Part shown: positions 1 through 64,000 of the stretch, in pieces
Layout: every line of letters begins with the position of its first letter
How positions within the stretch are numbered: position 1 is the first letter of the stretch
NCBI GenBank assembly: GCA_964035575.1
Contig: OZ037921.1
Span: 640,501 to 704,500, forward strand
Length of the DNA stretch: 64,000 bases
Direction: 5' to 3'
Source of the DNA: Rhynchopus sp. YZ270_cl-10
Taxonomy: Eukaryota; Euglenozoa; Diplonemea; Diplonemida; Diplonemidae
Program-made: the position numbers and the translations under genes
The notes under the pieces: generated by a model
Told to the model about the DNA's origin: nothing
Databases searched by the model: none
What the model saw: the letters and a program-made list of their open reading frames with translations, nothing else

Positions 1-1197
1 AGTGTGAACATTACGCGTTTATTTCGAGTTGAAAACACGAACAAGTTGAAATATGCGGCATTTTTTTGTTCAATCTTCACTAGTAACTGAAAGTTAAACA
101 TAATTACATACCTTGTCTTCCCCGTAACCTGCGCCTTCGCTGCTTTTAAGGTGCTTTCTCTGGGTGCCCAGTACCCAGTACCCAGTACCCAGTCACAGGT
201 ACACAGATACACAGGTACACAGGTAAAACCCGTTAAAATTGTGTGTGAAAGTTAAAAATAGCTATATTTGCATTTCATTGAGGACACATAGGCCCACCAA
301 GGGCAATTTTGTGATGTCAAAAAAATTTATTTTTCGGCCCAAAAATTGACTTGTTTTCGGTAAAACCCACTAAAAATTGTGGTACTCTAAACTGCGTTTT
401 AGACCCCCACAGATGCTCAAAAGTGCCAAATTTTGCTTTTAATGGCCTCAAATCGTCGAAATTAGCCCTAAACGGGGGCAAAAAAAAATTTTCGAGAGTC
501 CCTTTCCCTGGGAGGCTCCGTAATTACGTACCCTAGGGTACGTAATGACACTCCGTAAAGAGGGAGTGTCCTAACATGCCGTTTTACGGACCCTCGGGGT
601 GTGCGGACCCCGCCGTGTATGCCTAATACAAGAGGTACTTTGAAATCGGGATTTTCACGATTTTTTACCGGCTAATACAAGAGGTACTTTATTCTTTCCT
701 TCATTTGACTTGATCACTTTTTTTCAAAAAAATAAATCGATGGTGTCAAATGAAAGGTTTGCTCAAAATCTTTCAATTGCGGCCAGGTACGATCAAAAAG
801 TTGAAAAATTTCCCGTGTTACTGGTTGGCGAGAGTAAAAATCCAGAAAAAAAAATTAGCAAAAATCCAGAAAAAAAAAGCTAATACAAGAGGTACCTCTT
901 GTATTAGACTTCCACCTAAAAAAAATTTTTTTAGGCGTAAATTCTTACGCCTAATAGAAGAGGTACCTCTTGTATTAGCCCCCCCCCCCAGTAAGCTAGT
1001 CTGATAAAGAAAGAAACGAAATCAGAAAAAGAATTTTTCGTTGATCGCACCGGATTTTTGTGGAGTGTGTAGGGACAAAATCAAAAACTTTTCTGTGAAT
1101 AAGTTGTGTCGTGTTTACATCGCTCACACCAAAAAATTCGGGCACAACTCAGATATGTTTTCATTTCCTCCCCTACAACCTTTGCAAGGCAGTTGTC
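1..1197. repeat. Composite transposon debris, no gene
   Basis: I see no convincing coding sequence. Positions 156-226 hold short tandem units of the ACCCAGT and ACACAGGT type. Positions 401-515 recur almost unchanged at 10257-10373, inside a separate transposon. A perfect 22-bp palindrome lies at 524-545. Two longer palindromes lie at 880-907 and 951-978. The stretch 994-1197 is a second copy of sequence found around 9917-9931 and 10610-10800, and it serves as the unoccupied target for two later insertions. Confidence 0.8.
880..907. repeat. 28-bp perfect palindrome
   Basis: The half-site CTAATACAAGAGGT is followed at once by its exact reverse complement. A second copy at 951-978 has one mismatch. 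Single half-sites occur near 626 and 672. This clustering of one motif fits a transposon terminus or a protein-binding site. Its function is unknown. Confidence 0.85.
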
Positions 1198-1897
1198 CAG
1201 GGCCTTCAACGTGTCGAAGTTAAGCCTTAACTTCGACAACTTTTTTTTTTTGGTTTTTTTTTTTGTCGAAGTTCGACAAATCTCAAAAAAAAAAATATGG
1301 GATTTTAGCAAAATCCTTTTATCTCTGACCGAGTTGCAGGGTAGTCCACGGGAGAAACTCGGTTCAGGGTTTTAACTTTAACATTCTCCTGTGATCCACT
1401 GTGACCATTTGGACAGAGCTCGTAGAACCCAGCGAGGAGTGAGCCAGGCAAAAGTAGCGTACCGTGCGCCTGCGGCGCAAGCAGGCATCCCACCCTTCCC
1501 ATGACATAGTTTGGCTGTAAACAGAGCGCCATGGTATGCGCAATATTAGAAATGTTGCGTACCGTGGCTTCGCCAGGGACCTTTGTTGTTATAAATGTAC
1601 TGAGCTTACTGATAAGAAAGCTGTGACACCCACTACGGCTTGTGGATCACCAGGGCTACAAAGCTCCAAACCAATGCTGCTTGTGTTGAAATACACGTGT
1701 GTGGGACAGGTGAAGTTTTTTGGCTGACCGAGTTTTCAAAAATGACCAAAACCTGTATAAACCCCTGAGAGCTTCTCCTTGTGATTTGCTGCACCCGCGC
1801 GCGCGAAGCGCGCGCGGGCTCGGGGAGGTCTTTTTTTTTTTTTTTTTTTAACTTCGACAAAACTGTGGACAGACTTTGTCGATGGTTGAAGGCCCTG
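1198..1897. mobile_element. Non-autonomous hAT-type element, 700 bp
   Basis: The ends are inverted repeats starting CAGGGCCTTCAAC. An 8-bp target duplication CAGTTGTC flanks the element at 1190-1197 and 1898-1905. The same flanking sequence occurs uninterrupted at 10780-10812 with a single CAGTTGTC (10793-10800), so the insertion is directly demonstrated. CAGGG ends with an 8-bp duplication are typical of the hAT superfamily. No transposase is encoded. The interior (about 1440-1740) shares blocks such as GTACCGTGGCTTCGCC with the elements at 42130-42948 and 58185-59004, so it is a chimera or carries a nested piece. Confidence 0.92.
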
Positions 1898-1905
1898 CAG
1901 TTGTC

Positions 1906-3948
1906 ACAAAAAAAAAAAAAAAAAGAAAAAGAACGAAAAAAAATGGGAATTGTGTTCTTCTTCTAAAAATTGGTATTTTCTGTATGAGTACAGACTAGAT
2001 GTACATGACGCTTCGATAATAAAAAGGAACAAATTGTGTGAAATAACCTGAATCTCTCTTCTCTCTGTCTCTCTTTAACAAGCGGCAATGCCAAATCACC
2101 GCTGAGGGAGAAAACAAAAAAAATGATTTTTTTAAAGAGAACATTCTGCTTCGAAGAGAAAGGGGGAGGGGAAAACAAGAGAAATAATCATAATCGAAGA
2201 GAGAGAAAAAAATCGTTTGGTAAGATGACCTCTAAGCATATCGTTGCCATAGTCACCTTTAATGAAAGGGTTTTAAACACCTTCTATGTACATCGCAACA
2301 ACGGAAGGCTCGTTTTTCTATTTATTGTTACAAAGTAACAATGGAAAAAAACGAGCCTTCCCCAACAAAAAAAATCTTGAAAGATTGGTAAAGCATCGTC
2401 TACAAAGGCGAAGTAAAACCAGACAACTCATTTACCCTTCACCATCGTGTACACAGAATCTAATCTTGCAAGCAACTATCTATTGCGTCTTTTTGAGACA
2501 AATTTGAACTAAAACGAAATAAACTTTGTAAGAAATGAAATGTGTCTCTCGTGCACACGCTATCTGTAGAGGAAGTAAAACAAAAACAAACTGAGACGTA
2601 CGGCATGTGAGGCTTTCGTACGACACATCCGAGACTAAAGAGAGAAAAAAAACAACAAATGTACCCTCAAGGGCAAAATAATGATGAAACACACACCCCT
2701 CCAGACTAATGGAGAGTGGTAGGGAAACGGTTGGATACAACGGAGAGGGGATATAAAGATCGTTTGTATGTTGAAAAATTGGCTGGTTCTCTCTGTATTG
2801 CTTTGGCTACCCACAACGGAGAGGGGAGATCAATTTGAAAAGAGTGAAAGAAAAAAAAACTACGCTTGTAATAAAAAGAGGCGAAGTTGATAACGTGCAC
2901 CAGACCTCATATGGAGAAGGCACGTGGAGGGGGGAAAACAAAAAAAAAACAAAAACAAAAACAGAAGACTTCTGTAAGATGACCCTAAGCCTCACATGAA
3001 TAGTCACCTTTGTAAAAAAAAAAATTCGGACACAGATACAAAGATGTAACTGTAATAAAAAGGCTCGAGTTGAAGGTGCAAAACGCCTCTACGGACGTAA
3101 GGCATCAGTAACCCAAAAAAATGATAAAACAAGGTACACAAGAAAAGTGAATTTCCTCAAAAAAAAGATGTTGAACAACAATTTGAAATAACAAAAAAAA
3201 ATGAAACAAGAAAAATAAAGTTTGTAATATGAACCTAAGCCTCTCGTACTTAGTTCTTGAGAATTTTTTTTTTTTGGAAGGGAAAAGTCGCAGAAAGAAG
3301 ACGAATGACGAGAAAAGTATGTTGTCGGCGCAATAAAAAAAGACAAATAAGTTGAAACGTGCAACACGCCTCACCGGACACCGGCGGACGCAGAACACTG
3401 GTTCTCTGTGGGCTATCGAACCCCAGAGGCTGAAAAAAAAATACTAGCCTAGAAAAGGAAAGGAAACGGTGTGTTTTTCGAATATCTGCTATAGTCACTT
3501 CCGGAGGGGATTGAAGCAGATCGTTTGACAAGAAAAGAGCTCATCTTAGCCAAAAGAAACACCACTTCTGCGTCACTGTACCAAAACCTCGGGTATTTGT
3601 TTTAGAAACCCCACAATCTTTACTATGAAATACCAACTTTGAAACTGTGAACAAAAAAACAAAAAACAAAAGAGGAATACAACCGGTTCATTTTAAACCA
3701 AACGCCATGTCGCTTTCATCACAGCGGTGGCGAGTAGTATATATTTGATCATCCGTTGGTTTAGCGTTGCCAGTTTTCGCTCTCTTTTTTGTCACAATGG
3801 GAAGGAAACTAAAAAAAAGCCCGCATTTGTACAGAGACTGCCTTGTGGGTTTTGGAGAAGAGACTCAGATTCGGTGAAAAGGCCAAAAGTAATAACCATT
3901 GAGAGCAGGGAGGAAATGAAGGGGAAATGGGTAGGGGGAAAGGGCCAC
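1906..3948. other. Gene-free stretch with dispersed hairpins
   Basis: No supported gene was found. The sequence is A-rich on the plus strand (poly-T on the minus strand). It contains several hairpin-family members in the orientation of the neighbouring genes. AAGATGA/TCACCTT hairpins lie near 2225, 2530, 2968 and 3218. Family C copies lie near 3065 and at 3350-3430. All of these lie downstream of the MYND gene, whose stop codon is at 3949. Confidence 0.6.
3350..3430 (-). repeat. Family C structured repeat, full-length copy
   Basis: Read on the minus strand, the unit holds a hairpin around GGGTTCGATAGCCC. Next comes AGAACCAGTG, then a second hairpin CGTCCGCCGG...CCGGTGAGGCG, then TGCAC. Other long copies lie at 34018-34106, about 57700-57770 and, on the opposite strand, 45875-45943. 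Shorter copies lie near 3065, 14440-14510, 15946-16005, 37660-37710, 46839-46871 and 61937-61986. The second hairpin contains GTGAGG (GTAAGG at 61937-61986), which looks like a splice donor. The first resembles a tRNA B box. Confidence 0.75.
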
Positions 3949-4808
3949 TCACAGTTTCAAGCTGGCGAGGAAGGTGCAGATGTGTCTGTGGCTCTCCCAA
4001 TGGTTCCGCTGGCAAACGGCACAGCAGTAGGTGCCCATCTTGCAGCAGGCGCAGACTTTCATCTCACGTGGGACGTCTTCGTACTTGTTGCAGTTCAAGC
4101 ACACTACTCGGTAGCGGAAGCGGATCATCCTACAGAGCTGACGTGCCTGTGTCGTGGTGAAATTGAAAGAAAAGTTTGTATGATGATCCCAAGCCTCGTG
4201 CTTAGTCTGATTAGATTACTTAATGTTTCATGTGCTTAGTCACCTTATCATATTCGTTATCGCACAGCATCAGCTGCGCTGACATCCACAAGTTTGCTGT
4301 CATTGAAAATGAAGGGAAAGAAAAGTTTACAAGATGATCCTAAGCCTCTCGTTCTTAGTCTGATTAGATTATTCTTTGGTTTATTCATCAGTCGTTTGTT
4401 TGTTTGTGTGGCATTGCTACTCGTGGTTAGTCACCTTGATCACATTCGTCATCGTACAGCATCAGCTGCGTGGGTTTCCACAAGTTTGTTGGAAACTCGG
4501 AAAGAAAAGTCAGGTGAATATGCCTCAGTGCATACACATCTGAGACAAAGGGGGGGTTTTGACAAAAGCCTGATTTAAGATAAATTCAAAGAAAATTTTG
4601 CAAAATGGCTTGTGTCCACACACACTGTTCCACGTTACTGAGCTGAGATTTTCTTTATAAAAATTGGCTTGCCTCTTCTGGTACAGGTTCAAGAAAAGGA
4701 TTGATATCTCCCCATAGGTCAGATGCATACCTTGATACTCATCTCGCGGCAGTCCACCTCAGCTAGGTGGCCGAGGAGGACAACAAACGCACTTCTCATG
4801 TTGCCCAT
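3949..4808 (-). CDS. MYND-type zinc-finger protein, four exons
   Basis: The exons are 4731-4808, 4435-4495, 4244-4296 and 3949-4146, and all phases agree. Together they encode 129 residues. Exon 4 carries a MYND-like finger: CLNC, CACC, YCCAVCQ, then HW, H and C. MYND fingers bind short proline-rich peptides and recruit partner proteins. The donors are GTATGC, GTGACT and GTGACT, and the acceptors are GAG, CAG and CAG. Exons 2 and 3 are tandem duplicates, sharing NLW..(A/T)QLML.D.E.D, so the middle of the protein is an internal repeat. All three introns contain members of the dispersed hairpin superfamily near their 3' ends. The start follows CTGCAG by two bases, so a trans-splice acceptor there is possible. 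The exon structure is read by eye; the MYND call is firm and the first exon slightly less so. Confidence 0.82.
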
Positions 4809-4984
4809 AGCTGCAGGGGGGAAGGGTTGACCAAATAGGTATCGAGGTGGGGTGGTATATCGATAGCGTTTTGATCATACAATCACATAAAAGTTATTTT
4901 CATACTTTCCAATCAAAGAGAAACAAAAAGGCAAAAATAGAGGAAAAACCCGATCTTCATTGGTAACAGACAGTTGTTTTTTTT

Positions 4985-6485
4985 TCAGAGCTCGGCAACA
5001 CTGCTGCTCTTGCCAAAGTAGAAGGCCTGAAAAGGCGTACCGTATTCATCATATATTTCCCCACGAAATACCCGAAGGTTGTGGGGGTGGGGTGGAGTGG
5101 GTGTGAGCAGAATGACATACCACCCCTGACAGCGTCTGCGTGAGTAGAGCTGGCAGTAGGGCCACGGGTGGATGAGGGGGGATGGGAGGGAGGGACCCCG
5201 GACACGATGCACTGTCCGAGGAGAATCAGCGGTGTGCAGGCCTCCATGACACAGGACACGACGGCGAGGAACTGGCTGCTGCTGGGGGTGAAAAAAACAA
5301 AACATGAAACACAAATAACAAAAATAAGAGAAGAGAAGTTGTAACGTGCAAACTGATCAAAAAAGACAGAAAATGAATACTGCTGTCTCAAATGGCTTCG
5401 CCTCAATACAAGAAGAAAATGAATTTAACACCCTCTGAAAGTACACACCTTAGGACTGGTTTTCCGTCTTGCGGATCACCGTGTAGCGCTGCGAAGGATT
5501 GAACGTCTGTCTCCAATGCGATCGCCCTGCGGAGGAGGTTTGCGAGCTTGCCGACGAAGGAGACGAAGCAGGAGACGTCTGAACGGAGGGCGAGGAGGGA
5601 GGCTGTGTTGCGTGTCTGCGGCTCGTTGCCGAGGCAGAGGGCGACGGAACGGGCGGCGGCGGACATCTGCGCAAGACACACCTTCAGTGCCATATGCGCA
5701 CGCTCGTTCCCAGGCACGACATGCGTCGACACATCCCACTGCCGCCGCACCGTCTCTGTCACCAAATGCACAACACGCTCCTTCTCAACCTGCGGCAACA
5801 CCAACACAAACTCCGACAGCTCCCGCATCGCAATCCCTTTGATCCACTTCCGCTCTGCGACCTCTAAGAACTCCCTCTCAGCATACGCATTCTGCAGCAA
5901 ACACGTCGCACGCAGGGTCGGGTAGAAACACGACGCCGGCATGGCAACCAATGCTGCATGCTGCAGCAGGGCCTGCCGCGCGTACTGCGCGCACCCATGC
6001 GAGCTGAAGAGAAAGGCACGCAAGGTGCACGGAGGGGCAAAACTGCACATCAACCACAACAACTCCGCTGGGAGCTGCGCAAGGGTACGCGGGGCCTCTG
6101 GAGGGGGCTGCTGCTGTCCGACGTAGCACATTTCATTCACCATGCTCCATTGGTACGCAGCCTCACGCTCCGTCTGCGTGACGGGAAGCGGCGACAGCGG
6201 CGGCGACAACGACGCATACGGGGAGTAGTACACCGAAGGCACCACACAGGCACCCTGAAACTGCGTCTGTGCGTAGAGCAGCTGCGGCGCAAGAAACGCA
6301 GTAGGTGGGCTATCCACATCCACCAGCCCTGCCATCCCCTGAGTATATTTAGGGTCCTCCCGCCCAAGCATGTTGAACGACAGCGGCGTCAGTGGCACCA
6401 TCTGCACGCTGCTGCTATTCCCATCGCACGGTCCACACGCTGGCAGCTTGCCTGCACCATACTCTCCTGCAGGCGCAGCAATCAT
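4985..6485 (-). CDS. Unknown protein, probably three exons
   Basis: I do not recognise a family. The main exon 5449-6485 encodes about 345 residues. An F-box-like start LPAELLWLMCSFAPP is possible and is followed by a helical Ala/Leu/Val-rich region. The frame then needs splicing. The donor AAG|GTGTGT (intron 5282-5448) joins acceptor CCCCCAG. A second 47-nt intron (5150-5196, acceptor CTGCCAG) restores a frame ending RGEIYDEYGTPFQAFYF...SVAEL. Total length is 428 residues. The second intron is the least certain, because its donor GTCCCT is weak. The next TTG in frame before the ATG is not used as a start here. Confidence 0.65.
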
Positions 6486-6754
6486 CAACTCCTTTGTTAT
6501 TGAACTAAAAAAATTGGAGTGCTGGAGCGTGTCTGAAAGGAAATGCGTTTGAGGGAGGAGGAGGAGGGAAGAGGAAGGGAGGAAAAAATGAAGAGTGGAG
6601 GGAGGGTGGTGGGTACTTAGGCTTACAGTATACGATGGGGTACGATCTAAGGTTTCATGGGGGGGAAATATGGATATGGTTTGAGACGATCTGATGCAGA
6701 CCTGTCTTGGCTAAAAGGGGAATGGAACAGAATCATTGTATGAGTATATGCTAC

Positions 6755-6756
<2 letters not shown>

Positions 6757-6789
<33 letters not shown>
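6757..6789. repeat. (CT)n microsatellite
   Basis: About 16 CT units lie just downstream of the stop codon of the Gln-rich gene. On the minus (sense) strand this reads (GA)n. Confidence 0.95.
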
Positions 6790-6795
<6 letters not shown>

Positions 6796-6805
6796 CTCTA
6801 TGGCA

Positions 6806-8677
6806 TCATGTACGAATGCGCCTACGGTCCCTTGCCAGCAAAGGCTGGGCGTATTGGTACTCCGACTGCACGAACCCGGCATGTGGTGAGGCATGTTGCT
6901 GTTGTTGATGTTGTCTCTGCTCCTGACGTCGTTGTGGGGATGCCCTGTTCCACAGGTCTCTGATGCTGTCTTTGTCCCACTTCGGTGACCCCGACCTGGA
7001 TGCAATTGACGCCACTGACTTTGGATCCACCTCCCTGTCCCCTTTGTGTGCAGGCGAGAAGGTGCGCTCAGAAGCAGGGCTCCGCTTCTTCCGCACATCC
7101 GGCGAATATTGAGGAAACCCCAGCAGCTGCATCACAGCAGGGTTGTCGCTCACAAGGCGCGTCTTCGTGGGCGACTTGGTGAGGATCTGCTGCACCAGTT
7201 CGCGGGAGTGCATGTCCACGTCGTCGACGGGGATGGGCGGTGCGCGCACTGCAGTAGGCAGGCGTTGGGGTAGGACAGGGACGGGTAGTGGGGAGGGGCG
7301 GAGGAGGGGGGAGACGCTTTGTGGGGCGAAGGAGGATTGGCTGGGAAACTGCTGTGGCAGCTGGTGATGCTGGTGGTGGTGATGTTGCTGTTGGTACTGC
7401 TGTGGTTGGTGTTGCGGTTGGTGCTGCAGCTGCTCTTGGTACTGCTCCTGCTGATACTGCTGCTGCTGCCGCTGCAGCTCCTGATACTGCTGTTCTTGCA
7501 CACCGCCCATCTGAGGCACCGATGGTGTCCCCCTACCCCTCTGTGGCGAGCGTCGCACCGTTGCTCCCGATGCTGCCTTCTCAAACCCTAGCAGATGCAT
7601 CACACGGTCGTCACTCTCCGCCACATGCGACGGGTGCGTATAACCAAAACCATCTTCCCCTTGCTCACCGTATCGCTGTGGCTGTGTCTGCGGCTGCGGC
7701 TGTGTGTACGGAATGTCGATGAACTCAGGTGGCGACGACGACGGCGACGGTGACCCACGACGTGACCGCACCGTATCTGGAGACAGATCAAACGCATTGG
7801 CATCAGGCATGGCGTCCATCGCACGGAGCCTGGCAGTTAGGACACGAAGGCGACAGAGCTGTTCATGCTCGTGCACGCCAATCCTCGCAGCCTCTTCTGC
7901 ATCTACAACGTTACTCAGAGCAGGCGCCCACGCATCCTGCGCACGCTGCTTCTTCGGCTGCTTTGTATGCTTCTTCAAGCTGCTTGCCCGCTTTGGTGGA
8001 TTGGTGGTCCGATTAAACGCAACAGTGGACGTTTCCCTCTTCTCTCTCTTATGCGACGATGTGGCACGCTCTGCTGCACGCTGCGCGGTTGCCGATGGAA
8101 TCCCCGCATTTCGTGTTACCGTCCGTGCCCGAACTGGCAAGGGCTCTGGTACTGGAGGCCCCCGCTTTCTTGGAGACGGAAACGTCTTCTTTGGAAGCTT
8201 CGTCCCTCCCGACCCCGCTGCCGCTGTCGGCGTCGCAGTCCCAGACGACCCTGAGGACGACGGCACCGAAGCCACCATGGACACCTCCCCTACCCCACAC
8301 TCCACCACCCGTACCGACCGGGCCCCATCCTTCGCTGGCCCCACATCTGCGTTGTACGTCACCGACTTCTTCGCCTTTGACGAAGCGTCTGGCGGCCCCC
8401 CAATCCGTTCCGGACGTTGCGACCGTTCGCTCCACCGGTAGTGGCTTAGGGGTGATGGGGGTCGGTCTGGCCATGAGGAATGTACGTCGTGTGGTGCAGT
8501 GTGCTGTGGTGGTGGTGGCGGTGGCGGTGCTACCTGTTCCACCTCCCTGCTGCCGCGAAGAAACTGCGTCTCAACCTCAAAAAAATCGCCAAAAGCGTCG
8601 TCAACCTGTTCTCGAATGCTCTGGTCAATGTACTCCGAGCCCGAAAGGTCCTCAGGCCTGGCATGGCGTCGCATCAT
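6806..8677 (-). CDS. Low-complexity Gln/Pro/Ser-rich protein
   Basis: This is an uninterrupted 623-residue frame starting ATGATG. The N-terminus is acidic (EDLSGSEYIDQSIREQVDDA). Basic stretches with SP and KKxxxS patches follow, then a long Gln/His-rich tract around residues 365-440. Two similar short modules stand out: DDRVMHLLGFEKA near residue 345 and NPAVMQLLGFPQYSPDVRKK near residue 530. They share VM.LLGF and suggest a repeated peptide ligand. No catalytic domain is seen. A scaffold or cytoskeletal role would be a guess. The (GA)n tract follows the stop. Confidence 0.8.
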   Translation of the reverse strand: MMRRHARPEDLSGSEYIDQSIREQVDDAFGDFFEVETQFLRGSREVEQVAPPPPPPPQHTAPHDVHSSWPDRPPSPLSHYRWSERSQRPERIGGPPDASSKAKKSVTYNADVGPAKDGARSVRVVECGVGEVSMVASVPSSSGSSGTATPTAAAGSGGTKLPKKTFPSPRKRGPPVPEPLPVRARTVTRNAGIPSATAQRAAERATSSHKREKRETSTVAFNRTTNPPKRASSLKKHTKQPKKQRAQDAWAPALSNVVDAEEAARIGVHEHEQLCRLRVLTARLRAMDAMPDANAFDLSPDTVRSRRGSPSPSSSPPEFIDIPYTQPQPQTQPQRYGEQGEDGFGYTHPSHVAESDDRVMHLLGFEKAASGATVRRSPQRGRGTPSVPQMGGVQEQQYQELQRQQQQYQQEQYQEQLQHQPQHQPQQYQQQHHHHQHHQLPQQFPSQSSFAPQSVSPLLRPSPLPVPVLPQRLPTAVRAPPIPVDDVDMHSRELVQQILTKSPTKTRLVSDNPAVMQLLGFPQYSPDVRKKRSPASERTFSPAHKGDREVDPKSVASIASRSGSPKWDKDSIRDLWNRASPQRRQEQRQHQQQQHASPHAGFVQSEYQYAQPLLARDRRRIRT

Positions 8678-8980
8678 AGGGGCACCTCAGTTGGGTCAAC
8701 GCATTATTGAAAGTGTTTTGTTGAAGAGGACAGAGAAGAGAAAAGCAAAGAAAGAAGGAGAAGGAGCGAGGTGCTCTGTGTCTTTGTGTGTATGGTGGTG
8801 AGTATGTATTTTCCCCAAACACGTAGTGTAAACTAGACAAAAAAGAACGCCACCCATCTTGCAGAACAGTATTTCCCCCTTGAATGCTTTCACCTTGCGC
8901 CAAACAGATTTTTACCCCTAGTTGGCTGCTGTTCAACAAAAAAAAACCGTTGCACCACTTCCACACCCCCCTACTCCACT

Positions 8981-9689
8981 ATGAACGACAACGGTATGCA
9001 GATGTAAGAGTTCTCCCCCCTCCCGGGGCGTGAGTGACGTGGTGGTACCGACGGGACGCTCGAGGGGGACCCCGCTCGTCCCCACTCCAAACACGGATGT
9101 GCAGACCACGGTTGTAATGGGGCAGGCAGCGCTGGCCGCCCAGAACGCCCAGGCAGGCGAATACATCCCGGGTTACGCACACCGAAGCCAACGCGCTACT
9201 GCAGGTGAGCACTGCACAGGGTAATGTAGCCCTGGACTCGCTGCAGGCCCGCGCGGAGGTCGCCCTCGCACACACCACAACACAGATCGCCGGCACCGAG
9301 GTGGAGGCGGATACCAGCGTCGTGCAGGCGGAAGGAGACACTACAAAGCAGTGCTGGACGGTGACGTCCGGGCGCGGAAAGCGGAGACGACTGCCGCGGT
9401 GGACAGGGCCGAGGAGGGCCAGCAGATCGCCCACCTCGTGGCGAACCTCAAGCTGGAGAAGGAACGCCGGCAGCTCCACACAGAGGGAGCGCAGAGGGTG
9501 ATGGAGTCGGAGATGGCAGCGCAAGTCGCCCGCATACACGCTCGGCAGCACCGACCGGCAATGCCGCCGGAGGCCTACGCTCCCCACTCTCGCAGGGCGG
9601 CGGGGGGGTTTTTTTTTTTGCGAGAACATGGTATACATAAGATCTTAACTAAGATATGGGGGAAAAACCCCTGTTTTTTAAGATCTTAG
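8981..9689 (+). pseudogene. Plus-strand coiled-coil gene with two frame breaks
   Basis: This is the only plus-strand gene candidate. ATG 8981 plus a 31-nt intron (9004-9034, GTAAGA...GAG) gives MNDNGMQIDVVVPTGRS and an Ala/Gln-rich helical stretch. The good reading then shifts frame near 9172. A 16-nt GT-AG segment (9172-9187) would fix that shift. It shifts back near 9335, where one extra base in a short A run would fix it. The continuing heptad-rich sequence includes AVDRAEEGQQIAHL. The frame runs into the transposon at 9627, which supplies its last residues and stop. It may be a pseudogene, a gene with ultra-short introns, or affected by sequencing indels. An open minus-strand frame over the same span has the Cys/Arg/Val-rich composition of an antisense shadow. 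Confidence 0.5.
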
Positions 9690-9813
9690 GTTTTTCCCCC
9701 AAAAATTAAGATCTTAGTGTTTGGGTGGGTTTTGAAAAAAAAAACCCCTAAGATAAGACGCTGGGGTTTTTGGGAAAATCCCCATATCTTTTTAAGATCT
9801 TATGTATACCATG
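9627..9813. mobile_element. 187-bp inverted-repeat element with 6-bp TSD
   Basis: The terminal inverted repeats start CATGGTATACATAAGATCTT and extend about 35 bp with few mismatches. The flanking duplication CGAGAA lies at 9621-9626 and 9814-9819. No coding capacity. It is inserted in the 3' end of the plus-strand coiled-coil frame. Confidence 0.9.
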
Positions 9814-9931
9814 CGAGAATAATTTTATTAAAAAAAAGAAAATTACCATTTTTGTTTTGTTATTTCTGGAAGGAGCAAGCTGCAAGGCAAGAAAAATATA
9901 AACTGCTATCTGAGTTTAAGCTAGTCTGATA

Positions 9932-10609
9932 CACCATGGACTCGTAATGACATTACGCGCGTCATGACGAGGTAATTACGAGTGCCTTGACGAGGGCACC
10001 CCCTCGTAATTACGAGGGGGTGCCCTCGTCATGACGAGGTAATTACGAGGGCACCCCCTCGTAATTACCACGTCACGACGTCGTCATGACGTGGGCACCC
10101 ACGACAAGGCGATTTTTGACCAATAAAAAAAAATTTTTTTTTCAAAAATCGGGCGTGGTAGGTCATAAAGTGGCCCAAAAAATCCAAAGAAAACCTCAGA
10201 TTGACCAAATGGTGAAAAAAAATGTCAAGTCAAATTTCAGCCAAAATACGGTCATTAGACCCCCACAGATGCTTAAAAGTGCCAAATTTTGCTTTTAATG
10301 GCCTCAAATCGTCGAAATTAGCCCTATATAGGGGCCAAAAAAAAAAATTCGAGAGTCCCTTTCCCTGGGAGGCAATAGCCAGACAATGACCACGGGAGCA
10401 CCCCTCGTAATTACGAGGGGTGCCCTCGTAATTACGAGGGCACCCCTCGTCATGACGTCGTAATGCCGTCGTCGTAACGAGGGAAACCTCACGTCATGAC
10501 GTCGTCATTACGAGGGGGTGCCCGCGTCGTGACGACGTCATTGCGCGCGTAATTTCCCACGTAATTTCCCTCGTCCCTCGTCACGTAATGTCATTACGAG
10601 TCCATGGTG
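9932..10609. mobile_element. 678-bp element inserted at TA
   Basis: The ends are perfect 26-bp inverted repeats starting CACCATGGACTCG. The subterminal regions are stacked palindromes built from ACGAGG, GTAATTACGAGG and GTCATGACG. The target dinucleotide TA is duplicated at 9930-9931 and 10610-10611. The paralogous sequence at 994-1020 shows the unoccupied site, GCTAGTCTGATAAAGAAAG. The core 10257-10373 is a copy of 401-515. TA duplication is typical of Tc1/mariner-like elements, but the ends do not identify a family. Confidence 0.92.
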
Positions 10610-10611
10610 TA

Positions 10612-10918
10612 AAGAAAGAAACAAATCAGAAAAAGAATTTTTCGTTGATCGCACCGGATTTTTGTGGAGTGTGTAGGGACAAAATCAAAAAAAATTCTGT
10701 GGATAAGTTGTGTCGTGTTTACATCGCTCACACCAAAAAATTCGGGCACACTCAGATACGTTTTCATTTCCTCCCCTACAACCTTTGCAAGGCAGTTGTC
10801 ACAAAAAAAAGTACGCTTTTTTTTGTTGAAAAATTGAAAAATTGAGAACGTGTGGACACCTCGCTTTTATCGTGTGAGCTCCACTATTTTTGTTTTTTCC
10901 CTTTTGAAAAAGCATTTG
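10612..10918. repeat. Repeat copy homologous to 1007-1197
   Basis: This is a near-identical second copy of the sequence at 1007-1197, followed by different sequence after about 10815. It has no gene. It provides the empty site for the hAT element at 1198-1897. Confidence 0.85.
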
Positions 10919-11355
10919 GGTTCGTCCATAAACCCTCCCCCCCCCAAAACCCGCGATTTAGCCATTTTTCAGTTTTTCACCCAGTTCCGGCCATCTGACA
11001 CCCATCTGACACCCATCCTCCACCACAGGAGTGCTGGGGGGTGGTTTTTACACATATTTACACTTACACATGTCCAATATTACACAAATCGAGGAAATTT
11101 TTGGGAAAATGAGGACTGGAAAGCCGTACAGCAACAGGGGGAGTGATGGGGGTTTTTAAACCCTAAAACCCTCAAACCCGTTAACCGCAAACCCGTAAAC
11201 TAATAATTTGCCTCTCAAACCACCTCCAGGGTGATGCAGGATGTGTTATATAGCTGCCGGAGGGGTTTCAGAGCCCTTCCTGGGGGCGGAAATGGGCGAA
11301 AAACTGAAAAATGGCTAAATCGCGGGTTTTGGGGGGGAGGGTTTATGGACGAAGC
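10919..11355. mobile_element. 437-bp element with 6-bp TSD
   Basis: The inverted ends run from G(G/C)TTCGTCCATAAACC through a C run and AAAACCCGCGATTTAGCC, over 50 bp in all. The flanking duplication CATTTG lies at 10913-10918 and 11356-11361. No open frame of note. Confidence 0.88.
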
Positions 11356-12137
11356 CATTTGTTTGTTAGGTGGAAAAGGAAAAACTGACGATTGCGTCCT
11401 GTGTACACATAATACACAATCGCGATAGATAAAGAAATCTTTAAAGGGTAATGTGTCTGAGTCACAACACAGAGGTGGGGGAAGAGAGGGGGTAAGGGAC
11501 GTTAAGCCTTACAAGCGGCAATACACCTTGCTTTGCACGGCACACATCCCTCAGTGTTAGTAGTCAGAAGTAAAAATCAAAATTTCTCAAAAATAGAAAC
11601 TAACTTCAGGAATTGAATAGAAAACAAAGAAAAAACAAAGAAAGTGCGCAGGTGCACAGGTTATACAGAAGATAACAACACCAAACAAAACAAAGAAACA
11701 GAGCGAAAGCAGAGTGAAGCAGAGTGAAGCAGAGTGAAACAGAGTGCACAGGTTGTGGCAATAATTATCAATGTCAAGCAAAAAAAACAAAAACAAAAAC
11801 AAAAAAAATAAAATAAAACCCTGATATGACTGTGTCTCTGCATGTGGACACATATCTTGATGTTGAAAAGAATCAGTCAACCGTTATAGCTAAGAGTGTG
11901 GGGTAAAGGAACATTATGCAAGAGTGTTGCAGAGATTGAAACAAAGAAAAACAGGAAAACGCTGGGCGAACCCGGTTTAAGTTAGTCTTTTTTTTGGCTA
12001 TCACACACTGCAGCAACTCTTCACACAAGGATGAATACAATGAAGACCACACACACGGCAAGAGAGAAGACTCTTGCCAATGGCAGCTGACAGTTCAAAC
12101 CAAGACACGTCTGTTGTTAAATCATCAAAAGGGTGAC
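11356..12137. other. Gene-free stretch downstream of the collagen-like gene
   Basis: No gene was recognised. A 10-bp unit AGAGTGAAGC is repeated about four times at 11711-11745. A hairpin of the AAGATGA superfamily lies at 11823-11856, with outer stem GATATG/CATATC and inner stem TGTGTC/GACACA. Confidence 0.6.
11823..11856 (-). repeat. Family B hairpin with compensated stem
   Basis: The outer stem GATATG/CATATC replaces the usual AAGATG/CATCTT, and the inner stem is TGTGTC/GACACA. Both arms changed together, which supports a conserved RNA fold. Confidence 0.6.
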
Positions 12138-13136
12138 TCAGCCCAACTGCACTGCAGGGGACTGTGTGTTGGGGGTGCGCTTGTATATCACGACAGCCGC
12201 AACCAGCAGCACCGCACTAACGCCCATGGCAGCGATGCCGACAATGAACAGGGTACTTCCGCTGTTTGATCCCTCCGGGCCAGCGATCCCTCTTTCACCA
12301 GTTGCTCCAGTTGCTCCTTTGGCACCATCCTTCCCTGCTGGACCTGTTGCTCCTGTTGGGCCTGCTGGGAGAGACGGAGATGGGCCAGACTTCACAAGGT
12401 CGCACCCGAAGGAAAGGTACAACAGGTTGACATGTGCCCGCTCAAGATCAATAGCACTAAAACACGTGCCACAGGGGACAAAGAAAACCTGCTTCTCTGT
12501 GGACGTTGAGCTTGCCTGCTCGTACGTGACCACACCATCCTGGAAGTCTGTCACTGTGATCACCACTGTCGGGAAGGGACACACGGCGATTAGCACAGCC
12601 TCCCCAAACGGGACGTACTGCACCCTGTTGCCGCTTTCGGAGGTGCACCGGAACTCTGGTGCACAGGCTGCAGTGGACACGTTCACAGACTGGGCAGCGA
12701 AAGCGTCAGCAGGCGACGGTGTTGCCACAGGTAGGGATGGGACTGGTGTCGTGATGTCGTGGAAGGTGACCGCTACGTTGGAGATCTCCACGAGGCAATT
12801 CGGTGATGAGACCTGTACGTTGGCGAAGATATTACCTCCGTCACAGAAGGTGGTGATGGTGGTGTTTGCAGTGGCTTCCATGAAATGAAATGCCGCGGTG
12901 TCACGGTTGTCGGTGATGCAGTCGATAGTGAGACCCGGAGTGCCCCCATCGTGACACGTCACCTTCCCAACATCCATCGTGACCGTGACATTATCAAACG
13001 ATGCGTTGCTCCCAAACACAAAGTTGGACGCCTTACTGGAAACCAGTGTGGCTGCACCATTCATATCCGCACCTTCCCCTGAGCACGAGAGCACACACAG
13101 GCACAGTCCTGCGAACACCCTGGCAACGTGCGGCAT
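12138..13136 (-). CDS. Type I membrane protein with collagen-like stalk
   Basis: 332 residues from ATG 13136. An N-terminal signal peptide ends near CVLSCSGEGA. The Cys- and Asn-rich ectodomain has several N-X-S/T sites. It is followed by a short collagen-like run of about 10 Gly-X-Y triplets (GPTGATGPAGKDGAKGATGA...). One membrane segment (FIVGIAAMGVSAVLLVAAVV) and a short basic tail close the protein. A triplet run this short would be a rigid or trimerising stalk rather than true collagen. It is one of several surface proteins in this window. The ligand or role is unknown. Confidence 0.9.
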   Translation of the reverse strand: MPHVARVFAGLCLCVLSCSGEGADMNGAATLVSSKASNFVFGSNASFDNVTVTMDVGKVTCHDGGTPGLTIDCITDNRDTAAFHFMEATANTTITTFCDGGNIFANVQVSSPNCLVEISNVAVTFHDITTPVPSLPVATPSPADAFAAQSVNVSTAACAPEFRCTSESGNRVQYVPFGEAVLIAVCPFPTVVITVTDFQDGVVTYEQASSTSTEKQVFFVPCGTCFSAIDLERAHVNLLYLSFGCDLVKSGPSPSLPAGPTGATGPAGKDGAKGATGATGERGIAGPEGSNSGSTLFIVGIAAMGVSAVLLVAAVVIYKRTPNTQSPAVQLG

Positions 13137-13471
13137 TGTATGTGTATTAAAGATGAGCTGTTGCCGTGTGGTGGGAGGTTGGGGTTGGGAGGGCACATTT
13201 CACAAAATGGCAACAAGGCCCCCTTTTCTTCCACTTCTTTTGACACAGCGAGCCAAATGCTCTGCACGGTGGGGTCGCATGACCATGGGGTCAGCCACAA
13301 CCTCCAAAACCCCATTTTTCTTGGAGTGCACCCTCAAAACTGGCTAAGCGGGGGTGGATTTTTCTTTTTTTTGTTGAGATACAGACTCGAGGCACCCTCC
13401 GACTTTTTTTTCAACAGCTACCAAAAAACCCCCCCTCCCTCCTCCCTCCTCCCTCCTCCCTTCTCCCCTTC

Positions 13472-14017
13472 CTATTCCTTTTGGGTCTTCATTTTCTTTC
13501 GCTTCATGATAAGGAACAATGCAACGCTGTACGGTACCGTTGCAGCCACCCAGAACGCAGCCTGTTTGATACCCCCCGAGGCTCGCAGAGAGGTGTAGAA
13601 CGTTGGTGGCAGCAACACCGCCCAGATCGACGCAAAAGGGACCCCGAGGAGCACACCAGCTACCACCTGAGGGGACGTATGGTTTCCTTGGGTGACGCGA
13701 AGGATGGTGAGCACAGAGCTAGCTGCGATGAGGATGTACTGATATGTTGTGTTATATCCCTGCTGGTCCAGCCATAGGACAGTTGAAGTGCACAGATAGG
13801 CGATGCAGGTGGCATGAGAAGACGGCATCCCCTCGTCCGCTTCTGCTGCGGAGTCCGGTCGTGGGGAGCGGAACAGCTTCTTCAATACCTTAGCAGTTCC
13901 TGCTACTGCAGCAGCCCCAACGACACCCCAGGCATACTCCTCGCTTCTGCTTAACAGGAGCGTCGAAGCGACAGCGCTGGTCACAAAATATTTTGAAGTT
14001 CGATTCAATAAATCCAT
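13472..14017 (-). CDS. PAP2-family membrane phosphatase
   Basis: 181 residues. The three PAP2 signature blocks are visible. The first is KKLFRSPRP (K-x6-RP type). The second is GMPSSHA near residue 64, containing the PSSH catalytic patch. The third is RVTQGNHTSPQVVAG near residue 107, with the catalytic Arg and His. In the third block the usual final Asp is replaced, reading TSPQ rather than SxxD, as in some lipid-phosphate phosphatases. About four hydrophobic helices are present. The length and GMPSSHA resemble dolichyl-diphosphate or lipid-phosphate phosphatases. Predicted role: dephosphorylation of a lipid phosphate or polyprenyl diphosphate in a membrane, probably the ER. The substrate is inferred only from similarity. 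Confidence 0.9.
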   Translation of the reverse strand: MDLLNRTSKYFVTSAVASTLLLSRSEEYAWGVVGAAAVAGTAKVLKKLFRSPRPDSAAEADEGMPSSHATCIAYLCTSTVLWLDQQGYNTTYQYILIAASSVLTILRVTQGNHTSPQVVAGVLLGVPFASIWAVLLPPTFYTSLRASGGIKQAAFWVAATVPYSVALFLIMKRKKMKTQKE

Positions 14018-14674
14018 TGAAAAAAGAATAAGGCAAATTTCTGACGAATTCCAAAGATTTTAGAGCACAAAAAAATCCCCTCCCCCCGACCACCTCTGCA
14101 AATTGGTGAGAAGGGAAGAGGGGAGGGGAAGAGAAGTGGGAGGAAAATTTGGGCAAAAAATAAATCACAGAAACAAAAAAATAACTCGGAGGATGAATGT
14201 TCGTTTATGCACATTTAAACATGTGACATACTAATGAAGTTGATACCGTGCAGGCACTTCTTTTGATGCAGACACGTGAATACTAAAAGAGAGCTTTGGG
14301 CGATGCAAATAAAAATAAGTAAAACCGGGGGAAAGGGGATATTTTCAACAGATGAATTGGGCTGTGACGTCGATAACAACAACCACTGCGGGGAATTGTG
14401 GCTTGAGCTGGGTCAAAAATTTGGGATGGTAACGAATAAGTAAACAAAAGAGAAGTCGAAAGTGCTAACGCCTCACCAGTTCATCGGCGGACGTAGGCAC
14501 ATTTTCCCCTGAGGGTTAGCGGTGTAACAAACGCCTCAACAGACGCGAACACCGAAAGCTAATTGTACTGAAATGGCTTTTCTGCCAGCAGGTCAGCAGA
14601 TGGAACAAAAAACAGAATCTGACTTCTAGGTGGTTGACAAAACATTTCAAATACTTTATTTTCTACCAAATATA

Positions 14675-14851
14675 ATTATACTATGCATACGGCCCGAGTT
14701 GGGTTGAAAAATACTCCCGAATAAATAAATACCAGACTGACTCACTCAGCCTCGACTCAGCGTGGACTCAGTCCGGTAAATATAACTCAGCCTGGGCTCA
14801 TCCAAAACTCAGACTGAGTCGGCCCGACTCGGCCCGTATGCACAGTATAAT
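14675..14851. mobile_element. 177-bp MITE
   Basis: The inverted ends are ATTATACT(A/G)TGCATACGG followed by (C/G)CCGAGT, about 28 bp with three mismatches. The interior is built from ACTCAG/GACTCAG units. No clear target duplication was found. Confidence 0.75.
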
Positions 14852-16170
14852 AGAAGGTATTAATAGGGTGCCACAAAAAAAAGGGAAAACGGTGTTTTCC
14901 TAAAGGATATCTGACACCCATATTCTCTGTCATGCCGGAGTTGTGGAGTGTTGCAGATCATCGGTGCCGTATGCTTTAAAAAGGAACAGGACACAGGACG
15001 GGACACTCCTGACTGCTACTACAAATGAGAAGGTGGCATTGAAAATGAAACGCAGGGAAAAAAGAAAAAAAAAACATACTTTTAAAATAAATGTTGCAAG
15101 ATAATTGATGGGTCGCGGCGTTTAAAGATATTCTAGGTATTTCTATTTCTGCTATCGCTTTGTAAGGACATCACGTTACGTCTGTCGCGTCGCATGTATC
15201 AGAGCGAGGCCATGAGACTGAAACGTGTGGGATGAGCAGAAACAGTTGAGCCTTTTGTGCCGCAAAAAAAATAAAGGAAACCTGAGTGAGGAGTGAACCA
15301 CCAAGGACGAAACGTATCTTTAAGAACAAACGCGAACAATAAAAAAAAAAGAGCCTTCGAAAGATGAATGTGTCTCTCGTTATTCTGATACATAAAAGGG
15401 AAAAGTTCATTGAGGGTTATGGCAAGCTTCTCGGTGCTTAACCTTTAAAAAAATGGAAGAAAAAAATGGTGGATGAACCTGAGCCTAGTATCGAACAAAA
15501 GAAACATTGAGAAGTTCGCTAAATCAGAAAAAGACAAACGGACCCAAAAGGGAACACCACGCATCTTAACAAAAATATAATTGTATCAAAGAAAACACAA
15601 CACAAACCAGAACAAAACAAAAAAATGAATCCTCTTTGCCCATACAGCCGGGCGCATCAAAGAGGTGATCGTGCAAAGACGAGAGTGGGACTGCCGTATT
15701 CGGCTGTTCTCCCTCTATCAATTGAAACCAATGTACCATAAAGGGTGAAGGGTGAAGGGGAAAGCAGCTAGCAAACTCTACATTGCAACAATCTTACACC
15801 ATGAACAAAGAAAGTTGAAAGTGCAAACGGCTCGCACAAAGAAAAACAAAAAAAAAGGGGGAAAGGTTGGTTAAGATCGGTCTCACCTTGCTTGGCCACC
15901 TAACAAAAATAGGGCACGTAGCCAATAATAAAATAGAGAAGTTGAAAGTGCAAACGCCTCACCGTTCATCGGCGGACGCAGATCACTGTCGCAGCCCGCA
16001 GACGTAGGAATCCCTTGCGTGATTCAGTATTGCAACGTCTTTTCCCCCCCCATCTGCCAACAGCGGAACACATAAACAAAAAAAGATATTTTTTTTCCTT
16101 TCATTTGTGTGCCCTGAGTTGTCACAGGAGCGGGGAGTGGGAATGTCGAAGAAACCCCCTTGAAAGATGA

Positions 16171-16201
16171 AGTATGTAACGTAATGAAGTTACGTTACAT
16201 G
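16171..16201 (-). terminator. Hairpin 100 bases past a stop codon
   Basis: ATGTAACGTAA and TTACGTTACAT form a perfect 11-bp stem around a five-base loop. The plus strand has AAAGATGAA just before it, as in the AAGATGA hairpin family. The position downstream of the type I surface gene suggests a 3'-end or processing role, but only the structure is seen. Confidence 0.45.
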
Positions 16202-16300
16202 CTAACGTAAACGAAGTTATTTCAGATCTTCGGGCAAATGTCCACAGCGGTTGAAGGGGCAAAAAAAAAACATGCGAAAAGCGGAGGGGGGAAAGTGCCT

Positions 16301-18079
16301 TCACAGTTCTGTAGAACCCTCACCTACCTCAGCCTTTGCCCTCAATTCCGTTTGTTCAGCCTGCATTCTCTTTGCCTTCTTCTGCCGCATCTTGAAGCAC
16401 AATGCTCCCATGCCCAACACCACCCCTGTTACTGCTATCGCAATCACCCACCCCACCCACCGCTCCACCTCCACAGGCCTCGCCCAGAACACCGACGGGG
16501 GTGGCAGCGTCCGCACCACCACCTTCACCCCCCCTCCCTCCTCACCCCCTTGCACACCTTCTTGACCTTCACCTTCACCTCCGTTCCCATTGTTTTGAGT
16601 ATTACCTTCACTTTCATCGACCGGCAATGTCACCGTCACATCCTTTACCCCAGCTGGAGTGACTGTTTTAACATCTTCCGGTCCAGATGTGAGGGAAGGG
16701 GAAGGGGTGGGTGGGTTTGTGGAGCTCGAGGTTGGCATCTCTGTGGGTAAAACCGAAGGCGGTTCGGTTTCTGGGGTGGCAGTCTCGGGGACAACCTTCG
16801 GTGGGACATCAGTCGCTTTGACATCATTAAAAATTTCAAGAGAAATGTCAGTATCGGCATGCAGTGTCACCCCTGCGTACATATAACCCCCTAATGAAGA
16901 CGCTACAACCTTCACTGTCTCTGTAATTGCGGCGTCAAATAGCATATGTTGTGGCCGTATTATGGCAAGATTGTTATCAAGAATAACTCCAAAAGTCCCT
17001 TCTGATGATTGAAACACCACCAAGATGCTGCCGTTGTTGAGAAACGTTGCGTCAACGATGTTGCGTTCATTGATCCGGGTCGTCCCTTCGAATATGGTTT
17101 CAAATCTGTCAGGCATCGTGAGAATTACGCTTCCAGAGACAACACTAAAGATTTCTGCGTAGGATGCTATCTGCACCTTCACCGCATAACCTACAAAGGT
17201 GGCAGAGGTTTCAACCACAGCTTCGAAGACGAAGTGCTCCTCTAACTTCTCAACAATCTTATCTTCAAGGGAATGCGTCGAGAGAATGACATGCTTTCCG
17301 TAGACCCGCCCTACTGCAGCCTCTCTCATCTGCGGTGCCGGGAGCGGGTCGTATCGAAGCCCGCCTCTACCGCTAATAGACCCGGTAACTGACGTTGCTA
17401 ATTTGTTGTCCTGTATGGACGCCAGGAGCACACCATTCTCGAGTGTCGCTCCTGATGCAGTGATTGTAGGCAAACACAGCGGCATCGCGTACAGCCAGGA
17501 CGCACCGTCGTAGATATCGCCCTCCCCCTTAGTCTTTCCGTCTGTTCCGTAGATGCTGTATTTGAGAGTGTTGGTCCCGCTTTCTTCTTTGTAGCTGAGA
17601 GCAAACCCCCCATTAGGCAGTGCGCAGGCAAATATGCTACAGATGTCGCCAGAAGCGGGGCCACGGATGGTGATGGGAGGGGTGTAGCCTGGCATGAGCG
17701 TTTTTGTGTAGAATTGAATGCGTATGTCATCGTCGTCGACGTACATCAGCGCGTATTGCCCGCTTGATAGAAATATGCCGGTAGGTTCCTTCTGGTTGTC
17801 AGGTTTGGTTCCACTGCTTATCCAAAGGTCTGAGGTAGTGTCCCGTCTTCGCCCTGCAGCAACTGGCTCTCCCATAGCATTGAACACTTTCGCATAAACC
17901 CCGTATTTCTCTGTCCAGTCCTGCCCCTTGCTTGCCCATGTCACAACGAATTCGCCATTAGCACCTAGGATGATAAAAGGGTCGATCTGCGACCCCACTG
18001 AATAGGTGTTCACCTGCATCGTTGTGCAGCAAACAAAACCCACACATAGCAATAGAACTGATAGACGACACAGAATCAT
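16301..18079 (-). CDS. Type I surface protein with beta-propeller-like ectodomain
   Basis: 592 residues from the in-frame ATG MILCRLS. A signal peptide (LLLCVGFVCC) is followed by an ectodomain of about 430 residues. That ectodomain has repeated short beta-rich units such as FIILGANGEFVVTW, GQYALMYVDDDDI and NGGFALSYKE. This spacing suggests a propeller-like fold without a recognised family. A Pro/Ser/Thr/Glu-rich stalk, a Gly/Glu-rich segment and one membrane helix (WVIAIAVTGVVLGMGALCF) follow, then a basic cytoplasmic tail. It resembles a cell-surface adhesion or receptor protein; no enzyme motif is seen. The next gene upstream (18276-21896) lies about 200 bases away. Confidence 0.87.
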   Translation of the reverse strand: MILCRLSVLLLCVGFVCCTTMQVNTYSVGSQIDPFIILGANGEFVVTWASKGQDWTEKYGVYAKVFNAMGEPVAAGRRRDTTSDLWISSGTKPDNQKEPTGIFLSSGQYALMYVDDDDIRIQFYTKTLMPGYTPPITIRGPASGDICSIFACALPNGGFALSYKEESGTNTLKYSIYGTDGKTKGEGDIYDGASWLYAMPLCLPTITASGATLENGVLLASIQDNKLATSVTGSISGRGGLRYDPLPAPQMREAAVGRVYGKHVILSTHSLEDKIVEKLEEHFVFEAVVETSATFVGYAVKVQIASYAEIFSVVSGSVILTMPDRFETIFEGTTRINERNIVDATFLNNGSILVVFQSSEGTFGVILDNNLAIIRPQHMLFDAAITETVKVVASSLGGYMYAGVTLHADTDISLEIFNDVKATDVPPKVVPETATPETEPPSVLPTEMPTSSSTNPPTPSPSLTSGPEDVKTVTPAGVKDVTVTLPVDESEGNTQNNGNGGEGEGQEGVQGGEEGGGVKVVVRTLPPPSVFWARPVEVERWVGWVIAIAVTGVVLGMGALCFKMRQKKAKRMQAEQTELRAKAEVGEGSTEL

Positions 18080-18194
18080 GTTGCTAATATTGTTGTTTTT
18101 TTTCAGGCTGTCATAATGTGTTTTTTTTTCCTTTTGTGTGTCAAATTCCTGCATTGTTTTGTTTTGTTTTCGAAATCAAAAAAAAGTAGAGTTG

Positions 18195-18230
18195 AAATAC
18201 AAAGCCCTCTCGTATTGCTTTAACATTTTG
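18195..18230 (-). repeat. Family G short repeat
   Basis: The plus strand reads GAAATACAAAGCCCTCTCGT. Other copies lie at about 24137-24172, 40838-40872 and 59222-59260. On the minus strand the unit is GTACACTGTCACGAGAGGGC...TGTAC, a stem closing the loop CACGAGAGG that families A and B also carry. Confidence 0.55.
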
Positions 18231-18250
18231 TTCTCTTTTTTGGTACTCAA

Positions 18251-18280
18251 AATAGGCAACCACGGAAGTGGTTGCCTATT
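18251..18280 (-). terminator. Perfect 13-bp hairpin overlapping a stop codon
   Basis: AATAGGCAACCAC pairs exactly with GTGGTTGCCTATT around a four-base loop. A further CTCA/TGAG pairing follows across a one-base bulge. The TAG stop (18276-18278) of the large membrane-protein gene lies inside the 5' arm in the sense direction. It may act in 3'-end formation or translation termination, or be a 3' cis element. Confidence 0.6.
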
Positions 18281-21200
18281 GAGAAAGAAAGTCCAAAACC
18301 ACCAAAGCACGCCCAGCATAACGGAACGGCACAATGACAACGAGGATGAGGGCCGAGGCCCAGCCTGCGAGGAGTGGGTCGATGCGGATGCAGGGCCCTT
18401 CTGCTGAGAGGAGGAGGACGCCGTTTTGGATGCAGTGCAGGCCGTTCGCTTCTTCGAAGATATCTACCCCGGTGGAAGCTAGACAAACAAACGAGGCTGG
18501 AAGCACCAGACCCAACATCGCCAGCACCGTCACCTTATCCACCCACCCCGCAGGCGGGGGCACACACCTCACCCGCAGCAACCCTCCCTTCGACAGATAC
18601 GACCCCACACCCCCCACCCGCACCACACAACGACACACCGGCTCCCTTGGTACCCGAAACCTCACCCCAGGCAAGGCAGCGAAACTGCGGGTCACCTCAC
18701 CCCATGCACCCTCCAGTCGTGTCTGTGCCGTTTCCTCTAGGAGGTCTGCTGTCTCGCTGGAAGCTGATGAGCTGACGTCTAGGTCTGTTGGGGGTATGCT
18801 GATGCTGGGATGTGTGAGGTGCTCCCAAGTGCTGTGTTGTCGCCAGCAGTACATATGAGAGAGGTGAACCTTGTTTCTTGCAAAGTCCGGTATTTCGCAC
18901 ATCTCCCCTCCACGCGACACATTAAAAATATTGCAAAAAACCACAAATCTTGCCTCCTTTGCCACCGAAAACATCTGATCCGTCACCAACCCATTTACCA
19001 CAACATGCGATGCACTGCACCGAACAGCATCTAATATAAGATTTCCTGGGGCAAAGGAGAGGACCTGCAGTTGGGGGAGGGGGGCAATCGGTTCGATGGT
19101 CACACCATGGTCACCTTGCGTCCACCCTGACACCGAAAGCTCGAGAACCGAAAACCCCTTTTGCGAGAGAAGATCCTCACCCCTGAGGCTCGGCCCACCT
19201 ACACCAAGCACGGCCAATGCTTCATAACACTGTGCAAGCGACCGGAACGGACACAACGCACTGCCGGACTCAGGACACCTCAAAAACCCTGTCCGCCCCG
19301 CACTCCTCTGCCCCCCAAACGGCACGCCCTGGGAATACTCTACGTAATACGTAAGCCGCTCTTTATCTTTGCACTGCGCCTGCTGGCACGCTAAGGAGAC
19401 TGTACCGCAGAGACCATAAGATTTCGTGGGTGGAGGTGGCGGACGAACGCTACTCCTACGACGGGCTAGACTCTGTGGTGGGTCGTCTACAGTAGTGTCT
19501 GTGGTGATGTTTGTATCTTCCTCTCTTCCATTGTTTCTGAGAAATTCAATCAAAAAGAACGCTTTTCCATCATGTTTGAGAAGCGGAAGACACGTCATGA
19601 TAATCGAATCCTCACTAAAGGTGCTGTTCAGCTGGCGTAGTGTTTTGAACGCATGCCGTCCCATCGCGATAGAACGCTCCCCAGCGCGGGTGTTTCCTCG
19701 GCGTTGGTCCAGAATTTCTGCTTTCACGAAGGACTCCGGTATTGCCTGCTGCACCACCAACATCTCCCCCCAGGATTTTTTTAGGGTAACTTTTAGCACA
19801 CCAGATTCAGAGAACAGCTTTGTTGCAGAAAACCCCATATACGCCCCTTCTGTTAGAAACAGACCAGACAGCGGGGTGCCCCCCACCGCTTGGTAACGCT
19901 TTTCCGTAAAATCACAGCCCCCTAACATTTTATTCGTAAACTCTGCTGAGCATTGCGCGAACCCTCGCATATGGGGCTTTGTTCTGCAGTCCTCTTCCCT
20001 CTCAATTGGCGCGAAGAGGTTGTCTATGGGGATATTCAGCTCTGTTAGGGAACGGTCTTCCTTTGATCGAAAGCGTCGATAGGACATGACCCATGCTGTC
20101 AAGGCATTGGTGCGGTTTTCATTCTCATTCTCTTTCTGCCCCTCTGGAGGTGATGCCTTGTGACACCCTTCAAGATGGTCCTTGAAGAGCAGATAGCTCC
20201 GCATCCTGCAACGGAGTTGTTTTAGAGTGTTCTCCCCCCCTTCCCCTTCCCCCTCCGTCTTGTTGTCACCTTCAAAGAGAGCCTTTGCGACCCACCAGGA
20301 AGACCGTCGTGCTACTTCCTGCGTTGGGTTGCCTAAGAGCGTTTCGTTCGTGTGGTCGAGGTAGATTTGTTTGAATTTCTCTGGTAATATGGAGTCGGTA
20401 TCGAGACAGCGTGTTGCGATGTGTTGTGTGTCGGTGTCGTCGAGCGTGCTGTTGGAGAGAACAGAAGAAAGGTCGGATGCAGCGTGCAACGAAGGCGCTC
20501 CGGTGCCGTTGAGGAATGTATCCAAGATGTCATCCTCCTGGGAAACAAAGAAAAAAAACCCGGTACGGAACGTTGCATACGAAGTACACTCTAGGGTGTC
20601 AAACACTGCAGTTAAACATGGCAAAAAGCGTGCAAAGACGGTATGTTGTGGTGACAACAACGGGGCGCTCAACACCCCTTCCACCCCAAGCGCATGGTGC
20701 AAAAACATTACCAACACAGAAAAGACCAATTCTGACAACCCATTTGCAGCAGCCATTACATATAAATCAGGGTCAACACCTACCGTCAGCTTCTTTAATG
20801 CCAACACTGCAAGCTCATAGCAACCTAGCGAAAGCGCCTCACGGAGCACAATGTACAGCTGTACATCCATCGGCATTGGGGAAGGGGGATTTTCTAAAAC
20901 GCTTTTGTAGCCATGAATCCCTTCTGCCAGGCTAGGGTCCTGAAGTGTCGCCCTAATAGCAGAGTCGAGAGAAGGCCCGTTGGCAGCTTCTTTGCGCCCT
21001 CCCTTCCGTTTTCCCTTGGTTTGGTTTCCCTCCCATTCGCGGACGACCCTAAAGAGTTTCCCCCATGCGGTAAGGAGTTGTGCTTGCCTCTCTGGCACTT
21101 CAATGTTATTAAGAATTTCTTCTAGGAGGTCGTCAGAGACGGTGCTTAGTGTTTCGTGGTAATGCCCTGCAAAGGCCCCAGCCCCAGGGGTGCGTGGTGT

Positions 21201-21896
21201 GCTGTAATAGTCAAAGAGACGCTCAACCCCCTTCAGCGTGACAGACGGTGCACCTACCCCACCTACCCCTGGTAGTGATGTGGATGAAGTCGCAACCCGC
21301 AGGCCTTCAACCCCTGCCATCTTGCCACGCACATACAAAAGGTATTCCCTCGCCTTCTGCAGATGTTCACCACTAAGACACAACCCTGCAGCCGTTCCAC
21401 CTGCCTTAAGAAACCCAAGACCTTCAGAATCACCCAACTCAGGCCCTTCTACAGCAGAGGGTGCAAATCTGAGAAAAAACCGCCAGGTGTGCATATGCAT
21501 GAGATACGGGCATGCCACTGCTAGTATAACACTGAGACATAAAAAAGCTGTTGAAAATGCAGGACCCCATGCCTCCCTAGCAGCGTTGGGCTGTGTTAAG
21601 GGGACCGCAACCTCAATCGAGGCAAAAAGGGATACCGCCAGGAGTGTGACTGCGATGTGGCGTAGTGCATCCTGAGGGAATGCACTACACAGCTGATACT
21701 GCCGAGTCTCATGGGCGGCTACTGCACGACCAATCGGTGTCAACACCAATCCCACGACCACCGAACCGATCCATGCACTGCACACACCAATGACACCAAC
21801 CGAACCCTCATCTGCATTGGTTTCATTCGCCCCCTCTACAGACAAAACACCAAAGCAAAAAAGCAGAGCAAAATTAAAGGGGACCGCTGTGTGCAT
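18276..21896 (-). CDS. Large multi-span membrane protein, unknown
   Basis: 1206 residues from ATG 21896. That start is chosen because a clean signal peptide follows (ALLFCFGVLSVEGA) and CTTTCAG lies 7 bases upstream. Hydrophobic spans lie early (GSVVVGLVLTPIG; HIAVTLLAVSLFASIEV; AFLCLSVILAVACPYL) and near residue 400 (ELVFSVLVMFLHHALGV). A long Cys-containing hydrophilic region follows, and two more spans lie at the C-terminus (VLAMLGLVLPASFVCLA; ASALILVVIVPFRYAG). No family recognised. A transporter or receptor is possible but unsupported. The stop codon sits inside a strong hairpin. Confidence 0.85.
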   Translation of the reverse strand: MHTAVPFNFALLFCFGVLSVEGANETNADEGSVGVIGVCSAWIGSVVVGLVLTPIGRAVAAHETRQYQLCSAFPQDALRHIAVTLLAVSLFASIEVAVPLTQPNAAREAWGPAFSTAFLCLSVILAVACPYLMHMHTWRFFLRFAPSAVEGPELGDSEGLGFLKAGGTAAGLCLSGEHLQKAREYLLYVRGKMAGVEGLRVATSSTSLPGVGGVGAPSVTLKGVERLFDYYSTPRTPGAGAFAGHYHETLSTVSDDLLEEILNNIEVPERQAQLLTAWGKLFRVVREWEGNQTKGKRKGGRKEAANGPSLDSAIRATLQDPSLAEGIHGYKSVLENPPSPMPMDVQLYIVLREALSLGCYELAVLALKKLTVGVDPDLYVMAAANGLSELVFSVLVMFLHHALGVEGVLSAPLLSPQHTVFARFLPCLTAVFDTLECTSYATFRTGFFFFVSQEDDILDTFLNGTGAPSLHAASDLSSVLSNSTLDDTDTQHIATRCLDTDSILPEKFKQIYLDHTNETLLGNPTQEVARRSSWWVAKALFEGDNKTEGEGEGGENTLKQLRCRMRSYLLFKDHLEGCHKASPPEGQKENENENRTNALTAWVMSYRRFRSKEDRSLTELNIPIDNLFAPIEREEDCRTKPHMRGFAQCSAEFTNKMLGGCDFTEKRYQAVGGTPLSGLFLTEGAYMGFSATKLFSESGVLKVTLKKSWGEMLVVQQAIPESFVKAEILDQRRGNTRAGERSIAMGRHAFKTLRQLNSTFSEDSIIMTCLPLLKHDGKAFFLIEFLRNNGREEDTNITTDTTVDDPPQSLARRRSSVRPPPPPTKSYGLCGTVSLACQQAQCKDKERLTYYVEYSQGVPFGGQRSAGRTGFLRCPESGSALCPFRSLAQCYEALAVLGVGGPSLRGEDLLSQKGFSVLELSVSGWTQGDHGVTIEPIAPLPQLQVLSFAPGNLILDAVRCSASHVVVNGLVTDQMFSVAKEARFVVFCNIFNVSRGGEMCEIPDFARNKVHLSHMYCWRQHSTWEHLTHPSISIPPTDLDVSSSASSETADLLEETAQTRLEGAWGEVTRSFAALPGVRFRVPREPVCRCVVRVGGVGSYLSKGGLLRVRCVPPPAGWVDKVTVLAMLGLVLPASFVCLASTGVDIFEEANGLHCIQNGVLLLSAEGPCIRIDPLLAGWASALILVVIVPFRYAGRALVVLDFLSQ

Positions 21897-22000
21897 TAAG
21901 GGCTGAAAGTTTTGCCGTTGTTGTGGTTGTTGTGGTTGAGGTGGTTGAGGTGGGGGGGAGGGACTATCTATTCTTAAGGTAAGCAACGCTTTATTTTTAT

Positions 22001-22056
22001 TTGAAAAATTGTTGGAATAGTGTAGTTGATTGTGCAAGCTCCACTGTATTTTTTTT
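22001..22056 (-). repeat. Family E hairpin in an intergenic spacer
   Basis: The plus strand reads TTGTTGGAATAGTGTAGTTG, then GTGCAAGCTCCACTGTATTTT. It lies in the 228-base gap between the PPR-like gene and the multi-span protein gene. Other copies lie near 39361-39420, 40187-40243, 43763-43820, 56100-56170, 57785-57840 and 62328-62385, all in this orientation. Confidence 0.6.
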
Positions 22057-22124
22057 TGAGAATTCGTGGACAATATTTGCATCACGACACCCCATCAAGA
22101 CGTTCTTCTGCCGAGGCGGAAACC

Positions 22125-23396
22125 CTACGGTCTGTTCCTTCGTCTTATCATTGTTTTTTCATTGGTGCGCCTCAGCGACGTTACGGGTCTACTGACAGTT
22201 CGGAGTTGGGGCTTTTCAAATGAATTTGCGGCAGTTACATCCCCAATACTGAGGTGAATCCGGTACATGGCATGTTGTATGACTCTGCTAGCTTGCACAC
22301 GCTTGCTTAGTGAGCTGTACAGCGCCATTGCCCCTTTATGGTGCTCTTTTATCGTATCTCTAGCACCCATTTCCGCCAGCTTCTCCATTTCCTTTGAATA
22401 CAACACACAAAAACGCGACCGAAACGACTCCTCCACCGCACCCACCCCACCCTGCGCCTCGACAAGCTTTCTTAATATTTCAAGACACGCTCTGAACCTC
22501 CCGTTCATTTGAAGCTGGGTGCAGTATGTTCTACAAAAAAAGGTGGGGAGACGGGTAAATGGTGTGCCACTGTGCAGCACATCTCCTGGACGAGCTACCT
22601 TTGCGAGACCTGCACTGAAAACTTTGTGAAGGTTTTGAAGGTCACCTTGGATGCCACAAAGCTCCAATAATGCGGAAAGGGTTCCAAAAGAATAGACGAC
22701 AGGACTGCAGAGGTCGTGATCTAGGACCATATTCTGTTGGAATTTTTCGACCAAGAGAAGCCCCTGCTGAAAGGAGCCAAGCAATGGAAGCACCGTGTTG
22801 ATAACCTGCTCGTTCGGTGTGTTCCCTTTTCGGATCATCAATGCAAACAGCTGGAGCACGGCAGTATTCGCCTGCTTCGCGGTGTCTCCCATTACCCCCC
22901 TTTTTGTATGATATTTCGCATGATACCTCAACGATTTAATCAACAGCAGGAATGACACTGTTGTGAGGGACACCCCATATTGATTGTACGCTGCTATGAT
23001 GCGTATCGTTTTCTTCATAAGACCGGCAGTAGAATAGGCCTGCAGCAAGCTCTGCAACGCTAACTCCGTAGGGCGACCTTGAGACTGAACGATTTTATCA
23101 TAAAACCCCTGGCATTCCGTGTAGTTCCCCAGCGCAGCACTAAACTGCGCGGCACGTTCCCAGGTCCATACGCCGATTGTATATCCTTCTGCCTCTACAG
23201 CAGTAATGCAGGTGGTTAAATACCCCTCAGGGAACTCCCTGCGGAACTGCTCCCGTTCGTGCAGCTCGAGGACCCCTGGGGGCATCGTGAAAAAATCGCA
23301 AAGACGCTTTGACGCATTGTGATCATCCCGCAGCCCCCCTCTTCCTGGCGGTGTAGGCAGGCGCCCTACGCACAGAACGACACGCGACAGCTTCAT
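22125..23396 (-). CDS. Pentatricopeptide-repeat-like protein, probably organellar
   Basis: 423 residues. The basic N-terminus (MKLSRVVLCVGRLPTPPGR) resembles a mitochondrial presequence. The body is a series of paired helices with PPR spacing, best seen in LQSLLQAYSTAGLMKKTIRI followed by LTTVSFLLLIKSL, and later in TFFCRTYCTQLQMNGRFRAC. PPR proteins bind organellar RNA and act in its processing, editing or translation. The C-terminal 40 residues are Arg-rich. CTCTCTCTCCAG lies 36 bases before the start and is a candidate trans-splice acceptor. Repeat assignment is by eye, so PPR versus another helical repeat is not settled. Confidence 0.75.
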   Translation of the reverse strand: MKLSRVVLCVGRLPTPPGRGGLRDDHNASKRLCDFFTMPPGVLELHEREQFRREFPEGYLTTCITAVEAEGYTIGVWTWERAAQFSAALGNYTECQGFYDKIVQSQGRPTELALQSLLQAYSTAGLMKKTIRIIAAYNQYGVSLTTVSFLLLIKSLRYHAKYHTKRGVMGDTAKQANTAVLQLFALMIRKGNTPNEQVINTVLPLLGSFQQGLLLVEKFQQNMVLDHDLCSPVVYSFGTLSALLELCGIQGDLQNLHKVFSAGLAKVARPGDVLHSGTPFTRLPTFFCRTYCTQLQMNGRFRACLEILRKLVEAQGGVGAVEESFRSRFCVLYSKEMEKLAEMGARDTIKEHHKGAMALYSSLSKRVQASRVIQHAMYRIHLSIGDVTAANSFEKPQLRTVSRPVTSLRRTNEKTMIRRRNRP

Positions 23397-24667
23397 TGTG
23401 TTATGAAGGGTGCAGCATTGTTGCTGTTCTGCTGGAGAGAGAGAGGGTGAGAAAAAGGGTGTTACTTATTTACCCAAAGGCAAACCCAAAGAAAAGAAAA
23501 GGTGTTGAAATACAATCGGAACGCCTCTTGCGTTCAGTCACCCTAAAGAGATGGCAAAATCTGAGAAAAATGGGGTCAAAGTGGGGATCTTTTTTGATCA
23601 GCATCTTGTTTTGGGGTGGATAGAGAGGGGATGGGAGGAACAAAGCATTGCCTTGTCCGTGGGAGGCTTTGAGAGGTGATGGGGACTACTCAGTTAAAGA
23701 ACATATTCAGAACACTCAAACAGAAGGAAAAAAAATGGGTTTAAAAAAAAGTGGTTGGTTCTCGCTGTATTGCTTTGGATAAATCAAAACCAAGGTACAA
23801 ACGACGAGGTTGTGGAGAAGATCCCTTTTTGGATAAACATCGGATTGTGCAAACGCCTCTACGGACGCGATACAGATACACAAAAAGAGACAAAAAGAGT
23901 AGTTGCTAAACGTGCTAAAACGCACCTCAGTCGAGCTCATGCAAAAAGGTGAGACGTGAGTGGCCCCAAAAAAAAAAGAAAAAAAAATTGAAACATGAAT
24001 TGGGTCATCTGAAAAGGGCTACCAGGGGGGGGAGACGCTCTGAGACCCTGTGATAGTGCAACAAAAATTCGTTGTCCCCTTTTTCATATGACCCAATGAC
24101 TATGCCTTACGTGCATGCACATCTAAAAAAAGGTTGATTTGAAATACAACAGCCCGCTCGTGACAGTGTACCTCAAAAAAAAGGAAATACAAGAGCCCCT
24201 GCTGCAAATGCTTGCAAGCAAAATATTGGTTAGGGAATTGAGGGCAATGGCGGGGAAATTAAAAAAACTTTACTGGGGGGTTAATGAAAAAAAGTGGTAA
24301 AATTATTCGACCCCCCACCCCAGCAATCCACAGAAAGAAAAAAAAGGCAAGAAAAAATGATTCTTTTTGGCAAAGGTAAATACCCTTTCCCCCCGCTCCC
24401 CCCCATCCCAGCTCTTTGAGTAAAAAAAACAACCGAGACAAAAATACTGAGACGTTTCACTCGAAACACTCCCCCCCTCCCCTCCCCTCCCCTCCCCACT
24501 CCCGATAACAAGACAGCCCCTTTTCGACCACCCCACCACCACAGAGAACCGACGCTCTGAAAGACATACGCCCTCGGTGGCAAAAAATAAACTAAGATAA
24601 ACCTAAGCCATGCTTGGTCCACCTTTAGAAAAAACTGAGAAAAAAACCCCCCTCCGCCCCCACAATT
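23397..24667. other. Gene-free spacer with a MITE and hairpins
   Basis: No gene was recognised. It holds family C-like sequence near 23840, a 97-bp MITE at 24000-24096, a family G copy at 24137-24172 and an AAGATAAACCTAAGCC hairpin at about 24594-24625. That hairpin lies close to the stop codon of the next gene. Confidence 0.55.
24000..24096. mobile_element. 97-bp MITE, TTGGGTCATCTG ends
   Basis: The ends TTGGGTCATCTGAAAAGGG and CCCCTTTTTCATATGACCCAA are inverted. Internal GGGGGGAGACGCTCTGAGAC and ATAGTGCAACAAAAA match the longer relative at 35164-35646, so this is a deletion derivative. Confidence 0.8.
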
Positions 24668-25294
24668 TCATCGAAGCGACAGATCACGCATTCCATTTGC
24701 CGCTGAGGCAAGCCGTTTTGTGGGTGGCGATTCACCTGCCGTGCGAGAACGGGTCTCTGGGTGCGGAGCGAAGTGCTGCGAGCTGCTACTGCTCGCTGCA
24801 GATCGTTTTTTGGAGGTAAAGCTGCATTGCTCCTTGGACGGATACGCGGCGGATGGGGTGGGGTCTATGCTATCTAGGAACTGCAGCAACCCTTCCTTGG
24901 AGACCTCTTGATTCGACTCGGCCCACTCCCGCACCAGCTCCACGACCCCTACCGCCCCGTTGTGATACGACTGTGTATGCCCCAAGAACAGCTTCGCCAC
25001 CATCTCAGACGCCTGACAAAAATTCTTTTTCAACTCCCCATGGTGATCCACCTGCTCGGGGGTGAGATACCCATCGCTCGACATATATGCTTCTTTGTGT
25101 ACCCTAAAAGGTGAATATAACCGAGTGAAAAGATACACCCACCTCTGTGAACACAGACAACTATTCTCGATCAGATCACAAAAATGCGAACTGAGAATAG
25201 TATGCAGGTGGTGAGATAAAGAGAAAGGCTGGTGTTGTGACCCAGCCTGCACGTCGAGGTGGTGTACAATACCAAGGAGTGTGGAAGGTGGCAT
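24668..25294 (-). CDS. Unknown protein, probably two exons
   Basis: 195 residues if the 39-nt in-frame segment 25104-25142 (GTGGGT...TTTTAG) is removed as an intron. If retained, the protein is 208 residues. The middle is helical (ELKKNFCQASEMVAKLFLG; GVVELVREWAESNQEVSKEG). The C-terminal third is Ser-rich and basic with KK and KR patches (FTSKKRSAASSSSS; SPPTKRLAS). No family recognised. The nuclear-signal-like tail fits a nuclear protein. It sits directly downstream of the histone H4 gene on the same strand. Longer upstream in-frame extension would overlap H4 and is rejected. Confidence 0.7.
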   Translation of the reverse strand: MPPSTLLGIVHHLDVQAGSQHQPFSLSHHLHTILSSHFCDLIENSCLCSQRWVYLFTRLYSPFRVHKEAYMSSDGYLTPEQVDHHGELKKNFCQASEMVAKLFLGHTQSYHNGAVGVVELVREWAESNQEVSKEGLLQFLDSIDPTPSAAYPSKEQCSFTSKKRSAASSSSSQHFAPHPETRSRTAGESPPTKRLASAANGMRDLSLR

Positions 25295-25469
25295 TGTGAT
25301 GTGATACAAAAGGGAAGGGGGGGGTTGTAGCTTTTTTGTTATAGAGGGAAAAGGCGTTAGTGACGCCGCTGTGCTGCTGGAAAGGTGTGCAGTCCAGAAC
25401 AGTGCAGCTGTGGGGAGGGGGAAAGGGGGCGGAAAGGTGTTGCGTTCGTGTGCGCAAATAATCGAATGA

Positions 25470-25811
25470 TTACTTGGAGACGTACAGGGTACGGCCACGC
25501 TTCTTCAGGGCGTACAGGATGTGCTCCACACGCACCGTCTTCGCAGGGGCGTTCTCACGCACCTCCATCAGCGCGTGGGTGTCCTTCATGACCTGCTCAA
25601 CGAAGTTCCTCAGGATCTCCCTTGCCTCGTCGTACACGCTGCTCGCAAGACGCTTGCACCCTCCACGGCGGGCAAGACGGCGGATGCTTCCCTTTGTGAT
25701 ACCACGTCCTTTGTTCGACTTTGCGCCCTTACGCTTCTGGCTTCCGGTCGTCTTCTTGTCAGCCTTTCCGGAGGCAACCGACTTTCCCTTGGCAGACTTC
25801 GACGGACCCAT
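25470..25811 (-). CDS. Histone H4, divergent
   Basis: 113 residues. The fold is clear from GITKGSIRRLARRGG, then YDEAREILRNFVEQVMKD and the C-terminal ALKKRGRTLY. It pairs with H3 in the nucleosome core. It is about 10 residues longer than standard H4. The N-tail (Lys/Ser/Gly-rich, GPSKSAKGKSVASGK) bears no resemblance to the usual GRGKGGKGLGKGG. GSIRR where most eukaryotes have PAIRR is shared with trypanosomatid H4. An extra stretch ENAPAKTVRVEH replaces the usual KRKTVTAMD region. No intron. It is last in the sense order of the five-gene histone cluster. Confidence 0.95.
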   Translation of the reverse strand: MGPSKSAKGKSVASGKADKKTTGSQKRKGAKSNKGRGITKGSIRRLARRGGCKRLASSVYDEAREILRNFVEQVMKDTHALMEVRENAPAKTVRVEHILYALKKRGRTLYVSK

Positions 25812-26097
25812 TTTGTGTTGTCTTGTTATCAAAAATATCTAGTGTGCAGGGGTGTGGGAGGGGAGAGGGACAGAGAAGAGGAAGAGGTTCGGGAAGAGCA
25901 AAAAAATAATCTGCTCGGTTTTGTTTTTCGTGAAGATTATTGTTCTTCGGGTTTTGTTGGTGGAAACCTCCACCCCTCTTTCTGGCCTGCACGCAAGCCG
26001 CAGAGGTAACTGTATCAACACAGTACAGAGAAAAATACAAAAAGTTACAACAATGCACGTCACACAGCTACAAAGTAGTTACGTTCTCGTCGTAGGC

Positions 26098-26364
26098 TTA
26101 CTTCTTCGTGGTCTTGGCCTTCTTCTTCGTGGTGGTTCCCTTCTTCTTCGTGGTGGTCTTCTTGGCCTTCTTCGCCTTCTTGGCCTTCTCCTCCTTCTTC
26201 GCCGCCTTCTTGGCCCTCGCGTCCGCACGCTTCTGCTTCTCAGCCTCCTTCACCTTGTTCACTGCAATTCTCACAGCGTCCTTCCTCGCCTTCGCTGCTG
26301 CCTTGATCTTGGCAGAGCGCTTCTCGTCAGGCTTGGCAATCGCAATCGACTCGAACCTCGGCAT
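26098..26364 (-). CDS. Histone H1-like basic protein
   Basis: 88 residues. About half are Lys or Ala, with tandem KKA and TTTKKKGTTTKKKAK runs at the C-terminus. There is no winged-helix globular domain. This matches the kinetoplastid type of H1, which consists of the basic C-terminal domain alone. It would compact linker DNA. The identification rests on composition and on its place between H4 and H3 in the cluster. Confidence 0.85.
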   Translation of the reverse strand: MPRFESIAIAKPDEKRSAKIKAAAKARKDAVRIAVNKVKEAEKQKRADARAKKAAKKEEKAKKAKKAKKTTTKKKGTTTKKKAKTTKK

Positions 26365-26606
26365 TGTAAGTGTTTGTGGTGTGTGGGGAAGAAGCTGTGG
26401 GTATGGGTGGTGGTGCAGAGGAGAGGGAAGGGAAGGAATAGGAACACAAAGTAGGTGGCGTCTGTCTTCTTAGAATAACGTATCACTGGTGGTAATCCAC
26501 CCCTCGCGGCTTGGCCAGCAAGCTCGCAGAGGAAAAAGCGTGAAAAAATAAAAAAAAATCGAAACAAGTGAAACAGCTCAGCACCTCACCAAGTGGCCGC
26601 TCACGC

Positions 26607-27047
26607 TCACAGGTTGTCCCCACGGATGCGGATGGTGTAGCTCAGGTCCTTCTGGATGAGGGTCTTCTTCTTCCTGTGGAGCTGCAGGATCACGGCACCC
26701 TCAAACACGCTGATCAGGTACTGCTCGCTTGCCTCCTGCATCGCCTCGAGTGCAGACGCACGGAAACGCATGTCCTGCTTGTGCTTGTCCATCACGTCAC
26801 GCACAAGGCGCTGGAAGGGTGCCTTCTGGATCAGCAGCTGCGTCCCCTTCTGCAGTGCCTTGATCTCACGCATCGCAACAGTTCCGGGCAGCCAGCGGCC
26901 AGACTTCTTCACCACCTTTCCCTTCTTGTCCTTCTTCTCAGCGGGCTTGTAGTTCAGCTTCGTCATCGGCTTCCTCTTCTTCTGCTCACCGTCCTTTCCA
27001 GTCGACGACTGCGACTTCTTCACAGACTTGGCAGGTGTGCGTGGCAT
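26607..27047 (-). CDS. Histone H3, divergent
   Basis: 146 residues. Core motifs are PGTVAMREIKALQKGT, LLIQKAPFQRLVRDV, MRFRASALEAMQEASEQYL and TIRIRGDNL. QKAPFQRLV rather than RKLPFQRLV is characteristic of trypanosome H3 and is a main reason for the euglenozoan call. The tail starts PRTPAKSVKK, so there is no Lys at position 4 and no ARKS block. The modifications centred on K4, K9 and K27 would therefore be absent or moved. No intron. ATG 27047 is preceded by A/C-rich leader sequence, like the other histone genes here. Confidence 0.95.
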   Translation of the reverse strand: MPRTPAKSVKKSQSSTGKDGEQKKRKPMTKLNYKPAEKKDKKGKVVKKSGRWLPGTVAMREIKALQKGTQLLIQKAPFQRLVRDVMDKHKQDMRFRASALEAMQEASEQYLISVFEGAVILQLHRKKKTLIQKDLSYTIRIRGDNL

Positions 27048-27195
27048 CTTGTTGTGTTGTGTGGTTGTTGTCTTGGTAATCTGTCGAGTGTGGTTTCTAT
27101 TTGTCTTTGTGTCTGGGTGTGGTGAAGGGCAAGAAAGGAAAAGTAGGATTACACTGCTCTTTTTTGTCACATATGCGGTGCGCAGTCACACCACC

Positions 27196-27220
27196 TCACA
27201 CCCTCATATCGGGTGTGAGG
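27196..27220 (-). terminator. Hairpin downstream of histone H2A
   Basis: CTCACACCC and GGGTGTGAG form a perfect 9-bp stem with a seven-base loop, about 60 bases after the H2A stop. Position and size recall histone mRNA 3' stem-loops. The other histone genes here show only weak stems, so a shared signal is not demonstrated. Confidence 0.5.
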
Positions 27221-27280
27221 GTTCAAAATACAAAATAGTTGGAGGCAAACACAACAGACGGATGTCGAGAGCGAGCTCGC

Positions 27281-27790
27281 TTACTTCTTCGGGGACGACT
27301 TCGCGGGGGAGCCCTTCGACTTCTTCGGGGAACCCTTCGACTTCTTGCCCTTCTTTCCACCCTTCTTCCCCTTCGACTTCTTCGTCACGCTGCCAGAGGA
27401 CTTCTTCCTGTACTTCTTGTCAGTCGCCTTGAGCGCATCGTGCACTCCTCCACCCACACCTCCACCCGCAATCGTCACGTTCGACAGAAGGTCGCCAAGG
27501 TCCTTGTCCTCACGCACGGCAACGCAGATGTGGCGGGGTTTGATCTGGTGCTGCTTCTTGTTCTTTGCCTTCTTTCCCGACGTCGCTGCCTTCGCAGACA
27601 CGTTCAGAAGCTCACCTGTGCAGTACTGCAGCACAGACGTCAGGAACACTGCCGCAGTGGGGCTTACACGCTTTGCGTACCTTCCCTTCTTCAGCGCACT
27701 GCCCACACGTCCCACAGGGAAGGTCAGACCAGACATCTCAGACAGAGACACAGACGGTCCCCTCTTCACTCCCTTCTTTGCGCCGACCAT
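27281..27790 (-). CDS. Histone H2A, divergent, SPKK tail
   Basis: 169 residues, about 40 longer than usual. Core: LTFPVGRVGSALKKGRYAKRV, VLQYCTGELLNVSAKAA, QIKPRHICVAVREDKDLGDLL and NVTIAGGG. Acidic-patch positions are altered: the Glu of LEYL is Gln and the last Glu of AEVLEL is Asn. The C-terminal extension is Lys/Ser/Gly-rich with SPKK-type motifs (KGSPKKSKGSPAKSSPKK), a minor-groove-binding repeat known from linker-like histones. No intron. Loss of part of the acidic patch should change contacts with H4 tails and chromatin factors (inference). Confidence 0.95.
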   Translation of the reverse strand: MVGAKKGVKRGPSVSLSEMSGLTFPVGRVGSALKKGRYAKRVSPTAAVFLTSVLQYCTGELLNVSAKAATSGKKAKNKKQHQIKPRHICVAVREDKDLGDLLSNVTIAGGGVGGGVHDALKATDKKYRKKSSGSVTKKSKGKKGGKKGKKSKGSPKKSKGSPAKSSPKK

Positions 27791-28037
27791 TGTTTGTCTT
27801 TGGTTGTTAGTGTTAGAATAGCTGCAAGCAACAACAGGGGTGTGGTTTGGGGGACACGGTGGTTGGCAAATAACAAAACGAAGCCAAACAAGCCCCCCAT
27901 TTTCTTTGTTTTTTTTTTTGTTTGTTTCTTTTCACAAAAAGACGGCGGCAGTACCACCCACGCCCAGTGTCTGAAACAAGGGGCCGTGTCTGACAACAAG
28001 CAACATCAAATCATCAGGTCACATCACATCACCTGCT

Positions 28038-28499
28038 TCACTTCCTCGGGGAACCCTTCTTCGCTGGGGATCCCTTGCCCTTCTTGCCCTTCGCCTTCAG
28101 GGCCTTCGCGTACTTGGCCACGGAAGCAACTCCCGCAGACAGGGCGTGCGACGCCATCTCGTCGGGGAAGTGCATCTTCACACCCGCCACAATGGCACCG
28201 CTGCGCAGCGTCTTCTGGCCCGCAAAGTGGTTTGCACGGCCAGCCTCCTCCGCAATGCGCTCAAACAGGTCCACCACGAATGAGTTCACAATCCCCATCC
28301 CACGCGACGTGATCTCAACAGAGCTCTTCTTTCCCGACTTCGTCGACGCCTTCACACCAAAGGTCTTCGTCATCAGCTTGTGCACGAAGCTCGAGTAGCT
28401 CTTGAAGTTGTGCTTCTTGATCCTCTTTCCGTTCTTGTCCAACTTCGGGCCTCTCTTTGCTCCCTTCTTTCCAGAGGACTTCTGTGGCGATGGTGTCAT
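28038..28499 (-). CDS. Histone H2B, divergent, SPKK tail
   Basis: 153 residues. Core: YSSFVHKLMTKTFG, GMGIVNSFVVDLFERIAEEA, then KTLRSGAIVAGVKMHFPDEM and SHALSAGVASVAKYAK. It pairs with H2A. The N-tail carries GPKLDKNGKRIKKH. The C-terminus has an added KGKKGKGSPAKKGSPRK tail with SPKK/SPRK motifs, as in the neighbouring H2A. No intron. It is first in the sense order H2B, H2A, H3, H1, H4. A long upstream in-frame stretch contains poly-Phe from poly-T and is not coding. Confidence 0.95.
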   Translation of the reverse strand: MTPSPQKSSGKKGAKRGPKLDKNGKRIKKHNFKSYSSFVHKLMTKTFGVKASTKSGKKSSVEITSRGMGIVNSFVVDLFERIAEEAGRANHFAGQKTLRSGAIVAGVKMHFPDEMASHALSAGVASVAKYAKALKAKGKKGKGSPAKKGSPRK

Positions 28500-28718
28500 C
28501 TTGTTGGGTTTTTTTGTGTTGACAAAATTTATCTGATATGAAGGGGTGTTTTTGTACTGACTGCAAGAACGGGGTAATAGCAACAATAGAGAAGAGGGCG
28601 GAGTCTTTTTGAGATTTTGTTTTTCTTTGAAATATGGGTCGGAGTAACAGGGATATTTTTTTTTTGAGGGGGTGTTCGGAGGTTTGTTAAAAAAAAAAAA
28701 ATACAAAAGAACAATTGA

Positions 28719-28751
28719 GAGATGAACACGTCTCACGTACAGACACATCTC
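28719..28751 (-). repeat. Family B hairpin
   Basis: GAGATG/CATCTC is the outer stem, replacing AAGATG/CATCTT. The inner stem is ACGT/ACGT. It lies just upstream of the H2B gene. Confidence 0.6.
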
Positions 28752-28760
28752 CAAAAAATA

Positions 28761-28873
28761 CAGTAGTCCAAATATTAGCTGTCAAATAAGTTTTTTTTTG
28801 TGGATTTGGGGTTTTTTTTTGGGAATTTTGGAGCGCCTTTTATTTGAACGCCAAACATACTTTTGAACTACTG
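28761..28873. mobile_element. Pogo-like MITE, 113 bp
   Basis: The ends CAGTAGT(C/T)CAAA are inverted and flanked by TA on both sides. Relatives are the element at 41240-41371 and an eroded copy at about 56346-56430. CAGT ends with TA duplication fit the pogo/Tigger branch of Tc1/mariner. Confidence 0.8.
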
Positions 28874-29166
28874 TAAATAAAATCTTGAAAAGAGCGAATA
28901 TTAACCCTCCACAAGGCAAGGTATTTTTTACTTTGTTCCCACAGAAAAGGCGGGAAGAACTTTTTTTTTTTTGATGAAAATGCATCTCATAATACACATA
29001 TTTTTTTTTCTTCACTGACCTCTCTAGGTGTGACATCTCTTCGAAAACAAACACAATACGCACATTTTGTAAAACAGAAGTTTTCATTTTTTTTTTCGTG
29101 CATTTTCATAACACTGAGATCGCAATGGAGGGGAGACGGGAGGGAGGGAGGGAGGGAGGGAGGGAG

Positions 29167-30423
29167 CAGTGATCTAAAATACGTACTGCTACGTATTAAT
29201 ACGTATACGTGGGGAGAATAAGCCACGTATTTACGTATTACGTATTAATACGTATTTTCGTATTAATACGTCACGTATTACATACAATGCAACGAGGCCG
29301 AGTCGGCCTCGCCAAGGCCTGAAAATAAATACTCAGGCGTGCCTGAGGCGTACTCGGGATTAGTTACGTTTAAGTACGCCTCAGGCACGCCTGAGTATAT
29401 TTATATTCTTACCAGCATTTTGGTCATGAACAAAAAAGTATTTCGCCCCAAATTTTGTGGCTTTCGATTCAGAGGTAGCAAAATCTTTTAAATGCGGGGT
29501 CTCACGATGAAAAATGTGCCTCTGGGCCGAGCGAGTCGAAAAAATGAAAAGGGTTCGCTAAGCTTTGGTGCTGATGATATATATTTTGGTGGTACATTCG
29601 GGTATTTCATTGGTTCAAAAATCATTGGAAACAAATCTCGGGGGTGATTTTCGACTGGGCCCTTCGCGGCCCAACTTGATGCAAGACGGAAGAGGCTCAT
29701 ACAAGGCTGGATCCTCCAACACTAGAAAGATCCCATCGAGATCCTAAAATCATACACAGGTCTCCTTCATCCACAGACCACAGCTCTAATTAAAATACAA
29801 CTATGGGGTGACCAAAAGACTTTTTCATACATAACCGAGGTATGACGCATCTTCTGCGAAGCCTCTTTTTAGTAGACAGTTTACTGTAGGCAGTGACCAT
29901 GATATTTTTCCACTAAAAATATCTTGCGACCCCGCAATTTTCTCAGCAGGACACCGAAAGTTGATTTCAGCACATTTCAGGGGGTGGGGAAAATACATGG
30001 CATGCCTTAGAAACGTGATGACCTGTGCGTAATAATTTTATATATCGGCAGAAATATGAAACCGGGTATACTTTCCCCTGATTTTGGTACAAACTTAAAG
30101 TCACGCATTTTTTGCTAAAAAAATTGTCCGACCCCGGAATTTTTTCAGATCGCTCCGAAATTCATCAGAGGCCCATTTTGCGGGGAAAAAATCCACACCA
30201 GGCGCCTGAAACGCAAGTATGCGTTGATATATACTCAGGCGTGCCTGAGGCGTACTTAAACGTAACTAATCCCGAGTACGCCTCAGGCACGCCTCAGTGA
30301 CGCCTCAGGCACGCCTCAGATATATTTTCCAGATACGAGTATTTTCAGGCGTACCCGGCCTCGTTGCATTGTATGGTATTAATACGTATTAATACGTATT
30401 TTTCCACGTATTTTAGAACACTG
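29167..30423. mobile_element. 1257-bp element with nested inverted repeats
   Basis: Terminal repeats CAGTG(A/T)TCTAAAATACGT are followed by ATTAATACGTATT palindromes. A second inverted layer, CAGGC(G/A)CGCCTGAGG with GTACGCCTCAGGC units, lies at about 29325-29400 and 30220-30320. The interior has no recognisable protein. It sits in a (GGGA)n tract, so the target duplication cannot be read. Superfamily unassigned; CAGTG ends would suit hAT. Confidence 0.8.
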
Positions 30424-30556
30424 GGGAGGGAGGGGGGTAAGTTCCTTTCATTTTCTTTCATATTCCTTTAGGAAGGGTTCCTAAGGACCTAGGCTGTCCT
30501 GTCCGATCTGGAAGGAGGGTACATTTTCGTGCGGAACACTTGAGAGGGTTTCTTTC

Positions 30557-30632
30557 TTTGTTGTATCGACAATCACGTTATACCTACTGGTATAACGATC
30601 AGTACTCAATGTCGGCCGAAGCCTATGTACTA
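30557..30632 (-). repeat. Family D structured repeat
   Basis: The plus strand has the hairpin TTGTTGTATCGACAATC, a variable stem CGTTATACC...GGTATAACG, then AGTACTCAATGTCGGCCGAAGCC. Other copies lie at about 35911-35968, 35986-36064, 39332-39360, 39508-39570, 39613-39675, 40098-40150, 43123-43198 and 55085-55150, all in this orientation. The first hairpin shows paired changes (TTGTGTCAACAA, TTGCATCGACAA). Confidence 0.65.
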
Positions 30633-30917
30633 CAGCAGGGTAGATCCTTATTTTCGCTAAAAACGCTAAAAATACCAGATTTATTTTCGTTTTTTTCCTT
30701 TTTTTTTTCTCTCCCGTTTTTGAGATTTTTCCGCGCAGGCCTGACGCTAACTTTCAGGTTTTTGGGAAATCGTGTGGGGTTGACGGTTTGTCCGCGAGCG
30801 CAGCGAGCGCAAAAATTGAGTGACGGTCTAAAAAAAACCAACAAGCAGGTTGGTACTGTACTGAGGCAGAATAGTGGTGTTTTTTTACACATCTCAGCTG
30901 TCGTAGAACTAAACCCC

Positions 30918-31327
30918 AGGGGATAATATAGGTTTTGGGGGTTTTCGCTGAAACTCGGTCAAAACTCGGTCGAGCCCAACCCAGCTCGTTCGGGGACTCC
31001 GGCGGAATGTGAGAACTCCTCGGTTATCCAACTGCGGAGTTCGGCACTGCATTGATATTTGCACCAGGCACACGCAGTATCAGTAACCTCAGTACATTTG
31101 CCATGGCGAAGCCACGGTACGCAACATTTCTAAAAACTGCGCTCAAAATTGCACATTTTTACTGCCAAACTATGTCATGGGAAGGGTGGGTTGCAAGCTT
31201 GCGCCGAAGGCGCACGGTACGCCACTTTTTTCTCTCGCCATACTGCATGCTTCCTTTTCCTTCGGCGTTTGACCAATTAAATCGCGTTCTGGCTGTGACC
31301 CTTGTCGGACACTGCGCCCTCTGACAA
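30918..31327. mobile_element. Relic of the CAGGGTTCTATA element family
   Basis: Long diverged similarity to 42215-42770, including CTCCGGCGGAATGTGAGAA, GGCGAAGCCACGGTACGCAA and TTCCTTTTCCTTCGGCGTTT. The ends are not identifiable. Confidence 0.75.
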
Positions 31328-32020
31328 GGGTAATCCTTTCTAGAAACATTCTGAAAAAAGTGGTAGTGCCGGCATTAGCAAGAAAATTTTCCAGTGGTTA
31401 GGTTCGCAATTTTTGGGCCAAGTTCAAAATCCCACAAAAAATTAAGCGGGGATTTTCGACGATTTTGGCCTAACAGTGTTGTGTTTCTGCCTTGGTCCGG
31501 TTGAAGTCTTTATCCGTCCGCTTTGCGGGTTTGTGGACATCGTAATTGTGTTCTTCAAAAATACGCTTCAAAATTGTCTTATGCAAGGTGACACTGAGAA
31601 TTGACACTCATTGGTACTTGTCTTATGAAGTGAAGACAAATATTGAAGGGGCATTGGCGGGCCGAAGGCCAGCCAAAAAAACGGTAGCGAACTTTTACTT
31701 TTTTTCCTTTTGGTTTCCCCCTTATTTTGACTTTCCGGATCGATTGCGGACCGTGGTGGTGCCACTCTGTGGCTGGAAATTAGTAGGTAACCAAAAAAAT
31801 GGGCCAGAGAAAAAAGGAAAAAAAAAAAGGAAAAAAAAAAAAAAAACAAAGCATTTTTGAACACACTTTGCGGTTCTGGGGACGAACCGCGCTGCAGAGC
31901 CACTCCTCACCAAGAATATGTTGATTTAGTGTATCTACTATACACGACAGTCACCTTTGTTTTTTGTGTTTCCATTTTGAAACTCTCTGGACCTGACATC
32001 AAGATCGCATATTCTCTTTT

Positions 32021-32508
32021 TGGTGCTTCCCGGGGGGTATGCATTTCACAAATTTTCAATTCAATTCACAACTTTTCACAACTTTTCACAACTATTCACC
32101 ACCCTTTTTTTCTTCGTTGGTGAAGCTTTTAAATGCCGGCATTTGCATTTCCGGAATCCGTCCGGCCAGTGGTGGGGTCAATTTGCCGAAATGGACAAGT
32201 TCTCGTCATTTCCGCACAGTACGCAGTACACAGGTACACAGGTACACCACATCACGTTCTATCTTGTGAATCCCAAAATACCCCTCAATGGGTGGGCCAC
32301 CACCCAACCCAAAAAAAAAACCCCCCAAAAAAATAAAATCAATTCACAACTTTTCACAACTTTTCGCACTTTTCACAACTTTTCACAATTTTTCACCATT
32401 TTTCACCAGCCTTCACAATTTTATAGCGGTTTTCGTGTTGTGAAAATTTGTGAAAACTTGTCACATTTTGTGAAAATTTGTGAAATGCATACCCCCCGGG
32501 AAGCACCA
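32021..32508. mobile_element. 488-bp TGGTGC element
   Basis: The inverted ends TGGTGCTTCCCGGGGGGTAT continue about 40 bp into TCACAAATTTTCA. Many subterminal copies of TTCACAACTT follow on one side and the reverse complement on the other. A possible 5-bp duplication CTTTT flanks it. The relative at 36106-36350 has the same architecture. Confidence 0.85.
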
Positions 32509-32784
32509 CTTTTTCAATTTTCATTTTTTTTTGTTCAAATCTCTCGTTCCCCCACCCCTCAGTGTAAAAAAAGGGGAGGGGAAGAACACACAAAAAAAAA
32601 AAAAAACACGCCCTTTTTTTTTCCTTCAAAGTGTAAAAATTGGGTTCTTCTGTAAGATACACTACTCAATCAATCACGAATTCTACTTTTTTAAAATAAA
32701 TTTAGAATTTTCATTTTTTTTATTTGCTAGCAACAACAAGAAAAACTTACTAACAATCTGAAAGCCCCTCTCATTATTCTCTTC

Positions 32785-33333
32785 TTAATCAAACGATTTT
32801 GAGGGTACCCAGTTGTCTGGAAGAGTGTGTTTCTGTCCGTGGTAGGACTTGGAATTCCATCGGAACCACGATCCTGCAAATGCATCTGGGTTTTCAGGCT
32901 TTTCCTCGAGTATTGCCGCGAGGAGCTCGTTAATGACAAAGGGGATACGCCAGGAGGCCGACCAGAGCCTCTTTTCTGTGGTGACCGTGAGGACCCCTTT
33001 GTGCTGCCACTTCTCCTGCGCCTCGTTCATTTCGTCGTGACGGAGGAAGAACTGCGAGCACCACTGCATCGGGTGGTCCGGCATTTCGTCATACAACTCC
33101 ATGAGCATGACACTCAAGAACAGCCCTACGTCACGTTCTATCAGGTACTCTTCGTTTTTCACCTTCTTTTCCGCAGGAGACAGCTTCACCTCGCCCTTCA
33201 TATGCAAGGTCTGTAACGTAGGACGCCGTGCACCCTGCTCCCCTCCGTCCTGCGAATGCGAACGCCCTACATCTTCCTTAGGCAACTCCGGCAGCCCAGT
33301 GGGAAGGCATAATTCTATTGTCGGTCCGTCCAT
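32785..33333 (-). CDS. RIIa/Dpy30-like dimerisation-domain protein
   Basis: 182 residues from ATG 33333. The start is set by an acceptor-like TTTTTTTACAG 23 bases upstream; the longer upstream frame is translated poly-T. Residues about 62-105 (YLIERDVGLFLSVMLMELYD followed by EMPDHPMQWCSQFF) fit an RIIa/Dpy30-type helical dimerisation domain (helix, then PxxP, then helix). Such domains dock on A-kinase-anchor helices, often in cilia. The rest is hydrophilic with a Trp-rich segment (WSASWRIPFVINELLAAILE). An axonemal role is inference. A second gene of this type lies at 51590-52318. Confidence 0.7.
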   Translation of the reverse strand: MDGPTIELCLPTGLPELPKEDVGRSHSQDGGEQGARRPTLQTLHMKGEVKLSPAEKKVKNEEYLIERDVGLFLSVMLMELYDEMPDHPMQWCSQFFLRHDEMNEAQEKWQHKGVLTVTTEKRLWSASWRIPFVINELLAAILEEKPENPDAFAGSWFRWNSKSYHGQKHTLPDNWVPSKSFD

Positions 33334-34017
33334 TGTGTTAATATCAAATTTTTTTCTGTAAAAAAATGGTGTGGGAAGGAAATCAAGAGAGGGGGGTGGA
33401 GTAATGGTGTTTGCAAAATACATCACAATATACGTATTGTGGTGTATTTTGCGTATTCCAATGGCTCCCATCACAATACTGCCACCATTAGGGTGGGGTG
33501 CGGGGGAAAAAAAAGAATTTTGCTTTTTTGTTGTTTCGGGCTCATACGAAAGGGTGGGATTGGAGGAAGAGAAGGGGGAAAGAAACAAAAAAGAAAAAGA
33601 GAGCCCTGAGAAAAAGAAGAAAAAAAAACTTGAAAATCCTTCAAGTTTTTGTGAAAAATAATAGGGAAAAAAATGGGGATAGTGCAAAGAAGAAATAGGG
33701 TTAAAAACGATACTCGGGAGAGACGAAGAGCGGAAGGCGAGGTTTTATTTGTCTTTTTTCTTTTTTTTTTGGTGTTTTTTTGTTTTGTTGTTGTCCAAAA
33801 AACTATACTCAGGTCTTTTTCTGTTTTCATCAAGGCAGAACCTGTCAGGCATGTATTAACCCTTAAGTACAGTATAAGCCTAAAAAAACCTCCTTTTTTA
33901 CCGACTCAGCGTTATTTTTGCTTTGCTTTTTATTCACAAAGAAACGAGCCCCAAAAGAAAATGTTTTGACTAGGTTTGCACCATGCAAAACGCAATAGTG
34001 ATGTACGCTAAAAAGAG

Positions 34018-34106
34018 AAGTTGAAAAAATAAAAAAATGCAAGCGCCTCACAGTACTGAAACGAACGCAGGCATTGGTTCTCTGCAGGTTATTGGAACCC
34101 CAGAGC
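34018..34106 (-). repeat. Family C structured repeat, long copy
   Basis: The minus strand reads CTCTGGGGTTCCAATAACC, AGAACCAATGCCTGCGTT and CTGTGAGGCGCTTGCA. An insertion of A/T bases interrupts the 3' part. Confidence 0.65.
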
Positions 34107-35163
34107 AACACTTTAAAAAAAAAAACTTTTTTAAAAAAATATACAGAACCAAACCAAATAAGTACAGGCTTGTCCATCGGATCAATAAAGAAGAAAATCC
34201 GTGGTGCTTTTCGTAGCCTGTTTCTGATGACGAAATACCCCACAAAATGGGGGGGAGAAGAGAAAAGGGAAATGCATAAAAGAATGTTCAAAAACCCAAA
34301 AAAAAATTAGACCCTGCTGTTAACAGATGGAGATGTTGGAGTAGAAAAGAACTACCTCTTGTTCTTACTGTACTTCTGGATCTGGGGTTTTTTTTTATGT
34401 ATTTTTTTTTTGTTTTTTTTGTTGTTTTTGTTTGGTCAATGACCGTATCCTAAGACGAATGTTTTTTTTTTTTTTCTGTGCACAAAATCGCCCGAAGGCT
34501 ATTAGATTTCACAGGTTTAAAATGCAGATCACCGTCAACCCCTTTACATTAATATAAAAATGAAACTATGAATGCCATAAAAGAAGCGTTAATCATGTCA
34601 AAAACGAAGGAAAAAAAGAAAGAAAAAAAAGAGAAGTTTTTTTTTTGTCAGATGAACTTCAGCCTCTCATGCTAATGCTCGCCTAACCAAAAGAGATAGG
34701 GCCACAAAGGGCACACATGTCTCTTGTCTAAAGAAAATCAACTGCTAATTCTATAAAGCAAAAGCAGAAAGTGGAAAGGGGAGGGACAAAAAAGGGGAAA
34801 GAAATGGTGATGGAATGCAAAAAAAAAAGGGGGGGAAAGAGAAATTTTGTAAGATGAATGTGCCTCTCGTGCACACACACACAAATCTTTATGTTAACGG
34901 GCCGGAAAAAGGGAAACAAAAACACAAAAAAAAAAAATGACACAAAAAAAACTGGAAAACTGCAACACAATTTGCATTTATCCTACAAAGAACACCCGTG
35001 GCTTTTTCTCTCCTTTTTTTTCCGTATCTTCCAGGTAGGTTGAGTCGCCCATCCCCAAACAAAAAAAAATCCGATTTTATTTTGGCACATTTTGGGGTAT
35101 TTTGACTCCTCAACCAGGAAAATAATTGACCTTTTTTTTTTTTTTTTTTTTGCTTTCCTACAA

Positions 35164-35646
35164 TTGGGTCATCTGAAAAAGGGTTACCTGATCGGGGGGA
35201 GACGCTATGAGACTATATTGAGACGGCACTGAGACGTTAGTGAGGCACAGCTGGTATGGAATCAAGCGGTTTTCCCTTGCCCCACCTTCCCCTGGTCCAC
35301 TCTCAACGTACAACAGAAACCCGTAAACACTCCCGAATCCCAACATTCTGACGCGTCAACTCTAGCCTCTGGCCCCACCGAAGGGCACAGCCAACCCAAC
35401 TGGCCAAAACCATATTAAAAAAAGTCAGGCGGTTGCAGGTTCGGGTCCTGCCACGGTTGCTTCTTCCCAGACGTCGTTAACAGCTATGAACCAAGGAGGT
35501 TCACAGTGTGCCCCTAAACCTTTCAAAAGACTACAACAAAAAAGTCGAATAAGTGTAGCAGTGGCAAGCGGGAGTAGGCTGGAATGCCCTGTGAGACGCT
35601 GTGATATTGTAACAAAAACCCGTCCCACCCTTTTCAGATGACCCAA
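35164..35646. mobile_element. 483-bp element with TTGGGTCATCTG ends
   Basis: The inverted ends TTGGGTCATCTGAAAAAGGG and CCCTTTTCAGATGACCCAA flank a region sharing GAGACGCT..GAGAC motifs with the 97-bp relative at 24000-24096. A possible 3-bp CAA duplication is present. Inside, at about 35431-35460, GCAGGTTCGGGTCCTGC forms a perfect tRNA T-arm-like hairpin without a full tRNA. Confidence 0.8.
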
Positions 35647-35985
35647 CAACCAACTAAAATAAGAAATTTTTAACTTGAGAAGCGCAGCTTGCACTCAAAG
35701 CAAACTAAACTCCGACAAAAAAAAATCGAAAACTTGAATAAAAAAAACACCCTCTAAAGAAAAAAAGCAAAATGCAAGCGGGTTCACAGAAAGGTCTACC
35801 CCCCAAACCCATCGCCTTCCCTTTACACAGAACACAAAGAAGCGATAACATACGTTGTCACGTATATTGAGGGAAACCAATCTTCTTGCACCAACCCCCT
35901 TTTTTTGCTGTATTAACAACCACCCACTGAGAGGTGGGCTCTGTGTTTGATGCCCTCGAAAAAGGCTATTTTTTTTTATTGTTTT

Positions 35986-36064
35986 TTTGTTGTATCGACA
36001 ACAATCGCCTCAGCACCCACTCGGTAGGGAACTAGGGTATGTCCTCAATGTTGGCCGCAGCCTA
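35986..36064 (-). repeat. Family D structured repeat
   Basis: TTGTTGTATCGACAACAATC begins the unit; ACTCGGTAGGGAACTAGGGT and CTCAATGTTGGCCGCAGCC follow. It lies 18 bases after another, more eroded copy at 35911-35968. Confidence 0.6.
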
Positions 36065-36105
36065 TTTTATCTTTTTTTTTTTGGGTGAGAAAAAAAAGAA
36101 AATCA

Positions 36106-36350
36106 TGGTGCTATCCGGGGGGCGGCGTTTTGCAAAGTTTCACAAAATTTCAATCAAAATCACAACTTTTCACAGCTTTCACAACTTTTCACAACTTGTC
36201 ACAAAATTTCAATTAAAATCACAACTCTTCACAACTTTTCACAACGGTGTGTGTACATAGTTGTGAAGCGTTGTGCATAGGATTGAAATTTTGTGACATT
36301 TTGTGAAACTTTGTGAAACTTTGCAAAACGCCGCCCCCCGGATAGCACCA
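36106..36350. mobile_element. 245-bp TGGTGC element with 6-bp TSD
   Basis: The ends TGGTGCTATCCGGGGGGCGG and the reverse complement flank it, and the inverted similarity continues through GCGTTTTGCAAAGTTTCACA. The flanking AAATCA is duplicated (36100-36105 and 36351-36356). Subterminal TCACAACTTTT units match the element at 32021-32508. Confidence 0.88.
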
Positions 36351-37004
36351 AAATCACTCATTGCGACTGAACCAAGAGCACTAAAATATCGTGAAAGATG
36401 AAATGTGCACTCTCTGTGCACAAAGGACATCCTTCATTAAAAGGAAACAAGAGATATGAACGCACTTTTGAAGTACTGTTTGGAGGGAGAGATGTTGGGA
36501 AGAGGTGTGTGAAATGTTTACCTTTCGAATAAAGCAAAATTGAAAGGTGCTGAAAAAATGCTCTTTTATGGAGGAACAAACACGGCGTGTAAAATAAAAT
36601 AAAATCCGGCAAGAGACCACCGAAAAAAAAAAACGGTTTAGTCACTTTTCGAATCAAATATTTTTGTTGCGTGTATAGCAACCCCCTCAGAAACATTTTC
36701 AGTTAACCATGAAAGGATTAGTCGTGAGTCAAAGGAAATGTCAGACACAGTTGTCTGACAAAAAAAAAATAATAAGATGAAACTAAGCCTCTCATGCTGA
36801 GCCACCTATATAAGTAAGATGAGTTGTTTTGGTCACCTCGAAAGTTGTTGTTGTTGTTTTTGCTTTCATTTTATTTCTTTTTTAAAAAAACCCTGAAACG
36901 AACAATACAAAGAGTTGTACTATAAAGTTATGTTTTGAAGCAGTTAGTAAGAGGATGGAGAGGGGGAGGAGGAGTGGAAAAGAAAATAAAAAATAAAGAT
37001 TTTT

Positions 37005-37035
37005 AAGATGAACCTAAGGCTTGCTTAGCCACTTT
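37005..37035 (-). repeat. Family A hairpin
   Basis: AAGATGAACCTAAGGCTTGC then TTAGCCACTT. Stem CTAAG/CTTAG inside AAG..G/C.ACTT. Confidence 0.6.
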
Positions 37036-39612
37036 ATAAACTTTGTAAAAAAAAAAAAAAAGAGGAGGAAGGGGGGAGAGAGAGGGGTTGGAGGGATCCA
37101 ATAAATAAGTACAAAAAAAATGCAGAAAAAGTGACAAAGCAATGAATATAGCAGGCATCCTTCAAGTTTTTTTGCCCAACTAAAATAAAGAAAAGAATGG
37201 AAAAGAACAAAATGTCTTCGCAAAGGAGGTCTAACGTTTCCATCACAGTCAGATTGCCTTATGCAAGAAATAGACAAATATTTTTTTTTGTTTTGTTTTT
37301 TTTGTGTTTCGACCACACACCTTGACACAATTTTTTAGTTCAAAAAGAATCGGTAGATGTCTTATTTTCGTTATGTTCAACGATGATTTTCCGTTTACAG
37401 CAAATGGTTTGATTTTTGTTTTGTGTATCGACGCCAAAAAAAACAGCGATCGTAGAGGGAGATGCAACGTGTTGTATATGTTGTAAAAGAAAAAAAAAAC
37501 TTGAAAGATCAAAGAACATGTACTTGAAACGGTTGTTATGTTCGTTTATGTTGAAAAATGAAAGTAGGAGAGGGGAAGGTGGGACTAAGTGTGATCAGAC
37601 ACGCAAAAAGTGTTTAGCAGGACGTAAAAAAAAAAAAGATAACAATGGGAAGAGACGTTGAAAGTAAGTGCAAACACCTCACCGTACACCGGCGGGGCGA
37701 AGGCACTGTAGAAAAAGCCAAGATGAACCTACGACTCTCGTTGCTGTGGTCACCTGCTACATAAAGGAATATGATCGAGCCGCTCGGGCACATGCATATG
37801 CACAGGCTGAACAAAAATGAGCGCTTATTGTATTCCCTATTTCCCTGCAGAGAGGAACAGCTTATCTTGCCAGAAAAATGTACCTCACACCGAGCGGACA
37901 CTAATCTTAGCGTTTTGCCCCCCGCCTTTCAAAGAAACCAATCACATGAACTAAATGCATGTTTTGCTGTTCATCTCAATTGCGTTATTCTCTTTCCCCT
38001 AAAATCCTTCCCCCAAAATGGGACCTAAATGTATTTTGGTGGTTTTTTTGAAATTTTTTTCTCCTTGTTTGTGATGTGTTTTGTTTCACAAATACTGCGA
38101 ATTCAAAAAAAAACAAAAAAAAAAAAATATACATAAAAATACGAGATTGGGTGACTATATTTACAAGTATCGACAGACCATCAAAAGACGAGAGGTTTCG
38201 TACAACAAAAAAACCAGCCCCGTCTCTTTTAAAGGCTCTGACATGATGGAAAAAAGGTGTTGGAAAAAAAAAACGGTTAAGAAAGTAGGATCGTGTACTC
38301 GAGAGAACAAACGCCTTCATGGACGCTTGCGTTTTGTGAAATGGTGATTGACCAAGAGACACTTCTTATAGCTTGAGATGATATGTGAGTATTTTTTTTT
38401 TTTTTTTCATCAGTTGGTTTTTTTTTTAGTGCATCAGTCATACAAGACAGTATTCACTATTTTGGTGTTCTTCGTTATGGCAAAAAAACCCCCCTTCCAA
38501 ACCCTTCTCTTTTGGGCTACAATACTAGAGACATCCCTTCGCTATTCATATATGGTATGTTTGAAACCTTTGAAGAAAGTTATGCGGTCCTACCTTTCTT
38601 CAGTGGAGGCCGCAAAATTAGAGATAAAAGGGAGATTTTTCCCAAATACCCCGGAATAGATTGGATATCTGCACTTAATGAAATCAAAAAAAAAAGATAA
38701 AATTGATGACATACAGATCGCTTGAAAGATATGCATCAAGCAAAGCTGTACCAAATGCAGTTGTAGACTATCGAAGTAAGATGGAACTGGGCGGTGGGAT
38801 TTTTTTTTCTGGGTAATGGCTGTTTTGTGATAATTGTCCATCATATTCACAATAATGGGTATCATATATTATGAAGGGCAACTATTACCATACAACCATC
38901 CTTGTCCGGGGGGGAGTGAATGGGGATAACAAGACAGTACACAATGCTTAGTTGGCCTGCCCGAAAGCATGCGACTGTCCATACTCTAAACAGTGAGTAT
39001 CACACCTTAGTAGATTACAAAAAAAGAAGAAGGGGGTTGAAACATGAACGCACCTGAGGTGGGGGGGTGGGGTGGTGGGTGGGGGTGCTGTATAACATAT
39101 CACCCATACTCAGAAGAGTGTATTTTCTGACATTTTATTTTTTGTTCTTTCACTCGTTGACCCAGATGCATTTTTTTTAAAATCTTTTTGATCATCCGAC
39201 CCCGAAATTGAAGGTTTCGACGCCGATCTTTCAAAAGAAAAGAAAAATACAATTTTTTGGGTCAAATACCAGAGACAGTTTTTCCTCCCGGAAACCCTAG
39301 AAATCACCGTTTGGATTTAACATTTTTTTTGTAGTTTCGACAATCACCTGTCCGAGGTTTTGATAAATTGTTTGGAGTAGTGTAGTTGCCTCGGTTGTGC
39401 AATCTCCATTGTCTGTTTTCTTCTAAACATTGGAGTTACGTTGTCACAATATCTTCCCCTTTGCTCCACAGAAAGACAGACAAAATCACATGAGCATAGA
39501 GGGGCTATTGTTGTGTCGACAATCGCCTTGAGCAACCACATTGATAGTCCGAAAGGATCCTTGAGAGTGTGGCAGAGATTAGGCATTAGGAACACTGGGT
39601 GTGCCCCTTTCT

Positions 39613-39675
39613 CTTTTGTTGTGTCAACAATCACCTATGTGCAGGATCTGTACTCAATGTCGCCCGAAGGTTAAT
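39613..39675 (-). repeat. Family D structured repeat
   Basis: TTTGTTGTGTCAACAATCAC, then CTGTACTCAATGTCGCCCGA. The hairpin base pair G-C changes to A-T on both arms compared with TTGTGTCGACAA. A further half copy lies at 39508-39570. Confidence 0.65.
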
Positions 39676-40186
39676 GCACTTTAAAGATATAGACGTAAAT
39701 CGTCCTCAACTCTGGAAAGTCGTTTTTATTTGTAGTTTATGCCTTTTTTTTGCAGCATTCAAAATAACTGTAGTCGAGAAGTGAAAAAAAGGGAGAGAAT
39801 GGTTGCGATTAAAAAAAAAAGAGAAAAATAGTTATTGATGCACTCAACTGACCCACTATACGAATGCCAGCCATGAATGAAAAAATTCAAAAAAAAAAAA
39901 AAAAAAAAAATGCTTTGAAGATAAATAACTCCCTTTCCCACATCATCTTTAGAAAAGAATGCTTTAAAAAACGAGAAAGGGGTGTGTGTGGAGAGAGAGA
40001 GAGAACGAAAGGCTTTGAGCTTTTTATGCTAAAGAGGGGGAGAGGGGAGAGGGGAGAGAAGGGAGGAGGGGACTTAGAGGGAATAAGAAAGAGGCCTTTG
40101 TGCTGTGTCGTCAATCACCCACCAAGAGGTTCGGGTGTTCAATTGTTGCCTTTTGAATTTGAATGAAACCTTTTTTTTTGTGTGTG

Positions 40187-40243
40187 AAAACTTGGTTGTA
40201 TTAGCATATGCCACCCTAGAGTGTGCTCCACTATTTATTTTTG
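40187..40243 (-). repeat. Family E hairpin
   Basis: GAAAACTTGGTTGTATTAGC, then GAGTGTGCTCCACTA and a T run. It matches 62328-62385 over the same blocks. Confidence 0.55.
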
Positions 40244-40606
40244 ATCATCTTGTTGTTGTTTAGTGTAGCTGCCATTCAGAAAGTTATTTCACTTTTTTTT
40301 GTCGCGTAGGCAAACCCGCCTTAGAGGGAAAATAAAAAAGGGGGGGAAAAAAAACTAGAAAAAGATGAACGGGCCTCAGAGGCACACATATCTTTGAAAA
40401 TATTGAGGCAGAAGAAAAAAAACTGCAAGAGCAAAATGATGCCAAAAATCAGCAATATGAAAAGAAGAAAAAAAAAATGAAAAACACTTGCACACTGAAC
40501 CCAAGGCTTTTCTGCATTCGCAGGTATTACCCCGAGAGTTTTTTTTTAAAAAAATAGACTTGGGCTTTGTGTACTCAAAGACCAATGTAAAGAGAGAAAA
40601 AATTGT

Positions 40607-40634
40607 AAGGTGAACATCGATGTTTATCCACCTT
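40607..40634 (-). repeat. Family A hairpin, fully compensated
   Basis: AAGGTG/CACCTT forms the outer stem and ACATCGATGT the inner stem. The outer pair is AAGATG/CATCTT or AAGATGA/TCACCTT elsewhere, so both sides changed. Confidence 0.65.
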
Positions 40635-41034
40635 CCATTTAAAAGGGTTGCGTAAAAGTTTTGATAATATGAGCAAAGCGTTGCATGCCTGCCACGGGGG
40701 GGGGAAAAAACAAAAAATGCGCCAAACAAAACAAAACAAAACAAAAACAAAGCAAAAAAAAATACATCTCAGATTTTTTTCTTCTTTTGTTGTGGGTCAA
40801 TATCATGCAGTGCAAATTACTCCTTCCCAGCGAATCAACAAAATGTACAAAGCCCTCTCGTGACAGTGTACCCGAGCAGCTGCAAGAATCGATCCCTTTT
40901 ATTCCATACCTAGAGTGTATCCCATATCCCCCGATTTGAGATTTTCCCTACTCCTTCTCCCCTCCTTTTTTTGTGCAAAAAATAATGTTTTTTAAATAAA
41001 TCATCCAGGCCAGTGAAAAAAAAGAAAAGTTTAT

Positions 41035-41069
41035 AAGATGATCCTAAGCCTCTCGTGCTTAGTCACCTT
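41035..41069 (-). repeat. Family A hairpin, consensus-like copy
   Basis: AAGATGATCCTAAGCCTCTC then GTGCTTAGTCACCTT. The stem is CTAAGC/GCTTAG with outer AAGATGA/TCACCTT. On the minus strand it begins AAG|GTGACTAAGCACGAGAGG, like the 5' ends of the MYND-gene introns at 4243 and 4434. Confidence 0.7.
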
Positions 41070-41239
41070 AAAAGACACACCCGTAGAGACAAATATCATC
41101 TTGTGAAGCTGACAACTTTAAAAAAAAATTGACAAGCTGCGAAAGATTTTATTTAATTATCACTTCAGGTCTTTCAGAGAAGCAAAAAAAAAAAACATGT
41201 TTATGACACAAAAAATATCTATTTATTCGACTTTTTATA

Positions 41240-41371
41240 CAGTAGTTTTATTTTGCGATAATTTCACGCTAATTTTCGATGCGAGTGTGGTTAATTTGCC
41301 GAGCGAAGCGAGGCAAATTGAGCTCACGAGCATCGAAAATTAGCGTGAAATTATCGCAAAATAAACTACTG
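41240..41371. mobile_element. Pogo-like foldback MITE, 132 bp
   Basis: CAGTAGTTTTATTTTGCGAT and about 45 bases in total are repeated inverted with a single indel, so almost the whole element is one hairpin. TA flanks both ends. A further partial end, CAGTAGTTTTATTT, starts at 41584. Confidence 0.88.
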
Positions 41372-42129
41372 TATAAAAATTCGAATAGGTGATTTTAATT
41401 TGCGTGTTACATAAAGTTCTAGTGGGGGCTCTGTTGGAAAAGGGTAACTTATTTGTTGTGCAATCCATTAATGCTGTTTTTCCTGTACAAAAATACAGTG
41501 AAAAAAAAAAAAAAAAAAAAAAATCACGCTCCTACGTATTTTCCCACAGAAAATAAAAACACAAGTGAAAAAAAGTGAAAATACAGTAGTTTTATTTCCA
41601 CAGAGACAAATTATCGACAATTAAAATTACCCTTTTCCAACGGAGCCCCACTAGAACTTTATTTAACAAGTGAATTAAAATATACAAAAAGTGAATATTT
41701 GCGTGTAGCAGACCGTCCTTTAGGGGTTGACGGAGAGATATACACACAAAAATTGACTTAAATACAAAAAGGGGGATTTGAAAGTGCAAACGCACTTTGA
41801 AGCAAAGACACCGAGAGCAATGATGGGAAATAACGACATAACGCCAACCAAGATCTGATGCCCTATTTTTTCCCCCGTTTTAACGAAAGCATATCCAAAA
41901 AATGCTCAATCTGACGCAAAACGGTAAGAAACAAAGGAGGAGGAGGAGGTTGTGGGAAACAAAAAAAAAAAAGAAAAAAAATACGTTGCTATCAAGTGGC
42001 TGGACTTTATTATTTTTTGTCTGGCTTATCTTTTGTCACATTTTAATGCGACAAAGAATAAAATGAAATACAATGGTAATCCTGGAGAAAAAAGAGGATC
42101 GTAAGGTTAAAAAAAAATGAATCAGTATA

Positions 42130-42948
42130 CAGGGTTCTATACAGCATTCCGCCCACGAGGGGCTGGCTCGGTCAGAATCGGTTTGACTCGGTCAGCCCAA
42201 AAAAAAATTTTCCCCCCTCCACAGGGAATTATATAGGTTTTGGGGTTTTTCGCTGAAACTCGGTCGAGCCGGGTCCCCAACCTAGCTCAAGTTGGGGGCC
42301 TCCGGCGGAATGTGAGAATTCCTCGGTTATCCAATTGCGGAGTTCGGCACTTCATTGAAGCAATTCGTGCACCAGGCACAAGTGGTACACGAATTGTCTG
42401 TAGCCTCAGTACATTTATAACAAAGAAAGGGCGGTCACGGCACCCAAAGCGAAGCCACGGTACGCAACATTTCTAAAAAAAAGTTGACACAAAACGGCAC
42501 TGTCGCTGGTAATTGTGGTCAGCTTCCGTAATTTTACTCCCCTGTTTTTCTAAAACGAAAGTTTCTGGCGAAGCCACGGTACGCAACATTTCTAAAAATT
42601 GCGCTTAAAATTGCACATTTTTACTGCAAAAGTATATCATGGGAAGGGTGGGTTGCAATCTTGCGCCGCAGGCGCACGGTACGCTACTTTTATTATTTCG
42701 CCATGCTGCATGCTTCCTTTTCCTTCGGCGTTTGACCAATTGAGTCGCGTTCTGGCTGTGACGGGGTCACTTTGTTCATGAGGCCATTTCTGGTCACTCT
42801 CAGAGGCTCGTGGGAGGTACCAAAATTTCCACCCCAAGATTTGGAAAAAAAATCTGAGATTTATAAAAAAAAAAAAAAAAAACGGCTGACCGAGTCAACG
42901 TCTGACTCGGTCAGACCGACCGAGTGACCGGGCCTATATAGAACCCTG
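42130..42948. mobile_element. 819-bp CAGGGTTCTATA element, copy 1
   Basis: The ends are CAGGGTTCTATACA and TATATAGAACCCTG. The 6-bp target duplication AGTATA lies at 42124-42129 and 42949-42954. Inner repeats include GACTCGGTCAG palindromes and two copies of GAAGCCACGGTACGCAACAT. It is nearly identical, in inverted orientation, to 58185-59004. No transposase frame. Confidence 0.93.
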
Positions 42949-43122
42949 AGTATATACGGGGAGGGGTGTCAGAACAGAAATGGGGGGGAGGAAAAAAAAT
43001 GGGGGGAAATAGGGGGAAGGGTTTTACGAAGGTGGAAAAACATGTATAAATAAATATAAGTAATTCCCCGTTCGCTGAGGTTGCTTTTAACTTCGTTTTT
43101 TTTTTTTTTTTTTTTTCTTTTT

Positions 43123-43198
43123 TTGTTGTGTCGACAATCGCCTAGCGCCCTACCTTAGTAAACCCTTGGTAGGTAACTAGGGTCTGTACTCAATGTTA
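43123..43198 (-). repeat. Family D structured repeat
   Basis: TTGTTGTGTCGACAATCGCC, a long stem CCTACCTTAGT...ACTAGGG, then TCTGTACTCAATGTTATT. A poly-T run of about 24 precedes it. Confidence 0.65.
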
Positions 43199-44001
43199 TT
43201 TTGTTTTTTATTTTTTATTTTTCTGCGTCAACTATTCCACCCTGTCAATGGACAAGGATACAAGCCAATTGTGGTGTTCGTCTGCATATAGAATAGACGT
43301 TGTTCTATCTATACCTTCAAGACTGTGCAAAACTTTTTTTTACTTCTGTTCTATGAAAAATGTGTGGATTTTTATAATAAAAAAAAGCAAAAAAGCAAAA
43401 AAGCAAAAAAAAAAACTTGAAAGATGATTGCGTTTCATAGAAGGAACTCATCCCCAAATACATCGTTTTGACCGTGATTTTCTTGTATAGGGGAAGAAGG
43501 TGGAAAAGCTTCTCCCCCCAAAAAAAAAAACAAAAAAAATCTCATTACTACAGCAGGATGCTATACGCTTGTTGTGTGTCGCTGATTGTTCATTTTTAAA
43601 AATATTTTATTAAATGTTGTAACATCGCGCACATACCCTTTGCTGTAGGGAAAGGGGAGAGAGAAAAAGAGTTGGGAATCATGCAGTTGTACAAAAAAAA
43701 AAAATACACACATCACACATTCCGAACTATTTTTCCCTCAAAAAATTCCCCCTTTTTTTTTTTGAAAATTTTTTGGCATTTAGTGTAGACACCCCTAAGG
43801 ATGCGCTCCACCTTAGTTTTTTTGTCAACTTCACCATTGCCACATTAAAAAATGCGACCCTTTTTTTTTTTTTGCTACCCACTCTATCGAGCACTTCAAC
43901 TAAAGGTATTTTTGATGAGTTTTATCTCTCTATTTTACTTTGTTCTTTCTTTCTTTTTCACTTCTCCACACATCAACCCCTACTACCCGCTTTTAGACCA
44001 A

Positions 44002-45312
44002 TCACCCTTCCACTCCGTGTTGTTGCCATGCATTGTAGTGGTTTGCGTCATAAGCGTTGGCGTAGCGGGCGATTGGGCTGCGTGCACCTAGGGGTGAAGC
44101 ATGACCAGGAGAGTACATCCTCCCGTCTCTTTCCCGCTGAGAGCCGTACACAGCATTGTGCACACCGCCTCTATGCCCCGCGGTACGTGGGGTGTGCGCA
44201 CCATCGCTCCCCCCTCTGCTTCCAGTCGTTCCGGTGAGCACGTTGCTGTGCCCCAGACTGTCATCTCTCGGAGAATGAGCGGTTCTCGGTGAAGCTAATG
44301 GCGATGTCTTGCTCTTCCTAAGCGGCTTTGGCAGTGGTTCAACCTCAAGGGGGGAGAGTGCTGCGGGGAGGGTCCTCCTTTTTGCCTTCTTTTTGGGGGA
44401 GTTTTGCCCCTGGAAGAGAGGGAGTGAGTTGAGGTGCGCCTTCAGTGCATCGCAGGCAGCGGTGTTTGAGGTCTCTCCGGAAAACAGCTCGGATTGCTTT
44501 CCGTAGCAAAGAAGTTGGAGGATTTCTCGTGCAGCAGGGCGGTCTGCGGCGTGGCGACTTAACATGCTGCACAACAAAATCCCAAACTTCTTTGAAAACC
44601 CCCGGTCGATAGTTTCCTTCATAATCCTGGAAGACGTTTTGGTTCCCAAAGCAATGGTACAGCCTTCCTTATCATTCAGAACTTCTGCGTTGATTGGCTG
44701 CATGCGGAGACTTACCAATTCTAATACACAGACCCCGAGGTTCCAAATATCAACTTTGTTCGTATATTTCTCACCAAGCATCACTTCTGGTGCATAATAG
44801 TAAGGGGTCCCCACAACGGTGTTGTGCCCTTTAATATTGTAGGTAGCGGAGAGTCCGAAGTCTCCGAGTTTGAGATTGCCGTTCGCGTCGAAGAAGATGT
44901 TTCCTGTTTTGACGTCACGGTGCCACATATCGCGTTCATGAAGGTACTGTAGGGCCGACGCAATCTGGGTAATCCATTTGACAAGAGTTGCCTCGCTGAA
45001 GGGCTTCAACTGTCCTTTCTTGACCTTCCGGAAGAGTTGGTACAGATCCCCCCCTGGGCAGTAATCCATCACAATACAGAGGTACAGATCCTTCGCTCCT
45101 CTGTACTCAAAGCTCTCCTCTAAACGAATGATGTGCCTGTGGTTCACGCCCTTCATAATGTCCACCTCCGTCTGCGCGCGTCTCAAGCAAGAGTTGTCCC
45201 CGCATTTAATCGTCTTAAGCACAAAGATGCCACCATCAGTCTTCCGGCGCACCTTGTACACCTTGCCCTGACCTCCCTGGCCAAGCTTCTCCACTTTCTC
45301 GTATCTTTCCAT
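44002..45312 (-). CDS. NEK-like serine/threonine protein kinase
   Basis: 436 residues from ATG 45312. The kinase domain covers about residues 4-275: glycine loop GQGGQG (13-16 core), VAIK-type Lys33, HRDVKTGN catalytic loop, DFG and a PYYYAPE activation-segment end. The order ERYEKVEKLGQGG, YCPGGDLYQLF and the short P+1 segment fit the NEK family (mitosis, cilia). The catalytic loop reads DVKTGN instead of DLKPxN; the essential Asp and Asn remain, so activity is expected. VDIWNLGV replaces the usual DIWSLG. The C-terminal 160 residues are basic and Ser/Pro-rich without a domain. The upstream leader is pyrimidine-rich with TCCCTCAG. Confidence 0.95.
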   Translation of the reverse strand: MERYEKVEKLGQGGQGKVYKVRRKTDGGIFVLKTIKCGDNSCLRRAQTEVDIMKGVNHRHIIRLEESFEYRGAKDLYLCIVMDYCPGGDLYQLFRKVKKGQLKPFSEATLVKWITQIASALQYLHERDMWHRDVKTGNIFFDANGNLKLGDFGLSATYNIKGHNTVVGTPYYYAPEVMLGEKYTNKVDIWNLGVCVLELVSLRMQPINAEVLNDKEGCTIALGTKTSSRIMKETIDRGFSKKFGILLCSMLSRHAADRPAAREILQLLCYGKQSELFSGETSNTAACDALKAHLNSLPLFQGQNSPKKKAKRRTLPAALSPLEVEPLPKPLRKSKTSPLASPRTAHSPRDDSLGHSNVLTGTTGSRGGSDGAHTPRTAGHRGGVHNAVYGSQRERDGRMYSPGHASPLGARSPIARYANAYDANHYNAWQQHGVEG

Positions 45313-45453
45313 TGTTCGGAAGGGAAAAGGGGGTGGGAGGGGAGGAGGAGGAGGGGGGTGTGGATGTGTGTGGTGCTGAGGGAGAGAATATGAGGTGAAA
45401 TCAGAGGGGAGAGAGAGAGAGAGGAAAAAATCAGGGTTGTTCCTTGTTCTCGG

Positions 45454-46284
45454 AAAAAACAGCAAAATTCTGGATTTATGTTCCCGTTTTTTTCCTTTTT
45501 TTGGGTGGGGTTTTTTGCCCTTTTTCGGGCTTTCCGAGCTCTACCCTCACTGTAGTGGGGTCATTTCGAGAAAATGGACAAGTTCTTGATTGATACAAAT
45601 TTTGGTTACGACCACTAGTGAGTTGCTCACAATGCTAAATGAGTGTCAGAACTGTGATTCTGGGCCCACTTTAACCGCCCCTCGAAATTCAAAAAGGGGT
45701 CCAAACCCGGGCGCGCTACACTCGCGCGGAACTTTTTGCTTTGGTCTAGTTGCATTTTTGGCTGCAAAATGCAAGGGGATCCCCAAAGACGTTGGGAATA
45801 TTATTTGGATGGGGCAGTGATTTTGTACCTGCATACACGCTCCCTCGCGGTAACCGCGTGCATGCCAATGAAGTGCTCTCTGGGGTTCGATAACCCGTGG
45901 AACCAGTGCTTCCGCCGATGAACGGTGAGGCGTTGCACTTCTCTTTTTGCGGAGCAAAAAATAATATAAATGGCGCCGCAGGCAAAAAAATTTGAGTACA
46001 GTGTAAAAATCTAGCTTCCAACGAACCCTTTTTTGCAGAGCAAAAAATGAAAAATGGCGCCGCAGGCAAAAAAAAAATTGGGGGTACAGCCCTGGACAGT
46101 GAAGGATTTTGTTGTCAATTTTTTTTTCTTGCCCCCTGAAAACTCTTGCTTTTGAGAGTTTCGACCATTTCACCACACTGGTGGTGTGTCACCTACAGTG
46201 AAACCCACCAGAAACCACAAGAAAGCCCCCTAAGGAAAAAAAGGGAAAAAAAAAAGGAAAAAAAAACTAAAATCCAGAATTTCA
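45454..46284. mobile_element. 831-bp element, possible 9-bp TSD
   Basis: The inverted AAATTCTGGATTT lies near each end. Direct TGTTCTCGG flanks at 45445-45453 and 46285-46293. It contains two diverged direct units around GGCGCCGCAGGCAAAAAAA and a family C sequence on the plus strand (45875-45943). A 9-bp duplication would suit a Mutator-like element; the terminal repeats are offset by a few bases, so this is tentative. Confidence 0.6.
45875..45943 (+). repeat. Family C structured repeat, opposite strand
   Basis: CTCTCTGGGGTTCGATAACC, then GAACCAGTGCTTCCGCCGAT, then GAACGGTGAGGCGTTGCACT. It is the only clear plus-sense member, and it lies inside a transposon. Confidence 0.7.
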
Positions 46285-46794
46285 TGTTCTCGGTCCCACT
46301 TAGGAACTTCCCTGGAAAAAATGATGTTTTTTTTTTTTTTGACAACTTTTTTACCATTCCTTTTTAGGGAACGGAGCATGTACGGTCCTGGAACAGCTCC
46401 AAGAATATGGAGTCGGCGGGCTTAATAGGAAATTAATTGCCTTCCTAAACGTACACACAACTGGCAAAAAGGGGAGGTGTTTTTTTTTTCCACAGGATTT
46501 TGCATTTTTGTTGTTGTTTCCACTGCGCGGAAGCGAATGGAAGAAAAATGAATAAAATAAGAACGAAAAAGGTGTGAACAAAACAAAATAAACGAGCCCC
46601 ATTCTTTTTTTGTGTGTGACATAAAAAGGATAGGGATTTCTTTTCTTTTTTGTTCGCCGAAAAGCGCTGACTCCAACATTCCTTATTGTCAACAAAAAAA
46701 AAAGGGGTTGCTGACAACTTTGCTGAAAGATATGAACATAGAAGATAATAACACAAATTATCTGCAACGAAAGATAAAATTTGTAAGATGAATG

Positions 46795-46825
46795 TGTCTC
46801 TCCTACACACACAACACACACCTTT
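46795..46825 (-). repeat. Family B hairpin
   Basis: AAGATGAATGTGTCTCTCC then TACACACAC...CCTT; inner stem TGTGT/ACACA. On the minus strand GTGTGTGTTG...TTTCGTTGCAG has intron-like ends about 68 bases apart. Confidence 0.6.
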
Positions 46826-46838
46826 CAAGAAAGAGCCG

Positions 46839-46871
46839 TTGAAAAGTGCCAACGCCTCACCGGACATCGAA
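46839..46871 (-). repeat. Family C repeat just after a stop codon
   Basis: The minus strand reads CGATGTCCGGTGAGGCGTTG and CACTTTTCAA, starting about 13 bases after the stop of the coiled-coil gene at 46884. Confidence 0.65.
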
Positions 46872-46883
46872 TAATCCTAAATC

Positions 46884-47654
46884 CTAAATAAAGGCGTTGT
46901 ACCCTTTACGATAGGCACGTCTCTTCTCAGACTGTCTGAGCATTTCTAGTTTTGCGGCTTTCCGTTTCTGCTCCGTCTCCTGCTCACGACAGTGCTGTGC
47001 TATTAACGGCACTGCTTGCTGCGCCTTTTCCTCCTCTTCACGACTGTGCTCTAGACACATAATTTTGTCCTGCCGTCTGCGCTCCTCAAGAATCAACTCG
47101 TGATCGCTTTCTTCGCCCTTTCTTTTAACAATCGAAGCGCTCCGAGTCAACCGATCCTGTTCATCATGCTCGTCGAGGTTCTCTTTAATCTGTTCTAGAC
47201 GTGCTGAGAGGTTCTTCTTTTTGAGTTGATATATCTTTTGGGCCTCAATAATTTGTATTTCCTGCTCTTTACGGCGTTCTTCACGGAGCATTTTCCAGGT
47301 AGCTTCGGTGTGCTCTGCTGTAGTTTTAATTTCTTCTAATGAGAGAGAAGGCAAATCTGCTAACGCAATATCCGCATCACGTCCCCTCGCATCACAGTCA
47401 ATATGCTCTCCGCTCAGTAGATTGGAAACTTCATCGTTAAGCCGCTTCATGATACGGTGCAGCATTGTAGTTACATCGATTATTAGCTTTTGCTTCTCCG
47501 TGGGTGTGTCGGTCGCGTCATGGGAGGTGGAGGAAGAGGAAGAGGAGGAAGAAGAAGAGGAAGAAGTAGCCCCCTTCCCCACAACCATCTCGCTATCTAA
47601 CACCTCACGACACCCTTTGATCTGCTTCTGCAGCTTCCCTGCCATGGATTCCAT
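46884..47654 (-). CDS. Coiled-coil protein, unknown
   Basis: 256 residues from ATG 47654. A short N-terminal helix is followed by a run of 12 Ser encoded by a GAG/GAA-type tract on the plus strand. A helical segment (KQKLIIDVTTMLHRIMKRLN) follows, and then an almost continuous charged coiled coil from about residue 105 to the end (for example EERRKEQEIQIIEAQKIYQL and CREQETEQKRKAAKLEMLRQ). No catalytic motif. A structural or cytoskeletal role is likely. TTCTTTCTAG ends 2 bases before the ATG, an acceptor-like site. Family C and B hairpins follow the stop. Confidence 0.82.
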   Translation of the reverse strand: MESMAGKLQKQIKGCREVLDSEMVVGKGATSSSSSSSSSSSSTSHDATDTPTEKQKLIIDVTTMLHRIMKRLNDEVSNLLSGEHIDCDARGRDADIALADLPSLSLEEIKTTAEHTEATWKMLREERRKEQEIQIIEAQKIYQLKKKNLSARLEQIKENLDEHDEQDRLTRSASIVKRKGEESDHELILEERRRQDKIMCLEHSREEEEKAQQAVPLIAQHCREQETEQKRKAAKLEMLRQSEKRRAYRKGYNAFI

Positions 47655-48313
47655 CCTAGAAAGAAGGGGGTATTTTTCAGTTGTGAACAGTGAAGGCACA
47701 AAGCAAAAAAAAAATTGAAGGGGTTTTTTCAAAAATCTGTGGTAAGGTAGTGTCTTGTGTACACCTGTGTGCGTTGTGGTGCTATTTTTTGGTTTTGTCA
47801 AATTTGAGGGCAAAAATAGTAGAATAGGTAAAGTTGTTTTCGTTGATTTGCACAAAATCCTCCTGTTTGAGGGAGGATTTGGCGACCGTACCCGGTAATA
47901 CTATTTATCCTTTAAAGCAAGCTTCGTAGGAATAAAAATCAAAAAAAAAAAGTTGACAGTGCATATGCGACTCATAGGGTATCAACAAAACGGATTGACG
48001 TTGGAGGGCACGATGTAGCTACGTCCATTTCATAGAAATGTGAAGAATCATAGACTGAATTCCAACCAAGGACAAAAAAACAAAAAAAAACGGTAACGTC
48101 TCTGTTTAGGTATCAAAAAAAAAAGTGGAGATTGGTTTACTGTAGACTTTTTACGTTTTTTATTTATTTCGTTCAATTTTTTGCCGACAAAAAAAGGGGA
48201 CAAAAATGCAACACCTCGAGCGATACAATACAAAATATGTTTTTGTCGCACATTTTCCTCCTCCTCCTCCTCCTCCTCTTCTTCTTCTTCTTCTTCTTCT
48301 TCCAAAAAATTTT
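47655..48313. other. Gene-free spacer
   Basis: No gene was seen. A GGA/GAA-type trinucleotide tract lies at 48253-48303, immediately after the stop of the glycine-rich gene in the sense direction. Poly-A/T runs fill the rest. Confidence 0.6.
48253..48303. repeat. Trinucleotide tract (TCC)n(TTC)n
   Basis: About 7 TCC units and 8 TTC units follow each other just past the stop codon of the glycine-rich gene. Confidence 0.95.
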
Positions 48314-50794
48314 TTAATGCCGGGTTTTGACAGAAGTAATTTGGACGCAACCATCGCTCGCATCCCCTCCCGATGCGATGTGGGTGAGGGAATGATCCCC
48401 GGATTTGAGAGACACTGCGAAGGATGGAGTTTGGCCTCCTTTGCCTCCTTTTGCCTGGATGGATCCGGAGTTGTTGATGGAGGATGCTGTGATGGAGATG
48501 GTTCCGCCGGCACCTCCGCCGGCCCCGGAGGTCCCTGAGGTTGGTGCGTCATCTCCGTTGAGACCGTTTGATTGGATGGAGCCGTGGTTTCTGAAGTCGT
48601 CAGCGTTGATGACGAGGAGACCCCCTCCTGCTCCTCCGGCGATGCGAACAGTCTCATCCGTGCAAGCGCTTTCTGCAGAGCTGGAATCCGATGAGAGGCA
48701 TGGAGCTAGAGGATGCCCCGCACCCCCACCACACCCCATCCCCCCAGACTCCTCCTCCCCCCCAACACCTCCACCCTTCTTCCCATTAAACCCCGGATGC
48801 ATCCCGCCAGCGCCTCCACCCCCTCCGGCACCTCGCTTCTCACTTCCGGTTCCCCCTCCTCCCCCTCCTCCGTTCGGCCCAGCCCCATACGTTCCAAACC
48901 CATTTACGCATTCACCTTGCTGAGAATCAAAGGGGTTATTCGGGTCTACTCCATTCCCTCCACGGAAGCCTAGGCCAGAGAGAAGAACGGTTGCTCCTTC
49001 TTCTACTATGAAAAGGTTTGTACGGATTCGCATCGTTCCACCAGAAGAACCATTCCAAGCGGAGGTGGTCAGGGTACCACCTTTTTTTATGATAACCGTT
49101 TCAAAGGTGTATTCTATGCTTTCCAAAGAATGTCGGTCGGAGACAATGAGAGTAGCCCCGGAGCTTGTTGTGGAGGATTGGCGGGAAGGGAAATGAGGGT
49201 CCGGAAGAGAGGTCGTTTCGGACTCCGCAAAGTCGCGCCGTCGACGGGAACTGCTGTGCCTTCCTCGAGACCCGCTGAGCATGCTTCCCTCACTGTCTTC
49301 ACTCCCTGCAGCAAGACGACGTCTTCTCGAAGAATCTCGAGTAAACATCCTTAAAATATCGTGCCGACGAATGCTATCATCCTTCTTCTCTTTATCACTC
49401 TCTCGGCGACGATTGAAACTCAATTCCGGAATTTTCGGTCGCACATGAGGCGGTCCATTCAAAGAAGCAAACGGCCTCGCAGGCGGCGACATCAACGGCT
49501 CTCTCGGCGGGGATGTCTGCATTGCGGTCTCGGTTACTACACTGTTTTGCCGCCCTTCGAACGCGGCCCTCTCCTTTTCTATCAACTGCTCCCTCATAGA
49601 TAAGGACATAGCTAACGAAGGGGATTCTATTGAAGGCGGAGGGAGGGTGTCAGATTTTGGTGCGATATTTACTTTTTTCTGTCGCGGCGATGCGGCTGGA
49701 GTAGTCGAAGGGGTATCACCGATTTCAGAGGTAACGGTACGATCGATCAACGCAGAGTCCGCCATAGCGAGCACAGCGGACACAGAGTTATCAGAACTGC
49801 TCTGAGTGCTAGACGACTGCATCCTCGCCATCCCTGACTGCCCCACCGGCACCCCCCACCCCCTCTGCGGAGACAACTCACCCCGCAATGTTGCAATAAA
49901 TGTTAAATTCCGTTCCCCTTCTTCAGGTTGCCCTATAGGCTTCATAATAAGATCCTGCTCCAAAAAGGATTGCAAACAATCAGGTGCAGGCATCATAGGA
50001 ACCTGCAGGGATGGAAGTGTTGAAGAAAAATTTAATGCGGTATGTAAAGGCGCAAGCACTTCACATTCTAAGGCATATCGGTAGACCCCACGGCCGCTGA
50101 GATTGAGGGAGGTTGTGACAGCGCAGAGAATTTGCTGTGAGGTTAACAACCATGGGAGAAGCTCTGATGATAGTGACTCTCTAAGACGAAGCACCCGGTC
50201 TGCGTTTTCATCGCAACAAGAATGCAAATCGGACTCTCGGTCATCAATCTTCTCCAACTCCGCGAAGCTATACTGCTGCAACATCTTCACCCGACTCTTC
50301 AAAAAATCGGCATACAATGACACCCTATACCTACAATCCTCTATGCACCGCAGCACCTTCTCCACCTCTTTGCTATACATCTCGATCTCCCGAAACGCAT
50401 TCCCCAATTGCCCCTCCCATTCTTCAATTTTTGCTAACGGAGGAAGACTGGTAGGAGGTGCTGCTAATAGAGACAAATCTGGAGGTGTCGGAGCGATAGA
50501 ACGCACACTATTTCCGTGCACACCATTATGGTTTGCGGGCGCGTTTTTTAAAAGCTCGGCAACACTTTCCCATTCATGCTGTAAAATGCCTACTTCAATA
50601 GAAGTAAAACAGAGTTCAAATAAGGTGTCCGTCTGTCTCTCCTTCAACGCAACGTCAGCGAACCCCAATCCCCGCCCCTCCAATCTGTTCAAGAACATCC
50701 GCCACAACCGGTAGACCTGGGTCAGTTCCTCGGGGGACTTCGTTTCCGTTTCTTCAAGTTCATTGTCCTCAGCGCCATCGAGACCTCCCCACAT
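48314..50794 (-). CDS. Glycine-rich protein with beta-repeat C-terminus
   Basis: 826 residues from ATG 50794 (a TTG two codons earlier is not used). Residues 1-330 are helical (ERQTDTLFELCFTSIEVGIL; EIEMYSKEVEKVLRCIEDCR). The middle is Ser/Pro/Arg-rich and probably disordered. From about residue 560 it becomes beta-rich and Gly-rich, with units such as SGGTMRIRTNLFIVEEGATV, GAGGGLLVINADDFRNHGSI and GGTISITASSINNSGSIQAK. Alternating GG turns and I-x-I strands suggest a right-handed beta-helix-like repeat. It has no signal peptide, so it is probably intracellular. No enzyme motif was recognised. Confidence 0.83.
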   Translation of the reverse strand: MWGGLDGAEDNELEETETKSPEELTQVYRLWRMFLNRLEGRGLGFADVALKERQTDTLFELCFTSIEVGILQHEWESVAELLKNAPANHNGVHGNSVRSIAPTPPDLSLLAAPPTSLPPLAKIEEWEGQLGNAFREIEMYSKEVEKVLRCIEDCRYRVSLYADFLKSRVKMLQQYSFAELEKIDDRESDLHSCCDENADRVLRLRESLSSELLPWLLTSQQILCAVTTSLNLSGRGVYRYALECEVLAPLHTALNFSSTLPSLQVPMMPAPDCLQSFLEQDLIMKPIGQPEEGERNLTFIATLRGELSPQRGWGVPVGQSGMARMQSSSTQSSSDNSVSAVLAMADSALIDRTVTSEIGDTPSTTPAASPRQKKVNIAPKSDTLPPPSIESPSLAMSLSMREQLIEKERAAFEGRQNSVVTETAMQTSPPREPLMSPPARPFASLNGPPHVRPKIPELSFNRRRESDKEKKDDSIRRHDILRMFTRDSSRRRRLAAGSEDSEGSMLSGSRGRHSSSRRRRDFAESETTSLPDPHFPSRQSSTTSSGATLIVSDRHSLESIEYTFETVIIKKGGTLTTSAWNGSSGGTMRIRTNLFIVEEGATVLLSGLGFRGGNGVDPNNPFDSQQGECVNGFGTYGAGPNGGGGGGGTGSEKRGAGGGGGAGGMHPGFNGKKGGGVGGEEESGGMGCGGGAGHPLAPCLSSDSSSAESACTDETVRIAGGAGGGLLVINADDFRNHGSIQSNGLNGDDAPTSGTSGAGGGAGGTISITASSINNSGSIQAKGGKGGQTPSFAVSLKSGDHSLTHIASGGDASDGCVQITSVKTRH

Positions 50795-51445
50795 ATACAA
50801 AGCTTTTGAAAGATTATAAAGAGGGGTAGTTGAGGGGAGAGGAGGAAGAAAGAAACGTCCTCTGTTGTGTACAGTGCTGGGAAAATGAAAAGGGGTGAAG
50901 GTTGAGTCAATAAAGTTGAGTCAATACAAAAAAAAAAAAGTGAAGCTATTACTGCAGGCACCTCCGACGATGCCAGCTGGGATGAAAGCACACAAAAAAA
51001 AATGTTGAAAAAAAAAAAATGTAACAGCTCGTGAAACAGCGTACTTTTGGTATGATCGGTTCGGGAAGGGTGGACCTCTATCATGTCTACTCCAAAAAAT
51101 TTTCAATTAAAAAAGGGGGTGGTTGGGAGGTGCGGGAGGGAAGGGGGGAGTAACTATATATCACACATCCACCTCCATTTCAGGGGGGAGGTTCGCTCAG
51201 CTTTTCTGTTTTGTTGGAGACAAAAATAAAAATAAAAGAAAGAAAGCGCTTCGAGAACAGAGCTAGCGTGGACCTTTTCTGCCTCATTTCTGTTCGTAAA
51301 AAAAAACAAACTGGACTCTTCTTCTTTATTCGCACTTTTTTGCAGTATTTTTTTTCGCTTTTTCCCCGTTTTTTTTTTTTTGTGTATGCCCCAAAAACTG
51401 GGGAGAACTAACAAAGGAAATGCAAAAAAAAAAATTTTTTTTTGA

Positions 51446-51477
51446 AAGATGAATGTGCCTCTCGCGCACACACCTCT
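51446..51477 (-). repeat. Family B hairpin
   Basis: AAGATGAATGTGCCTCTCGC, then GCACACACCTCT; inner stem TGTGC/GCACA. On the minus strand it is followed after about 70 bases by TTTCCTTTGTTAG, a good acceptor-like end. Confidence 0.65.
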
Positions 51478-51526
51478 ATAAAAAAAAGGGGGGGAACTAC
51501 AAACGCCTGTTGCAGACGCAGCTCAT

Positions 51527-51558
<32 letters not shown>
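51527..51558. repeat. (GA)n microsatellite
   Basis: About 14 GA units lie between the stop of the RIIa/Dpy30-like gene and a family C fragment. Confidence 0.9.
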
Positions 51559-51562
<4 letters not shown>

Positions 51563-51589
51563 CATCCCCCTCTATTCGTACTTTTTTGA

Positions 51590-52318
51590 TTAGAACGCTG
51601 CCGCAAAGTCTGTCCCTTCTTCCAGCTCAGCTCGCTTCCGTTCTTCCTGTTTGTTGTGTTCTGCGTTGATCCTCTTCAACTGCTCCTCACGAAGATGGTC
51701 ACGTTCACGCTCCTTTTCAATCTTTTCCTTTTCTTTCTGCTCCTTGTCTCTGTCCTTTGATTTGTCTACGAGAACCTTGGCCTTTAATGCTGGACACTCC
51801 TTCGGTGGCTTCAAACCATTTGTAGTGGACAAATGATAAATAATGCCTAGCACCGGGTCATCTGGTTGGCAGAGAAGAAGCTGTGACATAGTCCCTTCCA
51901 ATAGCTCGCATATCTGTGTTGTGATGTGACGTGATGGTACATTTGAACGGCAGATCTGGATCACCTTTTTTCCTTTTCAAAAAAAGGAAGGGAGACAGAA
52001 CTGAGGTAAAGGAAGATCTCGCTGTTGCTATTCAGGTCGCTTTTTGACGAAGTTTTGATGAAATAATCCACCTGATTTACCCCGTGGATAGGCGCGGATA
52101 GGTCGGACAGGGCGAGGCTAGTCCTGACAGATAGGGCAAGAAGCCTTAAATGGACAAGTTATTGACTGATACAAAGTTTGGCCATTACCACTAGTGAAGA
52201 AGAAAAAGAACAAACTGATTTTGCACTCAAGGGTGGGAGGGGTGAAAAAAATAGCTGAGAGTCATCAACATACCTTATGAGACCGTATGTACTCCTGGGC
52301 CGCCTCGCTGGCCTCCAT
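51590..52318 (-). CDS. RIIa/Dpy30-like protein, two exons
   Basis: Exon 1 (52274-52318) encodes MEASEAAQEYIRSHK. The donor AAG|GTATGT leads through a 309-nt intron to exon 2 (51590-51964), giving 139 residues. Residues 8-60 (EAAQEYIRSHKVIQICRSNV and LLEGTMSQLLLCQPDDPVLG) have the pattern of an RIIa/Dpy30 dimerisation domain: helix, then a conserved P-D-[DN]-P turn, then helix. The C-terminal half is a highly charged Lys/Glu coiled coil. Such proteins often sit in ciliary radial spokes or kinase-anchoring complexes. The intron carries part of a dispersed repeat (AAATGGACAAGTTATTGACT) that also occurs at about 45572. Confidence 0.78.
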
Positions 52319-53504
52319 CGATGCCTTTGGGGAAATAATTTTGAGACCTTTTTTTTTTCCGTTTCTTTTCGGTTCTAATATGTGTAAAGCGTTGCCAACT
52401 AAAATGTGTCGACTGTGTTATGCCTCTGGGTGTGTGTTGTGTTGGGTGCCTTGCGAGGGTAATTCTTGCGCAGAATATCCCTTAAATGTGTGTTATATTT
52501 TACAACAGATTTAGTGGGTACCACATGAACTGAGCATAGCCCACTTGTGTGTTGTGCAGTGCAATGTTGACACATAAACAGTATAGCGCAGGTACTGGTT
52601 TTTTTACTGCCTATTATAGAAGGGGAAGGGGGCTCTTTTTTCTCTGAGAAAACATTCACACACAAAGACATCTTTTAAAGGGAACGTTTGACGGTACAAC
52701 TCCTGGAAGGAGGGGGTACCACATTGTCGGAAATGCATGGGGCACAACTCTTTTATTATTACTAAAAGATTTCCTAAGATACGTACAAAAAAGCGCCATC
52801 TCCCCGAGAAAAGAAAGAAAAAAAAATCAAACACAAAGAGCCATCACCTCAACACACGTGGAATGGTAATAAATGGATTTTGCTCCTTTTTCTTTAAATA
52901 GATGCAATAAACAGAGGTTCGTTTAGTGCATCTTCGGGCGTAATGGCACATGGGCAAAAGGTTGTTTCGCCAGCACACTGCAGGAAGGAAAAATCCATGC
53001 TGAAGCAGGCACATGGCCTCAGCAAGCCGACAAATGGTTTTTCACCATCTTCGGTCTTGCTTGCTGAGTTCCGCTAAAGAGCAGACAAAGATTAAAGGGG
53101 TAACTTTTGAGTAAATGAAGTAGCACAGCAAAAGCTGAGGTGAGGAAAGACAAATTTATAAAATTTCTGCGAGATCAAATGTATGGGGGGGGCGAAAGGA
53201 ATATCCTATAGCAAGAAAAACACTGGCGGAATGTCGTTTAATCGCTGAATCGTAAGACAGTGGGCCTGGCTCTTGGCACAACAGTCTTGTACAACGGATT
53301 ATTTTGTACGGCACTCCGTGCAGCGTTAGGCAGACTCTAAAAAAAATACAAAAAAACTTATTTCACATATTCAGGGCTTTTCTTTGGGGGAAATAGGCCT
53401 GTCCCCACGCCTTCACATATTTACGTTTATCGAAAAAGAATGGGGCTAATATAAACCCACATAAAATACTAACCTAGGGAAGGATTCCACATTACAAGCT
53501 GCCT
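52319..53504. other. Region with unassigned coding-like exons
   Basis: Minus-strand exon-like pieces are present but cannot be joined confidently. One (about 52906-53081, after CTCTTTAG) reads TEDGEKPFVGLLRPCACFSM, then CAGETTFCPCAITPEDALNE and a stop. Another (about 53230-53330, after a T run and AG) reads LPNAARSAVQNNPLYKTVVP, then ARPTVLRFSD and a stop. A third (about 53468-53520, donor AG|GTTAGT) reads RIAFASQLKAACNVESFP. They may be 3' exons of the RING gene or of a separate gene. Confidence 0.45.
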
Positions 53505-54845
53505 TCAATTGACTTGCAAATGCAATGCGGGGTAGTGTGGTGGCGGTGGTGGTGGTGGGGGTGCTAGTGGTGGTGGTGGTGATTGCGGAAGCTCGTCTGG
53601 CGCATGGCTTGCCGGGGCACACGGTCTATGGGGCTTCTCGCAGACCTACAACAGGGTGCAGGTAGAGAAGGAAGGAAACCAAGCACATACCTGCTGTCGG
53701 CACACCGGGCAAGAGAGGTCCTCCCCTTGGTGTATCCTGTTGGTGATCCATTCGTGCAAGCATTCATAGTGTATTCCGTGTGCACATGCCAGGATTGCCC
53801 AGGACTTCGGAGGTTCGCTGGATTCAATGTCTTGTGGGTTTGTTGGCTCGGCTTTGTCGACAGTCTCGAGACAAACACAGCAGGTCACTGCGTCTTTGTT
53901 GCGGATGTTTTCCCGCATCTCTGCTGCCGACGCTGTTGGGATGTTGACAAGAATGTCGTTTACGTATTTCCTGCTTTCGGTGTCGTTGCAGGTACGTCGT
54001 ATGTAAGGGCTGTACAGCTCGCTTGGCTCTGTGGAGGTGCCCTCTGTGTAGCGTAGGCTGAACCAGTAGAGTGCACAGACAGCGAGGCAGGCGGCGAGCA
54101 GCACGACACACACCCCACCCACAATGCGCACTGCGAGGGACGCTTGCTCGTCGTCGTCTTCACCCTCAGAGGAGCTGCTGTCGTGGACACACTGTGCAGT
54201 GGTGCACTCCCTCAGAGACACTTGGTTGCCACTCAGGACACGGCATCTGTTCGCAACGCACGACGGTGTGTCTGCAAAAACAGATTCAAAGCTCCCCACC
54301 CTCACATCCAAACAAACGAACCCCGACGCCTTGCACGTAACGTCCGTCAGATATGTAATCTCAATGTCGAATTGCCCGACATCGGTGTCAACAAGAAACC
54401 ATTCCACAGCAGTGCCGTGCCCCCCCAACGCATAAAGCGTGTCTATTGCGTAGGCTTCATCCGAAGCGATGTCAACAAGGTGTGTCGAGAAGTAGCCGCA
54501 GGAGGTGCCAGGTGGTGCGCCTTCCTTGCAGAGAGAGGACACAGCTTCTCCCGTGCAGCGGCATTGGGCTGCAAGAGAGACGGACGGCGCCTCGCCACGC
54601 ACCTGGATTGATTGTATGAAAAGCCGCTGTGCCTGCAGCAGCCGTGCAAACACTCTGTACCCTGCCTCGGTGGGCCCTGGGCTGCCCAGGGCGTCGTTCA
54701 GATTGGTGAAGATGTTGACAGTGTGGCCTTGCTTGTGCGGTTCGCGGTTGTGTGGTTGGCTGTCAAATGGGTTTGCATGTGACTGAACAATTTCTGTATG
54801 AATCACGTCAAACAACGCCACAAACACCACAACAAAGAGAACCAT
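53505..54845 (-). CDS. Transmembrane RING-type E3 ubiquitin ligase, two exons
   Basis: Exons 53691-54845 and 53505-53645 join across a 45-nt intron (donor CAG|GTATGT, acceptor TTGTAG), giving 431 residues. A signal peptide (FVVVFVALFDVIHT), a Cys-rich ectodomain and one membrane helix (IVGGVCVVLLAACLAVCALY) are followed by a cytosolic RING. The RING has CCVC, then a spacer, CAHGIHYECL and CPVC. Exon 2 adds a Pro-rich tail from a CCA repeat. This architecture matches membrane RING ligases that ubiquitinate membrane or endosomal cargo. The gene at 59774-61624 is a paralogue. TTATTTTAG lies 26 bases before the start. Length changes in the CCA tract could shift the tail into the next exon-like pieces. 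Confidence 0.88.
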
Positions 54846-55826
54846 ATTGGGATAGCTTATCGGTTCATTTCTAAAATAATGTGAAAAGTGGAGAGATGAA
54901 GAGATTGAGAATAGAAAAGTGGGGTTTGGTGTTTTTCTTTTTTGGTGCAAAAAAAAATACAACTTTTTTCTAATAAAAAAATCCGGCTTTTCTGGCTTTC
55001 CAGAAAATCCTTGTCAACTATCAGAACCAGGCTTTTGCAGACTCACACAAAAAAGAAAAAAGGAAAAAAAAAAAACTACAGCTGTTTTGGTTGCATCGAC
55101 AATAGCCCACCGAGGTGAGTTCTGTACTGTCAATATCACCTGAAGGCCTAGAGACTTTTTAGAAACAATCAGACGACCTCATCCCGTTGCAGAGTTAACT
55201 CTGTTGGGATCAATTTGACACGAAAAGGGGGGAAATCGGCGTTTTTTTCCCCCTTTTCTTGTGTCAAACGTCAAACTCACTTCCTTTTAACTGCTTCAAA
55301 TCACATTCCCGTGAAGGAAACGATAAAAAAAAATAGTAAAATTGATATTGTACGCCTGGAATGGCAGACATAAAAATGAACAAAAAAGCCAAAATAAGTT
55401 CAATCAAGCGAAAAGAATGCTCTCCACAAAGAACATCATTTTTTTGTTGGGTTAAAAGCGCCACAGAGCACTCCACTGCACAGACCCTGGGTCGACTGCA
55501 GGTACTTACCAGGCTTAAAACCCTCGGAACAAAGGGGGATTTTGTGCGAGTTGATACCGCACACATCACTCTCTAGAAGCGGTACTCAGCTTACACCTTC
55601 GGAACGATGAAATGCAGAGGTGATACACTTCCTAGTACAGTTCAATTCGTATAGACGACCCCCTTGCGATAAGTGGTAAAAAGGGATGACATTTTGAAGA
55701 GAAAAGTGGAAAGCAGATTGACAAACAACAGAAGAGGATACCCTCACAAAGCCTTTGAAGGGTTGGGTATGTATCTTCACATATAAAAAAAATATAAAAA
55801 AAAAATGAAAATGAGAAAAAAGTTTG

Positions 55827-55853
55827 TAAGATTGGCCTGCCTTGGTCATCTTA
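55827..55853 (-). repeat. Family A hairpin, perfect outer stem
   Basis: TAAGAT and ATCTTA pair exactly and enclose GGCCTGCC..., with CCTTGG. In other copies the outer pair is AAGATGA/TCACCTT, so this copy shows a compensating change. Confidence 0.65.
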
Positions 55854-56099
55854 AATAAATAGGCCCCTACATGAGGACAGGGACGAAAAGCAAGCATGAG
55901 AAAGGAGGTAGGGCAATGTGGGCTACGGGCTACAGAGACGAAAGGGGAGAGGGGAGGGGGGGGGGAAGAATACAAACGTAACTTAACAAAAAGCTAACAC
56001 CAAGAGTAAATGAAGGGTATATAAAACATATATCCAGAGGGTGTCTAAATTTCCCTTTTTTCCCTTTGCCTTTGTCACATTGTCACTTTCCCCCTTTTT

Positions 56100-56170
56100 T
56101 TCGATAAATTGTTGGAGTAGTGTAGTTGCTTCGGGTTGTGTTGCCACAGTTGTGCAATCTCTACTGTCCA
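56100..56170 (-). repeat. Family E hairpin, long form
   Basis: GATAAATTGTTGGAGTAGTG, then TTGTGCAATCTCTACTGTCC. It matches 39361-39420 with an insertion in the loop. Confidence 0.6.
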
Positions 56171-56345
56171 AAAAGTTCACGAATTTTTCACTTTACCTTA
56201 GAGAAAAAGTGACCAATTCCAAGACAACGTGAAAAGGGGGAAAAGGGAAAAATCGACAAATTTTAGACACCCTCTTTTTTTAGACACCAGATATGCAATC
56301 CGTATGCACACATCAAATTCAAGGAGAACGCTGGTCATTAACTTA

Positions 56346-56430
56346 CAGTAGTCCAAATAACTTGGCATCCAAAAGAAAAAGGTTTGAATAATTTCGGTGC
56401 CTGTTCTTAGACGCCAAAAGTATTTAGATT
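56346..56430. mobile_element. Eroded pogo-like MITE
   Basis: The left end CAGTAGTCCAAATAA follows TA. The right end is decayed (ATTACTCTACTT). The internal GACGCCAAAAGTAT matches the element at 28761-28873. Confidence 0.55.
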
Positions 56431-57784
56431 ACTCTACTTCTATCGACTTAAAAAGACAAATGGAAAATGGGTTTTCCGTTAAAAAAAAGACTTCCGTAAC
56501 ACTCCGTGACGGAATTTTATTTTGTAAATTTATTTTTTTGTACTAAAAAAAAATAAGCACCTGAGGGGTGCGTAATCAATCTCCTCTATCAATGGACTAT
56601 GTATTTTTTTTTTCCTTTTGTGTGATTATGTTTCGTTCAATAAAAAAGCTTCGCTACGAAAAGAGAAAAAAAACTAGAAAAACTTAATAGTGTAGTGGTT
56701 ACCATTTGAATGCAACCTTTCCCCCCCCCCCCAACACATACCCCCCCGCATTTCTTTCTTTTGATTTTTTCTTTTTTTGTCCTGACAGGGCTTCCGCACA
56801 GGATTTGACCCCAAAAAATGTTCCCCCCAACCGAGGTTCAAGGACGTTGACATATCTTAGACTGAAAAATCACTCAAAAAAAAACAAAAAAACGGCCTTT
56901 TTGAAGCGTCAAAGTGTAAATCCGCCTAGCTGTTCTATAAACAAACTATATAAAAAAAAGAGTACAAAACGTGCAAACAAAACATAGCTGAATCACTCAA
57001 GGGCGCTATCAAAATGACATATCGGTATCTCATTTTGACACAACGCCAAAGGGTGTTATGAATTTAACCAAAAAATCAGTGGTCCATTGAGCGGACCGGG
57101 GCTTTGCTGATGACTATTTTTTGACTCCAAAAATAAAATAAAATAAAAAGGCAAGATTTTAACACAAAACAAAAAATACGTTGACCAGGTTTTTGAAAGA
57201 ATCCAGAAGCTTTTGGCTCCCTTTTTAAAAATTTTCATTCTGGTCGGAGGAAAACGACTGTGACACTAAGATAAGAGGGTGTACCCCCGGGGAAGCGTTG
57301 TGATGAAGCACAGTTGATGTGTCAGTTCGTCTCGGCAACGGATGGTTTGCTTTACACACAGAGCAGGGAAAGGGAAATTCGGTTTATTTGTAAGAACCAA
57401 TACACTTTGCTGTTGCAAAAAAAAAAAAAAAAAGAAAGCACCGCTTCTTTCAAGAATACGCAACGTTGATAGCATACAAAAAGGGGCAAAAAGCTAAGAA
57501 CGGAAGGGAAGGGAAGAAAATGGATGAAAAATTGTAATATTTGTGTGGGGGGTATATCACGATTTGAATGTGGTTGGTTGGTTGTTTTCCCCAAAAAACA
57601 AAAAAACAAAACAATAAATCGGCTAGGAAGATGAAGAAAGATATGAGTTGTGCATGTCCCTCACAAGGTATAACACACTTTTTGTAGCAGTATAAAAAAA
57701 AGGTACCACCCCCTCGACGTACATTGACAGACACTGGTTCTCCGCGGTTATCGAACCCAGAGAGTGCTTCATTTTTTTTGTTTT

Positions 57785-57840
57785 TTGAAAAATCCCCCAG
57801 TAATGTTGACACCCAAAGATGTGTTTCACTATATATTTTT
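57785..57840 (-). repeat. Family E hairpin adjoining a family C copy
   Basis: GAAAAATCCCCCAGTAATGT, then GACACCCAAAGATGTG and TTTCACTATATA. The family C copy lies directly before it, at 57700-57770. Confidence 0.5.
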
Positions 57841-58184
57841 CTGTTTTTTGTTTTTTTTGTTCCATAAAATTCTTGGAGTTTCCACCGACCAATCCCACTT
57901 TTGAGGACGGCGTGCCGTTCTGCGGGATCTCGTCGATCTGCATGTCGTTTCCTTCGCTCATAATAAAAAAGGGTGGTAGTGGGGTGGTAGTGGTAACGTG
58001 CAATGAATTTTTTCGTTGAACGCAGCCAAATAGGGGTAAAAATCTGTTTGGCGCAAGGTGAAAGGAATCAAGGGGAAATACTGTTATACAAGATCTGAAC
58101 GTTGGCTTTCTTTTTGTCTAGTTTCTTAATACACTACGTGTTTGGAAAAAAAAAACTATAGGGTTTTGGAACGCTAAGAAGTTG

Positions 58185-59004
58185 CAGGGTTCTATATAGG
58201 CCCGGTCACTCGGTCGGTCTGACCGAGTCAGACGTTGACTCGGTCAGCCGTTTTTTTTTTTTTTTTTTATAAATCTCAGATTTTTTTTCCAAATCTTGGG
58301 GTGGAAATTTTGGTACCTCCCACGAGCCTCTGAGAGTGACCAGAAATGGCCTCATGAACAAAGTGACCCCGTCACAGCCAGAACGCGACTCAATTGGTCA
58401 AACGCCGAAGGAAAAGGAAGCATGCATCATGGCGAAATAATAAAAGTAGCGTACCGTGCGCCTGCGGCGCAAGATTGCAACCCACCCTTCCCATGATATA
58501 CTTTTGCAGTAAAAATGTGCAATTTTAAGCGCAATTTTTAGAAATGTTGCGTACCGTGGCTTCGCCAGAAACTTTCGTTTTAGAAAAACAGGGGAGTAAA
58601 ATTACGGAAGCTGACCACAATTACCAGCGACAGTGCCGTTTTGTGTCAACTTTTTTTTAGAAATGTTGCGTACCGTGGCTTCGCTTTGGGTGCCGTGACC
58701 GCCCTTTCTTTGTTATAAATGTACTGAGGCTACAGACAATTCGTGTACCACTTGTGCCTGGTGCACGAATTGCTTCAATGAAGTGCCGAACTCCGCAGTT
58801 GGATAACCGAGGAATTCTCACATTCCGCCGGAGGCCCCCAACTTGAGCTAGGTTGGGGACCCGGGCTCGACCGAGTTTCAGCGAAAAACCCCAAAACCTA
58901 TATAATTCCCTGTGGAGGGGGGAAATTTTTTTTTTGGGCTGACCGAGTCAAACCGATTCTGACCGAGCCAGCCCCTCGTGGGCGGAATGCTGTATAGAAC
59001 CCTG
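58185..59004. mobile_element. 820-bp CAGGGTTCTATA element, copy 2
   Basis: Nearly identical reverse-complement copy of 42130-42948. The target duplication AAGTTG lies at 58179-58184 and 59005-59010. The high identity indicates recent movement. Confidence 0.93.
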
Positions 59005-59773
59005 AAGTTGATTGATTTTTTTTTTTCCAATAAAAAAAGATACAATAACAACCCTGCACCCCAAACCACATCTATCAGTCTTTAAAGACAGGGAGTCGAC
59101 CCTGGTAAATTCACCTACACGGCACAGATGCAGAAGACACAAAAAAAGATGCCCAACAATGTTTCAGCACAAAACTACACAAAATCTTCCAATTCTTTTT
59201 TTTTGAACGAAAGAACAGGTGACATGAAATACAACAGCCCCTTCGATAGCAGTGAACCTCGGAGAACAGGTGGACCCCAACCATGTCAACACCTCGAACT
59301 GGATGTAGGACTGCATCTAATAGAAACTGGCCTATGACCGCTGAAAGGGAGTCAAAGCAAGATCTCCCTTTTTTTTATATGGTATCCCTCGTCTCCGCCC
59401 CCTGCCCCCCTCACGCACAGTGTTGGGAAAAAAAACACTCACAATGACACATAAATCAGCATTTCCCAATGCATGACTAAAATGCAAAAATAAAAAACGG
59501 GAAGAAGAAGAAGAAAAAAAAAAACGCACGCACACCTCATGCAAAAATTACGATGTACGACCTACCCTTCATTCTATGTTGAGAAATTCACCCCTACAAC
59601 ACCCCTTTTTGTAAAAAAAAAACCAACCTAAAAACCACCTCATAAAAATAGATCATATTCGCAATCCCGGATCAGTGGGGATAAAGCAATAGAACAAAAA
59701 AATGCACACAAACCAATCCCCCCCATTTTTGCGTAACATGACTTCAACACCATATATCGGCCTTTTTTTGCCT

Positions 59774-61624
59774 CTAGAACTGAGGGTCTGCGGCAGGCCC
59801 TTGGGTTGGGGAGTGCGTGAGTGGGAGTGGATGGTGGTGGACTGGGCTGCCATCGTGCCCTGTCACTTCCATTGCACCTTCATCCTCTCCGACAGGATCC
59901 ATTTCAATTCGGACCTGCTCAGGGTCTGCCCCTCTCTGTGGGCTTGATGGGGTGACTGCTGTGTCCGGGTTTGTGTCTGGCACGGTTTCTTGGTCGGGAC
60001 GGATGCCCATGAGGATCGCTCTCTCTTCGTGCACACCTACTGCTGCCTCGCAGATAATCGCCCTGCACACAGGGCAGGACAGCGGAAGGCCTCTCCAGTA
60101 TCTGTTGAGCAGCCACTCTGAGAGACATTCGTGGTGAATGATGTGGCCGCATTCAGGTTCTGCCCAGGAGTTCAGGGTGGGTTCGACGAGCTCCTCTTTT
60201 GTGGGGGGCTTCTCGGCTTCGGTTTCGCCTTCGGGTTCGCCTTCACCCTCTGCCATGGGTTCGCTGCTGTTTGCGCGCTCGCCTGCTTGGGGTGAGTCAG
60301 GTGAGGTGGATTCTTGGTGGTCCACTTCCATCGCCGCTTCTTCTTCTTTTGCTTCTTCGTAGGAACGTTTTGCTTGTTCATAAGAGGCGAGGGTTTCTTC
60401 GGGGGAGTCGAGGCAGACGCAGCAGGAGTACGTCTCCGGGGCATCGGCGTTGCTCCGTTGCGGCACCTTCTCCATGACTTTGTTGATGATGGCGACGTTC
60501 GCAGGGTCGTTCTTGTCGCCCTGTGGTGGTTTCCTGCGTTGTCTCTGCTGTGCACGCATGAAGTCGATACGCCCCTCGCGTGCAGCCTTCACCCAGAAGA
60601 CAAGACACACACAAATGCAGCAGGTCGTCAAGCAGATCGCAGCAACAGTCACAATCTGAATAGCAGTCGACATCTCGTATCTGTCCTTCCCTCCACGGTC
60701 GGTGCTCCGCGCTGTGTACACACAGGAGGAGTCGCACTGCCCCTCGGTCAGCCCCACCCCATCGACGTACTTCCTGCAGATCCCGGTCTCGAGGTCGTTT
60801 TCGTCGTGCTTGATGCAGTAGCGCTTGACGAGATTGTCCCAGGGGTTGTTGTTAATCATCTCCGACGTCATGTTGTATGTGTCAAACATGTTGAGGCAGT
60901 GGTCCTTGGGCACCTTCTGGATGTCCTCTTCGGTGAAGACTGCACCATCGGACACAAAGCAGCTCAGATCCCCGTAGAATACGACAACGATGTAGACCTT
61001 GCTGACACGCTTCAGGTCGACACCACCGACAGGCTCGATCACCAAACTCCACTCGCGTTTGGCGCTCTGGTCGTAGGGGTTGCCCGCATAGAAGAACTCT
61101 GAACTGTTGCGGGTAAGCTGGATGTTGTCAGGCCCAAGGGTCGTCACACCACGATCCGCAAACCGCGATGCCGCGATAAGGTCCGACTCGTGTGGGATGT
61201 GCGCCTCGGCGAGGGGCATCTTGCTTTCATGAATGTTAGGACAGATCGTACCGTTGACACTCCCCGGAGGACACATCGGGTCTGCTACGAGGCTGCCCTC
61301 AGGGTTGTACCCCGTGCATACACATTCAAATCCAAGGTACATATTGAACCGGTATTCCTCACTGAGAAAATCGCTGTTCTGCTCAGCATTATTGTAAAAC
61401 ACAGTGATGTTGGAGATGTTCAGACGCGCCGTGTCGGTGATGCGGAACTTCTTAATCAGCTCGGTCCCGTTGTTGTCCGGCTTGTCCCATGCCGCTGAGA
61501 AGCTGTCAATCGCATCCCCAATCGTGTACTGATACCTCGCGCCTATCCCTTTTGGGTGATACATCTTCTTTATTGAATTGTCCACTGATATCGCCAAGGC
61601 AAGACACACTGCAAGCTGCGCCAT
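59774..61624 (-). CDS. Transmembrane RING-type E3 ubiquitin ligase
   Basis: 616 residues, single exon. A signal peptide (MAQLAVCLALAISVDNS) is followed by a Cys-containing ectodomain with N-glycosylation sites and one helix (IQIVTVAAICLTTCCICVCL). The cytosolic part carries a RING: CCVC, then about 75 inserted acidic residues, then PECGHIIHHECLSEWLLN and CPVC. The insertion splits the first and second zinc-ligand pairs. This is unusually long, but all ligands remain. The C-terminus is acidic and His/Pro-rich. It is a paralogue of the gene at 53505-54845 by order of domains. CTATCTATTGCAG ends 30 bases before the ATG and is a strong acceptor-like site. Confidence 0.92.
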   Translation of the reverse strand: MAQLAVCLALAISVDNSIKKMYHPKGIGARYQYTIGDAIDSFSAAWDKPDNNGTELIKKFRITDTARLNISNITVFYNNAEQNSDFLSEEYRFNMYLGFECVCTGYNPEGSLVADPMCPPGSVNGTICPNIHESKMPLAEAHIPHESDLIAASRFADRGVTTLGPDNIQLTRNSSEFFYAGNPYDQSAKREWSLVIEPVGGVDLKRVSKVYIVVVFYGDLSCFVSDGAVFTEEDIQKVPKDHCLNMFDTYNMTSEMINNNPWDNLVKRYCIKHDENDLETGICRKYVDGVGLTEGQCDSSCVYTARSTDRGGKDRYEMSTAIQIVTVAAICLTTCCICVCLVFWVKAAREGRIDFMRAQQRQRRKPPQGDKNDPANVAIINKVMEKVPQRSNADAPETYSCCVCLDSPEETLASYEQAKRSYEEAKEEEAAMEVDHQESTSPDSPQAGERANSSEPMAEGEGEPEGETEAEKPPTKEELVEPTLNSWAEPECGHIIHHECLSEWLLNRYWRGLPLSCPVCRAIICEAAVGVHEERAILMGIRPDQETVPDTNPDTAVTPSSPQRGADPEQVRIEMDPVGEDEGAMEVTGHDGSPVHHHPLPLTHSPTQGPAADPQF

Positions 61625-61653
61625 GTTTGATGTAGATGGGTGTAGGTGGGGTA

Positions 61654-61655
61654 CT
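61654..61655 (-). promoter_or_regulatory. Candidate trans-splice acceptor AG
   Basis: TCCACTATCTATTGCAG is the sense sequence, 30 bases before the RING gene start, with a CTCTCTCTGTT tract upstream. No intron donor is needed upstream, so a spliced-leader acceptor is the simplest reading. Similar AGs precede other starts: 54871, 33356, 23432, 47656 and 21903. Confidence 0.5.
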
Positions 61656-61936
61656 GCAATAGATAGTGGATAGGTGAACAGAGAGAGGGCGAGACAAACC
61701 TATACACAAGGGAAGAGGAGAAGGAGGAGGAAGGAGGGGGTTTTTTTCACATTTTTTTTTAGTTATATTTTTTTTTTCGTTGGAGTTGTGTGTTGGGGGG
61801 GGTGTGGGGGTGTGGGTGGGGGGGGCACAGACCTTTAGTTTGTTTTTTTTTTCTTACTCGATCATTTTTTTTGTAACCTAGGGGGGAAAGGAGAGAAAGC
61901 TACGGGGAGGTGGAGTCAGTTAGGACGATTTTTTAT

Positions 61937-61986
61937 ATTGAAAGTGCAAAACACCTTACCGGACAACCGGCGGACGCAGGCACTGA
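61937..61986 (-). repeat. Family C repeat with GTAAGG
   Basis: The minus strand reads CAGTGCCTGCGTCCGCCGG, then CCGGTAAGGTGTTTTGCAC. Other copies have GTGAGG at the same place; both are canonical 5' splice-site sequences. Confidence 0.7.
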
Positions 61987-62327
61987 AACAATAGCCCATT
62001 TCTCCCCTTTTTCGAGTTTCAGCAACTACGTACGTAACCAAAAACGATAAAATAAAGAGACAAAAACAAATTCCCGCTAAACACCTTTTTTTTCCCCTTG
62101 CCAACCATCATCCCATTCCCCATAACAAGGGGTAATGCAACAAATGCTCCCCAAAAAAATAAAAAAAAATCCATAAATAGCGAAAGGAAAACTCTCATGT
62201 ATTTATCATCACAGTAAGGGGGTTTTTTAAGACTGTTTGCAGTAGCTAGCGTAACCCCTTGTTTTTTTTTTTTTGCTTCTTCTTCTTCTTTTTTTTTTTT
62301 TTTTTTTTTTGTCTTTTTGTTTTTTTT

Positions 62328-62385
62328 GAAAACTTGGTTGGATTAGTGTAGACACCCGAGGATGCACCCCACTACTATTTTTGGT
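62328..62385 (-). repeat. Family E hairpin
   Basis: GAAAACTTGGTTGGATTAGT, then GTAGACACCCGAGGATGC and ACCCCACTACTATTTTT. TAGTG/CACTA is the outer stem. Confidence 0.6.
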
Positions 62386-63311
62386 ACTCTCACCCTTGGT
62401 GGCAAGACTAGGTTTTACGTAACTAAGAATATGTACACCCTTGAGGGTCGCCTTTACTTTTTCCCTCTCTTCTCCTTACCTTAGCTGCTTGCTGCGCCTA
62501 TCCAATGAAAGACTTGGCATGCAACAAAACAAACCTGAGAAGAGCAAATTGTACAACTAACAGGGGTTTTTATGGGATAAAACTTTTTTTGCTTTTTTTC
62601 CAAATGTGTGGTAAAAAAAAAGGGGGGGGAAGGTATATCAAATAACAGAAAGAGGCCAGATGGTTTCGCTTTTTTGCAACAACAACAACAAAAAAAAAAA
62701 AAACCGTTTTTTTTTTTCTCTCTTTTGCAATGGCGGGTATCAGAGGCTCCTTACCATACACACAATCAATAAGAAGCGTTGTGTAGAAGGTATAGGGGCC
62801 TGAAAAAGAAAGCTTAGGTGGAGGCGAACTGAAGCCTCGTGTGCATTTATTACCACTATCTTACAAAGAAAGCTTGTAAGATGAATGCTCATGCGCACAC
62901 ATCCAAAAAGGCAGCGGATGGAACCACATTAGGAGAAAGGGGAGAAGGGGAAGAAAAGGGATACCCTCCCCAATGGAAAAAAGAGAAAAAAAAAAACAAA
63001 GAAAGGGAAGGGCGTAAAAAATAAGACCAGGCACTCTTCTCTTACTATTGCGAAGTTGCTGTGCTGGGGTCCCATCCTATCCCTTTCTTCCATAGAAAAT
63101 AAATGTTCATGTGCAGGCTGTTTCAACACTGCAAGCAATAAATCTGTGGGAACAAGCCTTCTTTTTGCATAATTTTTTTTTTTTTGTTTTGTTACTCTGC
63201 ATAAAAATCGGTGGGAAAATTAATCAATTACGCGAATCAGGCGAAGGCAAGAGTTTTCGTGCATCCGGAGAGAGGTGAGTGTGGGGGAGGTGTGTGTCTA
63301 CGCTGTGCTGC

Positions 63312-64000
63312 TTACTGTGCAGGCTGCAGGTGGTCGTTGAGCATGGCTTCGAAGTCAGCCTCCTCGTTGGGCTGTGTGGTGTGAGGCATGAGATGTGAGG
63401 TGTTGGTTTGGTTTGGGTTAATACAAACATTGTTATTACAATAGCAACCCAGACCCCATCCGGTCACATACCGCTGTGGACTGGGCTGGCGGTGCCGGTG
63501 CGGCTTGTGCAACAGGTGCAGCTTCCAGTGGGGCAGGTGCGGGCGCGGCGGCAGGCACAGGTGCTGTTCCGGGCACATCAGCAGGTGGTGCAGGGGCTCC
63601 GGCAACCACGGACACGGGCACTGGAGCCGGAGCCGGGACTGGTACAACCTCAGGTGCGATTGGGTTGTGAACAATGGTGCCTGTCTCCCCTGCCGGCTGT
63701 GTGAAAGGGTTCTGCACAGGCTGTGTGAACGGGTTCTCAGTCTGTGGCGGTGCAAGTGGAGACTGGCTCTGTGCAGGCACAGCGGGCGCAGCAGCGGCGG
63801 CGGGTGGCGCAGGGATCGCAAACAAATCGTCAAGGACCGAAGACGCTGTGGGCTGTGCCACAGGCTCCGCAACAGGGGCATCACCAAGCCCGGCAAAGTC
63901 GTCGTCCTCAACCGCGCGTGTCTGTGTGAATAGAGTGGGGCGTTGCATTGCAACTAACATACCTGTTCTGCCGGTTGGCTCGACTGCGGCTGTTGCACTG
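63312..64000 (-). CDS. NPF-containing endocytic-adaptor-like protein (5' end missing)
   Basis: Three exons are visible: 63963-64000 (continues off the window), 63472-63921 and 63312-63371. The introns are 41 nt (GTATGT...CACACAG) and 100 nt (GTATGT...CCACACAG), and the joins keep phase. The 182 visible residues are Pro/Ala/Gln-rich and disordered. They carry DDDFAGLG, LDDLFA and two NPFTQP motifs, the EH-domain ligand NPF. Together these suggest an epsin- or AP180-like clathrin adaptor tail. The C-terminus reads NEEADFEAMLNDHLQPAQ. The N-terminal domain that would confirm this is outside the window. Confidence 0.8.

Follow-up and report, generated by a model that had tools for sequence, protein, structure and literature searches.

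Recurrent hairpins with a common loop in a diplonemid genome are very probably the 3' ends of LINE retrotransposons

Introduction

In the zebrafish LINEs ZfL2-1 and ZfL2-2, the LINE protein has been described to bind the 3' stem-loop of its own RNA, and in the parts of that study considered here the loop decides the binding while the stem can be swapped (PMC4176376). Short retroposons called SIDERs occur in Leishmania, where sense copies are reported to be about 4-fold commoner (PMC2689281), and they are defined in the sections consulted of two papers by a 79-nt signature, Pr77 (PMC2323293, PMC4035085). In hemistasiid diplonemids, noncanonical introns are described whose two ends pair with each other (PMC12621601).

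The window analysed here is a stretch of 64,000 nucleotides from the diplonemid Rhynchopus sp. YZ270_cl-10. An original prediction, made from its sequence, proposed a superfamily of short hairpins (A, B and G) with a common loop and covarying stems, and took the covariation to mean that the RNA fold is selected or was recently inherited from a structured RNA. Our analysis indicates that the repeated hairpins are very probably 3' ends of LINEs, a class of non-LTR retrotransposons, which have spread in the non-coding DNA of this flagellate.

Results and Discussion

Hairpin repeats in the window and the genome

The window hairpins are real, repeated and located on the gene strand. When the window was searched with covariance model R1, for which 13 copies of the window and 4 from other places had been combined, 21 matches were obtained at E<=10 and 16 at E<=0.1; 13 of the 21 were found by construction as model members, and the E-values are rough. 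All 21 matches lay on the minus strand (Table 1). In the genome, TTCATCTTACAAACTT occurs 180 times and GAGGCAYATTCATCTT 859 times, compared with 0 for the reversed control in both cases, and the hairpin repeats are far beyond chance. The A hairpin has the layout AAGGTGACTAAGC-ACGAGAG-GCTTAGG-TTCATCTT, followed by the tail ATAAACTTTTC. The loop ACGAGAG is common to A, B and G and the stems differ among the three; the proposed single superfamily with a common loop was borne out. Recurrence on one strand also stood, but only 3 exact instances of the loop CACGAGAGG exist in the window (chance expectation 0.34), and most copies thus carry a variant loop. Eight of the ten copies named in the original prediction are among the R1 matches, while those at 11823 and 55827 are absent. 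The copy at 55827 has a similar 3' tail though it lies outside the R1 matches.

A generic scan for hairpins gave similar counts on the two strands of the window and was dropped. An Rfam search of the window and L009-L014 returned 0 matches at the gathering score, the best weak match reaching 14 bits, with 41 required, on the opposite strand. A satellite was located in L019.

Table 1. Hairpins and LINE-A remnants of the window. R1, score with the covariance model.
Feature	Position	Strand	Evidence
A-like hairpin	2214..2259	-	R1 27.1 bits; model member
A hairpin	2968..3010	-	R1 44.7 bits; model member
A hairpin, decayed 5' arm	3218..3258	-	R1 43.8 bits; model member
LINE-A 3'UTR with A hairpin	4172..4256	-	R1 match 4172-4207, 21.4 bits, E 0.14
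Decayed LINE-A ORF end, reading DSKLVDVSAADAVR up to a TAA stop; just 5' of the A hairpin	4257..4301	-	translation
A hairpin 3' half, second copy	4323..4360	-	R1 30.0 bits
Decayed LINE-A ORF end of the second copy, reading NKLVETHAADAVR up to a TGA stop	4449..4490	-	translation
B hairpin	4503..4542	-	R1 36.4 bits; model member
B hairpin	28711..28751	-	R1 44.8 bits; model member
A-like hairpin	34641..34685	-	R1 25.5 bits, E 0.018; outside model
B hairpin with exact CACGAGAGG 9-mer	34843..34881	-	R1 46.4 bits; model member
A hairpin	36766..36808	-	R1 48.4 bits; model member
A hairpin, shortened loop	36997..37035	-	R1 37.6 bits; model member
A-like hairpin	37712..37756	-	R1 35.5 bits; model member
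B-like hairpin	40354..40394	-	R1 33.5 bits; model member
A-like hairpin, inner stem ACATCGATGT	40599..40634	-	R1 33.5 bits; model member
G element, GGGTACACTGTCACGAGAGGGCTTTGTACATTTTGTT	40837..40873	-	exact loop 9-mer at 40854
A hairpin, top-scoring window copy	41027..41069	-	R1 56.0 bits, E 2.8e-9; model member
B hairpin	46777..46815	-	R1 35.2 bits; outside model
B hairpin	51438..51478	-	R1 42.0 bits; model member
B-like hairpin, short loop, weak; TTCATCTTACAAG tail	62870..62903	-	R1 17.3 bits, E 1.2

The A hairpin and the LINE-A body

The single ORF of LINE-A, 1462 aa long, encodes an endonuclease of the APE type together with a reverse transcriptase (RT); both PF00078 (150 scored among 739 candidates) and PF03372 (150 scored among 246) match this frame. 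In 18 of the 18 endonuclease matches labelled 1462 aa, the RT match lies 1749-1752 nt past the endonuclease match (1728 in one copy), and in the same copies the ORF-end match lies 2097 nt past the RT start (2118 in one). The order expected of an APE-type LINE, endonuclease and then RT in one element, is therefore present at near-fixed spacing. The A hairpin is the short 3'UTR of LINE-A: it lies within about 57 nt of untranslated sequence, with the stop codon about 10 bases upstream of the hairpin. The 119-aa ORF end, which finishes in ...NKLVEASAADAVR-stop, was traced among 150 matches from 541 candidates to at least 98 places, whose open frames range from 49 to 1462 aa.

The window itself shows this link, since two hairpins at 4.2-4.5 kb lie downstream of decayed ORF ends. 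The first ORF end finishes with the C-terminus of the LINE frame, SAADAVR-stop, and the query that found the long LINE-A copies was taken from here (window:4165-4325). When this copy was aligned with 20 genomic copies, an insertion of about 34 nt was seen between its hairpin arms, which is also present in two of those long copies (L172 and L173). The second decayed copy matches the first at 78%.

The LINE-A 3'UTR folds at -16.1 kcal/mol (z -4.04; 0 of 200 shuffles as good), which gives LINE-A a stable 3'-terminal stem-loop, as in stringent-type LINEs. The consensus folds of A and B gave z values of -3.5 and -3.7, respectively, while that of G was weak (z -0.45; 63 of 200 shuffles as good), so the claim of a real RNA fold holds in the consensus for the LINE 3'UTR, A and B.

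Several readings of a long form of about 105 nt were abandoned, because its upstream part is coding sequence for the LINE C-terminus: for A, the form is neither a three-hairpin structured RNA nor a SINE. The same finding led us to discard three other candidates, namely a mini-intron, a branch-point signal and an H/ACA-like RNA.

B and G are probably sister retroposons, either sister-LINE tails or else short elements using the LINE-A enzyme. They have the loop and layout in common with A, and no source element and no LINE joined to either was found at the positions compared, which covered, for B, 77 exact 31-mers plus some of the 16-mers listed; for G, 40 of 1455 candidates; and 150 of 246 endonuclease candidates. 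L031 contains a unit of the kind seen in the G element of the window.

Covariation and alternative explanations

Stem covariation depends on how copies are collected. Among copies found by the covariance model, which rewards pairing, there were 42 double-changed paired cells compared with 15.9 after shuffling, and the excess remained when the set was split by type (13 vs 3.8 for A-type, 11 vs 4.8 for B-type). We attribute this covariation to selection bias, because a pairing model selects paired copies. When 100 sites were picked by the 3' tail alone, 81 could be aligned as A copies, and in these no covariation was detected: 373 of 452 cells were paired against a permuted mean of 368.7 (sd 3.2; 604 of 5000 permutations as high), the paired fraction was 0.825 against 0.817 shuffled, and stricter thresholds did not change the result. 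For B, a single pair was examined at 40 chosen sites; in the 35 of them that have G or A at this position, the Fisher P was 0.24. Within-family covariation above background, a mark of a cis-regulatory family, was thus not found in the unselected A copies, and by permutation this is the outcome that the original prediction had itself named as counting against it. Since these copies lack covariation and A consists mostly of 5'-truncated LINE ends, selection on the fold of each copy is not borne out; the alternative named in the prediction, recent inheritance from a structured RNA, is. It is accordingly very unlikely that the hairpins are a selected regulatory element, such as a loop-specific protein site in introns and spacers, that evolved compensatory changes in place. 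Sense orientation, a loop conserved on the different A, B and G stems and the covariation of model-gathered copies would suit such an element, but its arms are freely lost by copies, A copies are directly joined to the LINE ORF end and intact LINEs have that same orientation. The hairpins do not form a family of regulatory RNAs maintained by covariation; some subset of them may have been co-opted.

The shape of the copies bears on two further readings. In the alignment of the 20 long copies with the window copy, a common 3' end is combined with staggered starts, and the starts of LINE-A copies are scattered and often fall right at the hairpin, which is the variable 5' truncation of a LINE. This one-sided truncation with a fixed 3' end, the asymmetric tail, the linked endonuclease-RT ORF at near-fixed spacing and the near lack of antisense copies make a short DNA transposon (MITE) or an introner-like element with palindromic ends extremely improbable, even though the core is palindromic, copy number is high and copies lie in probable introns and spacers. 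A separate SINE-like family of about 45 nt, comprising the hairpin-only copies, B and G and using the LINE enzyme, is compatible with a LINE origin of the hairpins and is a less remote alternative, though still rather unlikely. In its favour, lengths cluster at 38-44 nt (42 of 100 copies; 26 retain less, and 20 of the 100 were chosen for length), 48 of 50 short copies with a placeable 5' arm break off sharply at the base of the hairpin, with nothing clearly LINE-like 5' of it, and no LINE was found for B or G at the positions compared. Against it, intermediate lengths exist too, and LINE RNA trimmed back to a protected hairpin would be expected to give an identical picture.

Orientation and a possible insertion mechanism

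The direction of LINE-A agrees with that of the host gene in 35 of 35 testable copies, compared with 9 of 18 for five other RT families, which were chosen and cover 55 of 123 other RT places. Of the intact LINE-A copies that have a kinase gene no more than 250 kb away, 8 of 8 are in gene sense, against 7 of 15 within 100 kb for other retroelements of the genome, and this difference offers a natural test of whether the direction of transcription or replication steers target-primed reverse transcription. Hairpins of this kind are familiar; the strict one-way orientation is unusual. Asymmetry of pyrimidine tracts was rejected as its whole cause, since tracts of at least 15 number 258 in sense and 139 in antisense.

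We tentatively propose that this LINE clade inserts in a manner tied to transcription, or to a co-directional replication fork, so that nearly all copies, whether young or old, are in gene sense, and that its protein also mobilises the bare 3' hairpin of about 45 nt, which would then be among the smallest retroposons. As part of the LINE explanation itself, the protein would bind the hairpin via the loop ACGAGAG; target-primed reverse transcription would initiate at pyrimidine-rich sites and usually halt prematurely, so that the new copies are 5'-truncated and often reduced to the hairpin, and individual copies would afterwards decay without selection on the fold. The pyrimidine-rich 3' flank starts with bases that were partly selected for. 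As to target site duplications, the mean shared stretch was 5.13 compared with 4.93 permuted (9 of 300 as high), a weak signal that is blurred by T-rich flanks.

To our knowledge, the mobile elements of diplonemids have been little described. Here a puzzling RNA family becomes a traceable retroposon, and the case shows that truncated tails of LINEs, when a pairing model is used to collect them, can mimic an RNA family with covariation.

Comparison with known systems

With the introns of hemistasiids the likeness is limited to diplonemids, RNA pairing and introns, whereas the hairpins here sit inside longer non-coding stretches; the portion of PMC12621601 considered, supplement aside, names no motif like them. 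SIDERs and the ingi/L1Tc clade resemble the present elements as abundant, decayed and shortened retroposons in one-way euglenozoan gene clusters. However, antisense SIDERs are described as enriched in spacers while sense orientation is near complete here, and SIDERs share the 79-nt signature whereas the shared part here is a 3' hairpin.

The likeness to stringent-type LINEs (eel UnaL2, zebrafish ZfL2-1 and ZfL2-2) lies in the short 3' stem-loop. UnaL2/ZfL2-type LINEs have repeat-unit tails, whereas the element here ends in ATAAACTTTTC, its insertions follow the host gene strand and many copies consist of the hairpin alone. In stringent-type LINEs, a LINE and its partner SINE can have the tail in common, as the part of that study considered describes (PMC4176376). 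The swappable stem and decisive loop reported for the zebrafish LINEs may have a counterpart here, where A, B and G are alike in the loop and differ in the stem. With one loop on three stems, they would provide naturally occurring variants for the rule that the loop is what a LINE protein reads, changes of the stem being tolerated.

LINE origin of the A hairpins

The window copy at 4165-4325 resembles genomic copies past the hairpin (40 of 1133 candidates scored), and 20 of these aligned with it revealed a single common 3' end and staggered starts. The region upstream of the A hairpin is coding; its frame ends with ...IPDNKLVEASAADAVR and a stop, and the hairpin lies about ten bases downstream. 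The reverse transcriptase (RT) and endonuclease searches matched one frame of 1462 aa, and in 18/18 copies compared the distances between endonuclease, RT and ORF end agreed to within 24 nt. When we searched with the ORF end, at least 150 rows were obtained, which gave at least 98 places after pieces were merged; the open frames at these places ranged from 49 to 1462 aa. Two decayed ORF ends in the window (Table) are both probably inside an intron, judging from a GTATGC donor read by eye at 4730. We conclude that the A hairpins are the tails of this LINE (LINE-A), an ordinary origin with a striking pattern: the tails are unusual in their near-complete gene-sense orientation and in their many hairpin-only copies. 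In the literature searched, no description of the hairpin or of LINE-A was found.

Positions of features (window coordinates unless a contig, C, of genome G000 is given)
Feature	Position	Strand	Description
Decayed LINE-A ORF end	4257-4301	minus	Reads DSKLVDVSAADAVR-stop, hairpin right after
Second decayed LINE-A ORF end	4449-4490	minus	Reads NKLVETHAADAVR-stop, hairpin after
Histone-like gene run, one direction	25473-28505	minus	H3 (Pfam), H4 (PDB match), H2A C-terminus (weak)
Further repeat	3340-3420, 34030-34105, 37650-37705	sense	Tail like GAGGCGTTTGCACTTTCAACTT, small hairpin; also in fetched locus L004
Dense near-perfect palindromes	9988-10537		Units TACGAGGG/CCCTCGTA
Longer repeat, two inverted copies	42120-42900, 58200-58993		Contains GTACGCAACATTTCTAAAAA; perhaps a DNA transposon
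Imperfect inverted repeats	32034-32495, 36128-36338		10-nt tandem units TTTCACAACT opposite TTTTGTGAAA
Satellite array (fetched locus L019)	G000:C60:500001-510000		About 260 copies of units containing CGTTTTGTAC
Exact 31-nt B copies	G000:C25:95095-127214		Five in about 32 kb
Exact 31-nt B copies	C100:1022230-1027224		Three in about 5 kb

Hairpins on one strand

The genome searched comprises 152 Mb in 126 contigs, the window being positions 640501-704500 of contig C89, and very probably belongs to a diplonemid: Diplonema papillatum is among the nearest named relatives of the window histone H3 and of an ALG10 protein from another contig, although unnamed relatives rank closer. All nine window ORFs of at least 400 codons lie on the minus strand. 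When the covariance model R1, built from 17 sequences, was run on the window and 20 ten-kb stretches picked at round coordinates (264 kb), 61 matches were obtained at E<=10, 59 minus and two plus, which bears out the original prediction of recurring hairpins. Of the two plus matches, one is a strong, palindromic minus copy read in reverse, and the other has an E-value of 2.1. The 20 stretches without the window gave 28 matches at E<=0.1 in 200 kb, from which we estimate roughly 20,000 matches genome-wide. Twelve further loci each showed a single hairpin orientation, one palindrome echo excepted. The top strand-asymmetric words in the fetched DNA were pieces of the A hairpin, followed by pieces of G, in a count that includes eight loci fetched for containing the A core. 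Without those eight, the common loop ACGAGAG occurred 35 times in sense, the strand of host genes (12 with a flanking stem of at least 3), and 13 times in antisense (2 with such a stem); with them, the counts were 52 (24) and 14 (2).

Other sense-strand repeats were also observed. TTTGCACTTT, from the further repeat in the Table, was found in 13 bins in sense versus 2 in antisense, and the 12-mer CTGTGGCAACAC, possibly an additional tail family, in 9/160 bins in sense and none in antisense, at several loci. The clustered B copies possibly lie inside duplicated gene arrays.

Orientation relative to host genes

Protein kinase genes served to determine gene direction independently of the repeats; with 127 of 685 candidates scored, 131 rows gave at least 127 places. 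In 0/32 contigs with at least two kinase genes did a minus gene come after a plus gene: minus genes occupy the left part and plus genes the right, pointing outward over hundreds of kilobases. None of these contigs has more than one divergent switch of strand; B copies indicate additional direction blocks in C2 and perhaps in C1.

Within 100 kb of a kinase gene, the same strand was shared by LINE-A ends in 14/14 cases, A tails in 23/23, B in 10/11 and G in 10/10, and by other RT families pooled in 7/15 (1364-aa 0/3, 1747-aa 1/1, 1057/986-aa 1/1, rest 5/10). Within 250 kb, agreement was 31/32 for LINE-A, 40/41 for A, 21/23 for B, 13/14 for G and 21/32 for the other RT families; the few disagreeing repeats at this distance are expected near a switch point. 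By contig arm, 35/35 LINE-A copies were in sense, as were 9/18 copies of five chosen other RT families, and the minus-then-plus order was broken in 0/26 contigs with at least two LINE-A copies. The strands of an A tail and the nearest G within 60 kb agreed in 1/2 cases. The 1364-aa endonuclease-RT family was in gene sense in only 1/6 cases within 250 kb, and is perhaps antisense-biased, the sample being small.

Gene-sense orientation could arise from insertion bias or from slow selection, and we tentatively favour insertion bias, given that even intact copies follow the gene strand (LINE-A, 8/8 within 250 kb and 8/9 within 400 kb). The corresponding counts were 6/6 and 8/9 for the 1476-aa family and 5/5 and 7/7 for the 1469-aa family. 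A sequence link to LINE-A was found for the 1476-aa family only, in one copy (C42); the other similar families are called sisters from their similar size and endonuclease match. Pyrimidine tracts are 1.9 times commoner in sense, and we rejected this asymmetry as the lone cause of orientation since the excess is too small.

Covariation of the stems

The original prediction also stated that the stems covary. This was true of the 61 model-gathered copies, also inside the A-type (n=37) and B-type (n=24) groups, but not for A copies chosen by their tail. Since a pairing-rewarding model had both located and aligned the former, we took a pairing-independent sample, the 100 listed of 180 sites bearing the 16-nt tail TTCATCTTACAAACTT, and used only sequence similarity to align its 5' side; 81 copies were kept and 19 dropped, and arms were permuted between copies 5000 times. 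The six inner pairs were formed in 373/452 cells versus 368.7 (sd 3.2) on permutation (604/5000 as high), and double changes that still pair numbered 5 versus 3.35 expected. At thresholds of 12, 15 and 18 (65, 51 and 32 copies), the A copies showed no excess over permutation. For B, 40 of the listed GAGGCAYATTCATCTT sites gave a weak trend at a single variable pair (Fisher P=0.24). Because the tail-chosen copies lack covariation beyond permutation, the fold is a feature of the family consensus, and individual A copies decay freely.

Proposed insertion model and known systems

We propose that the LINE protein would recognise the 3' hairpin of its own RNA, nick the target and then copy the RNA starting at its 3' end. 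The template may often be the protected hairpin alone, as proposed because many short copies start at the hairpin base; 48/50 short copies have no clear LINE similarity upstream. The flanks of 97 copies are pyrimidine-rich (84% 3', where the first bases are part of the selected tail, and 68% 5'), and in the 3' flank the T fraction remains close to 0.6 or higher over several bases past that tail.

The D. papillatum genome paper describes repeats and transposable elements, introns included (PMC10161547), and in Leishmania the SIDER elements, decayed retroposons present in large numbers, are about 4-fold more frequent in sense (PMC2689281). In zebrafish LINEs, binding is decided by the loop and the stem is swappable (PMC4176376), a rule that, despite the poor folding of the G consensus, would fit A, B and G, with one loop, three stems and one layout.
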